A stretch of 54,518 bases of DNA from positions 1-54,518 of the forward strand of contig SIAR01000015.1 in NCBI GenBank assembly GCA_009691705.1, read 5' to 3'. This DNA comes from Phycisphaerales bacterium. Its GTDB lineage: Bacteria > Planctomycetota > Phycisphaerae > Phycisphaerales > SM1A02. The translations under genes and the position numbers were made by a program. The notes beneath the pieces are model-generated. The model did not search any database. It was not told where the DNA came from and saw only the letters and a list, made by a program, of their open reading frames with translations. Of this stretch, positions 1 through 54,518 are shown one piece after another; the first letter of the stretch is position 1, and the number at the start of each line of letters is the position of its first letter.

Positions 1-509
1 TCCCACGCATGTCGTGCCACGCGTTGTCGATGCACCAATACCTCGCGCGCAATCATGAGGATCGCAACTGGAATCCACAGCAGCATCCATGGCAAGAATG
101 CACGCCACGGTGGCGGTGCTGGTGCGACCTTGAGTGTGAATGAGCCGCGATCACTCGCATCGCTGCCAACTTGCACTGTGAAGTGCCAGGTCCCGGCCAT
201 CTCGAGCGCGAGTGAACCACTACGCAAGAGTCGATTGCCCGTTTCAGCCGCACCAAGTTGCACTTCTTCGACGATCCCAGACGGACCCACAGCGCGCACC
301 CGCACTGGCAAATCAATCTGCGGCTCACCACCGCGCGAGAGCAACATCGAGAGGTCGACTTTTCCTGCAGTTGGCGGGATAGGCGTGAGAAAGACCGTCA
401 CATCGAATGCGCCGTAGCGGCCGCGGTCAACAACCGCGCCACCATCCGCAAAGGCGCGCGACGAAAGCGCGGCGATCGTGATCGAGAGCACGGCGAGCGC
501 ACGCTTCAC
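1..509 (-). CDS. FixH/YtkA-like membrane-anchored protein (partial, 3' end outside window)
   Basis: The minus-strand reading frame opens with GTG at 509 and runs without a stop off the left edge (169 codons visible). GTG overlaps the TGA of the preceding gene (GTGA), so translation is probably coupled. The product has an N-terminal signal-like segment (residues 1-22). A compact beta-rich central region of about 105 residues contains 'GTWHFTVQVGSD', typical of YtkA/FixH-type domains. A transmembrane helix near residues 139-155 (WMLLWIPVAILMI) is followed by a basic tail. It sits last in an oxidase operon behind a CtaG-polyferredoxin fusion. FixH/CcoH proteins occupy the same place behind CcoG/FixG in other bacteria, so a role in oxidase assembly or copper handling is inferred. 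The family assignment is tentative because the protein is incomplete and the domain is weakly conserved. Confidence 0.6.
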   Translation of the reverse strand, partial: MKRALAVLSITIAALSSRAFADGGAVVDRGRYGAFDVTVFLTPIPPTAGKVDLSMLLSRGGEPQIDLPVRVRAVGPSGIVEEVQLGAAETGNRLLRSGSLALEMAGTWHFTVQVGSDASDRGSFTLKVAPAPPPWRAFLPWMLLWIPVAILMIAREVLVHRQRVARHAW

Positions 510-2776
510 AGTGATGCCGTCCCGCGCATTTGCATCGGCTGAATGATTATCCAACAACCGGCGAACCACAGGCAAAGACTCACGAACCACCATGGGAGTG
601 CTGCGATCACTGATCGCCGAGCGCTACCGCCGACACCACGCCAGATCATCCAACCCGAAGTGAGTAGGCCGACTTGCAGAAGCAGCAACTCTGCGGGTTG
701 CAGCCACAGTGGCACGACTCCGCAACACGACGCTGCCCACTGCGGCTCGCCGAACCATCCCAAACCAACATCATTTAGCGCGCGTTGAATCACTGGCACA
801 CCAGTCGAAGCACTCGTTGCAAGATGAAAGAACCAGTGGATGCACCACATTGCGGCCCCGATTGGCACGAGTGCGTGCGCACCGCGGCAGAGTGTCTCAT
901 GCCAGGGTTGCGCTGCAGCACGAGATGACACAAGTGCGGTGGCAGCGAGAACTGCGGCAGGAATGACCACGAGAGTCACGAAGGTGATGAGCGCTTCAAC
1001 GAGGGTGGCATTGAGCAGTGTCGAGAGATTGCGCGCCTGAACTGCCAGGGCCGCGACCCAATTCAACCACGGGTCAGTCATTCCTGCCGCGTTGGCGAAT
1101 GCGCCGAAGGTCAGCAGCGCGAGTAGTGCCGCAACGTCTGGTCGTGATGCAATGCGACCAATGGATGACCCGCGCGCGCTCGAGATGAGATTCAGCGATC
1201 GACTCGCCGTCAGCACTCCCACATTGCTGTGCGGACAGCTATCGACACAATCGAGACAGAATGTGCAGTCGAGGTTCCCGCGCTTCGTCGGTTGAAAGAG
1301 TTCGAGTTCGCACCCAGGCACTGCGATTCGGAGTGGAACACTTGACGATTTCGCAGCCTGAGGCGCTGACCCACGGATGCACTCGTGCCCAACACACGTG
1401 ACGCAGGTCGTTGGATTTATCACCGACACCGACAAGGGGGCGACCAGGCTTTGCGCCATATGAAACTGCCCAATTGGACAGACCCACTTGCAGAAACTTC
1501 CGCCGCGAAAGAGCCCGTCAATTCCGAGAATTGCCGCGAAGTATCCAACGATGATGAGTGCGGTGGCGAATGGACTCGCCCACAAATCAAAGGTTTCGTA
1601 GCAGACGAGCCACGCGGCAACCAGTGCGACTGCGATCCATTTCGAGCGAAGTCGGGCCGGCCAGCGCAGTCGCGGTTGCCACCATCGCCGCAGCAGATTG
1701 CGCGGCGCGATGAGAGGGCACGTCATACAGAGAAAGTTTCCGCCAAAGAGCAGGGCGAGCACGATGACTCCACGCCAGTGCGTCCAGGGCAGAGTTCCCG
1801 CGAGATTCGCCGGACCTTCGGCCGGTCCCCATAATCCATCGATCACGATTAGGAGTGCCGCGCCGACCAGCAGCCAACGCAGCACGGTGCGAGTGCGACG
1901 ACTACGCAACACGCTGCCGATTGCTTTGACCTGCAGCAGATCGAAACGCCCAGTGAGTTTCTGCGCCATGCGCGGGGCCGCGGCAGCCGCCATTCGATCG
2001 CCCCCGGCTGGCTTGCGCACCAGCGATAGTGCCCGCAGAATCAAGTAGATCGCGGCTGGAAGCATTACTAACTGACCCGCGGTCCACATGAATGCTCCCG
2101 CAATCTGCTGATCGCGCAGTGCATCAAGTCCGAGTAGAGGTGCGGTCGCCTGGTAGTTGGAATACCAAACACGATCTGAAAATGACATCACCGCCGAGAA
2201 GATCGTGTTCTGCACATCTGCGCTCAGCAGGTAGACCACGAGCGCCGCATCAGACCACCGGGCTCGCCACGGCCACGGCTGCACGATTTGCCACCAGAAG
2301 AGCAACGCCCCAGCGAGAAATGAGGCGTGCTCGATGCGGTGAATCACGGATGATTCGAGTGCCGATCCATAAAAGATCGGCGCATGCCATGTCCAGTTGA
2401 TCACTGCGAATGCGATCCAACCAGTGATTGGATTGAGGACGAAATTGAAGCATCGGCGTAGCAGCGGGCTTGCCAAAAATGGTCCCAGCGCGTTGCGTCG
2501 CACGACTCGTGGCAGTCCGCGCAGCACTGGCACTGCAGGGGAGCCGAGCAAGAGCAGTGGCGCCACAACCATGATTAGCAACCAATGTTGCACCATGTGC
2601 ACCCACAAGAGCATGTGCCCGAGTGCATCGATTGGCGATGCAAGCGCGAGAAACAAGACCAGCAATCCCGCGAAGAAACACTGCGCGCGCCACGGCGCAA
2701 ATCCGCGCCCGCGACCGACGAGTCCGCGCGCCCCGCGCCAATAGAGCCATGCGACGCAGAAGATCGCAGCGATCAA
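506..2776 (-). CDS. CtaG copper-assembly domain fused to NapH/CcoG-like polyferredoxin
   Basis: The 756-residue polytopic membrane protein has two parts. Residues 1-250 match the caa3-type CtaG family (cytochrome oxidase assembly, copper insertion), with several membrane helices and His residues at H54, H60, H64, H131, H146 and H150. Residues 330-520 carry cysteine motifs of membrane-bound 4Fe-4S proteins (NapH/NosR/CcoG type): C350-x2-CP, C429-x3-CP, C458-x2-C with C466, and a ferredoxin motif C504-x2-C507-x2-C510-x3-CP. More helices follow to the C terminus. CcoG-type proteins have been linked to Cu(II) reduction, so the fusion may couple copper reduction to delivery; that is inference. The annotated start is TTG at 2776. 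In-frame residues upstream (S-W-N-L-D-P-W) look natural for CtaG, and CTG at 2824 overlapping the preceding stop is an alternative start. The gene overlaps the next one by GTGA. Confidence 0.85.
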   Translation of the reverse strand: MIAAIFCVAWLYWRGARGLVGRGRGFAPWRAQCFFAGLLVLFLALASPIDALGHMLLWVHMVQHWLLIMVVAPLLLLGSPAVPVLRGLPRVVRRNALGPFLASPLLRRCFNFVLNPITGWIAFAVINWTWHAPIFYGSALESSVIHRIEHASFLAGALLFWWQIVQPWPWRARWSDAALVVYLLSADVQNTIFSAVMSFSDRVWYSNYQATAPLLGLDALRDQQIAGAFMWTAGQLVMLPAAIYLILRALSLVRKPAGGDRMAAAAAPRMAQKLTGRFDLLQVKAIGSVLRSRRTRTVLRWLLVGAALLIVIDGLWGPAEGPANLAGTLPWTHWRGVIVLALLFGGNFLCMTCPLIAPRNLLRRWWQPRLRWPARLRSKWIAVALVAAWLVCYETFDLWASPFATALIIVGYFAAILGIDGLFRGGSFCKWVCPIGQFHMAQSLVAPLSVSVINPTTCVTCVGHECIRGSAPQAAKSSSVPLRIAVPGCELELFQPTKRGNLDCTFCLDCVDSCPHSNVGVLTASRSLNLISSARGSSIGRIASRPDVAALLALLTFGAFANAAGMTDPWLNWVAALAVQARNLSTLLNATLVEALITFVTLVVIPAAVLAATALVSSRAAAQPWHETLCRGAHALVPIGAAMWCIHWFFHLATSASTGVPVIQRALNDVGLGWFGEPQWAASCCGVVPLWLQPAELLLLQVGLLTSGWMIWRGVGGSARRSVIAALPWWFVSLCLWFAGCWIIIQPMQMRGTASL

Positions 2777-2820
2777 CCAGGGATCGAGATTCCAACTCGC
2801 GAAGATTGCGCTGGCCGCAC

Positions 2821-4293
2821 TCAGCGGATGGTCGCAGCGCCTGACGGAAGTGGCAACTGTGCTCCAGGAGTCATCGCATCGGGCTCATTAAATGGATGCA
2901 AGGTCGACAAGAACCCCACCACCGCCGCAGTTTGCGCGCTGTCGAGGTTCTTTCCATACGCCGGCATATTGCCACCGCCCTGCTGCACCTGCCTCACAAG
3001 TTGGTCGTACGAGAGTCGCGTTGCAATGTCATCAAGGGCAGGACCGCGCTTGCCGCCGCGCCCATCGAGCGAATGACAGTTGCGACACTGCGCGAACTGA
3101 AAGACGACCGCGCCTTGCATCTCAAGCGGTGTTCGACCCTTCGTGAACTCACTCGGCGTTGGAAGCGACGACCATCCATCCATCACTGGGGACCAAGGAC
3201 TAGTGGTGCCCTCCCACGTCAGCGCTGCGATCGCCGTCACGGTGACGAGTGCGAGCAGCACCATTGCCGGACGCTTGCTCGGAGCGCGCTCACCAGAATT
3301 CGACAAGAATGGAACAGCAACAAGCACGAGCACCACAATCGCAGGCGCAATCAACATGATTGCAGTTTCAGATGCCGGCGGCAAGAGACTGACCGCTCCA
3401 AAGAGCCACATGAATGGATAGTCGGGGCGAGGATTTGTGTTGATGAGGGTGGGGTCTGGTATTCCGCCAGGTCCAAATGGACCGTAGAACGCCGCGAGCG
3501 CGACGAGACCAATCAAGCAGACTCCGCAGAAGACCATGTCGCGCTGGGCAGCATCGGGCACAAACGGGACACCATCTTTGTGCATGCGTTCTTCAAACTC
3601 CTTGCGATAGGTCGAAGGCACCACCACCGCGCCAGGCTTTGGCATCTCGCTGATGCCGTTCTTGATGATGAGCACCATGTGCAATCCCACAAGTGCGATC
3701 GCCGCGCCCGGCAAGACAAACACGTGCAGTGCAAAGAACCGATTGAGCGTCTCGCCACCAATGATCGGTCCACCCAAGAGCAGCGCCCGCGCTTGATCAC
3801 CAAAGACTGGGATGCGGTCCGCGATTGCTGCGCCGATGCCGAGTCCCCAGTACGCATCTTGATCCCAGCGCATGACCTGCCCCGTAAACGCGAGCGCGAG
3901 CGTCGTGAGCAAGAGAAATACCCCGGTGATCCAATTCAATTCGCGTGGATACTTGTACGAAGCATGCAGAAAGACCTGCAGCATGTGGATCGCCATCATC
4001 ACAACCATCGCGTTGCTCGACCAACCGTGCAGGGCGCGCAGCATCCATCCCATCGGCACTTCAGTGTCGATGTAGTTGAGGCTCTGCCAGGCCTGCGCTG
4101 CGCTCGGTGCGTAGACCGTCGCGAGGCAGACTCCCGTCACGATCTGAATCGTGAAGAACATGAGCGTCGCACTTCCAAAGACATACCACCACTTCGCGTT
4201 GCGCGGCACATGATGAAACATCAGCGGAGCGACGAAGGCCATGGCGCCGGTGCGCTCTTCGATCCACGCGAGAGAACCTTTCAGAAAGTTCAT
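2821..4293 (-). CDS. Cytochrome b/c fusion subunit of a quinol:cytochrome c reductase
   Basis: This 490-residue protein joins a full cytochrome b to a C-terminal cytochrome c domain. The four b-heme ligands are H89 and H103 in one helix and H190 and H205 in another. The 15-residue step of the second pair is the cytochrome b6 pattern rather than the mitochondrial bc1 one. The Qo-site region has 'PDYPFMW' near residues 290-296. A periplasmic class I cytochrome c domain starts near 385, with C403-R-N-C406-H407 and a likely axial Met in 'NMPAYGKN'. It accepts electrons from the quinol pool and passes them, with the Rieske protein, to the c hemes and the oxidase in the same operon. ATG at 4293 overlaps the Rieske stop (ATGA). 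The fused b/c layout is known from Gram-positives and several deep lineages. Confidence 0.92.
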   Translation of the reverse strand: MNFLKGSLAWIEERTGAMAFVAPLMFHHVPRNAKWWYVFGSATLMFFTIQIVTGVCLATVYAPSAAQAWQSLNYIDTEVPMGWMLRALHGWSSNAMVVMMAIHMLQVFLHASYKYPRELNWITGVFLLLTTLALAFTGQVMRWDQDAYWGLGIGAAIADRIPVFGDQARALLLGGPIIGGETLNRFFALHVFVLPGAAIALVGLHMVLIIKNGISEMPKPGAVVVPSTYRKEFEERMHKDGVPFVPDAAQRDMVFCGVCLIGLVALAAFYGPFGPGGIPDPTLINTNPRPDYPFMWLFGAVSLLPPASETAIMLIAPAIVVLVLVAVPFLSNSGERAPSKRPAMVLLALVTVTAIAALTWEGTTSPWSPVMDGWSSLPTPSEFTKGRTPLEMQGAVVFQFAQCRNCHSLDGRGGKRGPALDDIATRLSYDQLVRQVQQGGGNMPAYGKNLDSAQTAAVVGFLSTLHPFNEPDAMTPGAQLPLPSGAATIR

Positions 4294-4853
4294 ACAGATT
4301 CTTCCAATCCTGGAAGTCGCCCCGCATCGATGAGCAAGGCGTCGCCTTCAACCTTCCACGCGTATTCAAAGAGTCCGCGGGGCGGAGGACCGGCCGCGCG
4401 CGATCCATCTTGGTAGTAAACACCGCCATGACACGGGCACATAAAAAGCTTGGACTGCTCGAACCAACGAACGGGACAACCAAGATGTGCGCAGTTGATC
4501 GCGAACACCTGAAACTGCCCCGCTTCGATACAGCGCACCCAACAGGCAGTCTTGGCACTGTCGCCATCGGTCGGTTGCCGAATCGGATTCAGAAACGTCG
4601 CGAAACGCGTTTGGCCCGCTGGAAAACTGGAAGTCGCTCCAAGATTGACCCAGATGTTTGAGAAACGTTTCGTCGCTGGTCCAATGAGGTAGCTGACTAT
4701 CGGAAGAGCGGTGAGCAGGCCTCCAACACCAAGCAATCCTGCGCCAACCTTGAACATGAATCCCCGGCGCTGTTCGCTCTTTGATGCGGCAGCGGGCGCA
4801 CTGCCACATCCGCAACCACCGCATCCGCAGGATTTCTCTTTGCTTTCACTCAT
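4290..4853 (-). CDS. Rieske iron-sulfur protein
   Basis: The 187-residue protein is the [2Fe-2S] subunit of the bc complex. The cluster ligands are visible: C121-A-H123 and C139-x2-H142, with C126 and C141 placed to form the usual disulfide. Residues 34-57 form the single membrane anchor (FKVGAGLLGVGGLLTALPIV), preceded by RR at 29-30, which fits Tat-type export. The cytoplasmic N terminus is unusual: residues 9-17 read CGCGGCGCG, with four Cys. ATG at 4853 overlaps the preceding cytochrome stop, and its own stop overlaps the cytochrome b start, so the three genes are coupled. The role in quinol oxidation follows from the family; a function for the Cys-Gly tail is unknown. Confidence 0.93.
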   Translation of the reverse strand: MSESKEKSCGCGGCGCGSAPAAASKSEQRRGFMFKVGAGLLGVGGLLTALPIVSYLIGPATKRFSNIWVNLGATSSFPAGQTRFATFLNPIRQPTDGDSAKTACWVRCIEAGQFQVFAINCAHLGCPVRWFEQSKLFMCPCHGGVYYQDGSRAAGPPPRGLFEYAWKVEGDALLIDAGRLPGLEESV

Positions 4854-5533
4854 GGTGCATCGCTCACTCTCTGCTGTTTAGGGCGCTGAGCTGAAATCCA
4901 ACCCACGACATCGGCAACTTCTTGCGCAGTAAGACCAGTAGGACGATTTGGCATCGCTTGGTTCCACGCTGGCATACCAAGTTCGCTGCGACCGTAGACC
5001 GTTGCGCTCCAGAGTCCTTGGTTAGAGATCAATCGCAAGTAGAGCGGGTCAATCACGCTGCCAGCGCTGCCTTGCGGACCGTGGCATCCTGCGCATGCTT
5101 GTGAAAAGACCGCTGCGCCCGCCCCCGCATCGCCCGCGATCACCCGTGGAGAAATCGCGACGCTTTCACCGCCCGTCGCACCGTCCTTCGCACCCCAAAG
5201 TGAACGCATCCCCTGCACGAGCGAGACAATCTGTGCCGACGTGAATGGCCCACCCTCGTCGGCCAGATATGCGGGCATTGAACGACCTTGACCATGAGCG
5301 ATCGCTTCGATCACAACTGCGTCAGTTGCGACAGCCCAGTAGTTCGCGTTCATGAGCGGCAGTGCCGCTCCTTCTGCTCCTTGCGAGTGGCAGCCCCGGC
5401 AGTTGGTGTTGAACGCACTCTGCGTCCAGGCGAGCGAGTCATGCGCAACGGGTTGAACGGCGTGTGGCCCTCCCGGACGTTCACATCCCGACAGCCATGT
5501 GATGAGAGAAGCCAACAAGAGTCTGCTGTTCAT
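4850..5533 (-). CDS. Diheme cytochrome c lipoprotein
   Basis: The 227-residue exported protein has a lipoprotein signal ending L-S-G-C17. It carries two class I cytochrome c domains: C45-R-G-C48-H49 and C147-A-G-C150-H151. Possible axial Met residues are M86 (GRSMPAYL) and the Met in 'LGMPAWNQ'. It lies between the oxidase subunits and the Rieske/cytochrome b genes and overlaps both neighbours by 4 bp. It is therefore a good candidate for the electron carrier joining the bc module to the oxidase, held at the outer face of the membrane by its lipid. The function is inferred from heme motifs and operon position. Confidence 0.88.
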   Translation of the reverse strand: MNSRLLLASLITWLSGCERPGGPHAVQPVAHDSLAWTQSAFNTNCRGCHSQGAEGAALPLMNANYWAVATDAVVIEAIAHGQGRSMPAYLADEGGPFTSAQIVSLVQGMRSLWGAKDGATGGESVAISPRVIAGDAGAGAAVFSQACAGCHGPQGSAGSVIDPLYLRLISNQGLWSATVYGRSELGMPAWNQAMPNRPTGLTAQEVADVVGWISAQRPKQQRVSDAP

Positions 5534-6360
5534 AGCTTCGATCCTCGTTCGATACTCAAACGCTCAGCGAGCGACTGACCCGCGCGCGTCGAGACCATCT
5601 CGCTGCGGCTCACAATCCATCCGCACACAAGTCCGAATGCGATTTGACTCGCGATGAACCATGGCCATGAGATGTAACGCTCAAGGGCAGGATTCACGAT
5701 TCCAAGACTCGCCCAGACCATCCCAGTGACAATCACAGGAACCAGCACTCCCCCCGCTAGCAGCGGACGGCGCGGCATCATTGGAAGGGCAGTTGTGTAC
5801 AGCAGTCCGACTGCGATCGACATTGCGGCGTGAATCGCCACCGCAATGATGAACCATCCAGAATGAAAGAGTTCGAGAGTTTGCAGATCTGATTCGCCGA
5901 CACCGGGCACGACTGAACCGGTCAGCAAGTTGATCGGCAACCACACACTGCCGTGTCGTGAAATCCCCCAGAGAAATGCAACGATTGCCATTGCAATCCC
6001 GCCGATCAGCCCGCCGAGAACTCCCGAGCGAATCGGATGCATTTCTTCAGGAAACGACGGACGAGTCTTGCGCTCGCCCACTGCGCTCACCGCGTAGTTG
6101 GGAGCAGGTTGCCGCAAGAGTTCTTCTGGGATCCCCTCGATGCGCTCATCGGGGAAGATCGCCCTGAACCAGAGCACAGCGCCCCAGATTGCCAACAGCA
6201 CGCCGAGCCCCAATACATAGAGGTTTGTCACAATCGCAGCGGCGATCAGCGCAATTCCAAGCGCGGTCACAAGCGGGCCAGCACTCGGCTTAGGGATCGC
6301 CCGACTGTATGGCACTTCGCTCTGCGACCCTGACGATGTTGAACTTGCTTCTCGTTTCAT
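5530..6360 (-). CDS. Polytopic membrane protein of the respiratory operon
   Basis: The 276-residue protein has no family I can name. A polar N terminus of about 27 residues precedes two helices at about 30-66 (ALGIALIAAAIVTNLYVL and onward). A soluble linker containing 'PDERIEGIPEELL' follows, and then about four helices in the C-terminal half. The paired N-terminal helices resemble small oxidase subunit IV-like proteins, and the C-terminal part may be a separate membrane domain. ATG at 6360 directly follows the oxidase III stop (TAAATG), and its stop overlaps the diheme cytochrome start. Strict coupling suggests an accessory subunit of the oxidase or of a supercomplex. Confidence 0.6.
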   Translation of the reverse strand: MKREASSTSSGSQSEVPYSRAIPKPSAGPLVTALGIALIAAAIVTNLYVLGLGVLLAIWGAVLWFRAIFPDERIEGIPEELLRQPAPNYAVSAVGERKTRPSFPEEMHPIRSGVLGGLIGGIAMAIVAFLWGISRHGSVWLPINLLTGSVVPGVGESDLQTLELFHSGWFIIAVAIHAAMSIAVGLLYTTALPMMPRRPLLAGGVLVPVIVTGMVWASLGIVNPALERYISWPWFIASQIAFGLVCGWIVSRSEMVSTRAGQSLAERLSIERGSKL

Positions 6361-6957
6361 TTAGCGACCAATCACATAGACGGTGACGAAGACAACGATC
6401 CATACCGCATCAACGAAGTGCCAGTACCAACTCAAAAGGTCGAAGGCGGGCGCGTGGCGCGGTTTCACCCAGCCGAGCAGACCCATCGCAAGCACGGTGC
6501 TCAACAGGATAAGTCCGACGATGACGTGAAAGAGATGCAGTCCCACAAGTGAATAGAAAGTCGTTCCAAAGAGATTAGTCGTTGGATAGAGCGCGTGATC
6601 GCGCATCAATCCCGACCACTCGTAGATCGTGCCGCCCACAAAGAACGCGCCGAGTGCAATGGTGATGGCGAGCCACAACCAACACTTACCTTGATTGCCA
6701 CCCTCCAGCAGGCGCACGGCGGCGACCGCAGTGAACGAACTTGAAATCAGTGCGATCGAGTTCAAAATCACAAGACCCAGTTCGAGCACCTGTGCTGGTT
6801 GGGGACCCGTCGCACTCTTGCCGATGTAAAACAAGTACGCCACGACGAAGGTCAGAAAGATGCAGCTCTCGGCAGTGATCAGACAGATCATGCCGATCTT
6901 GCCGCGCGATGGACGCCAGACATCGCACGCCGGCGCTGGCTTTGTCAGTGTGCTCAT
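6361..6957 (-). CDS. ctaE: Cytochrome c oxidase subunit III
   Basis: The 198-residue protein has about five membrane helices, the short bacterial form of subunit III. Recognisable segments include 'GMICLITAESCIFLTFVVAY' near the N terminus, 'HLFHVIVGLILL' in the middle, and a C-terminal 'WYWHFVDAVWIVVFVTVYV', which is a strong subunit III signature. It stabilises the catalytic core and proton uptake in heme-copper oxidases. Its ATG overlaps the ctaD stop (ATGA), and its own TAA directly abuts the next ATG. Confidence 0.93.
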   Translation of the reverse strand: MSTLTKPAPACDVWRPSRGKIGMICLITAESCIFLTFVVAYLFYIGKSATGPQPAQVLELGLVILNSIALISSSFTAVAAVRLLEGGNQGKCWLWLAITIALGAFFVGGTIYEWSGLMRDHALYPTTNLFGTTFYSLVGLHLFHVIVGLILLSTVLAMGLLGWVKPRHAPAFDLLSWYWHFVDAVWIVVFVTVYVIGR

Positions 6958-8636
6958 GAAATTCCCTCATGATTCGAGTCGGGATCGGTCGGGTTCTTGA
7001 TATCCCAGAGGGGCCGCGCCGATCCAACCGTTGGCACCTGATCGAAATTCCATTCAGGTGGCGGACTCGTTGTCGCCCATTCGAGTGTCCAGGCGTTCCA
7101 CGGGTCATTTCCCGCGACCTTGCCCTTGCGCAGAGAGATGAGCACGTTCAACACAAAGAGTGAGATCCCCATCGCCTGAATGATCACGCCGATCGAAGAG
7201 AGCATGTTCCACAACTCAAGCCCGCGATCGGGTTGATACATGTAGACGCGGCGCGGCATCCCGAGGATTCCTGAGACGTGCATTGGAAAGAAAGTGAGGT
7301 TGAAGCCGATGAAGAGCAGCCAAAAGAACCACTTTCCGAGTCGCTCTGACAGCATGCGTCCAGTGGCCTTGGGAAACCAGTAGAACAATCCACTAAAAAT
7401 GCCAAAGATCGTGCCGCCGAAAAGCACATAGTGAAAGTGCCCCACAACGAAGTAACTGTCTGAGAGTTGCCAGGTGAATGGCACCACCGCAAGCATGATT
7501 CCCGTCAGACCTCCGAAGGTGAAAATGCCCAGAAACGCACTCGCAAAGAGCATTGGAGTCGCGAAGATGATTTGTCCGCCGATCATCGTCCCCATCCAAT
7601 TGAAAATCTTGATGCCGGTTGGAATCGAAATCAGCAATGTGCTCGCGGCAAAGAACGCATTGAGCGCGGGCGACATTCCGATCGCGAACATGTGATGCGC
7701 CCACACTCCCAGCGAGATGAATCCGATGGCAACTGTCGCCGCGACCATTAGCGGATACCCAAAGATGACCTTGCGACTGAAAACGGGAATCACCTCCGAG
7801 AAGAATCCAAAGGCGGGTAGCACCAAGATGTAGACCTCCGGGTGGCCGAAGAACCAGAACAGATGCTGCCACAGCACCGACGATCCGCCATTCTGCGTAT
7901 CGAAGAAGTGCATTCCCAGCGATCGATCCAGCAGCAACATAATCTGTGCACCCGTGAGCACTGGAATTGCGATAATCACAAGCACACTGACCACGAGCAT
8001 CATCCATGCCATCAAAGGCAGGCGCATCAGAGTCATGCCTGGGCAGCGCATCACCAAGATAGTGGCGAGGAGATTGATGGCAGTTGTAATGCTGCCAAAC
8101 CCGCTCACCATGATTCCAAGAATCCAGTAATCGGTTGAGTTTCCAGGTGAGAATGTTCTATTCGTCAGCGGTGCGTAGGCGAACCATCCCACATCTGGTG
8201 CGGCGGATGTTCCGTACAAACCTTGGGCGCCGATGTAGGAGTAATACAGCAGGATTGCGCCAAACACGAAGAGCCAGAGACCAAAGGCATTCAGCCGAGG
8301 AAAGGCCATGTCGCGCGCGCCGATCATCAGTGGGATGAGATAGTTCGCCATCCCAAGCAGCATGGGCATTCCAACGAGAAACACCATCGTCGTGCCGTGC
8401 ATCGTGAAGAGTTGATTGAATGTTGCTGGGTCGACGACTTTGCCCGCCGCTTGCGCCAATTGCGCGCGCATCATCGCCCCTTCGATTCCTGCGATCACAA
8501 AGAAGATCAGTCCGAAACAGACATACATGATGCCCAACCGCTTGTGATCGACCGTCACGGCCCAACCGTGCAGACGTGCGCCGAGAGTCCGACTTACTTC
8601 GGCAGGAATGGTTGGATGGTGCTCGGCGAGTGTCAT
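6954..8636 (-). CDS. ctaD: Cytochrome c oxidase subunit I
   Basis: This 560-residue catalytic subunit reduces O2 and pumps protons. Heme and copper ligands are all present: H80 and H402 for low-spin heme, H400 for the oxygen-binding heme, and H265, H314 and H315 for CuB. H265 lies in G-HPEVY, with Y269 as the cross-linked Tyr and E267 as the type A1 proton glutamate. The N-x-D element of the D pathway ('NYLIPLMIGARDMAFPRLN') is intact. It is therefore an A-type aa3-like oxidase. It lies 7 bp after the subunit II stop and overlaps ctaE by 4 bp. Confidence 0.97.
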   Translation of the reverse strand: MTLAEHHPTIPAEVSRTLGARLHGWAVTVDHKRLGIMYVCFGLIFFVIAGIEGAMMRAQLAQAAGKVVDPATFNQLFTMHGTTMVFLVGMPMLLGMANYLIPLMIGARDMAFPRLNAFGLWLFVFGAILLYYSYIGAQGLYGTSAAPDVGWFAYAPLTNRTFSPGNSTDYWILGIMVSGFGSITTAINLLATILVMRCPGMTLMRLPLMAWMMLVVSVLVIIAIPVLTGAQIMLLLDRSLGMHFFDTQNGGSSVLWQHLFWFFGHPEVYILVLPAFGFFSEVIPVFSRKVIFGYPLMVAATVAIGFISLGVWAHHMFAIGMSPALNAFFAASTLLISIPTGIKIFNWMGTMIGGQIIFATPMLFASAFLGIFTFGGLTGIMLAVVPFTWQLSDSYFVVGHFHYVLFGGTIFGIFSGLFYWFPKATGRMLSERLGKWFFWLLFIGFNLTFFPMHVSGILGMPRRVYMYQPDRGLELWNMLSSIGVIIQAMGISLFVLNVLISLRKGKVAGNDPWNAWTLEWATTSPPPEWNFDQVPTVGSARPLWDIKNPTDPDSNHEGIS

Positions 8637-8643
8637 GGCGCTT

Positions 8644-9714
8644 TCATTTCAATGTCAAGAGATATGCGACCACCGCATCGAGTTGTGACGCCTCTAGTTT
8701 TAGACTGGGCATGTTGCAACCCTCTTTGATGGATTGTGGATCGTCAATCCATGCCCGAAGCGTTTGCGGGTTCAGAGGTGCGGCTCCCGCACCAATTGTC
8801 TCGCGACTCATGAGATGGGTGAGATTGGGTCCGAAAGCGCCTTTGCTCACGCCATCGATCGCGTGGCAGTTCATGCAAGCGAGTTCGAGAAAAAGAGCGC
8901 GCCCGTCGACCCCTGACGCGTCGGCAACCTGGGGGGCCAATTGCGCTGCGCACCACATCTCAAACGCCTCTACAGACACCACGCGCACACGTAAGAGCAT
9001 GTTGGCGTGTTGATTTCCGCAATACTCGGCGCACTGGCCGAGATACGTCCCCTCGGCCTCAGCCTGAAACCAGGTGTGATTCAAGTGATTGGGAATGACA
9101 TCGGTCTTTCCCGCAAGCCGCGGCACCCACCATGAGTGGATCACATCCGCCGAGCGCAAACTGAGCCAGATTGGGCGACCCACAGGCACAATGAGTTCAT
9201 TCGCGGTCACGACAATCGCGCCTGATGGTGCAGGCAATCGATACTCCCACCACCATTGGTGTCCGATCACGTCGACTTCAAGCGCGCCAGCTGGAGCGCT
9301 TTCGAGTTCAACCTCGCGAATCGTTCGCACTGTTGCGAGCGTCAGAACTAGCACAATGATGCAGGGGATGATTGTCCACGCCAGTTCGACTGGGTTGCTT
9401 CCAAAGACCTGCAAAGGTTCGCCAGCGTCAACCTTGCGCTTGCGAAACCGGATGATCGACCAAATGAGCACCCCTTCAACAACGATGAAGATCCCCGCTG
9501 AAATGCCAAACACCAACCATGCCAACTCCCGAATCTCGTGGGCGGGCGGGCTCGCGGAATGGAAGATATTCAAATCGCCCGCATTCACATTGACCGCAGA
9601 ATGCTGCCCTACAGGCGCACACACGATCGCGCTCCCTTCGGTTGCAGCGTGCCCCCCCTGAATTCCAACAAGACAGCACACCGAAAGAACAAACATGATG
9701 CACGAGCGTCGCAT
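8644..9714 (-). CDS. ctaC: Cytochrome c oxidase subunit II with fused cytochrome c
   Basis: The 356-residue exported protein has an N-terminal signal (MRRSCIMFVLSVCCLVG), two membrane helices and a periplasmic cupredoxin domain with the CuA site. In this numbering the CuA ligands are H193, C228, E230, C232, H236 and M239. A C-terminal cytochrome c domain follows, with C280-M-N-C283-H284, making it a caa3-type subunit II. ATG at 9714 was chosen. A TTG at 9735 is possible, but a -10-like TATTCT lies 11 bases before the ATG, within that extension. As first gene of the operon it probably receives the main promoter, between here and tRNA-Leu. Confidence 0.93.
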   Translation of the reverse strand: MRRSCIMFVLSVCCLVGIQGGHAATEGSAIVCAPVGQHSAVNVNAGDLNIFHSASPPAHEIRELAWLVFGISAGIFIVVEGVLIWSIIRFRKRKVDAGEPLQVFGSNPVELAWTIIPCIIVLVLTLATVRTIREVELESAPAGALEVDVIGHQWWWEYRLPAPSGAIVVTANELIVPVGRPIWLSLRSADVIHSWWVPRLAGKTDVIPNHLNHTWFQAEAEGTYLGQCAEYCGNQHANMLLRVRVVSVEAFEMWCAAQLAPQVADASGVDGRALFLELACMNCHAIDGVSKGAFGPNLTHLMSRETIGAGAAPLNPQTLRAWIDDPQSIKEGCNMPSLKLEASQLDAVVAYLLTLK

Positions 9715-9785
9715 GAACGCCAACAAGAATAGCAAAGCACGTTTCCACGGGTGCTATGCAAATTGTTAGCATCAAATTTGTTCTA

Positions 9786-9871
9786 GCCGGCGTGGCGGAA
9801 CTGGCAGACGCGATGGACTCAAAATCCATTGGGGCTCACACCTCGTGCAGGTTCGATTCCTGTCGCCGGTA
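9786..9871 (+). tRNA. tRNA-Leu (anticodon CAA)
   Basis: A class II tRNA of 86 bases with a long variable arm. The acceptor arms GCCGGCG and CGCCGGT pair with a terminal G-U. The anticodon stem ATGGA/TCCAT encloses loop CTCAAAA, giving anticodon CAA. The T arm has GTTCGATTC. CCA is not encoded. It is convergent with guaB, whose stop lies 13 bases downstream, with no clear terminator between. Confidence 0.95.
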
Positions 9872-9884
9872 CTTTCAGTCTCGA

Positions 9885-11360
9885 TTACTCGGCGAATGAT
9901 CCGCTGGAATAGTTCGGAGACTCCTTGGTTATCTGAATGTCGTGGGGATGGTTCTCCACCACAGTTGCGGCGCTCACTCGTACGAATCGCGAGTCGCGTC
10001 GCAGCTCTTCAATGGTTGCACAACCGCAATAGCCCATCGCACTGCGAAGTCCACCTACCATTTGATAGACGAAGTCTCCGAGGTGACCGCGATACGGCAC
10101 CCGACCCTCCACGCCCTCAGGCACAAACTTGCGTGATCCCGCCTGCGAGTACCGATCGGCACTTCCCGCGTTCATCGCACCTTCGCTGCCCATGCCTCGG
10201 TACACCTTGAATCGTCGATTGCTGTGCAACACAAGTTCACCTGGACTCTCGTCAAGCCCTGCAAAGAGCCCGCCAAGCATCACACTGTGCGCGCCAGCAG
10301 CGATCGCCTTGGCGATGTCACCTGAGAGTCGCACACCGCCATCAGCAATGACAGGAACACCAGCTTTTTCCGCCACCGATACTGCGTTCATGATTGCTGT
10401 GATTTGAGGCATTCCCACCCCAGTCACAACCCGCGTGGTGCAGATCGACCCCGGACCGATCCCAACCTTTACTGCATCGGCACCCGCATCGATTAGTGCT
10501 TTCGCGCCATCGGCAGTGGCGACATTGCCCGCAATCACTTCGATCGAGTACCGCTTCTTCATCTCACGCACGGTCTCGAGAACATTTTCACTATGGCCGT
10601 GCGCGGTGTCGACAACGATGACGTCGACCTCGGCGGCGATCAGTGCTTCGATGCGTTCGTACTGTCGCACTCCCACAGACGCACCCACCCGCAATCTGCC
10701 CCGTGAATCGCGACACGCTCTTGGATAGCGCCGCGTATTGTCGATATCGCGCATCGTGACGAGTCCCGTGAGGCAACCTTTCTCATCTGTCAGCGGCAAC
10801 TTCTCAACGCGCGCCCGAATCATGATCGCCTCAGCCTCTTCAAGTGGGGTGTTGATTTTGCCGGTGACCAGCGCCGTGCTGGTCATCGCATCACCAACCG
10901 TCGTTGTTCCCGCAATCTTGGCGATGAACTTCATGTCGCGTCGCGTGAGTATTCCAACCAGTTTGCCATGGCTCGTGCCATCTTCTGTCACAGGAAACCC
11001 GCTCACCCCTTGCTCGTTCATCAGGGCGAGCGCTCGGGCGACTGACTCGGTGGGACTCAACACCACAGGATCAACGATGATGCCGTTTTCGCTGCGTTTA
11101 ACCCGCGCAACTTCGCTGGCTTGCCGCTGCGGCGTCATATTCTTATGAATGATTCCGATTCCGCCCTCTTGTGCAAGCGCACGCGCTAGGGTCGATTCGG
11201 TAACGGTGTCCATTGGTGCTGAGACCAATGGCAATCCGATGGTGATGTTGCGGGTGAGGCGGGTCGAGATGTCTGCTGCTTGGGGGACAATCACACTGAA
11301 CCGTGGGATCAGCAGGACATCATCAAAGGTAAACCCGTCTTGGGAAATCTTGTGTTCCAT
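9885..11360 (-). CDS. guaB: Inosine-5'-monophosphate dehydrogenase
   Basis: The 491-residue enzyme oxidises IMP to XMP, the committed step of GMP synthesis. The N-terminal barrel begins with '[13 protein letters not shown]'. A CBS pair occupies roughly residues 95-210. The catalytic loop '[11 protein letters not shown]' places the nucleophile at C307, and the flap region '[10 protein letters not shown]' is present. ATG at 11360 was chosen over a longer frame because family members start just before the 'FTFDDVLL' segment and a promoter overlaps the longer reading. That promoter puts the start site at or next to the ATG, suggesting a leaderless mRNA. It is convergent with tRNA-Leu and divergent from the PilT-like gene. 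Confidence 0.96.
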
Positions 11361-11366
11361 TGGGAG

Positions 11367-11395
11367 ATGATCGGACGATTCTTGATTCCCGTCAA
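11367..11395 (-). promoter_or_regulatory. Predicted guaB promoter
   Basis: On the minus strand TTGACG (11395-11390) is followed by a 17-base spacer and GATCAT (11372-11367). The ATG of guaB begins only 6 bases after the -10, so transcription would start at about the first base of the start codon. Confidence 0.55.
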
Positions 11396-11467
11396 GCGAC
11401 CCCACCCAGAGTGACGCTCCCCTTGCTACGCTTGGGAATTCTTGGGAAAGCCACCGAAGGAAACGCC

Positions 11468-12607
11468 TTGAGCCACGCAAGAAATGAACTTCTCACTCCC
11501 GTCGCGACTGACAATCGCGGAACCCAACCCGGCGAAGGCCGAAAGGCTTGGAATTCTTGGTTGAGCGCGATCATCAAGATCGAAGGCAGCGATCTCATCG
11601 TGAAGCCTGGACTTCCCCCGCGCATTCGCCACCGCGGAGCACTGCGCGATCTCGCCGCTCCTACCGTCACCGAAGAGTTGATGTTCCAGGTTGCCAAAGA
11701 CATTTTGGATCCCAATCAGCTCGACCACTTTCGACGCAATGGATCGATGGACTTTGCATTCGACTTTGACCAGGGTCGCCGTTTTCGTGTGAACCTCTTC
11801 ATGGCGCGCGGTAGACCGGCAGTCGCAGCGCGCCTCATCACGAGCAAAATCAAGACCTTCGAAGACCTCGGGCTTCGACCAACGCTGGGCGACATCGCGA
11901 TGGCTGCTCAGGGATTGATCCTCTTCTCTGGAGTCACTGGATCGGGAAAGAGCACGTCGATCGCGGCAATGATTCAGTATGTGAACGAGCGCAAGAAGGT
12001 GCACATCGTCACGATTGAAGATCCCATTGAGTACATCTTTACCGACGTCAAGGCGACCATCAATCAACGCGAAATCGGCATCGACTGTACGAATTTCAAC
12101 GATGCGCTTCGGGCACTCGTGCGTGAGAATCCAGACATCTGCCTCGTAGGTGAAATGCGCGACTACGAAACATTCGAAGCAGCCGTGCGAGCCGCCGAGA
12201 CTGGCCACTTGGTCTTTGGAACCATTCATGCCTCGAGCGCCTGGCAGACATTCGGCCGTATTTACGACCTCTTTCCCGAGAACGAGCGTGACCAGATTCG
12301 AAAACTGCTTGCCTACAACTTGCGTGCCATCATCTACCAGAAGTTGCTCCCGACTCTCAAGCCAGAGATCGCCCGCATTCCTGCGCTAGAGATTCTGCTC
12401 AATACTCCCGCCGTGCAGAAGTACATCCTAGAGGGACGCGAAGGCGACCTTCTCGAAGTCATCAAGGGTGGACGCGATGAGGGGATGCTCGACTTCACCT
12501 CGGCGCTGGTCGAACTCGTTGAATCAGAAATGGTTCATCAACGCGTTGCCATCGAAGCTACTCCCCGCCCTGAAGAACTCAAGATGCGCCTGAAGGGCAT
12601 CAGGTAG
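11468..12607 (+). CDS. PilT/PilU-like type IV pilus retraction ATPase
   Basis: The 379-residue hexameric-type ATPase has an intact Walker A (GVTGSGKS, K161), a Walker B region 'PDICLVGEMRD', and a His box 'TGHLVFGTIHASSA'. The C-terminal segment 'EGMLDFTSALVELV' is reminiscent of PilU. Such enzymes power pilus retraction at the inner face of the membrane. TTG at 11468 was chosen because AAGGA lies 6 bases upstream; the open frame extends back to 11360 into the guaB promoter but reads unlike protein. The gene is 4 bp upstream of a membrane-anchored GspE-like gene. No pilin, PilC or PilM genes are nearby, so the partner machinery must be elsewhere, or the role differs from classical retraction. 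Confidence 0.85.
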   Translation: MSHARNELLTPVATDNRGTQPGEGRKAWNSWLSAIIKIEGSDLIVKPGLPPRIRHRGALRDLAAPTVTEELMFQVAKDILDPNQLDHFRRNGSMDFAFDFDQGRRFRVNLFMARGRPAVAARLITSKIKTFEDLGLRPTLGDIAMAAQGLILFSGVTGSGKSTSIAAMIQYVNERKKVHIVTIEDPIEYIFTDVKATINQREIGIDCTNFNDALRALVRENPDICLVGEMRDYETFEAAVRAAETGHLVFGTIHASSAWQTFGRIYDLFPENERDQIRKLLAYNLRAIIYQKLLPTLKPEIARIPALEILLNTPAVQKYILEGREGDLLEVIKGGRDEGMLDFTSALVELVESEMVHQRVAIEATPRPEELKMRLKGIR

Positions 12608-12611
12608 TTTC

Positions 12612-14372
12612 TTGACCACGGAAATGCTCGTGCCCACAGACTTTTCAACACCTCCGTTCTTCCTCGCAGGTTCGGCGACGGCTGTGCACTTGCTCTCGGT
12701 CTATAAACCACTGCTGATCATTGCTTTCACGCTTCCCTACGCATGGCTCATCTCAACGGTCATCGACAAAGACCTTCGCTACTTTCACCTGAACGTTTCG
12801 GCGTGGACAGCCGCATGCGTTGGCGGACTCGTTGCAGGACTTGCGTCTGCGCTACTGATCCCCTACTTCTGGGTTGGCTTTCCGCTCATGATCATGATTT
12901 ATCTCGCGACTCCTTACGGATACTGGAAGTACCGCAATCCAAAGGTGCCCAAGCAGTTTCGCTTTGACCTTTTCGCAGGAAAGTGGTCGGCAATGCTCGC
13001 TGCACGAAAGACGCGAAAGGCATTCGGAGAAGTCACCGTCTCATACGCCGATGCCAAAGGCAATCGCCAAACTCCACCGGGCAAAGACGATCCACTTTTC
13101 GAAGTGCATCTAGCGACTGAACAGTTGCTGATTCCTGCCCTTCCCGCCCGGGCCAGCCGGATTGAACTGACTCCGGGAACCAATGGCTACGTCAATGCGC
13201 AGTTCATCGATTCGTTGCGCTATCGCAAGGGAAACATCACTACAGAACTTGCCGTAAAAGTGATCGACTATTTGAAGAGCGCGGCCGGTCTTGAAGTGAA
13301 GGATCGGCGCAAGCGTCTCTCGGCGCAGATGCGCATGGAGGTCGCAGGAAGCAAGATCAATCTCGTGCTCACCACGTGGGGTTCGATTGCTGGGCAGGCA
13401 CTTCGCATCGATATTGAACGCGAGAAACAATTGAGTGTGCCCTTCGAAAAACTCGGACTCCTCGCGCCACAATCGCAGTTACTCAGCGAAGCCCTCAAGG
13501 ACGTGCGCTCTGGGGTTGTCTTGATCACGACACCACCAGGTCAGGGACTCACAACCTTGGCGTACTCGTTGCTCACTAGGCACGATCCATACAACTCGAA
13601 CATCAAGACGCTCGAACGGTTCGTTGAAAGACGCCTCGAAGGAATCGATCACAACGTCTGGGAGAGTTCAGACCCAAACATCGATTTCGCTACGGCAATG
13701 CAATCGCTCGTTCGGCGCGGACCCGACATCGTTTTGGCATCTGACCTTGGCGAACCTGGGGTTGGCAAGGTGTTGGTTAATGTCAACAATGCGGGCACCC
13801 TCTTCTATGTGTTGACTCCAAGTGACTCGATCGAGATGGCGATCACCGCGTACCTCAAGGCAGTCGGCGATCAAAGGCTTGCCAGTGCGAAGTTGTCGGT
13901 AGTTGTCAGCCAGATACTGATTCGCACATTGTGCCCAGAGTGTCGTCAGCCTTACCAGGCGTCGCTAGAGCAATCCAAGAAACTCGGCGGCGCGGCAGGC
14001 AAAACCTTGCAACTCTTCCGCTCCAGTGGCAAGGTTCAAGAGAAGAATCAGGTCATCGATTGCTCGGCGTGCCAGGGAACGGGATTCGTCGGAATCACCG
14101 GAATCCTCGAGGTCGTTCGACCCGATGACAAGAGTCGGGAGATTCTGGGCATTGGCGATGTTCGTAACGCATGCCAGCAGATGCGCCGCGCCTTCCGAAG
14201 CCCCAGCGCCCAGGAAGTCGCGCTCGTAAAGGCGCGCGCTGGCGAAACGAGCCTCGACGAAGTTGCGCGGGTCTTCGCGCCGCCGAAATCCGCTGCGCCA
14301 GCAAAACCTGCCACCGGGGCCGTAGCACCACCAGCGAACCAGAAAACGCCCGCACCGAGGAAGTCCCAATGA
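12612..14372 (+). CDS. Membrane-anchored GspE/PilB-like protein with degenerate ATPase motifs
   Basis: The 586-residue protein starts with about three hydrophobic helices (residues 28-100), which ordinary GspE/PilB proteins lack. A region resembling the secretion ATPase fold follows. Its P-loop reads T-P-P-G-Q-G-L-T-T at 307-315, so L313 replaces the essential Walker Lys. The Walker B-like stretch is 'PDIVLASDLGE', with D for the usual catalytic E, and the His box is lost ('AGTLFYVLTPSD'). The zinc-binding segment of PilB/GspE survives: C-P-E-C near 441 and C-S-A-C-x2-TG near 483. The C-terminal tail is rich in Ala and Pro. It is probably a pseudo-ATPase or scaffold partner of the intact ATPase encoded just upstream. 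It overlaps the next gene by ATGA. Confidence 0.8.
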   Translation: MTTEMLVPTDFSTPPFFLAGSATAVHLLSVYKPLLIIAFTLPYAWLISTVIDKDLRYFHLNVSAWTAACVGGLVAGLASALLIPYFWVGFPLMIMIYLATPYGYWKYRNPKVPKQFRFDLFAGKWSAMLAARKTRKAFGEVTVSYADAKGNRQTPPGKDDPLFEVHLATEQLLIPALPARASRIELTPGTNGYVNAQFIDSLRYRKGNITTELAVKVIDYLKSAAGLEVKDRRKRLSAQMRMEVAGSKINLVLTTWGSIAGQALRIDIEREKQLSVPFEKLGLLAPQSQLLSEALKDVRSGVVLITTPPGQGLTTLAYSLLTRHDPYNSNIKTLERFVERRLEGIDHNVWESSDPNIDFATAMQSLVRRGPDIVLASDLGEPGVGKVLVNVNNAGTLFYVLTPSDSIEMAITAYLKAVGDQRLASAKLSVVVSQILIRTLCPECRQPYQASLEQSKKLGGAAGKTLQLFRSSGKVQEKNQVIDCSACQGTGFVGITGILEVVRPDDKSREILGIGDVRNACQQMRRAFRSPSAQEVALVKARAGETSLDEVARVFAPPKSAAPAKPATGAVAPPANQKTPAPRKSQ

Positions 14373-16027
14373 TTCTGAATGTCGCAGTCATTGTGCTTGT
14401 GCTTTTCATCGCCTACTGGTGGGCGAATCAAGGTCTATTCAGCGCGATCTTGCACTGCCTCTGTGTCATCGCAGCAGGGGCACTCGCGCTCGCTTTCTGG
14501 GAACCAATCGTTGTTGGGTTTTTTCTCAATGGCAACGACTTCGATAACTACGCATGGGGGATGACGCTCGGAGGTCTCTTCATTGCCTTCTTGTTCATCC
14601 TGCGATTGGTTTGCGACCACTTTGCTCCGAGCAATGTTCGATTTACACCAGCCGTGAACCTATTCGGCGGTGGCATCTTCGGACTGCTCGCAGGTGTGCT
14701 AACGGCAGGAATCACCTGCATCTCGTGTGGTCTCATTCAAGCCCCTGTTGAAATCATGGGATACGTTGGATGGGCGCGCGCTGCCGATGCTGGCGGGGCG
14801 CCGATGCAACTGAACAAGATGATGCTTCCGGCCGCTGATTTCACTGAGAAGTTTTACGCAACGCTCTCACGCGGGTCGCTCTCGCCATTTCGAGCGACGC
14901 CCCTCGCCGACTATTACCCACGTCTTGCCGACACAGCGCTGAGTTTGCACCGCGATAGTTTCTCCGATGGTGAGGGGCGCGTCGCGCTTGCGCCAGATTC
15001 GGTCACGCTGGGAGATGTCTTGTTCGATCCGAGCTATTCGGCAGCCGATGGTTCGTCGTCGGGAACGTATGCCGTTGCTTTCACAATTGACTCAGGTGCG
15101 TTTGACGCTGGTGAGCAGTTCATCATCTCGAGCGCGCAAGTGCGAATCACATCCGACGAGAAAACCCCAAAGCTTGCCTTCCCAACAAAGTTCTATCAAC
15201 CGATGAGCGATGGAACGAGCAAGCTCTATCCATTCGATGACATAAGCAACTTCGCCACCAGCGTGCCAGGCGAGCAAGATGTCAAGCTCATGTTCCTCTT
15301 TCCTGCGGATGGTTTTCCTGCGGGCAAGCAGCCAAAGTTCGTCTTTGTAAAGGGGTTGCGCTTTGTTCTTCCCGCAACAACCGAGGTCAGCGATCTCGAG
15401 CAGCGACTCAATGGCGAAGAAGAGGATGCCGTCGAGCAAGATGATTCGGCTCCCGACGGAGGCTTCGTCGACGACATCTCAAACTTGATCGCGGTGAAGA
15501 ACTCGATACTGCCGGTGCAGATGAACACCAACATGGCGTCACCGATGACGCATGTGATAGGCAGGAGTGGCAATTTTCTCAGTGGTGGTAAGGGCATCTA
15601 TCGCAAGGGTGCAGCGATGTCGATATCACGATCCCAACGCATCGGCGGATTCAGCCACGCCGAGGGAACAGAAGTCATTTTGCTCGACGTTTCGCGCCGC
15701 AAAGGCGGTCTAGACCTCTACGGCGATGGATCGGCAGCGATAAAGGCACTTGGCCGCGATATCCCGCTCGAACTTGTCGACTCGCGCAGCAAGGGTTACA
15801 AACCCACGGGCTATATCTGGGAGCGCCAGAATGACGTCGAAATCAACTATGAGCCCGGCAAGCCGATTCAGAAGTTGTCGCAATTGCCGAGCCAGCCTTC
15901 GTCTGGCGAGAACAAATTGAAACTCATCTTTGTCGTCCCGGTTGGCACGAACATCACTGGCGTTCGCCTCGGGAAGACGATGATCGGCAGATGCAATGTC
16001 ACCGCTAAAGATGGCGGAGTCGACTGA
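14369..16027 (+). CDS. CvpA-like membrane protein with long soluble C-terminal region
   Basis: The 552-residue protein has about four helices in its first 130 residues. The motif 'NLFGGGIFGLLAGVLTAG' resembles the CvpA family (colicin V production/peptidoglycan-linked membrane proteins). A long non-membrane region of about 420 residues follows; I do not recognise it, though it is rich in beta-type sequence and has an acidic stretch near 350-365. ATG at 14369 overlaps the preceding stop by ATGA, which fixes the start; the longer open frame upstream lies in the preceding gene. Tight coupling to two pilus-type ATPase genes suggests a shared membrane complex. Confidence 0.65.
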   Translation: MILNVAVIVLVLFIAYWWANQGLFSAILHCLCVIAAGALALAFWEPIVVGFFLNGNDFDNYAWGMTLGGLFIAFLFILRLVCDHFAPSNVRFTPAVNLFGGGIFGLLAGVLTAGITCISCGLIQAPVEIMGYVGWARAADAGGAPMQLNKMMLPAADFTEKFYATLSRGSLSPFRATPLADYYPRLADTALSLHRDSFSDGEGRVALAPDSVTLGDVLFDPSYSAADGSSSGTYAVAFTIDSGAFDAGEQFIISSAQVRITSDEKTPKLAFPTKFYQPMSDGTSKLYPFDDISNFATSVPGEQDVKLMFLFPADGFPAGKQPKFVFVKGLRFVLPATTEVSDLEQRLNGEEEDAVEQDDSAPDGGFVDDISNLIAVKNSILPVQMNTNMASPMTHVIGRSGNFLSGGKGIYRKGAAMSISRSQRIGGFSHAEGTEVILLDVSRRKGGLDLYGDGSAAIKALGRDIPLELVDSRSKGYKPTGYIWERQNDVEINYEPGKPIQKLSQLPSQPSSGENKLKLIFVVPVGTNITGVRLGKTMIGRCNVTAKDGGVD

Positions 16028-16047
16028 CTCGAACCGCCGGCGGCCGC

Positions 16048-16515
16048 TCAGGCCGTTGCCACCGCCGCCTCAAGCGCCGCGAAATCGATCTGTTGGCCTG
16101 GGTTCTCGGTCACCCAGCGGTAGGTCACGATGCCAGAACGATCGATGACGAACACTGACCGCTTGGCGATCCCCTTCATCCCCTTTAAGTCCTCGTGAAG
16201 CACACCAAACTGTGTAGCGACAACTTTGTTAAAGTCGGAGAGAATTGGAAACGGAACATTCTCGAGCTGGCGAAATTTTTCGGTGACGAATGGGCTGTCA
16301 ACAGTGATTCCAAAGACCGCAGCACCAAGTGTTTGCCACTTCGTCCACTGATCACGCATCAAGCAGACTTCGAGTGTGCAGACTGGACTGAAAGCCAGTG
16401 GCATGAACAGAAGTACGACCGTCTTGGATCCGATAACCGTTTCAAGATCGACTTCCTCTCCAGGTTTGCAGGCAAGCTTGAACGCGGGGCAACGATCGTG
16501 AAGTTGAATTGTCAT
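16048..16515 (-). CDS. Peroxiredoxin (AhpC/TSA family)
   Basis: The 155-residue thiol peroxidase reduces peroxides. The active-site stretch P-L-A-F-S-P-V-C46-T holds the peroxidatic Cys. C51 lies close behind and could resolve, though the spacing is short, so a 1-Cys AhpE-like mechanism is also possible. The strand 'RSVFVIDRSGIVTYRWV' is typical of the family. A -10-like TAGTCT (16527-16522, minus) ends 6 bases before the ATG, predicting a leaderless message. It is convergent with the CvpA-like gene, 20 bp away. Confidence 0.88.
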   Translation of the reverse strand: MTIQLHDRCPAFKLACKPGEEVDLETVIGSKTVVLLFMPLAFSPVCTLEVCLMRDQWTKWQTLGAAVFGITVDSPFVTEKFRQLENVPFPILSDFNKVVATQFGVLHEDLKGMKGIAKRSVFVIDRSGIVTYRWVTENPGQQIDFAALEAAVATA

Positions 16516-16780
16516 TTCAGCAGACTACGGCGAAATACCCCGCTCAGCAATCCACGGCCAGTGTTTCCGCCGCCGTAGCGTGGTTTTTCCTGCAAAAATC
16601 CGTTGTTGATTTGTATTTGTTTGATTTGTGATTATCTTCATATGGTGTGGTTGCACTGTTTGCATCCACATCGGCTTGGTTTTTTATCGTTCTGTTAAGC
16701 ATGATGCTGATCTGACCGAATTGAGAAACCATGCTTCAACGCGTTTGGTTCCGAATCTCAAAGAAACTACTGGAGAAATG
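16516..16780. other. Intergenic region upstream of the large secreted protein
   Basis: About 265 bases between the divergent peroxiredoxin and secreted-protein genes. The stretch 16585-16700 is much more T-rich than the surroundings (for example TTGTATTTGTTTGATTTGTG), as expected for a promoter and leader. A TTGTAT/TATCTT pair at about 16611-16638 is a weak promoter candidate. GGAG at 16772-16775 is a clear Shine-Dalgarno motif 5 bases before ATG 16781. No other gene is seen. Confidence 0.4.
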
Positions 16781-19294
16781 ATGCGTAACGAAAAGCTTCT
16801 ATTTGCGGCGAGCGCACTGCTTGCCTCATGCACCACACTTGGCGCCTACGCCCAAGGTGGTCTCACGTGTGCCACTGCGGTCACAGCACTCAATGGGGAC
16901 AATGCATACAACAACACTGCTGGCACGCTCGACATGGACTACACGGGTCTGTGCGACATGGGGCCTTTCGGAACCGATTTCAATTACAACACAGTCTGGT
17001 TTTCGTGGGTTGCGGGCACGACCGATACGTACACGGTCTCGAACTGCAATCTCGCAAATGGAGTCGACACCAGATTCTCTGCTCAGACAAGTTGCGCCCC
17101 CGCTTCGGTCGTTGGTTGCAACGACGACGGCGCAGGTTGCGCAAATTTCTCGAGCATCATGACCTTCCCAGCGACTGCTGGAACGACCTACTACATCGCT
17201 GTCGGCGTCTATAGCACCACAACAGCTGGTGGACCTGGCACGATGAACATCGCTGTCGGCGACGGCGGCGGCGGTGGTGGTGGTGGTGGCTGCGGTACTG
17301 GCGGCAGTTGCTGTGTTGCGAATCCTGGAATGATGGGATGCATCGATCCCGATTGCTGCAACACCGTGTGCGCTGGTGATGCATACTGCTGCGCCACCGA
17401 ATGGGATCAGATCTGCGCCAATCAAGCGGCTTCCATGTGCACCGATTGCGGAGCGGGCGGATGCACACTCCCAGCATTCGGACAAGCCGAAGTCGAACCC
17501 TGCAGCGCAGACACCAATGGTGGCTGCAATGGTGGCGGTGTGAACGAACCAATCAGTTTCCCCGTTTCCATCGGCGGAACCTACTGGTCAAGCGCTTCGA
17601 TTCGCGACACTGACTGGTATTCGTTTACCACAACTGGAGGCACCCAGATTTCTGCGACGCTCTACAGCAACATTCCTGCGTTTTGCGCAGTTGTGGATGC
17701 AACCGCCTGCACGATCGTTGGGGCCGTTAGCACGGGCTCATGCCCATCGACGCTGCTGACGGCGTGCGTCGGACCAGGCTCGTATTACATCGTTGCGCTT
17801 CCAAGTGGATTCCTCGAGTTTCCATGCGGTGGATCGATCTCCAATAACTACGTGCTCGAACTCACTTCAGTGACCTGCACGTTCACGCCACCTGCTGGCG
17901 ACAATTGCGCGAACGCCGTGGTTGCGGTTGTGGGATCGAATTCGTTCGACAACAGCAACGCCAATACGAGTTTCCCAGATGTCACCTGCGGATTCGGTGG
18001 AGCACCATTCACCAAGGACCTGTTCTTCACGTTCGTTGCGCCTGCAACTGATGGGTACACACTGCAAACTTGCAGTTCGTCCGCGCCATTCGACACAGGC
18101 ATCGAACTCTGGGATTCATGCCCGGATAGTGGTGGCCAAATGTTGGCGTGTAACGACGACGGTCCTGGTTGCGCCTTCTACTCGTCCTTCCTCGGGGCTG
18201 ACCTGGTTCAAGGTGTCACCTACACGATTCGTGTTGGTGGATGGAACGGCGCAGTTGGAGCAACGGAACTCAACATCAGCCAGGGAGCCCCCGTGGGTCC
18301 ACCTAATGATGATTGCGCCGATGCTCAAGTTGCCATCGTCGGATCGAATGCGTTCGACACGAACGGTTCGACCACCGACGGCCCAAATCCGACCGATCCC
18401 ACCTGCGGTGCCTTTGCGGCGAGTTTCTACAACGATGTCTGGTTCTCATTCACTGCGCCAACAACCCAGGCTTACCTTGTTTCGGCCTGCTCAGCGACAT
18501 GGGACACCCGCATCGATGTGTACAGCGCATGCGGTGGATCGCTCGTAGTTTGCAACGATGATTCCTGCGGAACGCTTGCGTCCGAAGTGACCATTGCCGC
18601 GACTTCGGGCGCCATGTACAAGATCCGAATCGGTGGCTACGGAGCCGGAAACTTCGGAACGGGCACTTTAAACATCTCGGCGGCAGGCGGCGGCGGCGGC
18701 GGCGGCCCCGGACTCTCCTGTGCAGAGCCAGTGATGCTCGCGATGGGTGACACACCCTTCAGTCGTGCTGGTGCAACAGTTGATTTGAACTTCACCGGAT
18801 TCTGCGACATGGGTGCATTCGGAACCGAGATTAATTACAACTGCATCTTCTACACCTTCACCCCAGCCGAGTCGGGTTTGTACACCTTCTCGACCTGCAA
18901 CCTTGCCACGCACGACACACGACTCTCGGCATCGACAACATGCGATAACGTGTCAACTGTGGTCGGTTGCAATGATGACGGCACTGGCTGCGCCGCCTTC
19001 ACCTCCATTATGGATGTGCAACTGGATTGCGATATCGAGTACAGCATTGCGCTCGGCGGTTACTCCGCAACGACACCACTCGGAACGGGAACGCTCAGCG
19101 TGACCGTTGCGAGCCCAGTGGCTTGCGGCACACCATGCCCAGGTGATTACAACGGCGACGGCATCCGCAATGGAGCCGATCTTGCCACGCTGCTCTCAGC
19201 GTGGGGATCTCCCGCTGGCGACATCACAGGCGACGGCACCACGAACGGCGCCGATCTCACCACGCTGCTCAGTGGTTGGGGCGCCTGCCCATAA
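16781..19294 (+). CDS. Large secreted multi-domain protein with dockerin-like C terminus
   Basis: The 837-residue product has a signal peptide (MRNEKLLFAASALLASCTTLGAYAQGG) and is presumably exported. About four PPC-like beta domains of 115-130 residues follow, each marked by 'CNDD.' and 'Y.I.VGGY'-type elements. One Cys-rich module lies near residues 170-217 ('CCNTVCAGDAYCCATEWDQ'). Two poly-Gly linkers interrupt the chain, near residues 162-172 and 634-642. The C terminus is a dockerin-like pair, 'DYNGDGIRNGADLATLLSAW' and 'DITGDGTTNGADLTTLLSGW', likely binding Ca2+. ATG 16781 was chosen over the adjacent 16778 for Shine-Dalgarno spacing; the longer frame from 16628 lies in the leader. The role is unknown: cell-surface or matrix attachment is plausible. 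A strong terminator follows. Confidence 0.85.
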   Translation: MRNEKLLFAASALLASCTTLGAYAQGGLTCATAVTALNGDNAYNNTAGTLDMDYTGLCDMGPFGTDFNYNTVWFSWVAGTTDTYTVSNCNLANGVDTRFSAQTSCAPASVVGCNDDGAGCANFSSIMTFPATAGTTYYIAVGVYSTTTAGGPGTMNIAVGDGGGGGGGGGCGTGGSCCVANPGMMGCIDPDCCNTVCAGDAYCCATEWDQICANQAASMCTDCGAGGCTLPAFGQAEVEPCSADTNGGCNGGGVNEPISFPVSIGGTYWSSASIRDTDWYSFTTTGGTQISATLYSNIPAFCAVVDATACTIVGAVSTGSCPSTLLTACVGPGSYYIVALPSGFLEFPCGGSISNNYVLELTSVTCTFTPPAGDNCANAVVAVVGSNSFDNSNANTSFPDVTCGFGGAPFTKDLFFTFVAPATDGYTLQTCSSSAPFDTGIELWDSCPDSGGQMLACNDDGPGCAFYSSFLGADLVQGVTYTIRVGGWNGAVGATELNISQGAPVGPPNDDCADAQVAIVGSNAFDTNGSTTDGPNPTDPTCGAFAASFYNDVWFSFTAPTTQAYLVSACSATWDTRIDVYSACGGSLVVCNDDSCGTLASEVTIAATSGAMYKIRIGGYGAGNFGTGTLNISAAGGGGGGGPGLSCAEPVMLAMGDTPFSRAGATVDLNFTGFCDMGAFGTEINYNCIFYTFTPAESGLYTFSTCNLATHDTRLSASTTCDNVSTVVGCNDDGTGCAAFTSIMDVQLDCDIEYSIALGGYSATTPLGTGTLSVTVASPVACGTPCPGDYNGDGIRNGADLATLLSAWGSPAGDITGDGTTNGADLTTLLSGWGACP

Positions 19295-19326
19295 GTTTGG
19301 TTTCACAGTCAGTTCTTTGAGATAGC

Positions 19327-19364
19327 AACCCCCTCGGTCATTAGGCCGAGGGGGTTTTCTTTTT
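19327..19364 (+). terminator. Rho-independent terminator
   Basis: A 9-bp perfect stem CCCCCTCGG / CCGAGGGGG, extended by an AA/TT pair, encloses an 8-base loop and is followed by TTTTCTTTTT. It lies 32 bases after the stop of the large secreted protein and insulates it from the next gene. Confidence 0.95.
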
Positions 19365-19385
19365 GTTGAATTTGCCGAGTTTCTG

Positions 19386-19413
19386 ATGACAATTCAGGAC
19401 TATCCCGTATGGT
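19386..19413 (+). promoter_or_regulatory. Predicted promoter of the second secreted protein
   Basis: ATGACA (19386-19391), a 16-base spacer and TATGGT (19408-19413). The ATG at 19421 starts 7 bases after the -10, so the mRNA is probably leaderless. This supports ATG 19421 rather than ATG 19409, which overlaps the -10. Confidence 0.55.
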
Positions 19414-19420
19414 CACTGTG

Positions 19421-21082
19421 ATGTTCAACGCGCGGCTCCTTCAAACCGGTTCGATCGTTGGTGGTGCGTGTGCCTTCTGGGCGATAACTTGCGCCAGCGC
19501 GCAGGTCTGCCCTCCGGGTGCAACCGGGTCCTGCACGAGCGCGCACTCAACTCCCGGGTGTAGCGACTCGACTTGCTGCGAGCTCATCTGCGCGAGCGAC
19601 ATCGCCTGCTGCACTGCCAGTTGGGATGACTACTGTGCCTTCGTCGCTTCTCTCTTGTGCGATGCCCCCCCGCCTGTGCCCTGCGGCTCGCCATCCGCTG
19701 GTGCGTGCGATCAACCCCATGCAACGCCTTCCTGTTCAGACGCGGCGTGCTGCAACACAGTCTGCGCGTTTGTGCCCGCGTGCTGTTCGGTCGCATGGGA
19801 CACTCTTTGCGTCACCATCGCCGATGGAAACTGCGCGACCCAGTGCACTCCCTCATGCCCCACTGGTTCAATCGTCGAAGGTGAAATCTGTGGCACACAA
19901 AGCAACGGAGCGTGCGTTGGAGGTGCGCAGAATGCAACACTGCTCGCAGTGGGAAATGGCCAAGCAGTTTGCGGTCGGCTGCAACAGATCAATGATGGCT
20001 CGCCCGATCTTGATGGCTATCGAATCAACCTTCCCGATCCCAATGGGGATGGAATCGCGCGACTGACCGTGCAGTACACCGCGGAGTATGCCACCGATTC
20101 GAAGAGTTTCGTGGCGCTCTTGCCCACAGCGTGCACGCCGCTCGCGTCGGCGATACATGTGCTTCAGATGAATTCCTGCGGGGTGCAGGCGTTCAGCGCG
20201 TGCGTCCCAGCAGGAACGTGGATCGCAGTTGTCGGACGCGGAACGTTTCCAAATCCGCAGGTCTATCCATATGGTTGCGGAGGTTTGCAGTCGTATTCAC
20301 TGGGCGTCAGTTGGAACGATCAATGCACAAATCCTTGCGGAACCGCGGGCAGTTGCTACGAGCCGCACGCATCTGCCGGTTGCGAGATCGCCGCGTGTTG
20401 CTCGAGCGTCTGTGCCGTCGACCCTGTCTGCTGCGAGAAGAGTTGGGATCAACTCTGCGCCGACCGCGCTCTCATGCTCTGTCCACCGCCGACTCCTGCG
20501 AATGATTTGTGCCAGAACGCGCGCATCGTGCATCTTGGCAACACTCCCTTCACACTCGTGGGCGCCACCGCGACCTCATACCCCGCGCCATCGGGTTGCC
20601 TGGCAGGTGGAGGGACGCTGCTGGGCGCCGATGTCTGGTTTCGACTTACCGACGTCGAAGGCACTGTCGCACTCAGCACCTGCGGAGTTGGCGTGCTCGA
20701 TAGTGTGATCGTCGTCTACGACCAGCAATGCGCAACGACTGTGGTTGCCTGCAATGACGACGCAGCGACATGCCCAACAAACCAACTGAGTTCACAGGTC
20801 GAGTTCGCTGCCACTTGTGGCGGCGAATACTTCATTCGAATGGCGGCGATCCCAGGCCACACCGGATCGGGAACTCTGCGAGTCACAGCATCACTTCCAC
20901 CCTGCGCACCCTGCCCCGATGTCAATGACGACAATCAAGTCGACGGAGTTGATCTCTCGGCAGTGCTTGCAGGATGGGGAACTGGCGGCGGCGGCGGCGG
21001 CGGAGATATCGATGGCGACGGCAGCGTGAACGGAACAGATCTCACGGCGATTCTGGCTGGCTGGGGTCCGTGTCCGAACTGA
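19421..21082 (+). CDS. Secreted Cys-rich protein with dockerin-like C terminus
   Basis: The 553-residue exported protein has a signal peptide (MFNARLLQTGSIVGGACAFW). Three copies of a roughly 48-residue Cys-rich module follow: two in the first 120 residues and one near 305-355. Their core is 'CC..VCA....CC...WD..C', and the same module occurs once in the preceding gene. A PPC-like beta domain lies near 370-490, with 'VVACNDDAATC'. The end is a dockerin-like doublet ('DVNDDNQVDGVDLSAVLAGW' and 'DIDGDGSVNGTDLTAILAGW') separated by a Gly-rich spacer. The 3' 41 bases overlap the convergent acyl-CoA ligase gene. Surface localisation is likely; the function is unknown. Confidence 0.82.
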   Translation: MFNARLLQTGSIVGGACAFWAITCASAQVCPPGATGSCTSAHSTPGCSDSTCCELICASDIACCTASWDDYCAFVASLLCDAPPPVPCGSPSAGACDQPHATPSCSDAACCNTVCAFVPACCSVAWDTLCVTIADGNCATQCTPSCPTGSIVEGEICGTQSNGACVGGAQNATLLAVGNGQAVCGRLQQINDGSPDLDGYRINLPDPNGDGIARLTVQYTAEYATDSKSFVALLPTACTPLASAIHVLQMNSCGVQAFSACVPAGTWIAVVGRGTFPNPQVYPYGCGGLQSYSLGVSWNDQCTNPCGTAGSCYEPHASAGCEIAACCSSVCAVDPVCCEKSWDQLCADRALMLCPPPTPANDLCQNARIVHLGNTPFTLVGATATSYPAPSGCLAGGGTLLGADVWFRLTDVEGTVALSTCGVGVLDSVIVVYDQQCATTVVACNDDAATCPTNQLSSQVEFAATCGGEYFIRMAAIPGHTGSGTLRVTASLPPCAPCPDVNDDNQVDGVDLSAVLAGWGTGGGGGGGDIDGDGSVNGTDLTAILAGWGPCPN

Positions 21083-22538
21083 GCAGTGCCAGCAACGCGC
21101 GACGCTGAATCTTGCCTGTTGGATTGCGTGGCAGTGCATCGAGTTGTTTGATCTCGCGTGGAACTTTGAATTGGGCAAGGTGTTCACGGCACCACGCCCG
21201 CAATTGCCCCTCATCAAGATTCGCTCCGTCGCGAAGTTCAACAAACGCAATCGGTAACTCGCCTCGTGAGTCGTCGGGTCGCCCTACGACTGCGCTTGCC
21301 TTCACGGTGGGATGGCGATCAAGCACCTCTTCGATCTCGCGCGGAAAGACATTTTCTCCAGCGATGATCAGCATCTCCTTGATGCGTCCCGTGATGAAGA
21401 GGTGACCATCGGCGTCGAATCGTCCCATGTCTCCCGTGCGAAAATACCCCCGCTCGTCGAATGCGGCTTGCGTCTCGGCGGGAAGTTTCCAATACCCCGC
21501 CATCACATTTGGACCTGCAACCCGAATCTCGCCCTCTTCTCCGAGTGCGACATCCTTGCCCGCACTGTCGACAATTCGCTGATCAATGCGCGCGAGTGGA
21601 CGACCAACACTGCGCCAGCGCCACTCTTGCGGAAGACACCAATTTGTCACAGGAGCGGTCTCGGTGAGCCCATACCCCTCGCTGATGCGAATTCCAAAGC
21701 GATCGAGAAAACTGTCGGAGACCGCCTGGGGAAGTGGCTCTCCTCCACTCACGACGTAGCGCAGGCTCTGGAGATCATCGCGCGTGGCATCCTTCACGAG
21801 CCGCAGCGCACCGTACATCGATGGGATCGCCACAAGCGCCGTTGGTCGGTGCTTGCGGGTGAGGTCGATCAGTTTGCGTGGAATAAATCGGGCGGTGTAG
21901 ATCGCGCGGCAACCGATCGCGAGCGGGAGCAGGGTCAGCACAGTGATTCCAAAGGTGTGAAACTGTGGCAGAACTCCCAGCATCGTGTCTGTACGGTTGA
22001 ACTTTGCGCGATCAACAATCTGCTCGATGTTTGCCATCAGGTTGCCCGCGGTCAGCATGACTCCCTTGGGCCGTCCACTCGTGCCCGATGTGTAGAGCAA
22101 CAAAGCAAGTTCGTCTGCTTTGCGCCCGCGACTGAAGCGAACTGGTGGGAATCCGGTGAACTTCATCTGATCCATGCGAATCGCCTGCACCCCCTTAGGC
22201 AACCCCCCTACGAGGTCAATCATTGGCGACACAGCGACGCAGGCGTCGAGTCCCGCATCCGCGCAGACGTACTCGAGGTCGGTCTTTGAGAGCAGGTAGT
22301 TCAGCGGAACGACGGTTCTTCCCAGAATCCACCCTGCCATGACTGCGGCTGGAAAGAGCCCCGAAGTCGGTAAGAGTATTCCAACCCGCTCACTTGACGA
22401 GACTCGTTCAATCTCGCGCGCCAAGTGCCAGGCGACGACCTGCAATTCAAATGCGCGCCACGAACGTTGGTCGTCGACGACTGCAACTCGCCATGGTCGC
22501 ATGAGAATCTGACGTTGAATGGTGCGCAGAAGCTTCAT
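21042..22538 (-). CDS. AMP-forming acyl-CoA synthetase/ligase
   Basis: The 498-residue adenylate-forming enzyme activates a carboxylic acid to acyl-AMP and then acyl-CoA. The P-loop 'YTSGTSGRPKGVML', the 'GYGLTETAPVTNW' motif, the hinge region 'YFRTGDMGRFDADGHLFITG', and the C-terminal catalytic Lys in 'PRNPTGKIQRRAL' are all visible. The substrate cannot be deduced; medium- or long-chain fatty acids are typical. ATG at 22538 was chosen because sequence upstream is not family-like and lies in the divergent gene's promoter area. Its C-terminal codons overlap the convergent secreted-protein gene by 41 bp, with no terminator between. Confidence 0.92.
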   Translation of the reverse strand: MKLLRTIQRQILMRPWRVAVVDDQRSWRAFELQVVAWHLAREIERVSSSERVGILLPTSGLFPAAVMAGWILGRTVVPLNYLLSKTDLEYVCADAGLDACVAVSPMIDLVGGLPKGVQAIRMDQMKFTGFPPVRFSRGRKADELALLLYTSGTSGRPKGVMLTAGNLMANIEQIVDRAKFNRTDTMLGVLPQFHTFGITVLTLLPLAIGCRAIYTARFIPRKLIDLTRKHRPTALVAIPSMYGALRLVKDATRDDLQSLRYVVSGGEPLPQAVSDSFLDRFGIRISEGYGLTETAPVTNWCLPQEWRWRSVGRPLARIDQRIVDSAGKDVALGEEGEIRVAGPNVMAGYWKLPAETQAAFDERGYFRTGDMGRFDADGHLFITGRIKEMLIIAGENVFPREIEEVLDRHPTVKASAVVGRPDDSRGELPIAFVELRDGANLDEGQLRAWCREHLAQFKVPREIKQLDALPRNPTGKIQRRALLALLSSDTDPSQPESP

Positions 22539-22578
22539 TGACTTGCATGGCCGAGCGGAGCCGCCGTACGATACGCGG

Positions 22579-23466
22579 GTGCAAGGAAGCAACAAGCGCA
22601 CGCGATGCGCGCAGAAACTTTTTTCGTGTTGTGCGCTCGTGGGAGTGGTGGTCGCATGCGATGCCCCGCCACAGGCAAGTTCATTTTCATCGGCCGTATC
22701 GCGCTTTGAGGAGGGTCGCTACGAAGCGGCCCTTTCTCAAGGTAGTTCGCTCTCACAATCGAGTGATCCACCCACCGCCGCACAGGGATCGTTGCTCGCC
22801 GCCATGAGCGCTTTCAAATTGGGACAAATCGACGAGGCCGAACGCTTCGCAATGCGTGCGCGCAGTTCACACAACGCCGAAGTCGCTGGCGGAGCTCTGG
22901 TGCTGCTTGGAGACATCCGACTCACCCAACACAGAGCGCGTGATGCCGCCGCTTTCTTTCTGCTCGCCGCAGATTCGCTACCACCGGCGGATGCCGCCAA
23001 GGCGCGCGAATGCGCGGCGCAGGCCGCGGCGGCCGCTCCAGTAGGCGCTCGTCAAGTTGAGCGTGAGAGTGTCACGGTCGATCCCTATGAATCAGCGGAT
23101 GCGCCGCTGCCGGTCGTCACTGCCAAGAAAGTTGCAGCACCAGTGGCGGTAGCCAAGAAGTCAGCATCACCCAGTGCTGCGATCGATGTGCCGGCCGTGA
23201 GTGCGGCTCGCCCGCAGAGATCATTCACAATTCGCGCCGGGAGTTACAGCACGCAGATCGCCGCGAACAAACGCGCAAAGGACCTCACGAAAGATCTTCA
23301 ACGCGCCAAAATGCCGGCAGCACGCGTGGATGTGATTCACTCGGTGAAGGGTGAAGAACTCTTTGCGGTGCGCATCGGTACCTGGCCGACCCGCGCCGCT
23401 GCTGAGCAGGTCCTCACCACGCTCGCCAGGCGCGATCTGGTGGTTGGCGCAGTCGATCCCGACTAG
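22579..23466 (+). CDS. SPOR-domain lipoprotein
   Basis: The 295-residue protein has a lipoprotein signal ending V-V-A-C27. A helical, TPR-like region follows at about 35-140 ('FEEGRYEAALSQG', 'AFKLGQIDEAERFAMRA'). A Lys/Ala/Pro-rich linker leads to a C-terminal SPOR domain (about 230-295, 'FTIRAGSYSTQIAANKRAKD' to 'VRIGTWPTRAAAEQVLTTL'). SPOR domains bind denuded peptidoglycan, often at division sites. GTG at 22579 was chosen because TACGAT (22567-22572) ends 6 bases before it, fitting a leaderless start. The ATG at 22519 would overlap the divergent gene. The last 4 bases overlap the convergent globin. Confidence 0.82.
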   Translation: MQGSNKRTRCAQKLFSCCALVGVVVACDAPPQASSFSSAVSRFEEGRYEAALSQGSSLSQSSDPPTAAQGSLLAAMSAFKLGQIDEAERFAMRARSSHNAEVAGGALVLLGDIRLTQHRARDAAAFFLLAADSLPPADAAKARECAAQAAAAAPVGARQVERESVTVDPYESADAPLPVVTAKKVAAPVAVAKKSASPSAAIDVPAVSAARPQRSFTIRAGSYSTQIAANKRAKDLTKDLQRAKMPAARVDVIHSVKGEELFAVRIGTWPTRAAAEQVLTTLARRDLVVGAVDPD

Positions 23467-23882
23467 ATCGGTTCGTCGCGGTTCATCAAGAACGTTGCAG
23501 TTGTTGCGAAGTACTTTTTCATCACGGTGCGATCTGGATCGGGAATCTCGGCATCGGCGAGCGCGCCGTCCATTGCTGCAACCCAAGCGTTTCGTTCCGC
23601 AACGCCAATAGAAAACGGATGATGGCGCATCCGCAGGCGCGGATGACCCTTGCGCGCGCTATAGGTTTCTGGACCGCCGAAGTACTGCATAAGAAACTCC
23701 GCCTGATTTCTAATCGGCTCTTCAAGGTCGGCCGGAAACATGCCTCGCAGTTGTGCGTCGCGGTCAATTCGTGCGTAAAACGCCCGCGCAATCTTCCAGA
23801 AGGCTTCGCTGCCAATGCGCCCGTAAATCGATCGAACATCGAGTTGCGCACCGCCATCATGGTCTGTTGTGTTCATCGACAT
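23463..23882 (-). CDS. Truncated hemoglobin (group II-like)
   Basis: The 139-residue globin has the group II signature 'GGPETYSARKGHPRLRMRHH' followed by 'PFSIG'. This places the proximal heme His in the 'RMRH' segment, followed by 'ERNAWVAAMDGAL'. Such globins bind O2 or NO and usually serve in NO detoxification or redox protection; the physiological role here is unknown. Several in-frame ATGs exist (23903, 23900, 23885, 23882, 23876). ATG 23882 was chosen because TAGGAT (minus, 23895-23890) ends 7 bases upstream. The longer frame back to 24155 is antisense to the next gene and not globin-like. Confidence 0.9.
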   Translation of the reverse strand: MSMNTTDHDGGAQLDVRSIYGRIGSEAFWKIARAFYARIDRDAQLRGMFPADLEEPIRNQAEFLMQYFGGPETYSARKGHPRLRMRHHPFSIGVAERNAWVAAMDGALADAEIPDPDRTVMKKYFATTATFLMNRDEPI

Positions 23883-23888
23883 CATCGC

Positions 23889-23895
23889 TATCCTA
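23889..23895. promoter_or_regulatory. Overlapping divergent -10 elements
   Basis: The heptamer TATCCTA reads TATCCT on plus (23889-23894) and TAGGAT on minus (23895-23890). Each ends exactly 7 bases before a start codon: ATG 23902 on plus and ATG 23882 on minus. One near-symmetric -10 may thus serve both genes. Confidence 0.5.
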
Positions 23896-23901
23896 ATCAT
23901 C

Positions 23902-24903
23902 ATGCCAACGTCACTGCTGATCTTGTGGCTCGTTTGTGCGACGCAGAGTTCGTCGCCACACCCAACGCCGCCAGCGCTCCTGCGCGAGATTCCCGCGACG
24001 GGCGGGATCCCACCGGCGGTCGATCCCTCGATCTTGATTCCCAATAATGGCAGTGGCTCAGCGCAGTCGTACGAGCAATCGGCGAAGGACTTCGTGCGAA
24101 TGAACTTTGGCATACGCCGCGGAGCAGTGCGCGAAGAGGGAATCGCCCAGTTCAAGCGCTGGAAGGATCCCGCATCATGGCAGGTCTTGTGGGACGCAAT
24201 GAAGCGCGAAAAAGATGACGTGCGCTTGGCATACCTCGATCACCTCGCCTCGCAAGGTGGCCTCGGGCAAGCAATGCTTGCGAAGATCGCGATTCGAAGT
24301 GACGAAGCTGAGATGCGCCACGAGGCCTCGCGGCGCATTCACCGACCAGCCTGCGACGAAGTCGTTGCAATGATTGAACTCGGACTACGCGATGATCGCC
24401 ATGCCGTCGCAAATCAAGCTGGATTGCTAGCCGGCAAGGTCGACGCATTCGCTGTGATCCCTTCACTCATTTTCGCACAGGTCGCGGCAGACGAGAAGAA
24501 GACCGACGGTGATCTCGCCTGGATCGCCATCGGCACGCGCACGAATTACATCGCAAACGTCGTGCCCGTCGTCGGTGATCGAACGGGCGCATTTCAGCCA
24601 ATCGTTGGATCGCTGCAGACGGGCGTGCTGATGCGCGTGCAAGATGCGATGGTCTACACCTACCGTTCAGATGCACACCACTCCCTCGTGGCGTTGACGA
24701 CGCGTGACTTTGGTCAGAGCACCGTTGACAATGGTTGGGACATGAAACGTTGGTGGACGTGGTTCAACACCGAATATGTGCCATACAAGCAAGCGCAGGC
24801 TGGATTGCCCGCAGCGCAGCCACCCGCCTCACCAGTTTCGCCCCGCTCGCCAGTGCCTCAGCCTCCTGACTCAACCGCGACGGCACCCGAAAGTCCAACG
24901 TAA
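23902..24903 (+). CDS. Secreted protein with HEAT-like helical repeats, function unknown
   Basis: The 333-residue protein begins with a signal-like segment (MPTSLLILWLVCATQ). The middle (about 60-190) is helical and repeat-like ('EEGIAQFKRWKDPASWQVLW', 'DVRLAYLDHLASQGGLGQAM', 'EMRHEASRRIHRPACDEVVA'), typical of HEAT-type arrays. A distinct C-terminal region contains 'WWTWFNTEYVPYK' and a Pro-rich tail. I do not recognise a named family. ATG 23902 fits the -10 placed 7 bases upstream. The last 46 bases overlap the convergent aminotransferase gene, and the Pro/Ser-rich tail is encoded largely in that overlap. Confidence 0.7.
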   Translation: MPTSLLILWLVCATQSSSPHPTPPALLREIPATGGIPPAVDPSILIPNNGSGSAQSYEQSAKDFVRMNFGIRRGAVREEGIAQFKRWKDPASWQVLWDAMKREKDDVRLAYLDHLASQGGLGQAMLAKIAIRSDEAEMRHEASRRIHRPACDEVVAMIELGLRDDRHAVANQAGLLAGKVDAFAVIPSLIFAQVAADEKKTDGDLAWIAIGTRTNYIANVVPVVGDRTGAFQPIVGSLQTGVLMRVQDAMVYTYRSDAHHSLVALTTRDFGQSTVDNGWDMKRWWTWFNTEYVPYKQAQAGLPAAQPPASPVSPRSPVPQPPDSTATAPESPT

Positions 24904-26051
24904 TCCTGCGCGGTGTTGTAGGCCTGCGCAGAGACGCGCACATACCAGCGACCACCCCAATCGATGATCGGCACTTCAATGTGGTGCCGTTCGTAGAGCG
25001 CCGCCTGAAACAACTGCGCGCTCTTGAACCGTTGCGCAATCGCGAGGGGCAATTCGACCGCGGCCATCGATCCGATCATTGATCCATCGAGCGGCGAGAG
25101 CGGTTCAACTTTGAATGCGGCACACAGAGATCGGTGCGCCCAAGCAGCGAGCGCATGATTGTGTTGCATCAATCCACCAGAGAAACTCGCTGTAACGAAG
25201 TCGATCGCAGCAGGAATTGCGAGCAGTCCCGCGAAGTCTCGTGTGCCCTGCCAGTCAAACTCGGCGGCGAAACCGTGACCGTGAAAGTGACTCGTTGTTT
25301 CGGGATGGGTGAACGAGGCGGTCTCTGGCGAGGGCACGAGAATCGCGCATCCCTTCGCAGCGCAAACCCACTTATGAAGGTTGCCGGTGTACCAGTCTGC
25401 GCCTATGGCATCGATTGCGAGTGGAATCATTCCTGGCGCATGGGCGCCATCGACGAGGCAACGCACTGCGCGTTCCCGGCAAGCGCGCGCGATGGCAGCG
25501 ACAGGAAGCACAATCGCAGTCGGACTCGTGATGTGATCGACGATAACGAGTCGCGTGCGGGCATCGACCGCACTCATGAACCGGTCGACAATGACCGCTT
25601 CATCGCCCAGCGGCAATGGAAGGTCAACCACCACAACCTCGCAGCCGAACCGCTCGCAGTAGGCGTGCGCAGCTTGCCTCACAGCGTTGTAACACTGATT
25701 CGAAATCACAATGCGGTCTCCGGGTTTCCAATGGATACTGCGAAGCACCGCGCCGATTCCACTCGTGGCGTTGGTCACGAAACCGATCCGCGCTGGGTCG
25801 GCTCCGAGATACTCCCCCACCCGCACTTTGACGTGAGCGAGTTCCTCCGTCATGCGGCGCGCGATGGTCTCGATAGGACGCGCCTCGATCTTCACCCGCC
25901 ACGCTTCCGCCGCGCGTGCTACTGGCGCGGGAACGGCTCCAAACGACCCATGGTTGAGAAAGACCACCTCAGGATCGATCCCAAATGCCCCACGCACGCT
26001 CGCCGAACACTCTGGGGGTGGAGAATCACTGAATTCGGTCGCACGGCTCAT
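24858..26051 (-). CDS. Class V PLP aminotransferase (isopenicillin N epimerase-like)
   Basis: The 397-residue fold-type I PLP enzyme has the phosphate-binding 'TNATSGI', PLP-ring contacts at D201 and H204 ('VDGAHAPGMIP'), and the Schiff-base K227 in 'WYTGNLHKWVCAAKG'. The pattern matches the isopenicillin N epimerase/CefD-like branch, whose members often act on unknown amino acids; the name does not imply beta-lactam synthesis. ATG 26051 lies 7 bases after a TAGGAT (minus, 26064-26059), predicting a leaderless mRNA. The 3' end overlaps the convergent secreted-protein gene by 46 bp. Confidence 0.9.
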   Translation of the reverse strand: MSRATEFSDSPPPECSASVRGAFGIDPEVVFLNHGSFGAVPAPVARAAEAWRVKIEARPIETIARRMTEELAHVKVRVGEYLGADPARIGFVTNATSGIGAVLRSIHWKPGDRIVISNQCYNAVRQAAHAYCERFGCEVVVVDLPLPLGDEAVIVDRFMSAVDARTRLVIVDHITSPTAIVLPVAAIARACRERAVRCLVDGAHAPGMIPLAIDAIGADWYTGNLHKWVCAAKGCAILVPSPETASFTHPETTSHFHGHGFAAEFDWQGTRDFAGLLAIPAAIDFVTASFSGGLMQHNHALAAWAHRSLCAAFKVEPLSPLDGSMIGSMAAVELPLAIAQRFKSAQLFQAALYERHHIEVPIIDWGGRWYVRVSAQAYNTAQDYVGLSGAVAVESGG

Positions 26052-26082
26052 GTAACGAATCCTAGTAACAAGAAAAGACGGC

Positions 26083-26111
26083 TTGATACCGACCGTCCGT
26101 CAGGCTAACAT
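26083..26111 (+). promoter_or_regulatory. Predicted promoter of the lexA transcription unit
   Basis: TTGATA (26083-26088), a 17-base spacer and TAACAT (26106-26111). ACCGT recurs three times within about 45 bases around and after it (in GACCGTCC, TACCGTAC and TACCGTGA), a possible operator for LexA autoregulation. No canonical SOS box of another phylum is present. Confidence 0.5.
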
Positions 26112-26165
26112 ATACCGTACAAAATCTACCGTGATGGATCGAATCAATCCGATGAATGCACCAGC

Positions 26166-26825
26166 ATGAAACACAACCACAAACTTGCGCACGCTCCTGC
26201 CCACTCTTCTGCGCACTCTGAATGTTTGCAAGAACCACTGGTTTCATGGGGACCCGGAGGAGATTTCGTTCGCCACCTCACGGTCGATTCGTTCGGAACG
26301 CTCCTCGTCATCGAAGCGCAGCGAGTCGTCGCTTCAGTTAGTGAATCGCTGAACTGGATCGACCAACTCTGTGCGTTTCTCGGAATCAGTTCCACACTTG
26401 TTGATCACACGGCACAAGAAGAACCACGCCCCATTCCCCCCGTCAAACGAACCACCGCAGGTCGCGCACTGGCACTCTCTCGTGAGAGTCGCATTGCCAA
26501 ACGTCTCGCAAGAATTCCATCCCCTGTGTACGTCTATCGGCGCACACCATCAGCCGGCGATTCTGAACACGATTTCAGCGAACAGAAAGAGAGCCCCGAA
26601 ACACATGAACAACATGAACAGCATGAATCTCACCCCCAAGCAGTTGCGAATCTTCAATTTCGTCCGACAGTTTCGACGTGCGAACAGCTACTCGCCGACT
26701 CTTCAGGAGATCGCGGACGAACTCGACGTGAGCAAGGTCACCGTCTTCGAACATGTCGAGGCGCTCGTCGAGAAGGGAGCACTCAAACGCAATGCCAACA
26801 AGGCTCGCTCTTTGTCGGAGTGTGA
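26166..26825 (+). CDS. Hypothetical protein overlapping lexA
   Basis: An open frame of 219 codons lies between the promoter and lexA and overlaps the start of lexA by 221 bases in another frame. Codons before the overlap look coding ('FVRHLTVDSFGTLLVIEAQR', 'ESLNWIDQLCAFLGI'). The part inside lexA is basic and low in hydrophobics, like an overprinted or fortuitous tail. An 11-codon ORF (26134-26169) ends with its TGA overlapping this ATG. It may be a real gene translated ahead of lexA, or a long leader. I recognise no family. Confidence 0.4.
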   Translation: MKHNHKLAHAPAHSSAHSECLQEPLVSWGPGGDFVRHLTVDSFGTLLVIEAQRVVASVSESLNWIDQLCAFLGISSTLVDHTAQEEPRPIPPVKRTTAGRALALSRESRIAKRLARIPSPVYVYRRTPSAGDSEHDFSEQKESPETHEQHEQHESHPQAVANLQFRPTVSTCEQLLADSSGDRGRTRREQGHRLRTCRGARREGSTQTQCQQGSLFVGV

Positions 26826-27240
26826 GGGAGCTGTACCCGCAGACGAAGAGGCTGGGCTCTCCTTTCCACTGCTCGGTCGCATCGCGGCAGGAATGCCGAT
26901 CGAACGCTGCGCACAGGATGAGAAGTTGCGCCTTGAAGAGATCTTTGGTCGCACCACAGCACGGCGCGGTGAGATGTTCGCGTTGCAGGTCGAGGGAGAA
27001 TCGATGCGCGATGAGGGAATTCTTGATGGGGACTACGTCATCGTCGAGCGTCGTTCAACTGCGCGCAGCGGCGAGCGGGTTGTCGCTCTTCTCCCCAATG
27101 GTGAGACAACGCTCAAGTCGTACTACCGGGAGAGGAATGGGATGATTCGCTTGCAGCCGGCAAACCCTGAGTTTGAGCCGATCCTCGTGCAGGACTGCAC
27201 TATTCAGGGGGTTGTCATCGGTGTACTGCGGCGGTACTAG
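26605..27240 (+). CDS. lexA: LexA repressor, SOS regulator
   Basis: The 211-residue protein has an N-terminal winged helix (residues 10-65, 'SPTLQEIADELDVSKVTVFE') and a C-terminal S24-type self-cleaving domain. The cleavage site A95-G96 lies in 'GRIAAGMPI'. The catalytic Ser is S133 ('VEGESM') and the general-base Lys is K171 ('TTLKSYY'). RecA-triggered self-cleavage relieves repression of DNA-repair genes. Three close ATGs (26605, 26614, 26623) are possible; the first was chosen. The frame is open upstream to 26371, but that extension has no LexA similarity. No leaderless -10 lies next to the start, so it is probably translated from the longer transcript starting near 26118. Confidence 0.95.
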   Translation: MNNMNSMNLTPKQLRIFNFVRQFRRANSYSPTLQEIADELDVSKVTVFEHVEALVEKGALKRNANKARSLSECEGAVPADEEAGLSFPLLGRIAAGMPIERCAQDEKLRLEEIFGRTTARRGEMFALQVEGESMRDEGILDGDYVIVERRSTARSGERVVALLPNGETTLKSYYRERNGMIRLQPANPEFEPILVQDCTIQGVVIGVLRRY

Positions 27241-27247
27241 TCAACGG

Positions 27248-27308
27248 GCGCACTGCGGGGCGCACTGCGGGGCGCACTGCGGGGCGCACTGCGGGGGCGC
27301 ACTGCGGG
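27248..27308. repeat. Five 12-bp tandem repeats
   Basis: The unit GCGCACTGCGGG occurs five times directly after the lexA stop, with one extra G between copies 4 and 5, followed by a partial degenerate copy. It fills half of the 116-base gap between the convergent lexA and sugar-binding-protein genes. Slippage-prone; no terminator with a T-run is visible here. Confidence 0.95.
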
Positions 27309-27356
27309 GCGTGCGGCAGTCACACTTCCCACCACGGCATCGCAGTCGCCATGCTC

Positions 27357-28370
27357 TCAGTAAACACTCTTGGGGAAGTAGTACCGCTTGGCATTCTCTG
27401 GCGTGACGAGGTCGACATCAATCACGAGATGCTGCGGCATGAACTGCAACTTCTGTGCGCGGTTGCCGCCGGCAAGAACGCTCGAGGCGAGTTCCATTCC
27501 AGTCGCGATCATCGAGGGGGGATAGGTGATATCCGCTGGAAACATTGGATCACGATCCATAACGCGCTTGATGATGTCCTTCATTCCGGCACCGCCGAGT
27601 ATCCAGACTCCTTCGATGCCCTTCTCGGCCAGCGCTTGCTCGGCACCGAGTGCCATGTCATCGTCGGATGCCCAAATGGCTGTGACCTTGGGTGACTTCG
27701 TAAGCAATGTCTCGGTGACTTCGAGCGCCTTCTGACGATTCCAATTTGCTGCCTGCTGCGCCACGATCTTGATGCCAGGTTCGTCATGAAAGATCTCAAG
27801 CGCGGCGGTGACGCGCGCAGTATTGACGGTGCATGGAATCCCCTCAAGGATGATGATTTCACCCTTCGCCTTGCCTTTGCCCCCGAGCTTCTCGACCATG
27901 AATTGCGCGCCTTTGCGGCCAAATGCGGCGTTGTCGCCCTCAATGAAAATGTCTGCAACCGGCTTGAGAAAGCCACGATCAACGCTCACGATCAAGATTC
28001 CACGATCATGCGCCTCTTGCGCGATGGGAGTGATCGGGGCAGACTCAGTCGCGAGAATGACCAGCGCATCGACCTTCTTCGCCATCAATGCTTCGATGTC
28101 GGCGATTTGCTTTTCAGGAGTCTCTGCCGTCGCGATTGTCCAATCAATCTCGGGATGCAAATCTGCACATTCGCGGGCCCACCAGACGACACCAGCCGTC
28201 CAACCATGATCGGCGGCAGGAATTGAGACTCCGATTCGGTAGGGTGCCGCCTTTGCAACCAGCGCGACGGTCGCTTGCGAGGGTGTTGTGGGCTCTGACG
28301 AGAGACCCATCAAGAGGGACGCGGTGACGACCAATCCAGCGCCCGAGAGAGATGCGATATGTGAGAGCAT
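27357..28370 (-). CDS. Sugar ABC transporter substrate-binding protein
   Basis: The 337-residue periplasmic binding protein is of the ribose/xylose (peripla_BP type 1/4) class. An N-terminal signal segment (MLSHIASLSGAGLVVTASLL) precedes 'YRIGVSIPAADHGWTAGV', a typical first strand. Also visible are 'LMAKKVDALVILATE', 'ILIVSVDRGF' and 'VTAIWASDDDMALGAEQAL'. It captures a sugar or related ligand and hands it to the permease encoded just upstream in the operon. ATG 28370 was chosen; GTG 28379, 3 codons earlier and 1 base after the permease stop, is equally possible. The exact ligand is not readable from sequence. Confidence 0.9.
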   Translation of the reverse strand: MLSHIASLSGAGLVVTASLLMGLSSEPTTPSQATVALVAKAAPYRIGVSIPAADHGWTAGVVWWARECADLHPEIDWTIATAETPEKQIADIEALMAKKVDALVILATESAPITPIAQEAHDRGILIVSVDRGFLKPVADIFIEGDNAAFGRKGAQFMVEKLGGKGKAKGEIIILEGIPCTVNTARVTAALEIFHDEPGIKIVAQQAANWNRQKALEVTETLLTKSPKVTAIWASDDDMALGAEQALAEKGIEGVWILGGAGMKDIIKRVMDRDPMFPADITYPPSMIATGMELASSVLAGGNRAQKLQFMPQHLVIDVDLVTPENAKRYYFPKSVY

Positions 28371-28380
28371 GAACGCCACG

Positions 28381-29409
28381 CTACATCGAATCGCGCGAGC
28401 CGCGTTGCACGAGCACTGCGAGCACGATCACTCCGCCCTTGACTGCCCCCTGCCAATACGGGCTAACACCAGAGATTGTCAGAATGTTGGTGATCATTCC
28501 AAGGATGAGTACCCCAATCACCGTGCCCCAAACGCGACCGAATCCGCCACGAAGAGTTGTTCCTCCAATGACGACTGCTGCGATCGCGTCAAGTTCGCTT
28601 CCAAGCCCAAGTTGCGCGGTCGAGACTGAGTTCATCCGCGAACTTTGCACGAGTGCGGCGATCCCAGCACAGAGCCCCATTATTGCGTAGACGCGAAAGC
28701 GCACCCACGCGATGGGAAGTCCGGCGTAGCACGCGGCGGTTTCATTCGCCCCAACTGCGATGAGGTGGCGTCCAAATCGCGCGCGTGAGAGCATCCACTG
28801 AGCGATCGCGGCGAGCGCGAAAAAGATGACCGTGCTATACGAGAGTGTGAGCGGTTTGCCTGCGGCATTCTCGAGCCCAGGCAGTGGGATTCCTCCGCGG
28901 CCCAGCGCGCAAAAGAGAGTCGCGCTCTGCGAACGAATCTCCCCCGCATCGGCGACCGCGAGTGACATTGACCGAAATGCCGCGAGACCGCCGAGCGTTG
29001 CGATGAATGGTGCGATTCGTCCAAAGACGATCAGCACGCCGTTGATCGATCCCGCACCGACTCCGCACAAGACAGTGACGGCACCGCCGATCAGCACGGC
29101 GTTCAATTCTGACGTTGAACCATCGATGAGCGCATTCATCGACGTGACCCCCAGGGCAGCGGCGAGCACAACCATGCTGCCCACCGAGAGGTCGATTCCC
29201 CCCGAGATGATGACGAGTGTCATGCCAACCGCCAATATTCCAACGGGGGCGTTCGAATTCAGGAGTGCTCGAAAATTCTCAGCGTTGAAGAAGTCGAATC
29301 CTTGCTTCGCTGTACTCACCGCAAAGAGGATCGCAAAGGCAACGACGACACCCCACTGTTGAAGAAACGCTTGCGCTGCCCGCAGACGGTCGACGAGTCG
29401 CCTGTTCAT
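28381..29409 (-). CDS. Sugar ABC transporter permease (RbsC-like)
   Basis: The 342-residue polytopic membrane protein belongs to the BPD_transp_2 family. 'GGIDLSVGSMVVLAAALGV' is the hallmark loop, and 'AIAAVVIGGTTLRGG' near the C terminus is also typical. About nine to ten helices are visible. It forms the channel with the ATPase encoded immediately upstream. ATG at 29409 overlaps the ATPase stop (TGATG), which sets the start; the open frame further upstream lies inside the ATPase gene. Confidence 0.93.
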   Translation of the reverse strand: MNRRLVDRLRAAQAFLQQWGVVVAFAILFAVSTAKQGFDFFNAENFRALLNSNAPVGILAVGMTLVIISGGIDLSVGSMVVLAAALGVTSMNALIDGSTSELNAVLIGGAVTVLCGVGAGSINGVLIVFGRIAPFIATLGGLAAFRSMSLAVADAGEIRSQSATLFCALGRGGIPLPGLENAAGKPLTLSYSTVIFFALAAIAQWMLSRARFGRHLIAVGANETAACYAGLPIAWVRFRVYAIMGLCAGIAALVQSSRMNSVSTAQLGLGSELDAIAAVVIGGTTLRGGFGRVWGTVIGVLILGMITNILTISGVSPYWQGAVKGGVIVLAVLVQRGSRDSM

Positions 29410-31004
29410 CACGCGGATTCCTTGAGTTGCATGACACCCGATGCCAAACGCATGATGCGCTCTTCGCAGTCGGTTGCGGCAAGTTGTTCGCGCGAGAGTT
29501 CGCCGGCGATGGTTCCACCGCGCATGACAATCACTCGATGAGCGATCCCGATTAGTTCTGGTAACTCTGAACTGATCACGATGCATGCGAGACCCTCGCC
29601 TGCGAGCCGCGCGATAATCGCATAGATCTCGGCTTTCGCGCCGACATCAACGCCACGTGTGGGCTCATCGATGATGAGAACTTTCGGCTTCGTTTCGAGC
29701 CAGCGTGCCAGGGCGACTTTCTGTTGATTGCCGCCCGAGAGCGCTGCGATTGGTTGCTCTGGCTTCGCGCAGCGAATCTCGAGAGCGCGAATCCACCGCG
29801 CGGTCACGGCACGCTGCGCCTTGTCATCAACCCACAAGCCGCCGAAGTGCGTCGTCGCATCGAGTGATGGCAGCGTCATATTCACGCGCGACGAGAGTGA
29901 TGTGTGTAGTCCCTTGCTCTTTCGATCTTCACTGACATAGACGACCGACCCGCGCATGGCCGCCCGCACACTTGCGAATCGCACTGCGTGACCACCGATG
30001 CGCACGACCCCATCGCGATCGCGCAGTCCAACAATCGCCTCTGCCGATTCGGTGCGACCGCTGCCAATGAGCCCCGCGACGCCAACGATTTCGCCCGCGC
30101 GGACCGCCAGCGAAAGATCGCGCGAGCGACCGCGCGCGCCGAAGTTGACGAGCTCGATGGCGACACCAGCGTTCGTTGCGTGACCCTTGCAGGGATAGAT
30201 CGACCCGAGCTCGCGCCCCACCATCGCGCGTGCTAGCGTTCCCTCATCGGCTTGCGATCGATCACTCCCCCGCAGAACTCCGTTGTGGTCGCGTTCGAAC
30301 GCATTCACAAGCCGACCGTCACGCAACACGCTGACTCGGTCTGCGACGGCAATCACCTCGTCGAGGTGGTGAGAGACAAAGAGAATCGCCCGTCCCTCAC
30401 CGCGCAGTTGCCGCAGAAGAGCAAGCAGTCGCGCGCTTTCACTGGCCCCAAGGGCTGCCGTGGGCTCATCGAATATCAAGACGCGGGCATCGGTCGCAAT
30501 GCACTTTGCGATCTCGACACATTGCGCCTGCGCGATCGAGAGTTTCGAGATCTTCTGCGTGGGATTGACCTCTGATCCGAGTGCTGCGAGCAGATCGCGG
30601 GCGCGGTTGTGTTGGCGCGCTCGGTCGATGAGCAATCCACAACAGCGGGTCGGCTCGCGCCCGAGCGAGATGTTTTGGGCGACGCTGAGCGTCTCAACGA
30701 GATTGAGTTCTTGATGCACCATCGCAATGCCGTGCCGAATTGCATCGGACGGACGGCTGAATCGAACCGCGACTCCATCGCGCACCACGTTGCCTTCCGT
30801 TGGCTCGCGCGCTCCGCTCAGAACCTGCATGAGGGTGCTCTTACCCGCGCCGTTCTCACCGACGATGGCATGAATCTCGCTGGCACGAAAGTCGAGCGAG
30901 ACGCGTTCGAGCGCACGCACTCCGGGATAATCGACGGTGACTGCGGCTGCGCGAAGCAGAACGTTGCACTGCGTACTCAAGGTCACTGCACTCGCCGGGG
31001 CCAC
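29409..31004 (-). CDS. Sugar ABC transporter ATPase with two nucleotide-binding domains (RbsA-like)
   Basis: A tandem ABC ATPase of about 531 residues. The first domain has Walker A 'GENGAGKST', signature 'ISKLSIAQAQCVEIAK' and Walker B 'VLIFDEPTA'. The second has the degenerate P-loop 'GLIGSGRTE' normal for this family, signature 'LSGGNQQKVALARWL' and 'VLIIDEPTRGVD'. It drives sugar uptake with the neighbouring permease and binding protein. The start is uncertain: GTG 31004 is used here, TTG 31052 would overlap trpA by 38 bp, and GTG 30986 is also possible. Confidence 0.92.
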   Translation of the reverse strand: MAPASAVTLSTQCNVLLRAAAVTVDYPGVRALERVSLDFRASEIHAIVGENGAGKSTLMQVLSGAREPTEGNVVRDGVAVRFSRPSDAIRHGIAMVHQELNLVETLSVAQNISLGREPTRCCGLLIDRARQHNRARDLLAALGSEVNPTQKISKLSIAQAQCVEIAKCIATDARVLIFDEPTAALGASESARLLALLRQLRGEGRAILFVSHHLDEVIAVADRVSVLRDGRLVNAFERDHNGVLRGSDRSQADEGTLARAMVGRELGSIYPCKGHATNAGVAIELVNFGARGRSRDLSLAVRAGEIVGVAGLIGSGRTESAEAIVGLRDRDGVVRIGGHAVRFASVRAAMRGSVVYVSEDRKSKGLHTSLSSRVNMTLPSLDATTHFGGLWVDDKAQRAVTARWIRALEIRCAKPEQPIAALSGGNQQKVALARWLETKPKVLIIDEPTRGVDVGAKAEIYAIIARLAGEGLACIVISSELPELIGIAHRVIVMRGGTIAGELSREQLAATDCEERIMRLASGVMQLKESA

Positions 31005-31014
31005 GTGCAAACGG

Positions 31015-31815
31015 CTACCCGGCGGACGCGCGGGTTCCGAGTCCCGCTGCAAGAAGTTGGGTGAATTCTGCGGCGGCTTCGACTGGACGGGTCGATCCCA
31101 TGCGCCGAATCAGTGCGCTGCCGACGATTGCCGCATCGGCATACTGAGTGACGGCGGCGACGTGGGCAGGAGTTGAGATGCCGAATCCTGCTGCGATGGG
31201 AAGTGAGCTCGCTGCCCGAATTGCTGCCACCGATGCGGCGATTTCTGGACTCGCCTCACGCGCCCCGGTCACACCAGCCCGTGTTAAGAGATAGATGAAT
31301 CCACGACAGAGCGCGGTGACCTCTGCGACCCGCCGCGCGCAACTCGTTGGAGCAACCAACAGCGAGAGTGACATTTCGCGCGCATCGCAGAGTTGTGCCA
31401 GCGCATCGGCGCATGCGAAGTCGAGGTCGGGCACGATCAATCCATCGAAGCCTGCATCGGATGCGGCGGCAACGAACTCTTTCATGCCGATCTTGGTGAC
31501 AATCGACGCGCTCACCATCGCGACTAGCCCAACATCACTTTTTGCACGCGCCGCTGCGACTGCCTGAAAAACTCCCGCGACGGTTGCCCCCGCCGCGAGT
31601 GCTTCGTGCATGCTTGCAGAGATCACGGGACCGTCGGCGATGGGATCGCTGAATGGAATCCCGATTTCAAGAATGGATGCCCCCGCTGCTGCAACCGCGC
31701 CAATGGCGTCGGTTGTGACAGCTAGCGAAGGGTAGCCGCCAGTCAGAAACGGCATCAATCCAGTGCGATTTGAGCCTTTGAGCCGCTGAAAAATGCCATC
31801 AATGCGATTCGTCAC
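31015..31815 (-). CDS. trpA: Tryptophan synthase alpha subunit
   Basis: The 266-residue TIM-barrel enzyme cleaves indole-3-glycerol phosphate to indole and glyceraldehyde-3-phosphate. The catalytic acids are present: E50 in 'ILEIGIPFSDP' and D61 in 'PIADGP'. 'GFGIS' and 'ADAAIVGSALI' form the phosphate site. The start is GTG at 31815, with TACCCT (minus, 31828-31823) ending 7 bases upstream. No trpB or other trp gene is in the window, and the sugar ABC genes follow immediately on the same strand, an unusual arrangement. Confidence 0.95.
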   Translation of the reverse strand: MTNRIDGIFQRLKGSNRTGLMPFLTGGYPSLAVTTDAIGAVAAAGASILEIGIPFSDPIADGPVISASMHEALAAGATVAGVFQAVAAARAKSDVGLVAMVSASIVTKIGMKEFVAAASDAGFDGLIVPDLDFACADALAQLCDAREMSLSLLVAPTSCARRVAEVTALCRGFIYLLTRAGVTGAREASPEIAASVAAIRAASSLPIAAGFGISTPAHVAAVTQYADAAIVGSALIRRMGSTRPVEAAAEFTQLLAAGLGTRASAG

Positions 31816-31847
31816 GATGCGAAGGGTAGCGCCGAGGCTCTACCAAA

Positions 31848-31921
31848 TGGGGCGGCCGGGATTCGAACCCGGGTCTCACCGATTATGAGTCAGGGGCTCT
31901 GGACCGCTGAGCTACCACCCC
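31848..31921 (-). tRNA. tRNA with CAT anticodon (Met elongator or Ile2)
   Basis: The acceptor arms GGGGTGG and CCGCCCC pair with one T-G. The anticodon loop is CTCATAA and the T loop is TTCGAAT with a CCGGG/CCCGG stem. The top of the anticodon stem has one mismatch. Sequence alone does not tell elongator Met from lysidine-modified Ile2; the stem lacks the initiator GGG/CCC run, so it is not tRNA-fMet. CCA is not encoded. Confidence 0.88.
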
Positions 31922-31993
31922 AATTGAAACAAGAAGATGCAAGAGTACAGAGTTGCACTTGCTAGGAGGCAGTTTCGGTGCCACAATAGACTC

Positions 31994-32296
31994 GTGGCTT
32001 TTTCGGTTTTCCATCCCACTCTCTTTGCACTTCTACTGACGCTCGCCGCCATTGGAGCGCCCCTCGCGTGCACCGCTGGATCGTTCGCCTTCGCTGGCAC
32101 TTGCATCGTCGACTGCGAGAGCAGCGGCGCTGCGAAGCCGGTAACCAATGGGCCGCAATCTTTGGCGCAGTGCTCGCACGCTCGCGGGTGCGCCACGAGA
32201 CAGCCAACCAACGTTCGTGAAGTTTCAGTTTCGGCCGCCTGGGTCGCCCGCGCAACGCCTGCCGGACTCGCGGCAGTTCCACCACCCTACCGCTGA
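31994..32296 (+). CDS. Hypothetical small exported or membrane protein
   Basis: A 100-codon frame from GTG 31994 encodes a signal-like segment (VFHPTLFALLLTLAAIGAPLAC), then a polar region with several Cys and a low-complexity tail. I recognise no family. It lies alone between the CAU tRNA and secA. A TAGACT hexamer is only 1 base before the GTG, so the promoter logic of the neighbours does not support this start. The whole 31922-32448 stretch holds no other feature I can support. It may be a real lipoprotein-like gene or a chance ORF. Confidence 0.35.
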   Translation: MAFSVFHPTLFALLLTLAAIGAPLACTAGSFAFAGTCIVDCESSGAAKPVTNGPQSLAQCSHARGCATRQPTNVREVSVSAAWVARATPAGLAAVPPPYR

Positions 32297-32448
32297 GTAT
32301 CGGGGCGCGAAAGCGCCCGCGGCGCTTTGGATTCTGTTCACGCTAGAGGAACGGGGTCCATTGAATAACCGCACGCGTAGGGTTCTTCGACTTTTAATTC
32401 AAATCAATTCATCGCGCGGAGACTTCCGCCCGATATCCGAGCAACACA

Positions 32449-35400
32449 ATGCCAATTCCAGTCCTCGACTTCTTCATTCGTAAAACTTTCGGGACCCACA
32501 ACCAGCGCATGGTGCGCCGCTATCTGCGAATCGTCGACAAGGTCAACGATCTTGAATCGACCTTTTCGGTGATGACCGATCCGCAACTGCGCGAGATGAC
32601 CGATGTGTTTCGCGCCCGGGTGAGTAAGGGAGAGCGCCCCTACGACATGATTCCCGAAATCTTTGGCTGTGCCCGTGAGGCAATGGACCGCGCTGTTGGA
32701 TTGCGAAACACTTTCAATCCACTGCTCGGATTTGATCCATCGCAGTTGCCGGAACCGGCGCGACAACTCTTTCTAGAGACGCAGGCACTGATGCAGGCAA
32801 CTGCCCCCCGTCAACCCACCGCAGAGTTGCGTGGTTGCCACAGCGAGCTTGCTGGATGGCAACTGATCGACATTCCCCCGGCGGTCTATCAGGCGATTCG
32901 AGATGTGTTGCCCGAGAGTCGTCCACCATTTCGCGCCCGTCCATTCGATGTGCAAATCATTGGTGGAATCGTTCTGAGCGAAGGGCGCATTGCCGAAATG
33001 AAAACGGGTGAGGGCAAGACAATCGTCGGTCCGCTCGCCTGCTACTTGGCCGCCTGCGAAGAGAAGCAAGTGCACGTGGTCACGGTGAATGATTACCTCG
33101 TGCAGCGCGATCGCGATTGGACATTCCCGTTCTTTCGCGCCATTGGGCTCACTGTCGGTGCGATCCATCCCATGCATATGCAGCGGCCGAGTGACAAGAT
33201 CGTCGCCTATTCGTGCGATGTCGTCTATGGAACGACCAGCGAGTTCGGATTCGACTACCTGCGCGACAACATGAAACTGCGCAGTGCCGATCAGGTGCAA
33301 CGCCGCCGCGAGTTTGCGATTGTCGACGAAGTCGACTCAACGCTGATTGACGAGGCACGCACGCCACTGATCATTTCGGGACCGGCCTACACGCAGCAAC
33401 CCCGCTACGACCTCGCCAAACGATTGGCGATTCATCTCGTGGCACGTCAGACCGAGTGGCAGAGCAGTGAAGACAGAGTGCAGCACTGCCGGGCAGCAGC
33501 CGCTGGCGCCGAGGGTGACATTCGAAACGCACGCGACAAGTCTGCGATTCCAGCGATGAAGCGGCGACTCGACGAGGCGCGCAAACAGCTTCCACAACTC
33601 GAACGTGAACGGGATCGATTCACTCAGTACTACGAACTCGAAATGGACAAAAAGCGCGCGACGCTCACCCACGAGGGAGTCGAAGAGGCGCAACGCGAGG
33701 CGAAAATTGGCTCGTTCTACGTCGGCGAGAACATGGACATGCCCCACTTGCTCGAGCAATCAGTCCGCGCGCATACGGTTTATCAACTCGATCGCGATTA
33801 CGTGATCGCTCCCGATGAGGATGGTCAGATGGGCGTCGTCATCGTCGACCAGAACACAGGTCGCAAGATGGTGGGACGACAGTGGTCTGATGGATTGCAT
33901 CAAGCGGTCGAGGCGAAAGAGAACGTGCGCATTAAGGAAGAGACGCAGACGATGGCGACGATCACCATCCAAAACTATTTCAAGCTCTACCAGCGCCTCT
34001 CTGGCATGACTGGTACAGCCGATACAGAAGCGACTGAGTTTTTCGAGATTTACAGACTTCCGGTCGTGTCGATTCCAACCAACGTGGCCGCAGTGCGCAT
34101 TGATAGCCAGGATCTGGTCTTTCTTTCGCAGAAGGACAAATGGGAGCGCATCGTTGATGAGATCAAGCGCGTGCATGACACGGGGGCACCGGTGCTCGTG
34201 GGCACCACGAGTGTTGAGAAGAGCGAAATGCTCAGCCGCATGTTGACTGAGAAGCACATGATTCGTCACGAAGTGCTAAACGCCAAACAGCATGAGCGTG
34301 AAGCGGAGATCATCGCTGGCGCGGGACGACTCGGCGCAGTGATGATCGCCACCAACATGGCAGGCCGCGGAACGGACATCAAACTCGCGCCGATCGATCC
34401 AACGCTGCTGCTCGAGCACTGGAAGCGGCGCGACCTCGCACCGCGCGAAGTCGATGCATCGATGGGAGAATCAAAGTGTCTCGAGCTCATTCACCGCCAT
34501 TTGGCAGGGCGTTTTCTTGGGCAAAGTCGCAAAGAACTGGACGCACTCGACGCCCCGGCCGTGCGCCGCGCGCTGCTCGAGCACTGGGTGACCGAAGCTC
34601 GGGAACTGCCAGCGAAGAAGATCGCCTCGCTGTCGAATGAAGCGCTTGAGCGTGAACTCGACAATGCTGGCTGGAACGTTCATCGCCTGCAATTCTTCAC
34701 AAATGTCGAAGAACTCGGTGGTCTGCATATCGTTGGAACCGAACGCCACGAAAGTCGTCGTATCGACAATCAGTTGCGCGGCCGCTCAGGTCGCCAAGGC
34801 GATCAAGGTCGGTCGCGGTTCTTTCTCGCCCTAGACGATGAACTGATGAAGATGTTTGCCGGAAAGGCCACACTCAACGTGCTCAGCCGCTTCGGCATGA
34901 AGGAAGGCGATGCCATCGAAGCTCCGATGCTGAGTCGCGCAGTCGAGGGAGCGCAACGAAAGATTGAAGAGCGCAATTTTCAGATGCGCAAGACGATCCT
35001 CGATTACGACGAACCGATGGAAGTTCAGCGGCGCGATTTTTATGGACGGCGCCAACCCATTCTTGAAGGACGCGGAATCAAGAGTGTGATCTTCAACTAC
35101 ATAGACGAAGCCGTTGCGGATGCCGCCGCGACCTACCTCTCGCCACTGCACGTTCCTGGAGCGATTTCGCAGTGGGTGTGGGAAGCCTTCGGCGTGATGA
35201 TCGAACCAGAACGGTTTGCTGGCAAAGACCGAGAGCAAGTGCTCAAGACTGTTTCAGTCGATGCACTTGAAGAGGCCATCGAGCACATCACAGTCACCAT
35301 GGGCGAGTACATCCCCCAAGATTCAGATCCATCTGAGTGGGATCGCCCCGGGGTGATTGAGTGGGCAATGAAGGCCTACGGACTCGAGATCACCCAGGAG

Positions 35401-36636
35401 ATTGTCGATGCAGAGGGACGGGCCGGAGTTGTGCAGCGCCTTGAAAAGGCGGCACAAACACGCTTCGCCGCAATCGACTTGAGTCCACTCGAACCCTATC
35501 TCTTGCCCGGATACGGGGCGCGCGATCTCTTGCATTGGGCGAACCGAATGCTCGGCACGCAGTTGCACGATGATCTGCTCGCAGGGGTGCGCGATCCACT
35601 CGATGCAACCAATCGACTGCAGGAAGAGGTGCGCAAAGCCTATCGATTGCGCGAAGTCGCATATCCGATTGACTTTGCGATCGAGTTCGTGAACATCAAC
35701 ATTCAGACATTTCCAGAAGCGGCGCTCACCCAGTTTTGTGGTTGGGCGCGCGGTCGCTTTGAACTCGATTGGAACCCTCAGGCCCTGCCATCGGCCGATC
35801 CAGCAGAGTTGCGCAAGTTGCTCATGGCGGAAGCGCAGACTTGGGATGCCGCGCGCATCGCCACGCGCGTCGAACGCATTCTCGCATCATTAACCCTAGA
35901 CGACGCGACGGCGGGTGACGCTGCCCATCGCCGTACCGCCGCCGTCGAGGAGTGGCTTGCGAAGACAGTGTTCATTCGCTTGAGCGACGACGAACGCTCA
36001 GAGGTGCAACGCGATGCAAGCGCCTTTCTCAACCAGCGGCTCACCCGGCTTCTGCGCGAAGAGATCGAGCAGTTCGAACGATTCGTGCTCTTGCAGATTC
36101 TCGATCAATCGTGGAAGGATCACTTGCACGCCATGGATCAAATGCGCGACTCGATTTCGTTCCGTTCGTTTAGCCAGAAGGATCCGCGCATTGAGTTCAA
36201 GAAAGAGTCGTCGCGACTCTTTGGCGAAATGATTTCGAACGTGCGCGAGCGCGTCATTGACCTTGTCTTCAAGGGCAAACTCTCGCCGCAAGCGATGCGT
36301 CCGCCGACTCCACCGCCCGCGGCACCCACGCCACCGGTGGGTGATGAATCTGGCGCCGGTGATGACACCGCTGTTCTGCCAGCGAGTGCAGCCTCACGAA
36401 CGGCCCAGATTTCGGCAGTCGTTCCTACGCAATCGCAAGAGCGAGACATTGCCATCGCTGCGCACGCTGGGGCACCGAGTGCCCGCTCAGCATCATCCAT
36501 TGCTGGATCGCCTTCAGGAATGCCGCGACCCGCGCGCGTCGTGGTGCCCGTCGGCGCGCCCACCGCCGTTGGCCGCAATGAACCGTGCCCCTGCGGCTCT
36601 GACAAAAAGTACAAGCAGTGTTGCGGTAAGAAGTAA
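32449..36636 (+). CDS. secA: Preprotein translocase ATPase SecA, enlarged form
   Basis: The motor drives unfolded proteins through SecYEG. Walker A 'MKTGEGKT' has K190, the DEAD-type box is 'VDEVD' (292-295), and NBF2 has 'GTERHESRRIDNQLRGRSGR'. The C terminus has the zinc motif C1380-P-C1382...C1391-C1392 for SecB or ribosome contact. At 1395 residues it is far longer than the roughly 900 of E. coli. Extra sequence sits in the preprotein cross-linking region (about 340-410, charged and coiled-coil-like), before 'GGLHIVGTERHE' (about 650-755), and in the helical scaffold (about 890-1200). The linker before the zinc motif is long and rich in Pro, Ala and Ser. The gene stands alone, with no Shine-Dalgarno motif at ATG 32449. 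Confidence 0.97.
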   Translation: MPIPVLDFFIRKTFGTHNQRMVRRYLRIVDKVNDLESTFSVMTDPQLREMTDVFRARVSKGERPYDMIPEIFGCAREAMDRAVGLRNTFNPLLGFDPSQLPEPARQLFLETQALMQATAPRQPTAELRGCHSELAGWQLIDIPPAVYQAIRDVLPESRPPFRARPFDVQIIGGIVLSEGRIAEMKTGEGKTIVGPLACYLAACEEKQVHVVTVNDYLVQRDRDWTFPFFRAIGLTVGAIHPMHMQRPSDKIVAYSCDVVYGTTSEFGFDYLRDNMKLRSADQVQRRREFAIVDEVDSTLIDEARTPLIISGPAYTQQPRYDLAKRLAIHLVARQTEWQSSEDRVQHCRAAAAGAEGDIRNARDKSAIPAMKRRLDEARKQLPQLERERDRFTQYYELEMDKKRATLTHEGVEEAQREAKIGSFYVGENMDMPHLLEQSVRAHTVYQLDRDYVIAPDEDGQMGVVIVDQNTGRKMVGRQWSDGLHQAVEAKENVRIKEETQTMATITIQNYFKLYQRLSGMTGTADTEATEFFEIYRLPVVSIPTNVAAVRIDSQDLVFLSQKDKWERIVDEIKRVHDTGAPVLVGTTSVEKSEMLSRMLTEKHMIRHEVLNAKQHEREAEIIAGAGRLGAVMIATNMAGRGTDIKLAPIDPTLLLEHWKRRDLAPREVDASMGESKCLELIHRHLAGRFLGQSRKELDALDAPAVRRALLEHWVTEARELPAKKIASLSNEALERELDNAGWNVHRLQFFTNVEELGGLHIVGTERHESRRIDNQLRGRSGRQGDQGRSRFFLALDDELMKMFAGKATLNVLSRFGMKEGDAIEAPMLSRAVEGAQRKIEERNFQMRKTILDYDEPMEVQRRDFYGRRQPILEGRGIKSVIFNYIDEAVADAAATYLSPLHVPGAISQWVWEAFGVMIEPERFAGKDREQVLKTVSVDALEEAIEHITVTMGEYIPQDSDPSEWDRPGVIEWAMKAYGLEITQEIVDAEGRAGVVQRLEKAAQTRFAAIDLSPLEPYLLPGYGARDLLHWANRMLGTQLHDDLLAGVRDPLDATNRLQEEVRKAYRLREVAYPIDFAIEFVNINIQTFPEAALTQFCGWARGRFELDWNPQALPSADPAELRKLLMAEAQTWDAARIATRVERILASLTLDDATAGDAAHRRTAAVEEWLAKTVFIRLSDDERSEVQRDASAFLNQRLTRLLREEIEQFERFVLLQILDQSWKDHLHAMDQMRDSISFRSFSQKDPRIEFKKESSRLFGEMISNVRERVIDLVFKGKLSPQAMRPPTPPPAAPTPPVGDESGAGDDTAVLPASAASRTAQISAVVPTQSQERDIAIAAHAGAPSARSASSIAGSPSGMPRPARVVVPVGAPTAVGRNEPCPCGSDKKYKQCCGKK

Positions 36637-36656
36637 ACGCACCCACGAAAGACCGC

Positions 36657-36662
36657 TATACT
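36657..36662 (+). promoter_or_regulatory. Candidate -10 of tRNA-Lys
   Basis: TATACT lies 15 bases before the first base of tRNA-Lys, just after the secA stop. No convincing -35 is seen at 16-18 bases upstream, so the gene may also be co-transcribed with secA. Confidence 0.4.
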
Positions 36663-36677
36663 TCGCCCCCCGAAAGC

Positions 36678-36750
<73 letters not shown>

Positions 36751-36768
36751 TTGTTTCTTCGCGTTAGG

Positions 36769-37038
36769 TCATCGCAACACGATTGCGATGAGACCCGTGA
36801 GCGAGAGAATCACCAGCAAAATCAGCGCAATGGCGACGAATCGAACGCCGCGGCGTGGCGCGCTCTCGCGCGGCGCAGGACCATCCCAAAGAAATGCGTG
36901 ACACTTCGGACAGATCTCTGCCTCTTCGATGACTGCCGCTCCGCAGTCAGGGCACCTCGCCACAACAGGCGCAGAGAATCTCCGGACGTCCTCGTCGGTT
37001 GGATCATTATCCTTTAGTTCGTCGTCGGGATAGCCCAT
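36769..37038 (-). CDS. Zinc-ribbon protein with C-terminal membrane helix
   Basis: The 89-residue protein has an acidic N terminus (MGYPDDELKDNDPTDEDVRR). A zinc ribbon follows, C-P-D-C...C-P-K-C with about 13 residues between, then one C-terminal helix (FVAIALILLVILSLTGLIAIV). Tail-anchored zinc-ribbon proteins of this size are common in planctomycetes, with unknown function. ATG 37038 was chosen over the longer frame (37077) because TATTAG ends 8 bases before it and the extra residues lie in the divergent promoter region. Confidence 0.75.
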   Translation of the reverse strand: MGYPDDELKDNDPTDEDVRRFSAPVVARCPDCGAAVIEEAEICPKCHAFLWDGPAPRESAPRRGVRFVAIALILLVILSLTGLIAIVLR

Positions 37039-37089
37039 TGCGCTCACTAATATGACATCCTTGGCACCCGACTGCAAGAGCGCACCACT

Positions 37090-37644
37090 ATGGCATTGAC
37101 TCCCTCAACAATGATTCCGCTCGGCACGCACTGCCCAGACTTTGCACTCATCGATGTCACAGCGAGGCGCACAGTTCAGGCAAGTGATTTCAGCGCACGC
37201 CCCATCTTGGTGATATTCCTCTGCAATCACTGCCCGTACGTCGTGCATATCCAGCACGCCCTCGCGACCATCACTGATGACTATCCAAGTTCGCGCCTTG
37301 GCATCGTTGGAATCTGCTCGAACGATGTGACGACCCATCCTGAGGATGGCCCACAACAGATGGCTGAGATGGCGCGCGAACAGGGCTGGGCTTTTCCATA
37401 CCTGCATGATCCATCGCAGGATGTTGCGCGCGCATTCGGCGCCGCGTGCACCCCCGACTTTTTTCTCTTCGATCGCTCGCACGCGCTCGTTTACCGCGGA
37501 CAGCTTGATGAGAGCCGTCCTGGAAATCACATTGCAGTTACTGGCAGAGATCTGCGGATGGCGCTCGATGCGGTGCTGAGTGGCGCAGAAGTATCGGCGC
37601 AACAGCGGCCTTCGATGGGGTGCAATATCAAGTGGAAGCAGTAG
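37090..37644 (+). CDS. Thioredoxin-fold (AhpC/TSA/redoxin) protein
   Basis: The 184-residue protein has a thioredoxin-like fold with the active-site motif C-N-H-C-P-Y-V near residues 49-55. Family features are 'GIVGICSNDVTTHPEDGPQQ', 'GAACTPDFFLFD' with the cis-Pro, and the C-terminal 'PSMGCNIKWK'. Proteins of this type are annotated as thioredoxin family proteins and are probably cytoplasmic thiol oxidoreductases or peroxidases. No signal peptide is seen. It is divergent from the zinc-ribbon gene; a hairpin after it may terminate both strands. Confidence 0.85.
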   Translation: MALTPSTMIPLGTHCPDFALIDVTARRTVQASDFSARPILVIFLCNHCPYVVHIQHALATITDDYPSSRLGIVGICSNDVTTHPEDGPQQMAEMAREQGWAFPYLHDPSQDVARAFGAACTPDFFLFDRSHALVYRGQLDESRPGNHIAVTGRDLRMALDAVLSGAEVSAQQRPSMGCNIKWKQ

Positions 37645-37685
37645 TGGCGGCACCGCGGCACCGCCAATGAGCAGAGTTGGACGAC

Positions 37686-37724
37686 AAAAGAAAAACCCTC
37701 GGCGTGCAGGGCACGCGAGGGTTT
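37686..37724 (-). terminator. Terminator of tRNA-Asp (possibly bidirectional)
   Basis: AAACCCTCGGCGTGC pairs with GCACGCGAGGGTTT around a short AGG loop with one bulged G. On the minus strand it is followed by TTTTTCTTTTG, the T-run for tRNA-Asp. On plus, only TTT follows, so it would be weak for the thioredoxin-fold gene. Confidence 0.9.
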
Positions 37725-37730
37725 GATCAA

Positions 37731-37804
37731 CGAGGCGGACGGGAATCGAACCCGCAACCACCGGCGTGACAAGCCGGTACTCTAACCAATTGAGCTACCG
37801 CCCC
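37731..37804 (-). tRNA. tRNA-Asp (anticodon GTC)
   Basis: The acceptor arms GGGGCGG and CCGCCTC pair with one G-T. The anticodon stem CCGGC/GCCGG encloses TTGTCAC. T arm GCGGG-TTCGATT-CCCGT; discriminator G73, an Asp identity element. 74 bases; CCA is not encoded. Confidence 0.97.
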
Positions 37805-37830
37805 AACACTGGCGAAATGCCAAGAGGGGA

Positions 37831-37858
37831 ATAATAGCGCGACATCGTCGCGCGTCAA
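37831..37858 (-). promoter_or_regulatory. tRNA-Asp promoter with palindromic spacer
   Basis: On the minus strand TTGACG (37858-37853), a 16-base spacer and TATTAT (37836-37831), with the tRNA starting 26 bases after the -10. The spacer is occupied by a perfect inverted repeat GCGCGAC-GAT-GTCGCGC. Two further TTGACA hexamers stand 9 and 18 bases upstream. Confidence 0.75.
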
Positions 37859-37880
37859 CCATGTCAACCATGTCAACCAT
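37854..37880. repeat. Three 9-bp tandem repeats containing -35 hexamers
   Basis: The unit ATGGTTGAC (minus strand) is repeated exactly three times and places TTGAC at 9-base steps. The innermost copy forms the -35 of the tRNA-Asp promoter. It lies between tRNA-Asp and the polA stop. Confidence 0.95.
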
Positions 37881-37900
37881 GTGCGGAAGATTGCGACTGC

Positions 37901-40846
37901 TCAAGCGTCAAACCAGTTCCTCCCATGACTCGATTCAACGCGCACGGGAATGCGCAGTGGCACCGCAGTTTCCATCCTCTGCACAACCCATGGAGCGACT
38001 TGCGCCATCTGCGCAGATGGCACTTCAAAGACGAGTTCGTCGTGAATCTGCAAGAGCATTCGCACGTCTGGAAATGTCTGCGCAAGCGCCTGGTGAATGC
38101 CCACCATCGCGACCTTGATGATGTCGGCGGCCGTCCCCTGCACGACTGTATTGATTGCCACACGCTCACCGAGTGCGCGCTCGACGCCGTTTGGGGAGAG
38201 CACTTGCGGCACTGCCCGGCGGCGACCGAGCATCGTCTCAACATATCCCTGTCGCTTCGCTTGCGCGACACACTTCGCCAAGAATGCGTCGATGCTCGAA
38301 AAGCGCTTGCGGTATTCATCAATGATTTCGCGCGCCCTCGCGGGTGATGTGTTGCCACCGAGGCGGCGCGCCAGACCGTAGGGAGTGATTCCGTAGATAA
38401 TGCCGAAGTTCACCATCTTTGCGCCGCTGCGCTGCGCGGGGGTGACTTGGGCGGGGCTGATGCCATTGACTTCGGCTGCAACGGCGGTGTGAATGTCGAT
38501 ATCGCTCAGAAACGCGGCGATCATCGCTTCGTCATTGGCTAGGTGCGCCAGCACGCGCAGTTCGATCTGTGAATAGTCGCACGAGAGCAATTCGTATCCA
38601 GGAGCCGCAACGAATGCCCGCCGAATCTCCCGCCCCATCTCTGAGCGAATCGGAATGTTCTGCATATTGGGATCGCTCGACGAGAGCCGTCCCGTAGCCG
38701 TGCCGGTCTGATGGAAGGATGCGTGGATGCGTCCGGTCGTTGGTTGAATCGCCTTGCGCAATGCGACGAGATAAGTGCCAACCAGTTTGCGCAGCGTGCG
38801 ATACTCGATCATTTTCGCTGGCAGTTCACTCTCAACCGAGGGATCTGCGGCGAGTTTCTCGAGCACTTCGACGTCGGTGCTCTGCCCACCCTGTGTCTTA
38901 CGCACAGGTCTCAACCCAAGTCCTGGAGGTGAGTCGGTTGTGGAGTTAAAGAGAACAACTGCCAGTTGCTTGGGGCTATCTGGATTGAAGGGGTGCGGTG
39001 CGAGCAACGCAATCGATTCACGAAAGGTGTCGGTCTGCACGGAGAGTCGATCGCACTGCCGCTGTAACTCAGCGGCATCAACGATGATGCCATTGAATTC
39101 TAGTTCTGCCAAGACTCCAACCAGCGGCATCTCGACCTCTGCGTAAAGTTTTCCAAGTCCCTGCTCTTCAACGCGGTCACGAAGCAGTCGATCGAGTCGA
39201 CCGGCAATATCGGCATCCTCGGCCGCGTAGGGGCCTGCGAATGCAAGATCAACCTGATCGAATGTGCGCTGAAAATCTCCGCTGCCAATGAGGTCTTTTA
39301 TCGGAACGCAGTTGTAGTCAAGATGCGTTCGCGCAAGCGCATCAAGCGAATGGCTCATTCGGCTCGCGTCGAGCACGTACGACGCGACCATCGAGTCTCC
39401 GACCACGCCGCGCACGATGATGCCGTGGCGCCGCAGCACTTGCAGATCAAACTTCGCATTGTGGGCGACCTTGGCGAGTGACGGATCCTCAAGAAACGGA
39501 CGCACAATCTGCACCACCTCATCGATTGAGCAATGGCTAGCGAGATCGGGAGATCGCGTGGGAATGTATACCCCCTGTCCCGTGCGCCAGGAGAAGCTGA
39601 TGCCACACAACTTTGCCGCCACGACATTTAGCGAGTCAGTCTCGGTGTCGAAGGCAATACGTACTCCGCTGCGCGATGCAACCCGCGCCTCGGCGAGTGC
39701 TGCCTCAATCTCGGAAGTTGTGCGCAGAACCGAATACTGGGCACAGTGCACTGGATGCTCAAGCGGTATCACTGCCGAACGGTCATTGCCACTCGAAGCA
39801 GGTTGCTCATCGCGCGCGAGTTGCTCCGCGAACAGCGGCGCAAAGAGTGGCGCATCGAGTGCATCTTGCGCGGCACTGCGCTGACGCGGGGGCGTTGGCA
39901 GCTGTCGCGCAACGACCATCGGGGCCGATGCGGCCGGTTCCTGCGCACTGCCTTTGCCAGTCAGCATCGCTTCGACCTCGCTGCGCAGTCGTCCGAATCC
40001 AAGAATCTTCATCAGGTCGAGCACCGCGGCAAGGTCGGCGCGCTTGGGGTCGACTTTCGCGCTCTCGTACGAAAAGTCGATCTCGCAATCTTCTTTGAGC
40101 GCCACAAGTTTTCGGGCGAGGGCAAGTTTGTCTTGCGCGGCAATGATTGCATCGCGCCTCTTTGGCGTGAGCGCCGCGAGATTTGAGAGCACCCCATCGA
40201 GGCTTCCATAGGTCGTGATCAGTTGCGCGGCTGTCTTGGGGCCGATGCCATCCACCCCTGGAATGTTGTCTGATGTGTCGCCCATTAGCGCAAGCATGTC
40301 TGCGACTTGATCGGCGCGAACACCCTTGGTCTCGAAGAGTTCTTCAGGTCCGAGGTCGCGCGTCGTCTGTGGATCGAAAAGCGACGTCTTCGAATCGACC
40401 AATTGCGCGAGGTCTTTGTCGCGCGAGACAATCCGCATGCGCAACTCTGGCCGTTCTCTGCGCACCCGCCGCGCGATGGTTGCGATGACGTCGTCCGCTT
40501 CAACCCCGGCTATTGCGAAGATCGGAATGCCAAGCAGGCGCGTGAACTCGAGACATCGCCCTACCTGCCCTGAGAAATCGCTCGGTGGAGGTGGGCGATT
40601 TGCTTTATACGCAGGGTAAAGCAGCGAGCGAAACGTCTCTTGATCGCCTGCCGCGTCGATGACTAAGACCAAGTGTGATGGTTGCTGCTCTCGCATCAAC
40701 TTCATCAGCATCGAGACGTAACCAAAGACCATTTGCGTCGACTCATTGGTCGTTGGACTGGTCATCCCACCGCGAATTGCAAAGTAGGCACGAAAAAACT
40801 GCGCGTGCCCGTCGACAACATAGATCATGTCATTGGCAACGGTCAC
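37901..40846 (-). CDS. polA: DNA polymerase I
   Basis: The 981-residue repair and replication polymerase has three domains. The N-terminal 5'-3' exonuclease (1-295) has 'GVEADDVIATIARR' and 'GDTSDNIPGVDGIGPKTA'. A 3'-5' exonuclease domain (about 370-570) has an apparently intact first motif, 'AFDTETDSLNVV'. The polymerase domain (about 600-981) has 'DYSQIELRVLAHLAND', 'RRSGAKMVNFGIIYGIT'-like finger residues, and the palm 'QIHDELVFEV'. Retention of the proofreading acids suggests active proofreading. GTG 40846 was chosen; ATG 40828 is the alternative. The preceding gene is 33 bp upstream on the same strand. Confidence 0.96.
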   Translation of the reverse strand: MTVANDMIYVVDGHAQFFRAYFAIRGGMTSPTTNESTQMVFGYVSMLMKLMREQQPSHLVLVIDAAGDQETFRSLLYPAYKANRPPPPSDFSGQVGRCLEFTRLLGIPIFAIAGVEADDVIATIARRVRRERPELRMRIVSRDKDLAQLVDSKTSLFDPQTTRDLGPEELFETKGVRADQVADMLALMGDTSDNIPGVDGIGPKTAAQLITTYGSLDGVLSNLAALTPKRRDAIIAAQDKLALARKLVALKEDCEIDFSYESAKVDPKRADLAAVLDLMKILGFGRLRSEVEAMLTGKGSAQEPAASAPMVVARQLPTPPRQRSAAQDALDAPLFAPLFAEQLARDEQPASSGNDRSAVIPLEHPVHCAQYSVLRTTSEIEAALAEARVASRSGVRIAFDTETDSLNVVAAKLCGISFSWRTGQGVYIPTRSPDLASHCSIDEVVQIVRPFLEDPSLAKVAHNAKFDLQVLRRHGIIVRGVVGDSMVASYVLDASRMSHSLDALARTHLDYNCVPIKDLIGSGDFQRTFDQVDLAFAGPYAAEDADIAGRLDRLLRDRVEEQGLGKLYAEVEMPLVGVLAELEFNGIIVDAAELQRQCDRLSVQTDTFRESIALLAPHPFNPDSPKQLAVVLFNSTTDSPPGLGLRPVRKTQGGQSTDVEVLEKLAADPSVESELPAKMIEYRTLRKLVGTYLVALRKAIQPTTGRIHASFHQTGTATGRLSSSDPNMQNIPIRSEMGREIRRAFVAAPGYELLSCDYSQIELRVLAHLANDEAMIAAFLSDIDIHTAVAAEVNGISPAQVTPAQRSGAKMVNFGIIYGITPYGLARRLGGNTSPARAREIIDEYRKRFSSIDAFLAKCVAQAKRQGYVETMLGRRRAVPQVLSPNGVERALGERVAINTVVQGTAADIIKVAMVGIHQALAQTFPDVRMLLQIHDELVFEVPSAQMAQVAPWVVQRMETAVPLRIPVRVESSHGRNWFDA

Positions 40847-40879
40847 GCGCAGTTTCGATTCATGCGAGTTCGCGCGGGA

Positions 40880-42217
40880 TCAACCCTTCGTGCCGATGGC
40901 CTTGAGAATCTCCGCTTTTAGATCGCCGGTGAGGTCGCCCTTGGGATCGAAACCCTGATGGACGTTGATGACCTTTCCATCGGTCCCGATGACGACAGTC
41001 GCTGGAATACCGTTGAAACCGTACTGTTTCACAACATTGCCTTCGAGGTCAAGCAGAGCTGGAAAGATGAACCCTTGCTTTGTCCAGTAGTCCGCGGACT
41101 TCTTCGCCGCGTCATCGCCACGCTCCCAAACATTGATTCCCAAGACCTGCACTGGTTGCTTGGTCTCCTCAACCCACTTCGCAAGGTCATTGATCGCTGG
41201 CAGTCCCTTTCGGCATGGTCCGCACCAGGTCGCCCAGAAGTCGATGACCACGATCTTGCCCTTGAGGTCGGCGAGAGTGACGGTCTTGCCGTTGAGGTCC
41301 TGCAACGAGAATCCAGGAGCTTCTGCGCCAACAGCGATCGCCTCTGGTTCGGTTGGGGCAAGTTCTGCGGGTGACGCAACCGCCTTGCGGCTGCCTGCAT
41401 CGAATGCGATGGGCGTGGCAAGTTTGTCCATGACCTTTGGATCCATCTTGAAGTTCACCATGAACCGGATGCCTTCTGGCGCACCTGGAGGGCTCATCAC
41501 GAGTGACATGGTCGAGACCAACTTCGTTGTTGGATTGACGCTGATCATGAGATCACTCTGCGCACCTGTGAGCAAGATCTGGTCGACGCCATCCTTAGTC
41601 TGAAATCCAGCGACCGTCTCAAATGCGCTGCCACCGAAGCTGAATGCCTCCAGCACTTTGCTAGTTGTGGTGCCGCGAAGGGCTGGGTGCGGGCATGGAA
41701 ACTCGAGCCCTTCTAACTTGGTCTTAAGCGTATTGCTCACGCTTCCATCAAGCGGCACTTCGATGTACTTGTCGGCTGATCCTTCGTCGACGTAGTAGAC
41801 CTTTCCACCGACAGAGATAAGTTGGCTCGCGCCAGCCTTGATCAACATGTCTTGTCCCGCACCGAGTTCAATCGACATCGAATCTTTTTGTTCGCCGCCA
41901 GGAATCTTGACCGACCATTCGATCGTGTCTGTCATCGCAGGAGCAGCGCGGTAAGCAGCGGCAACGGCATCCAAGCATGCTGTTCCCTTGGCGATCGCCT
42001 CGGGAGTCTTAGCGGCGGCATCGAACGACTGGGCGTTCATGTCAACCTTCGGGAACAGTGCGGCGAGTTGGGCGGGATCGATCTGCCCGTCCTGCGGACT
42101 CTCATCGGCTTCGGATGGAACTCCCGCTGGAGCAGGTGGCGTTGGAGTCTCTTGCGCGCAGGCGGCTGCGCAGATCAAGAGTGCTGGGATGGCAAAGAGG
42201 CGTGAATGTGACTTCAT
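40880..42217 (-). CDS. Exported TlpA/ResA-like thioredoxin-domain protein
   Basis: The 445-residue protein has a signal peptide (MKSHSRLFAIPALLICAAACAQ), possibly a lipoprotein. A unique N-terminal region of about 270 residues resembles LolA-like lipid-binding or DUF2092-type folds ('GQDMLIKAGASQLISVGGKV'). A C-terminal TlpA-type thioredoxin domain follows, with W-C-G-P-C-R-K in 'IDFWATWCGPCRKGLPAIND'. It probably reduces disulfides outside the cytoplasm. ATG 42217 was chosen over a TTG at 42229; the folK stop (42230-42232) is 12 bases upstream, making it part of the cinA-folK operon. Confidence 0.85.
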   Translation of the reverse strand: MKSHSRLFAIPALLICAAACAQETPTPPAPAGVPSEADESPQDGQIDPAQLAALFPKVDMNAQSFDAAAKTPEAIAKGTACLDAVAAAYRAAPAMTDTIEWSVKIPGGEQKDSMSIELGAGQDMLIKAGASQLISVGGKVYYVDEGSADKYIEVPLDGSVSNTLKTKLEGLEFPCPHPALRGTTTSKVLEAFSFGGSAFETVAGFQTKDGVDQILLTGAQSDLMISVNPTTKLVSTMSLVMSPPGAPEGIRFMVNFKMDPKVMDKLATPIAFDAGSRKAVASPAELAPTEPEAIAVGAEAPGFSLQDLNGKTVTLADLKGKIVVIDFWATWCGPCRKGLPAINDLAKWVEETKQPVQVLGINVWERGDDAAKKSADYWTKQGFIFPALLDLEGNVVKQYGFNGIPATVVIGTDGKVINVHQGFDPKGDLTGDLKAEILKAIGTKG

Positions 42218-42229
42218 TGTGAGATCCAA

Positions 42230-42751
42230 TCATTGGCGCGATGGGAGATGCGTGATACGGGTGCGCCACATGACGACACCATCGTTTTTTCCATCTGCGC
42301 AGAGAAGTGATAGTAGCAATTCACCCGTTGCAGGATGGGTGAGTGCTGCGTCGAGTTCAAGCAGCGGGCGCAGCACAAAAGGGCGCGTTGAAAGCCTTGG
42401 ATGGGGGATTTCGAGGTCGCAGTCAGCGATCACGCACTCGCCAAAGAGCAGGATGTCGAGGTCGATTGTGCGCGGCGCGTTGCGCTGCGCGGGATCGCGC
42501 ACGCGACCGAGCAGTTGCTCAATCGAGAGCAGCGCTCGCAAGAGCGCATGTGGCGAGAGTGTTGTGTGAATCTCGGCAACTGCGTTGAGATAGTGCGGCT
42601 GGGGGGGACCAATGGGGGCAGTCTCGTAGAGCGAACTGACCGCCGCGAGTTCGATTTCGTCGTGCGCCGCAAGCCGTGCGACCGCGTGGTCGATCGTGGC
42701 GGTGCGATCACCAAGATTTGAACCAAGTGCGATGAAGGCACGCCCGTTCAT
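42230..42751 (-). CDS. folK: 6-hydroxymethyl-dihydropterin pyrophosphokinase (HPPK)
   Basis: The 173-residue folate-pathway enzyme transfers pyrophosphate from ATP to the pterin. The start 'AFIALGSNLGDR', the loop 'SSLYETAPIG', and the signature 'QRNAPRTIDLDILLFG', with the Mg-binding D-x-D, are intact. 'IPHPRLSTRPFVLRPL' completes the active site. ATG 42751 overlaps the cinA stop by 4 bp, fixing the start. No other folate gene is near. Confidence 0.96.
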   Translation of the reverse strand: MNGRAFIALGSNLGDRTATIDHAVARLAAHDEIELAAVSSLYETAPIGPPQPHYLNAVAEIHTTLSPHALLRALLSIEQLLGRVRDPAQRNAPRTIDLDILLFGECVIADCDLEIPHPRLSTRPFVLRPLLELDAALTHPATGELLLSLLCADGKNDGVVMWRTRITHLPSRQ

Positions 42752-44058
42752 GGCGAATTCTTCGGGAGTGAGCAAACCTCGCCGAGCAGTTGCAATTCGC
42801 TCTGCTCGAGCAAAGCGAGGCGAAGAACTTGCAGAGCGATGGTCGCCGCGCGCAGCCGAATTGTTGCTCGATCTCCAGTGAAGCGAAACTCGCGTGCAAG
42901 TGCGCCCCCATCTGCAGCGCGATCGGCAACGGCGATGAAGACCGTTCCAACTGGTTTCTCGTTCGTCGCCCCCGTTGGACCGGCGATGCCAGTGGCACTA
43001 AGACCCCAGCGCACACCGGCCTGATGCGCCGCCGCCACTGCCATCGCGCGCGCGACCGGCGCGCTGACCGCCCCGTGCTGCTGCAACAGTTGCGGCGCAA
43101 CGCCGAGGAACTCACGCTTGAATTGGTTTGAATAGGAGATCCATCCACCTGCAAACCATTCGCTCGATCCTGAAGCGCTTGTGATGAGATGCCCGATGCC
43201 ACCGCCGGTGCAACTCTCAGCGAGCGCGACGCTTTCGCGGCGGATACGCAAGAGTTCTCCTAGCGCCTGCGAAAGTGATGTTTCGTCTCGACCAAACACG
43301 TAAGCCCCCCAGGCCTGTTCGACGTCGCATGCTGCTCGCTGGGCTCCACCACTGCGCGCGACACTGCCAGAGGCGCGAATGCGCGCGGTGACAGTCGCTC
43401 CGCTCGCCGTTGTGCCCACGAGTGGATTCGATCCACGCCCCATCAATGCGCGAATCTTCTCTGCGGCGGTGCTCTCTGGAAGTCCGCAGGAATGCACCGC
43501 GCAGAGTGCCACGCTGTCGCCGCCACTTGCCGCAACCAGTGCGTGCGCCGCTGGGATGACGTGCGCAATGAACATCGGTTGCATTTCGTGTGGGGGTCCT
43601 GGCAAACAGAAGAGTTGCGCACTGCCCACGCGCGCGGTGATTCCAGGAGCGGTGCCGTTTGGATTCGCCAGAAATGCTGCGCCCGCCGGGCAACACGCTT
43701 GCCGAAGGTTTGAAAGGGGCATCGTCACACCGCGCCGCGCAAATCGCTCTTCGAGCACGCGACGCTCGTAAGCGCTTTCGACGAGGTCGACGCAATCCAT
43801 CGCATCCGCGAGCGCTTCGCGTGTCAGATCATCTTCGGTTGGACCGAGCCCGCCAGTCGCAACGACCAGCGCAACTTGACTCGCAAGTTCTTTCATGGCG
43901 CGCGCAATCGCAGTGCGGTCGTCGGCAACGGTGCGGTGCTCGACCACCGTCACGCCCGCACCCAGCAACTCTTGTGCGATCCACCCACTGTTGCTCTGGG
44001 CAATCTGCCCGAGCGTCAACTCATCTCCAATTGAAAGGATTGCCGCACGCGAAGTCAT
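42748..44058 (-). CDS. cinA: CinA: nicotinamide-nucleotide amidase/pyrophosphatase-like protein
   Basis: The 436-residue two-domain protein has an N-terminal MoaB-like domain (about 1-170, 'ILSIGDELTLGQIAQSNSGW', 'ATGGLGPTEDDLTRE') and a C-terminal PncC amidase domain (about 270-430, 'ESCTGGGIGHLI', 'WFAGGWISYSNQFKREFLGV', 'GIAGPTGATNEKPVGTVFIA'). It deamidates nicotinamide mononucleotide in NAD recycling. TACGCT (minus, 44071-44066) ends 7 bases before ATG 44058, predicting a leaderless message. It is first in an operon with folK and the TlpA-like gene, and divergent from pyrF. Confidence 0.94.
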   Translation of the reverse strand: MTSRAAILSIGDELTLGQIAQSNSGWIAQELLGAGVTVVEHRTVADDRTAIARAMKELASQVALVVATGGLGPTEDDLTREALADAMDCVDLVESAYERRVLEERFARRGVTMPLSNLRQACCPAGAAFLANPNGTAPGITARVGSAQLFCLPGPPHEMQPMFIAHVIPAAHALVAASGGDSVALCAVHSCGLPESTAAEKIRALMGRGSNPLVGTTASGATVTARIRASGSVARSGGAQRAACDVEQAWGAYVFGRDETSLSQALGELLRIRRESVALAESCTGGGIGHLITSASGSSEWFAGGWISYSNQFKREFLGVAPQLLQQHGAVSAPVARAMAVAAAHQAGVRWGLSATGIAGPTGATNEKPVGTVFIAVADRAADGGALAREFRFTGDRATIRLRAATIALQVLRLALLEQSELQLLGEVCSLPKNSP

Positions 44059-44065
44059 CGCACTC

Positions 44066-44090
44066 AGCGTAGCGCCACGCGAGTTACTAT
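44066..44090. promoter_or_regulatory. Divergent -10 elements of cinA and pyrF
   Basis: TACGCT on minus (44071-44066) ends 7 bases before the cinA ATG. TACTAT on plus (44085-44090) ends 6 bases before the pyrF ATG. No good -35 is visible for either. Only 38 bases separate the two start codons. Confidence 0.45.
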
Positions 44091-44096
44091 CTCTTC

Positions 44097-44981
44097 ATGA
44101 CCCAGCCCGCAGTGCATCCCGCCGATCGCCTCATGCAGGCGATCGATTCGATCGGTTCACCGGTCTGCGTCGGGCTCGATCCCGTTGCCGAGAAAATGCC
44201 CGCCGCACTCGCAGGAAAGCCAATCGCCACGGCGCTCGCCGAGTTTGGAATGGGGATCATTCGGGCCGTCTCGGGAATCGTTCCATGCGTCAAGATTCAA
44301 TCGGCGTGCTACGAGCGGTTTGGTCCTGATGGAATGAAAGCGCTTGCGCAGACACTTGAGGTGGCGCGCGAATGCGGTCTCGTAACAATTCTGGATGGCA
44401 AACGCGGCGACATCGGCATTTCTGCCGAGCACTATGCCGCGGCGATATACGGCCAATACCGCGCCGACTGGGCAACTGTGAACTCATACCTCGGTATGGA
44501 TGGAATAGTCCCATTTCTTGGCCACGGTGGAGCGTTCGCTCTAGTTAGAACGTCGAATCCAGGTTCGGATGCGCTGCAATCCCTTCGCACCGCCGCGGGA
44601 CCGACCGTTTCAGAGACGGTTGCCGATCTCGTGGCGCACGCTGGACGATCGACTATCGGCGCGTGCGGCTACAGCGCACTCGGCGCAGTCGTTGGAGCCA
44701 CAAAGAGCCACGAAGCGGCCGCGCTTCGCGCGCGTATGCCGCAGCAGATCTTCTTGGTTCCAGGATTCGGCGCGCAAGGTGGAACTGTCGCAGACATCCT
44801 GCCGTGCTTTCACCAAGATGGGCGCGGAGCGCTCGTCACCGCAAGCCGCAGTGTGATCTTCGCGGCGGCAAGCGATCCATGTGATTGGACTTCTCCTATC
44901 CAGCGCGCCGCGACAGCATTCGCACACGAGGTGCGCCTCGGCATCCAACGCGCCGCACCTTCGCCCGCCCGTCAAGCATGA
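44097..44981 (+). CDS. pyrF: Orotidine-5'-phosphate decarboxylase (type 2)
   Basis: The 294-residue enzyme makes UMP. It is the longer type 2 (mycobacterial-like) form: 'VCVGLDPVAEKMP' at the start, the catalytic 'LDGKRGDIG' with K102 and D105, and 'FLVPGFGAQGG' for phosphate binding. ATG 44097 is 6 bases after a TACTAT. Its TGA overlaps the next ATG (ATGA), coupling it to a solute-binding protein. Confidence 0.95.
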   Translation: MTQPAVHPADRLMQAIDSIGSPVCVGLDPVAEKMPAALAGKPIATALAEFGMGIIRAVSGIVPCVKIQSACYERFGPDGMKALAQTLEVARECGLVTILDGKRGDIGISAEHYAAAIYGQYRADWATVNSYLGMDGIVPFLGHGGAFALVRTSNPGSDALQSLRTAAGPTVSETVADLVAHAGRSTIGACGYSALGAVVGATKSHEAAALRARMPQQIFLVPGFGAQGGTVADILPCFHQDGRGALVTASRSVIFAAASDPCDWTSPIQRAATAFAHEVRLGIQRAAPSPARQA

Positions 44982-46558
44982 ATCGACTAACGCTCTACAT
45001 CGCACTCTTGGCGGTCTTGGTGTTGACGATAACGCCAGTGCTGCTTTATCGCGGCGCACCGCGCGCAAGCGGCGTGCGAACACTTGTCATCGTGACTCCC
45101 CACAATGAGCAGATTCGCTCGGAATTCTCGAATGCATTCATGCGCTGGCATCAGAAGAACTTTGGCGAGCTGGTCGACGTCGCATGGAATGCTCCAGGTG
45201 GCACGACTGAGATTCGCCGAATGCTTGTGGCGCAGTACGAAGCGGCCCTGCGCCACGATGTTTCGCCGGGCGGCGATGCCGATCTGCTCTTCGGAGGTGG
45301 CTCGTACGAATTCGAATTGCTCAGCCGTCCACTGACGGTTGGATCCGGCGCAGACGTGCGAACAACAACAATCTTGCAGCCCTGCACTTGGCTGACCGCG
45401 AACGAACTCGCCGATCTCTACGGAACAAACACCGTCGATGGTCGACCACTTTATGATGCAAAGTTGCACTGGTTTGGCGTCGCATTGAGCACATTTGGAA
45501 TCGTCTCCAACGTTACGCAGTGCGAAGCGCGCGGCATTGATCCGCCCAAGTACTGGGCAGAACTCGCCAACCCAGCGCTCTTTGAAGCGATCGCACTTTC
45601 GAATCCTGCCCAGAGCGGATCGGTTGCGACGGCATTCGAAACGATTTTGCAACGCCTTGGATGGGAACGCGGATGGCAAGTGCTGCGAAGAGCCGCCGCA
45701 AACTCAAACCAGATTCTTGCCTCGAGTTCGGTCATCCCAACGACTGTTGGAAGCGGCGAATCGTGCGCTGGAATCGCCATCGACTTTTACGGTCGATACC
45801 AAGTGCAAGTGCTCCAAGATCACGCCCGCAAGACCCAACTGCCCTCGATCAATCGCCTCACATTTTGCACCCCCATTGGCGAGAGCGTGGTTGATGCAGA
45901 TCCAATCGCGATCTTGCGCGGCGCTCCCAACCTCGAACTCGCCAAACGATTCGTGCAGTTTTGCCTCTCGCTTGAGGGGCAATTGCTCTGGCAGCTGCCG
46001 CATGGGTCAGCGCCGCTCTGCGGATACCAACCCCCTGAGCACTATTCGCTGCGCCGCATGCCCGCCCGCCGCGCTGCGTATGAATGCTGCGAATCCTGCT
46101 TCGTTGACGCGGTTGATCCATTCGCCGAGCAATCACCGCTGGTAAGCGACCCAAACTTTCGCGACTTTGTTGCACCGATCTTCGTGTCGATGGCGATGGA
46201 TGACGCAACGCATCTGCGCGCGGCGTGGAGGGCTATCTTCTCCCACCCCGCCTATCCCCGAGGCGGTGGCATTATCACGGCCGCAGACGTGAGTGATCCA
46301 ACGCTCAAGGAATGGCTCACGGCGTTCGATTCGATGCCGACCGTCGCGGGCCCCGACAACGTTCTCTTTCATCTAAGGTCGGTTGCAGATCTCGCAGCCG
46401 TGCGCCAAGGATGGATCAAAGGAAAGTTTGCGGGCAAGGGGCTTTGGGATGAACGTGATCAACCCCGCACGCTGCTTCGCCAGCAATTCAGCGCATTTTT
46501 CTCAACGCAGTACCGACAGATCACGCAAGGCGCAGCCCGCGCCAATTTGACGCACTGA
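44978..46558 (+). CDS. Membrane-anchored extracellular solute-binding protein
   Basis: The 526-residue protein has an N-terminal hydrophobic segment (LYIALLAVLVLTITPVLLY) without an obvious cleavage site, then a type II periplasmic-binding fold like iron/putrescine binding proteins ('LVIVTPHNEQIRSEFSNAFM', 'PKYWAELANPALFEAIALSN', 'AIDFYGRYQV'). An extra C-terminal region of about 130 residues follows, including the Cys-rich 'YECCESCFVD'. No permease or ATPase gene is adjacent. ATG 44978 overlaps the pyrF stop. Ligand unknown; metal or organic anions are typical. Confidence 0.78.
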   Translation: MNRLTLYIALLAVLVLTITPVLLYRGAPRASGVRTLVIVTPHNEQIRSEFSNAFMRWHQKNFGELVDVAWNAPGGTTEIRRMLVAQYEAALRHDVSPGGDADLLFGGGSYEFELLSRPLTVGSGADVRTTTILQPCTWLTANELADLYGTNTVDGRPLYDAKLHWFGVALSTFGIVSNVTQCEARGIDPPKYWAELANPALFEAIALSNPAQSGSVATAFETILQRLGWERGWQVLRRAAANSNQILASSSVIPTTVGSGESCAGIAIDFYGRYQVQVLQDHARKTQLPSINRLTFCTPIGESVVDADPIAILRGAPNLELAKRFVQFCLSLEGQLLWQLPHGSAPLCGYQPPEHYSLRRMPARRAAYECCESCFVDAVDPFAEQSPLVSDPNFRDFVAPIFVSMAMDDATHLRAAWRAIFSHPAYPRGGGIITAADVSDPTLKEWLTAFDSMPTVAGPDNVLFHLRSVADLAAVRQGWIKGKFAGKGLWDERDQPRTLLRQQFSAFFSTQYRQITQGAARANLTH

Positions 46559-46586
46559 GTTTCTACACTTTCGCCGTGACTGACCC

Positions 46587-46937
46587 GTGACTGACACTAG
46601 TGCGCCACAACATCTTGAACTGCGCAGAAACGCAGGGCTCGTCGTGCGCTGGAATAGCACCGACTCTTCGTTCTTTCCGCTCGCGTTCTTGCGGCGGATG
46701 AGTCCCTCTGCCGATGCGCGAGCCCTGCGCGAAAGCCTGGCGTCAAATCCGCTGACTGTGATTCCAACGCCGGCAAACAATGCGCCACTTGCGGCGACGA
46801 GTGCGAATCTGGTGGGCAACTACGCGGTACGAATTCTGTTCAATGATGGCCATGACACTGGGTTGTACTCATGGAAGTATCTGCGCGAGATCGATCCACA
46901 CTTGAGCATCCCGCCGCTCGCTGAGCCGACATCGTGA
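46587..46937 (+). CDS. DUF971 (GBBH-like N-terminal) domain protein
   Basis: The 116-residue protein matches the small DUF971/gamma-butyrobetaine hydroxylase N-terminal-like family: 'LVVRWNSTDSSFFPLAFLRR', 'VGNYAVRILFNDGHDTGLYS' and 'WKYLREIDP'. Such proteins are linked to iron-sulfur or metal handling in some bacteria, but no reaction is established. The start is GTG 46587. TACACT (46564-46569) is 6 bases before an earlier GTG at 46576 that is followed by a stop after four codons; see findings. GTGA overlaps the next gene. Confidence 0.82.
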   Translation: MTDTSAPQHLELRRNAGLVVRWNSTDSSFFPLAFLRRMSPSADARALRESLASNPLTVIPTPANNAPLAATSANLVGNYAVRILFNDGHDTGLYSWKYLREIDPHLSIPPLAEPTS

Positions 46938-47416
46938 TCGAGGCGAGTGAGTTTCGAATCGAGTCGATTGCAGTGCCTGCGGCGATTGCGCCAGTGGCCG
47001 CATCGCCCTTCACGCTTTCTCTGCGCGTCTCAAACGTGAGTAACAGCGCATCGATCGCGCACGTCAGCAACGTCGAGTACTTGCGTTGGATCGACCGCAT
47101 CTGCGAATTGCACGGCGAATCATTCGGACTCTCCCGCGCTACGCTCTTGGCCGCAGGGCGAATGTGGTTCGTCTCGCGGCACGAGATCGACTATCAACGT
47201 GAATCATTTGCCGGCGATCACCTCGCCTGCGCCACGTGGATTTCAGCCGCAGGAAAAACGACGATTCAGCGCGAGACAGCGATCTGGAACCACGACTCAC
47301 AACTCTCGATCTGCCGAGCTACCAGTCGGTGGGTGTTGATCGAACTGGCCACACGAAAACCGCTGCGAATTTGCGAGTCAGAACTTCAGCTACTCCAACC
47401 ACTTACGCGCCGCTGA
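46934..47416 (+). CDS. Hotdog-fold acyl-CoA thioesterase-like protein
   Basis: The 160-residue 4HBT-type protein has the hotdog helix 'AHVSNVEYLRWIDRICELHG' and following strands 'FVSRHEIDYQRESFAGDHLA' and 'WISAAGKTTIQRETAIWN'. It is close to YbgC/fatty-acyl thioesterases, but the Asp four residues before the conserved His is Ala ('NSASIAHV'). Activity may be altered, or another acid may serve. GTG 46934 overlaps the DUF971 stop by 4 bp. A terminator follows about 180 bases downstream. Confidence 0.8.
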   Translation: MIEASEFRIESIAVPAAIAPVAASPFTLSLRVSNVSNSASIAHVSNVEYLRWIDRICELHGESFGLSRATLLAAGRMWFVSRHEIDYQRESFAGDHLACATWISAAGKTTIQRETAIWNHDSQLSICRATSRWVLIELATRKPLRICESELQLLQPLTRR

Positions 47417-47599
47417 GCCGCGCACCTGCCTGCGACTATTGCTGCGTGCGGCTGTCAGCGTGGTGATTGCGCGGATGCATCCCCCATTTACACAAGAAAT
47501 GCCCATCTTTTTTGTTGCGGAGCGCCATGGTTGTCCGAAAACAATGCAATCCCAATTGCGCGTGAGCAGTTCGGGCAGCAAGCATCTTTCTCCCCTCCG

Positions 47600-47639
47600 C
47601 CCCGCCGACTTCTTCAATGACGTCGGCTGGGGTTTTTTT
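47600..47639 (+). terminator. Rho-independent terminator
   Basis: CCCCGCCGAC pairs with GTCGGCTGGGG (one bulged T) around an 11- to 12-base loop, followed by TTTTTTT. It lies about 180 bases after the thioesterase stop. The 47417-47599 stretch before it holds no gene I can support. Confidence 0.93.
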
Positions 47640-47649
47640 CTCACGACAC

Positions 47650-47678
47650 TTGACCGATGCGCTCGGCGTGCGTTCAAT
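47650..47678 (+). promoter_or_regulatory. Predicted promoter of the small lipoprotein
   Basis: TTGACC (47650-47655), a 17-base spacer and TTCAAT (47673-47678). ATG 47687 starts 8 bases after the -10, so the leader is 0-3 bases. It stands directly after the preceding terminator's T-run. Confidence 0.6.
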
Positions 47679-47686
47679 AGAGGCAT

Positions 47687-47908
47687 ATGAAGAAACTCAC
47701 ATATCTGTTTGCTACGAGCATCATTCTTGGTCTTGCTGCTTGCGGCGATTCTGGTTCGTCCAAGATCACAAAGGTTCAGCCAAAGCCCCCAGTCGCAGAA
47801 GCAGACAAGGTCGTTGGTCCTGACGATGCATTCAATGCGAATCGCAAGTTGCAATCGACCAGCGAGGCGCCCCCAACGGCTCCTAAGAAGAAAAAGAAAA
47901 CAGACTGA
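47687..47908 (+). CDS. Small lipoprotein, function unknown
   Basis: The 73-residue protein has a clear lipoprotein signal (MKKLTYLFATSIILGLAAC, lipid-bearing C19). A short polar chain ends in a Lys-rich tail (PKKKKKTD). The mature part of about 54 residues has no recognisable domain; the basic tail could contact peptidoglycan or phosphate groups. It is flanked by its own promoter and terminator, so it is an independent and probably well-expressed unit. Confidence 0.8.
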   Translation: MKKLTYLFATSIILGLAACGDSGSSKITKVQPKPPVAEADKVVGPDDAFNANRKLQSTSEAPPTAPKKKKKTD

Positions 47909-47938
47909 TCGCTGCGCGCGTCTGCGCGATCAAACAGG

Positions 47939-49108
47939 TCAACTCATCATTCGCCGAAGGACACTCAGTCCTTCGGCGAGTTTTTGTTCGGGAGTAGCGA
48001 AGCTGATTCGGATGTGTGTGTCACGCGAACTAAAGACTCCCCCAGGGACAACGATGAGCCGTTCTGCCACGGCGCGCTCGGCAAACTGTGTTCCTGTGAG
48101 CCCGAGTCGCTTTGGAATCTCGATGAATGCATAAAACGCACCCTGTGAAACAGTGACATTTGTGACGTCGCACAGGGCGTTGACCACCTTGTCACGGCGC
48201 AACACATACCGCGCAATGATTGGCGATAGATCGACCTCGAAGCACTCGATCGCCGCCGCTTGCAATGGCGTCGGAGCGCATACAAACATGTACTGCTGCA
48301 ACTTCGCCATCTGTTGAATGAGTGACTTGGGTCCAGCGCCATATCCGAGGCGCCATCCTGTGCAACCGTAACTCTTTCCAAATCCCCGCACGAGTAGCAA
48401 CTGCGACGAAAATCGCGTGGGGCTTGGACAGCGCCCACCATCGAGTGCTTCGGGGAAGGTGAATGAGTCGTAGATCTCGTCAGAGATGAGCAGGATTCCA
48501 CGCGCGTCACAGAGGTCGACGATCGCCTTGAGTTCGTTGCTCGTAAGCACGACTCCGCATGGATTGCTCGGGCTGTCGATGATGACCATTTTGGTACGCG
48601 GGGTGATGAGCGGTGCAATGCGCTCGGCTGTCATGCGAAAATCTGGATATGTATCGCAGAGCACGGCCAGACCCCCTGCCATCTTTACGAATTGCGGATA
48701 CGCCACGAAATATGGGTCGGGAAGAATCACCTCATCGCCGTTTTCGATGAGTGCCAGCACCGCCAACACCAGAGCGCCCGTCGTGCCAGATGTCACGATT
48801 AGATCATTCTGATCGCTCGGCACCCATCCGATATCTTTGGTCAGATGTGACCAAATCGCGCTACGCAATTCGGGCAATCCCTGCGTGAGCGAGTAGCCGT
48901 TGCGGTCCCCTTCGATTGCCTTGATCGCTGCTTGCTTGATGCGATCATCGACGGGAAAGTCAGGCTGCCCAATCGAAAGATTGATCGGATCTTGAATCGA
49001 CGCACCCAAATCGAATGCGCGCCGAATGCCAGAAGCATCGATCGACTTCACGCGAGGCGTAAACAGTCGTTCGAAGTCCAACTTCCCAGCAGTCTGGGAG
49101 GATGTCAT
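47939..49108 (-). CDS. Class I PLP aminotransferase (aspartate aminotransferase-like)
   Basis: The 389-residue fold-type I aminotransferase has 'INLSIGQPDFPVD', N182 in 'SPSNPCG', D210 and Y213 in 'ISDEIYDSF', the Schiff-base K245 in 'GFGKSYGCTGWRLGYG', and a C-terminal substrate Arg in 'IRISFA'. The subgroup resembles AspC/PatA-type enzymes; the exact amino-acid pair is not readable. The start at 49108 is 2 bases after the stop of the small basic protein. A terminator for the convergent lipoprotein lies within its last codons. Confidence 0.92.
   Translation of the reverse strand: MTSSQTAGKLDFERLFTPRVKSIDASGIRRAFDLGASIQDPINLSIGQPDFPVDDRIKQAAIKAIEGDRNGYSLTQGLPELRSAIWSHLTKDIGWVPSDQNDLIVTSGTTGALVLAVLALIENGDEVILPDPYFVAYPQFVKMAGGLAVLCDTYPDFRMTAERIAPLITPRTKMVIIDSPSNPCGVVLTSNELKAIVDLCDARGILLISDEIYDSFTFPEALDGGRCPSPTRFSSQLLLVRGFGKSYGCTGWRLGYGAGPKSLIQQMAKLQQYMFVCAPTPLQAAAIECFEVDLSPIIARYVLRRDKVVNALCDVTNVTVSQGAFYAFIEIPKRLGLTGTQFAERAVAERLIVVPGGVFSSRDTHIRISFATPEQKLAEGLSVLRRMMS
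47952..47985 (+). terminator. Terminator embedded in the 3' end of the convergent aminotransferase
   Basis: An 11-bp perfect stem CGCCGAAGGAC / GTCCTTCGGCG with loop ACTCA is followed by AGTTTTTG. It serves the plus-strand lipoprotein gene but is encoded inside the coding sequence of the minus-strand aminotransferase (its final codons, 'SVLRRMMS' region). Confidence 0.9.
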
Positions 49109-49110
49109 CT

Positions 49111-49431
49111 TTACTTTTTCTTGTCGCCGCCGGCCTTGGCACCAGCCGCAGGCTTCGCACTAGCCGCAGGCTTCGCACTAGCCGCAGGCTTCGCGCCAGC
49201 CTTGGCATCCGCCGGTTTGGCGCCATCAGCAGCAGCAGCGGCTTCTTTCTTGGGCTTCTTGGCAACAGCGGCCTTGATCGACCGCACCTTTGGCAAGCAA
49301 AGCACAGAGTTCTTGGAGTTGTCGAAGAGCGCAAGCTCTGTCAACTTGGCTATGCGCTCTGTTCGTGTCAGAACATTGCGATGTTGATTTAGACCGCCGG
49401 ATTTTGATTTCAGACTCGGATGAATGCTCAT
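49111..49431 (-). CDS. PVC 'small basic protein' with Ala/Lys/Pro-rich tail
   Basis: The 106-residue protein's first 53 residues (MSIHPSLKSKSGG...RNVLTRTERIAKL...LPKV) match my recollection of the short basic proteins conserved in planctomycetes, verrucomicrobia and chlamydiae. The remaining half is a histone H1-like tail of Ala, Lys and Pro with repeats of 'AKPAAS', ending GGDKKK. The core family is thought to be ribosome- or nucleic-acid-related; the tail would add nucleic-acid affinity. It is coupled (TAATG) to the preceding membrane-protein gene and is followed 2 bases later by the aminotransferase. Confidence 0.75.
   Translation of the reverse strand: MSIHPSLKSKSGGLNQHRNVLTRTERIAKLTELALFDNSKNSVLCLPKVRSIKAAVAKKPKKEAAAAADGAKPADAKAGAKPAASAKPAASAKPAAGAKAGGDKKK
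49145..49198. repeat. Three 18-bp coding repeats
   Basis: The unit GCCGCAGGCTTCGCACTA occurs three times (the third with CGCCA at its end), encoding repeated 'SAKPAA' in the tail of the small basic protein. Copy-number change would alter tail length without shifting frame. Confidence 0.9.
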
Positions 49432-50102
49432 TACTGACCTTTGAAAAGTTTCGGATAAAAATCGCGGAAGTCACCATTACCACGACCAAGCGCCTTCCAC
49501 TTTGCGCCGACCGCTCTGATCTTTGCCTCCAGCGCCTTCACTGGATCTCCTTCGCGATCCTCCCACCCGTAGCCGGGCAGGACAATCACTTGGGACCGAG
49601 CATTATGACTCGGAATCGTGATCGCATCAAGCCCTTGACCGCGACAAAACCCCACTAACTCGTTCGCACGATCAGGAGCCAGCACATCTGCGATGATCAA
49701 GTAGTTCAATCCAGCCTGCCTGGGATCGCCAATTGGGGGTGGTCCAAGCGGTGTGTCACCCACGGCGGGTGCGATTCTGCGCGGCTGAGGTGCGATTTCT
49801 GGGGGATTCGCCGCCCGCGGCGTGCCGGTGCCACCCCCATCGCGGGCCGATTGCGAAAGCAGTGGATCGATCGTGCGCGTCGCCCCCTGCTGCGCTTCAT
49901 TGTGCGTCAAGTCAGCCGATGCGACCCCGGCGCGAAATCCAAGGTAATAGACTCCCATCCCGAGCGCGATGACGATTGTGCAGAGCACAAGCACAAAGCC
50001 AAATGGCACGCGCATCGCGCGCGATCCAGTGGAGTTTGGAAGCACAGAAATCCCATCTTTCGCGCGGCGTGCTTCATAGAGAGTGGTCGCACCCTTGGCC
50101 AT
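49431..50102 (-). CDS. Membrane protein with soluble C-terminal domain, function unknown
   Basis: The 223-residue protein has a cytoplasmic N terminus (1-30), one membrane helix (FGFVLVLCTIVIALGMGVYYLGF), a Pro/Ala-rich linker, and a C-terminal domain (about 125-223). That domain contains 'LNYLIIADVLAPDRANELVG' and 'SQVIVLPGYGWEDREG', which is SPOR-like in layout but not a confident match. It ends in a basic, aromatic segment. TAGTCT (minus, 50114-50109) ends 6 bases before ATG 50102. Its stop overlaps the start of the small basic protein (TAATG). Confidence 0.7.
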   Translation of the reverse strand: MAKGATTLYEARRAKDGISVLPNSTGSRAMRVPFGFVLVLCTIVIALGMGVYYLGFRAGVASADLTHNEAQQGATRTIDPLLSQSARDGGGTGTPRAANPPEIAPQPRRIAPAVGDTPLGPPPIGDPRQAGLNYLIIADVLAPDRANELVGFCRGQGLDAITIPSHNARSQVIVLPGYGWEDREGDPVKALEAKIRAVGAKWKALGRGNGDFRDFYPKLFKGQ

Positions 50103-50114
50103 GGCTGCAGACTA

Positions 50115-50513
50115 TCACGCGGGCGCGTGCGTTGAGAGTCCCATCACGCTCGCCATGGCGAAACCGCCAGTGTGGGTGAGTGAGATCATCCAATGTGAGA
50201 TTCCGATGGCGTGTGCCGCCGCTGCGGCTCCACCAGTCAGAACTAAGGACGGCGCACCCGTCGCCAACGTAAAGACTTCGATGTCGGTCCAAGCCATCCC
50301 GGTGGTCATGCCAGTGCCGAGCGCCTTGAGCACCGCTTCTTTGGCGGCGAATCGCGCACTCAAGCGCTGCGTGCTCTGCGCTCCGCCTGCTATGGCATAG
50401 GCGCGTTCATTCGCGGTGAAGACGCGCTCAAGAAAGCGATCACCATGATCTTCGCGCATGCGTTCGATGCGCGTGATGTCGACCAAGTCAATGCCATGAG
50501 CGATGAGAGTCAT
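50115..50513 (-). CDS. acpS: Holo-[acyl-carrier-protein] synthase
   Basis: The 132-residue enzyme moves 4'-phosphopantetheine from CoA to acyl carrier protein. The metal-binding Asp in 'AHGIDLVDITRIERM' and the 'RFAAKEAVLKALGTG' motif are present, as is the C-terminal 'ISLTHTGGFAMASV'. ATG 50513 overlaps the preceding stop (TGATG), fixing the start. The frame is open far upstream to 51623, but that part is a shadow of the sugar-isomerase-like and nth genes. Confidence 0.95.
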   Translation of the reverse strand: MTLIAHGIDLVDITRIERMREDHGDRFLERVFTANERAYAIAGGAQSTQRLSARFAAKEAVLKALGTGMTTGMAWTDIEVFTLATGAPSLVLTGGAAAAAHAIGISHWMISLTHTGGFAMASVMGLSTHAPA

Positions 50514-51295
50514 CAGTGTGGATCCGCCGTCCATCGTTGCAGTGTCTGCGCTAGGCCAAGTAGCGGATCGGTCCACTGCCGAGCATCTGCCACGGGCGAA
50601 AACCGCAGTGGCAGCACCGCGAGTGAGGCGGCGTAGGCAAGCAAGTCGAGGCGCGATTCGTGCGGCTCTTCTGGTGGACCGCGCATCCCAGATCGCAGCA
50701 GATCGACGATGCGTGCGGTCACGACTTGACTGCCGCATCGCGCGACCACTTCGCAAAGCTCCTTCCCAGCCGCGAGAATCGTGGGTGGATCGATGCCGAT
50801 TCCAAGGGCGCTCGCGCTGCTCATTGGCGCTGCGCCCATCACAGCATCGAGTCCGTGGTCGGCGACCCACACTCCTTCGCGCTGCGCGCAGGCGCTGATT
50901 GCTTCGCGCACTTCGCGCAATCTGCTCTCGTTTTCCGCAGTTTTCTCTGGCAGGGCAATGCTCACTGGACAGCGGCCAACCGCTGCGGCAAGCGTCGCGC
51001 ACTGCGAGACAGCGTCGACAGCGCGATCGACAAAGGCAGAATCGATGAAATGCGCTGGCGGCACAAAGAGGTCGAATCCAGCACAGGAGAGACCGAGTCG
51101 TCGCAGGTGAGACGCGAGCCCCCTGCGTCCACTTCCATCGAGATCGCGGGGACGAGTTCCAACATGTGTGGCTGAGAGTTGTGCGGCGCGATATCCCATC
51201 TGCGCGATTGTCGCGAGCGCTTCGGCGACTTCTCCCGCAAGCGGCGCGACGGTCGCTGCGAGGGGCGGCAATTGTGTTGCGATGGGGTTCGGCAC
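50513..51295 (-). CDS. Sugar-phosphate isomerase/epimerase-like TIM barrel protein
   Basis: The 260-residue protein matches the AP-endonuclease 2/xylose-isomerase-like barrel group: 'ALATIAQMGYRAAQLSATHV', 'LRRLGLSCAGFDLFVPP', 'WVADHGLDAVMG' and 'LGIGIDPPTI'. Several metal-ligand positions are not obvious, so a divergent or inactive member is possible. Start GTG 51295 lies 6 bases after a TAGCCT (minus, 51307-51302). It is coupled to acpS and divergent from nth. Confidence 0.8.
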   Translation of the reverse strand: MPNPIATQLPPLAATVAPLAGEVAEALATIAQMGYRAAQLSATHVGTRPRDLDGSGRRGLASHLRRLGLSCAGFDLFVPPAHFIDSAFVDRAVDAVSQCATLAAAVGRCPVSIALPEKTAENESRLREVREAISACAQREGVWVADHGLDAVMGAAPMSSASALGIGIDPPTILAAGKELCEVVARCGSQVVTARIVDLLRSGMRGPPEEPHESRLDLLAYAASLAVLPLRFSPVADARQWTDPLLGLAQTLQRWTADPH

Positions 51296-51301
51296 GGTGT
51301 G

Positions 51302-51311
51302 AGGCTATCGT
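51302..51311. promoter_or_regulatory. Overlapping divergent -10 elements of nth and the isomerase-like gene
   Basis: The minus-strand TAGCCT (51307-51302) ends 6 bases before GTG 51295, and the plus-strand TATCGT (51306-51311) ends 6 bases before ATG 51318. The two hexamers share two base pairs, so the two promoters must compete or alternate. Confidence 0.5.
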
Positions 51312-51317
51312 GAGACC

Positions 51318-52082
51318 ATGGATGCCCTCGAGATGCGCGCGCGAGCGATTTTCAAAGCACTTGCGAAGCGCTACCCAGGTGCGCGCTGCGCACTGCACTG
51401 GTCGCAACCCCATGAATTGCTGATCGCCACCATTCTCTCGGCACAAGCCACAGATGTTGGAGTGAACAAGGCTACTCCCGCACTCTTTGCTGCGTTTCCA
51501 ACGGTGAAATCGTTTGCGCAGTCGAGCGCGGCTGACATCGAGCCCTTTGTTAAGCAGATCAATTTTTGGCGGATGAAGGCGCGGGCGGTCTTCGAATCGA
51601 TGCTGATGATTGAGCGTGAACATGGTGGCGAGGTTCCCCGCACGATGGAGTCACTCGTGCAACTTCGCGGTGTCGCTCGCAAGACTGCGAATGTGGTGCT
51701 CGGCAATGCCTTTGCCATCAACGATGGCGTGGTCGTCGACACCCACGTCATGCGACTCGCCCAACGCTTCGCACTCACGAAGCACGCAGACCCACTCAAG
51801 ATCGAGCGCGACTTGATGCGCATCGTTGCGCGCAAACATTGGTGTCAATTCTCGCACCTGCTGATCGCGCATGGTCGCGCAGTCTGCAAGGCGCGCGGCA
51901 ATACGTGCGCGACCGACACGATCTGTCAGAAATTCTGCTGTGAGGGCCAACGACCCCCACCCGCGCGCGTCACGGCGCGCCAGCCTTCGAAGGTTGCGGC
52001 GAAGGGGCAGCAACCGACGGAGCGTTTGGGTCGGCGTCGACCGACTGCCACATCGCCACGCCCATCCCGCCGAAGAGGCTGA
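51318..52082 (+). CDS. nth: Endonuclease III (DNA glycosylase/AP lyase)
   Basis: The 254-residue base-excision repair enzyme removes oxidised pyrimidines. The helix-hairpin-helix 'LRGVARKTANVVLG' holds the catalytic K122, and D141 lies in 'VVVDTHVMRL'. The C-terminal cysteine loop is odd: C190-x6-C197-x5-C203-x3-C207-C208, where the canonical 4Fe-4S spacing is C-x6-C-x2-C-x5-C; D200 and F206 stand at the canonical third and fourth positions. A tail of about 45 Arg/Pro-rich residues follows, and its last 113 bases overlap the convergent lipoprotein gene. Confidence 0.92.
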   Translation: MDALEMRARAIFKALAKRYPGARCALHWSQPHELLIATILSAQATDVGVNKATPALFAAFPTVKSFAQSSAADIEPFVKQINFWRMKARAVFESMLMIEREHGGEVPRTMESLVQLRGVARKTANVVLGNAFAINDGVVVDTHVMRLAQRFALTKHADPLKIERDLMRIVARKHWCQFSHLLIAHGRAVCKARGNTCATDTICQKFCCEGQRPPPARVTARQPSKVAAKGQQPTERLGRRRPTATSPRPSRRRG

Positions 52083-53508
52083 CCCATGTTGCTCCATCAA
52101 ATGTTCGGCGGGGATAGATGTTTGTCACGGGTCCTTGCAATCGCACCCGACCAACGCGCTTCATTGCCGAGCCAGTGAGTCGCCACACATCGATTCCATC
52201 GTCGTGGCCGATCCAAAGATCATCACCAACCAGCGCGAGCGTTCGCGCATGCGCACCTTGCGGCATCTGGATGCTCTGCCGCATTCCCTTTCCTTCAACC
52301 ACGACGCGCGAGCCACTCTCGATTGTGTATTCGTCGCGGTCTGCTCCCTCGATCGACGCTGTGCCGAATGAGCCAATGACGGTCGAGCTCGGTGGATTCA
52401 CCGGTTGAATGGGGTTTGCGCTGAGTTCGCAGGTGCCTCCAGACATATAGAGCCAATTGCCTTCATCACTGCCAGCAACAACGCGTCTTCCATCAGAGAG
52501 CGCACGTTGCAGTCGGCCAGGCTCGCGCGTTGCAGCGAAGAACTCGTCGGCGGGTCCTCGGCGATCTGCTTCGAAGCGGTAAAGCGACCGACCAAATGTG
52601 CCTGCGATTGCGAAAGTGTTTTCATCAGCGAGATCAATGTCAATCGCTCCGCGCACGCGAATCTCGCGCATGTCGCTGAGCGCGCTGTTCGAGATCTTCC
52701 AAGTCGTGGCACCGTTTGGCGTCACTGCCCAGAGTCGTCCATCGAGTTCGCGCAGGTGGCTCACGTTTCCGGCGACGACTTCGGCGGCCACCTCTTGCAA
52801 GTCTGCATCGAGTATTCCAACGCGGGCCTTGTCTTTACCTTGATAGATAAAGCCGATCCAGTTGCTCGATCCCACATTCGAAGTCAAAGGTTGCAAGTCG
52901 GTGGCGCGACCGAGCGTTGATCCATCTGAAAGCACCACAATTTCTCGATTGCGCGTCGTCACCAATCCGTGGGCGGTCAACACCACGCGACCGCAAACGT
53001 CGCTTCCCGCGAGAAACCGCTCGCCAGTATCTAGTCGCACCACGCCACCCAGTCCACTTACGTAGAGTTCATCGCCGACCACCGAAACACTCTCGGGGCG
53101 AATTCCCAGGGCTTTTTCTGAGATCGATTCGATGACCATCAGCGCGCGGGGATTCTCTTTGTCGATTCGAACAACAGCGGTTCGATCGAGCACGCCGATC
53201 AGATCGCCACGGAACAGTGTGAGGTCAACGAGCGCACCAGACTTGCCAACGGGCATGCAGGCAATCTCATCGAGCTTGACTCCCGTGGATGGCACTAGCG
53301 ACAACAGCGACCCGCCAAAGGGAGCAAACCACGTTCCATCGATGACAAGCGTTCGCCAATGCGTTCCACCCACCGCGTGGCTGATTTGTAACTCCTTGGG
53401 ACGGGCGTCCGCGCGCTCGACCGGGGTGTAGTCCGACATGCATCCACTCACAACCAACACTCCCAGCGCACTCATCACCTTCCCAGCTCGCGACAAAAAC
53501 GATCTCAT
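51970..53508 (-). CDS. Lipoprotein with beta-propeller-like repeats, function unknown
   Basis: The 512-residue protein has a lipoprotein signal ending V-S-G-C23. The rest is all-beta in character, with recurring blades such as 'VVGDELYVSGLGGVVRLDTG', 'LRELDGRLWAVTPNGATTWK' and 'ALVGDDLWIGHDDGIDVWRL', suggesting a six- to eight-bladed propeller. The C-terminal tail is Ala/Pro/Ser-rich and overlaps nth. TAACCT (minus, 53521-53516) ends 7 bases before ATG 53508, so that start was chosen over a longer frame to 53574. Probably a surface-anchored protein; ligand unknown. Confidence 0.72.
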   Translation of the reverse strand: MRSFLSRAGKVMSALGVLVVSGCMSDYTPVERADARPKELQISHAVGGTHWRTLVIDGTWFAPFGGSLLSLVPSTGVKLDEIACMPVGKSGALVDLTLFRGDLIGVLDRTAVVRIDKENPRALMVIESISEKALGIRPESVSVVGDELYVSGLGGVVRLDTGERFLAGSDVCGRVVLTAHGLVTTRNREIVVLSDGSTLGRATDLQPLTSNVGSSNWIGFIYQGKDKARVGILDADLQEVAAEVVAGNVSHLRELDGRLWAVTPNGATTWKISNSALSDMREIRVRGAIDIDLADENTFAIAGTFGRSLYRFEADRRGPADEFFAATREPGRLQRALSDGRRVVAGSDEGNWLYMSGGTCELSANPIQPVNPPSSTVIGSFGTASIEGADRDEYTIESGSRVVVEGKGMRQSIQMPQGAHARTLALVGDDLWIGHDDGIDVWRLTGSAMKRVGRVRLQGPVTNIYPRRTFDGATWVSLFGGMGVAMWQSVDADPNAPSVAAPSPQPSKAGAP

Positions 53509-53515
53509 CGGCAAA

Positions 53516-53538
53516 AGGTTAGCGCAGAGTGGTAGCCT
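53516..53538. promoter_or_regulatory. Divergent -10 elements of the lipoprotein and TPR genes
   Basis: TAACCT on minus (53521-53516) ends 7 bases before ATG 53508, and TAGCCT on plus (53533-53538) ends 6 bases before ATG 53545. Both predict leaderless mRNAs from a 36-base gap. Confidence 0.45.
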
Positions 53539-53544
53539 GCGCAG

Positions 53545-53859
53545 ATGAGCCAAGGACGGATCGAACTGCTCCAAAAAATGCTAGAAGAAGATCCCAGCGA
53601 TGCCTTTTGTCGGTACGGGATGGCACAGGAGTATCTAAAGGCGGGTGACACAGTTGCGGCGGTCGCGTGGTTTGACAAGACCATCGAAGTCGATATCGAT
53701 TACTGCTACGCCTACTACCACAAGGCGCGCGCCCTTCAACTTGCCCAACGGCTTGACGAGGCTTGCCAGTGCTTGCGGGTCGGGCTCGAGCGCGCCCGCA
53801 CAGCGGGCGATTCCCATGCGATAAGCGAAATCAGCTCTTTTCTGGATGAGTTGACGTGA
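53545..53859 (+). CDS. Small TPR-repeat protein
   Basis: The 104-residue protein consists of two to three tetratricopeptide repeats: 'DAFCRYGMAQEYLKAGDTVA', 'AYYHKARALQLAQRLDEACQ' and a final helix pair. TPRs mediate protein contacts; no partner can be named. It has no signal peptide. Its stop overlaps the start of recX (GTGA), suggesting coupled synthesis. Confidence 0.85.
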   Translation: MSQGRIELLQKMLEEDPSDAFCRYGMAQEYLKAGDTVAAVAWFDKTIEVDIDYCYAYYHKARALQLAQRLDEACQCLRVGLERARTAGDSHAISEISSFLDELT

Positions 53860-54518
53860 GCCGGTCTACGACACCCACTCGCAATGTTTCAAAGCGCGTT
53901 GCAGCGTCTGCAGTGGGTGCAGTCAAGACGATCGACCGCATTGAGAGTGATGCGAAAGATCCGCGCTGGGCAAAGGTTTTTCTTGAAGGGGTCACGCGGG
54001 CGATTGCCCGATTGCCCCGCGAATCACTGACCGAACTTCGCATCACAGAAGGTGCTTCGTGGACGGCGACACTCGCCAAGCGCGTAAACCTCTTTGTGAT
54101 TCACCGCGCCGCGCGCGAGTTTGCCATGGGATTGCTCGCACGCAGCACTCAGAACGCGACAACGATTACAGCGCGCATGACTCGCAAGGGATTCGAGAGC
54201 AGCGTTGTCGCCAAGACCATCGTCGATCTGAAGGCTGATGGATGGCTCAACGACGACACGCATGCGGCGCTGCGCGCTGAGAGTCTGACTCGCCAACGCC
54301 GAGGACTTTCACAAGAATCAGTTGCGGGGTTACTCGAAGCGGAAGGGGTTGACGCGCCACGAGCGTCGCGCGAATCGAAACGCGTTGCCGGAAGTGCGCA
54401 GGCCAACCGCGCCGCACTCGCCATCGCACGCACGGCCATTGCGAAGCGCAGAAAGAAGAGCGTCTTCGCCGTCGCGGCCGCGCTTGCCCGCCGCGGCATG
54501 GACACCGAGATCATTACT
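53856..54518 (+). CDS. recX: RecX-like regulatory protein (partial, 3' end outside window)
   Basis: The open frame starts with GTG 53856 and runs 221 codons to the window edge. An N-terminal region of about 85 residues ('ESLTELRITEGASWTATLAK') precedes the RecX-type three-helix modules: 'AREFAMGLLARSTQNATTIT', 'RMTRKGFESSVVAKTIVDLK', 'DGWLNDDTHAALRAESLTRQ' and 'RRGLSQESVAGLLEAEGVD'. RecX inhibits RecA filaments. The family match is by helix pattern, not by a single motif, so it is probable rather than certain. Two bases of its start codon lie in the TPR gene stop. Confidence 0.8.
   Translation, partial: MSRSTTPTRNVSKRVAASAVGAVKTIDRIESDAKDPRWAKVFLEGVTRAIARLPRESLTELRITEGASWTATLAKRVNLFVIHRAAREFAMGLLARSTQNATTITARMTRKGFESSVVAKTIVDLKADGWLNDDTHAALRAESLTRQRRGLSQESVAGLLEAEGVDAPRASRESKRVAGSAQANRAALAIARTAIAKRRKKSVFAVAAALARRGMDTEIIT

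What the first reader, a model, noticed from the sequence alone, without database searches (positions are those of the whole stretch)
16522..53545. Most transcription units appear to start leaderless: a TANNNT hexamer 6-8 bases before the start codon
At gene after gene that heads a transcription unit, a -10-like hexamer ends 6-8 bases before the start codon, leaving no room for a leader. Cases: peroxiredoxin TAGTCT, second secreted protein TATGGT, SPOR lipoprotein TACGAT, globin TAGGAT, HEAT-like protein TATCCT, class V aminotransferase TAGGAT, trpA TACCCT, zinc ribbon TATTAG, cinA TACGCT, pyrF TACTAT, small lipoprotein TTCAAT, 49431-50102 TAGTCT, isomerase TAGCCT, nth TATCGT, propeller lipoprotein TAACCT, TPR TAGCCT. 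Shine-Dalgarno motifs are clear for only two genes. Leaderless mRNAs are well known in actinobacteria and Deinococcus; I know of no detailed account for Phycisphaerae. Some matches will be chance because TANNNT is loose.
Basis: seen in the sequence. Interest (0 to 1): 0.75.

Follow-up and report, generated by a model that had tools for sequence, protein, structure and literature searches.

The report
Leaderless genes with minimal shared promoters
In this uncultured planctomycete roughly half of the genes that head a transcription unit seem to be transcribed from their very first codon, without the usual ribosome-landing leader, and some back-to-back gene pairs appear to share one tiny two-way promoter.

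Summary
Of 16 listed hexamers, 14 are TANNNT ending 6-7 bases before a start codon; two (TATTAG, TTCAAT) are not TANNNT. With motif-blind starts in 20% of this genome, TANNNT peaks exactly at -12: 24 of 158 unit heads against 16 of 1,878 intergenic decoy ATG/GTG (p=1e-22). Mixture models put 41-49% of heads and 12-16% of operon-internal genes in the leaderless class, and 17-18% of heads and about a third of internal genes in the SD class. So about half, not most.

The signal repeats in held-out genus genomes (0.28-0.33), fades in the family (0.15-0.18) and order (0.10-0.13), and is not seen in five genomes of other orders of the class (0.00-0.02) or in E. coli. The element is like [C/T]GNTANNNT without a clear -35, as described for Mycobacterium tuberculosis. 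Three divergent pairs keep both -10 hexamers in 16-18 same-genus loci; two share overlapping -10s (TANNNTA, ANNNTANNNT), geometries of known bidirectional promoters. Anti-SD is intact in the genus.

Best reading: leaderless transcription, a known kind, in a lineage for which I found no account. No RNA data were available.

The parts
16522..16527 (-). -10 hexamer TAGTCT, 6 b before peroxiredoxin ATG 16515
   Evidence: AhpC/TSA family, residue 7 at profile position 3; the motif-blind caller preferred 16359 by 3.9 nats
19408..19413 (+). -10 hexamer TATGGT, 7 b before ATG 19421 (start 0.6 nats below the called 19409)
22567..22572 (+). -10 hexamer TACGAT, 6 b before GTG 22579 (SPOR-domain protein)
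   Evidence: same-genus orthologue has TAAGAT at 13
   Evidence: TANNNTA in 16 of 16 aligned loci incl. this one
26059..26064 (-). -10 hexamer TAGGAT, 7 b before ATG 26051 (class V aminotransferase-like)
   Evidence: orthologues in two genus and one family locus also TANNNT at 12-17
31823..31828 (-). -10 hexamer TACCCT, 7 b before GTG 31815 (trpA)
   Evidence: trpA profile begins at residue 9
44066..44071 (-). -10 hexamer TACGCT, 7 b before ATG 44058 (cinA)
   Evidence: TANNNT in 18 of 18 same-genus loci incl. this one, read by eye; CinA profile position 2 at residue 4
44085..44090 (+). -10 hexamer TACTAT, 6 b before ATG 44097 (pyrF)
   Evidence: TANNNT in 18 of 18 same-genus loci incl. this one, read by eye
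50109..50114 (-). -10 hexamer TAGTCT, 6 b before ATG 50102; gene is operon-internal by distance
51302..51311 (.). shared element AGGCTATCGT (ANNNTANNNT): TAGCCT for the - gene at 51295 (isomerase-like) and TATCGT for the + gene at 51318 (nth), overlapping in the central TA; start codons 23 b apart
   Evidence: ANNNTANNNT in 18 of 18 aligned loci incl. this one
53516..53521 (-). -10 hexamer TAACCT, 7 b before ATG 53508
   Evidence: the motif-blind caller chose 53475
53533..53538 (+). -10 hexamer TAGCCT, 6 b before ATG 53545
   Evidence: start 1.4 nats below the called one

Best explanation
The hexamers are -10 boxes of housekeeping-sigma promoters of the type [C/T]GNTANNNT without a clear -35. 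RNA polymerase starts about 7 bases after the hexamer, on the first base of the ATG or GTG or a few bases before it, so the mRNA is leaderless (0 to about 5 nt of leader). Such mRNAs would be read by 70S ribosomes or initiator-tRNA-loaded 30S at the 5'-terminal start codon, while many operon-internal genes and some heads use the intact SD/anti-SD route. Because no leader is needed, divergent genes can sit 16-40 bases apart; in the tightest pairs one palindromic element holds both -10s and works as a bidirectional promoter. Shown: motif, position, distribution, conservation, intact anti-SD in the genus, weakening outside it. Inferred: the start sites, sigma recognition, the ribosomal route, mutual exclusion of the two directions.
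For: Sharp peak at -12 with motif-blind starts: 24 of 158 heads, background 1.0 per position; against intergenic decoys p=1e-22 own, 2e-10 genus, 2e-12 family. Mixture estimate for heads 0.49, 20 shuffles at most 0.04; internal 0.16; with a generic TANNNT and flat offsets 0.41 (10 shuffles at most 0.07) and 0.12. Positive control Deinococcus deserti plasmid 0.20, negative control E. coli 0.01. Orthologous heads agree in status in the genus: 7 both, 7 neither, 0 mixed (Fisher p=0.0006). Near-invariant columns between three divergent pairs fall on the T, A, T positions. Start codons of TANNNT genes (12-16) were never TTG: 0 of 155 against 26 of 669, p=0.008 (own+genus+family), as expected if a purine start base is the start codon. 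Divergent gaps of 0-59 b: own+genus 24 of 103, other orders of the class + rest of phylum 0 of 73, p=8e-7. Anti-SD GGATCACCTCC in 3 of 3 full-length same-genus 16S genes. RpoD present in this genome.
Against: No RNA data. Starts come from my own caller, not from annotation; homology reaching residue 5 or earlier was found for only 12 of 24 TANNNT heads with relatives (33 of 59 other heads). A third of heads fit neither class. Internal genes also carry the motif (0.12-0.16): internal promoters or misplaced operon borders. The motif-weighted model was trained on this genome; the generic one gives less (0.41). Some control groups also score: Nitrospirae loci 0.22 and 0.50 (32 heads; the second is above this genome's value, shuffle maximum 0.35), Spirochaetes 0.16 and 0.30, Dehalococcoids 0.10 and 0.13. 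At nth the hexamer is kept in 18 of 18 loci but the next start differs: in-frame ATG/GTG at 12-16 in 7, TTG at 13 in 7, ATG only at 21 in 4 (L292, L293, L295, L296, read by eye), so there nth would have a leader of about 9 nt. Family and class orthologue pairs are not all concordant (1 mixed of 6 and 1 of 3 head pairs). In the other families of the order the hits lie at 10-15 in small numbers.
Confidence: 0.9

Rival explanations
1. Chance: TANNNT is loose and the reader picked matches by eye.
For: TANNNT occurs at about 0.6-0.9% per position, and two of 16 listed cases do not fit.
Against: Motif-blind counts exceed intergenic decoys about 18-fold at -12 in this genome, and the excess repeats in genus and family; shuffles for this genome's heads give at most 0.04 and 0.07.
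Confidence: 0.01
2. Real promoters, but the true start codons lie further downstream, so the mRNAs carry ordinary short leaders.
For: Start codons are predicted; for 8 of 24 TANNNT heads with relatives the earliest alignment begins after residue 15; in 4 of 18 nth loci the first in-frame ATG lies 21 b after the hexamer's first T.
Against: cinA, pyrF, nth and peroxiredoxin match their family profiles from residue 4, 10, 7 and 7 at profile position 2-3; the motif-to-start distance peaks at one value although the caller knows nothing of the motif; 12 of 24 align to relatives from residue 5 or earlier.
Confidence: 0.05
3. The motif is a translation signal of leadered, non-SD mRNAs (for example an A/T-rich S1 or Bacteroidetes-like element), not a promoter.
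For: Nakagawa 2017 (PMC5397173, passages read) could not separate leaderless from RPS1 signals in bacteria, its one planctomycete included.
Against: The motif is T-A-NNN-T at a fixed distance, not generally A/T-rich; commoner in heads than in internal genes; kept for both directions of divergent pairs; the G two bases before the T is a promoter-like feature.
Confidence: 0.03
4. Binding site of a global regulator that overlaps start regions.
For: Palindromic elements at two divergent pairs could be read as operators.
Against: The motif stands before heads of varied function at -10 spacing; the two palindromes differ in spacing just as two overlapping -10 boxes would (inference).
Confidence: 0.02

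Closest known systems
Leaderless genes of bacteria with TA-like signal (Zheng 2011, PMC3160421, passages read)
   Same: TANNNT about 12 b before the start codon, counted from its first T; high-GC groups show an uninformative middle.
   Different: The passages name Actinobacteria, Deinococcus-Thermus, Aquificae, Chloroflexi, Firmicutes; planctomycet and pirellula have 0 hits in its main text.
Leaderless transcriptome of Mycobacterium tuberculosis (Cortes 2013, PMC3898074, passages read)
   Same: TANNNT -10, no conserved -35, often preceded by SRN, CGN among these in 45%; purine start base in 85%; 26% of genes with a primary start site leaderless; closely juxtaposed divergent promoters called common.
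   Different: Another phylum; measured by RNA-seq there, sequence only here.
-10 region adjacent to ORFs in Deinococcus-Thermus (PMC12340547, passages read)
   Same: TANNNT just before the ORF, almost one third of D. radiodurans ORFs, shown by experiment to act as -10 region.
   Different: My estimator gives 0.20 for the D. deserti plasmid stretches and 0.41 here; short divergent gaps 1 of 16 there, 16 of 58 here.
Bidirectional promoters from symmetric -10 elements (PMC10268837 and PMC12825309, passages read; Warman 2021 recalled, not held)
   Same: Overlapping divergent -10s; start sites 18 bp apart most often, 10 and 23 bp also common. TANNNTA and ANNNTANNNT give 18 and 23 with 6-base spacers.
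   Different: [quoted passage not shown] here both directions would give leaderless mRNAs.

Membership tests
Leaderless bacterial genes | -10 box about 12 b before the start codon (first T), in excess of chance | tested here: met
   24 of 158 heads at -12, p=1e-22
Leaderless bacterial genes | mostly single genes and operon heads | tested here: met
   heads 0.41-0.49, internal 0.12-0.16
Leaderless bacterial genes | no SD in front of these genes | tested here: inconclusive
   the mixture model makes the classes exclusive; not counted gene by gene
Leaderless bacterial genes | 5' end of mRNA within 5 nt of the start codon | not testable with these tools
   no transcript data for this MAG
Mycobacterial-type -35-less promoter CGNTANNNT | no conserved -35 | tested here: met
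   no column beyond chi2 11.3 upstream of -3 in own (75 genes) or genus+family (79); TTG and TTGACA-like words by spacer show no peak in own; genus+family has 4 TTGACA-like at spacer 17, other spacers 0-3, no formal test
Mycobacterial-type -35-less promoter CGNTANNNT | CG/YG three and two bases before the T of TA | tested here: met
   CG is the commonest dinucleotide: 18 of 75 own, 24 of 80 genus+family; YG 23 and 35
Symmetric bidirectional promoter | overlapping -10s with start sites 18 or 23 bp apart | tested here: met
   TANNNTA in 16 of 16 and ANNNTANNNT in 18 of 18 aligned same-genus loci, this genome included; sequence only, start sites inferred
Symmetric bidirectional promoter | RNA made in both directions | not testable with these tools
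   needs transcript ends
Loss of the SD system (Flavobacteriia type) | anti-SD lost or unused | tested here: not met
   CCTCC kept in L339-L341; SD class 0.33-0.34 of internal genes

The most novel reading that the evidence does not exclude
A planctomycete genus has shifted its default gene start to leaderless transcription in parallel with mycobacteria, down to a similar -35-less CGNTANNNT promoter, in a graded way visible from order to genus, and uses palindromes of 7-10 bases in spacers of 16-22 bases as complete two-way promoters of conserved gene pairs, so that one polymerase at a time must choose between, for example, nth and its isomerase-like neighbour.
Probability: 0.5. Interest if true: 0.7.

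Novelty: new member of a known kind. Interest (0 to 1): 0.55.

Why it matters
It adds a planctomycete lineage to those known to be rich in leaderless genes and suggests the habit grew from near zero in other orders of the class to about half of heads in this genome, so the steps from SD-led to leaderless starts could be followed by comparison. It also bears on annotation: tools that expect SD may misplace starts here, and the -10 helps to fix them. The tight divergent pairs are ready tests of bidirectional promoters whose two products would both be mRNAs.

Tried and rejected
A free EM with an adjustable SD motif let the SD component act as filler (0.61); I kept only its leaderless motif and used fixed-motif models. 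Its controls (three shuffles, reverse complement, 100 b further upstream) did not converge on TANNNT. Search for a -35: none clear. Leaderless reading of the whole class: not borne out (0.02 and 0.00 in 160 heads of five genomes). Phylum: G101 0.17 and 0.16, G084 0.01 and 0.33, G103 and G057 0.00; with 34-47 heads each I draw no conclusion. Control groups of other phyla that also score are told in the Against line. Position 12 alone is weak in the other families of the order (3 of 155, p=0.04); their hits lie at 10-15. Order loci of the HEAT-like gene lack the divergent globin (7 of 7) and L329-L331 carry AGGAGG before an ATG. Of 12 order loci of nth the scan found TANNNT before an in-frame ATG/GTG in three, one of them 13 residues inside.

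Rows dropped: L311 was left out of the globin/HEAT alignment because its globin match began at residue 11 (one search shows TATCCTA there too); genes within 60 b of a stretch end, 32 of 59 genus pairs without agreeing starts, matches over 95% identity. The 16 globin/HEAT loci come from 15 genomes (one has two). The 7/0/0/7 concordance counts one aminotransferase twice. Overlapping divergent calls (negative gaps: own 4, genus 8, family 10, order 4, class 3, phylum 1) stay in the denominators but not in the counts of 0-59 b.

Literature searches: leaderless+planctomycetes (11 papers), leaderless+Phycisphaer (1 paper; its passages give an anti-SD class), leaderless transcripts/Deinococcus/TANNNT, GeneMarkS-2, planctomycete start-site mapping (none of the 20 listed of 64 holds a planctomycet word), bidirectional promoters. 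My statement that I found no account rests on these open-access listings; Warman 2021 and the GeneMarkS-2 paper are not held.
Full report
WHAT WAS GIVEN. The window is contig C15 of a draft genome of 1,985,919 bases in 46 contigs, 93% complete, with no 16S gene found. One search reached 18 same-genus, 6 same-family and 16 same-order genomes.

THE LISTED CASES. All 16 hexamers are in the sequence before an open reading frame; 14 are TANNNT with a 6- or 7-base spacer, two are not TANNNT. The gene at 50102 is operon-internal by distance. Among 24 heads called in the window, 8 carry TANNNT at 11-17 at the motif-blind start and 12 if nearly equal starts are allowed; 2 of 15 internal and 0 of 7 intermediate genes do.

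GENOME-WIDE TEST. I wrote a gene caller that knows coding potential and start-codon type only, and ran it on the window plus 20 stretches (397,881 bases, 20% of the genome). Among 305 usable genes TANNNT with its first T at -12 occurs 39 times; at positions 18-40 it occurs 0 to 4 times; heads give 24 of 158, internal genes 8 of 100. First T at -12 means the hexamer occupies -12 to -7, the place of a -10 box whose start site is the A or G of the start codon. Decoy ATG/GTG wholly in intergenic DNA have TANNNT at -12 in 16 of 1,878 cases, decoys in or near coding DNA in 33 of 25,144. A shoulder at 13-17 would mean leaders of 1-5 bases.

HOW MANY GENES. A three-way mixture (leaderless, SD, neither) that sums over near-equal starts gives 0.49, 0.17, 0.33 for heads and 0.16, 0.34, 0.50 for internal genes with the motif learned here, and leaderless 0.41 and 0.12 with a generic TANNNT and flat offsets. 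Twenty shuffles of the upstream DNA of the heads gave at most 0.04. The generic model gives 0.20 for 72 heads on 200 kb of a Deinococcus deserti plasmid (a genus known for leaderless genes) and 0.01 for 65 heads on 150 kb of E. coli (loci).

THE PROMOTER TYPE. Aligned on the hexamer, 75 genes here show, besides T, A and T, G at the second base upstream (0.46) and C at the third (0.45), C or A at hexamer position 5 and C or T right after the hexamer; genus plus family give G 0.58. CG is the commonest dinucleotide there, 18 of 75 and 24 of 80. No -35 stands out (four TTGACA-like words at spacer 17 in genus plus family are the highest count there). This resembles the M. tuberculosis description: TANNNT, no -35, often CGN before it (PMC3898074, passages read). 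Genes with TANNNT at 12-16 never start with TTG in own, genus and family samples (0 of 155) while others do (26 of 669), which fits a purine start base; the nth loci below are an exception.

CONSERVATION. In 14 start-consistent orthologous head pairs between this genome and genus genomes, both or neither carried the motif (7 and 7), while the middle letters and flanks often differ; family gave 2 both, 3 neither, 1 mixed, order 1 both, 2 neither, class 2 neither, 1 mixed. For cinA all 18 same-genus loci (this one and 17 others; an 18th relative had no match) have TANNNT 6-9 bases before an in-frame ATG/GTG, the others at 51-64% protein identity (read by eye); at least 7 of 12 more distant family and order loci in the same output do too.

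DIVERGENT PAIRS. cinA and pyrF have 38 bases between their start codons; both hexamers are kept in 18 of 18 same-genus loci (read by eye; in L115 the aligner shifted the pyrF hexamer). The globin and HEAT-like genes have 16 or 19 bases between; in 16 aligned loci the invariant letters of the spacer are TAT..TA, that is TANNNTA, which holds a -10 for each strand. The isomerase-like gene and nth have 22 bases between; invariant letters in 18 loci are AG..TA...T, that is ANNNTANNNT with the two -10s overlapping in TA. At nth the start codon is less constant than the hexamer: in-frame ATG/GTG at 12-16 in 7 loci, TTG at 13 in 7, ATG only at 21 in 4. With 6-base spacers the two geometries put the start sites 18 and 23 bp apart; E. 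coli bidirectional promoters are reported with 18 bp most often and 10 and 23 bp also common (PMC12825309, passage read; PMC10268837, passages read). Divergent gaps of 0-59 bases are 16 of 58 here, 8 of 45 in the genus sample, 7 of 44 in the family, 4 of 38 in the rest of the order, 0 of 37 in other orders of the class, 0 of 36 elsewhere in the phylum, 0 of 42 in loci of other phyla, 1 of 16 in D. deserti, 1 of 17 in E. coli.

SPREAD. Leaderless share of heads by the two models: genus 0.33 and 0.28; family 0.18 and 0.15; order family f2 0.10 and 0.13; other order families 0.11 and 0.12 (the second within its shuffle maximum of 0.13); other orders of the class 0.02 and 0.00. SD share of heads is 0.17 here, 0.06 in the genus, 0.38 in the family, 0.50 in other orders. 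Three full-length same-genus 16S genes keep GGATCACCTCC at the 3' end (loci), so the SD route remains available. Outside the phylum, Nitrospirae (32 heads), Spirochaete (48) and Dehalococcoid (49) loci also score to some degree, Clostridia and lactobacilli do not.

MECHANISM. Most likely RpoD (present) holds the -10 with help of the YG just upstream, needs no -35, and starts on or just before the start codon; ribosomes then take the 5'-terminal codon. In the tight pairs the same DNA must serve both directions, so the two genes could not be initiated at the same moment. The first part rests on sequence and on transfer from Mycobacterium and Deinococcus, the ribosomal part on general knowledge of leaderless initiation, the exclusion on geometry.

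NOVELTY. Leaderless genes, CGNTANNNT promoters and symmetric two-way promoters are all known. [quoted passage not shown] I found no account for this order in the searches named under Tried and rejected. I file it as a new member of a known kind, with a notable graded spread and notably small shared promoters.

Noticed in passing
   Followed up: no
32449-36636: SecA of 1,395 aa, matched by one SecA profile in four separate stretches, so it probably holds long insertions.
   Followed up: no
L282-L287, L294, start of nth: nth seems to begin with TTG 7 bases after TATCGT, an exception to the lack of TTG among TANNNT genes.
   Followed up: partly
L329-L331 upstream of the HEAT-like gene: Distant orthologues in order family f2 have AGGAGG before an ATG where this genus has the -10: a gene that may have changed its mode of starting.
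   Followed up: no
L219-L238: In the pooled sample of other order families 17 of 35 TANNNT hits lie at 11 and 8 at 12, a one-base shorter spacer than here.
   Followed up: no
L021-L024, L026, L038: MAG records entitled Singulisphaera sp. GP187 carry DNA polymerase I 55-81% identical to this genome's; L021's contig has the length of contig C1 of same-genus genome G005, so the titles look wrong.
   Followed up: no
L064, L068, L070, L071 (Nitrospirae): TANNNT excess at 11-12 also in 32 heads of these loci; perhaps another lineage with leaderless genes.
   Followed up: no
G000-G018: 16S rRNA was found in only 4 of 19 same-genus drafts, one of them partial.
   Followed up: no
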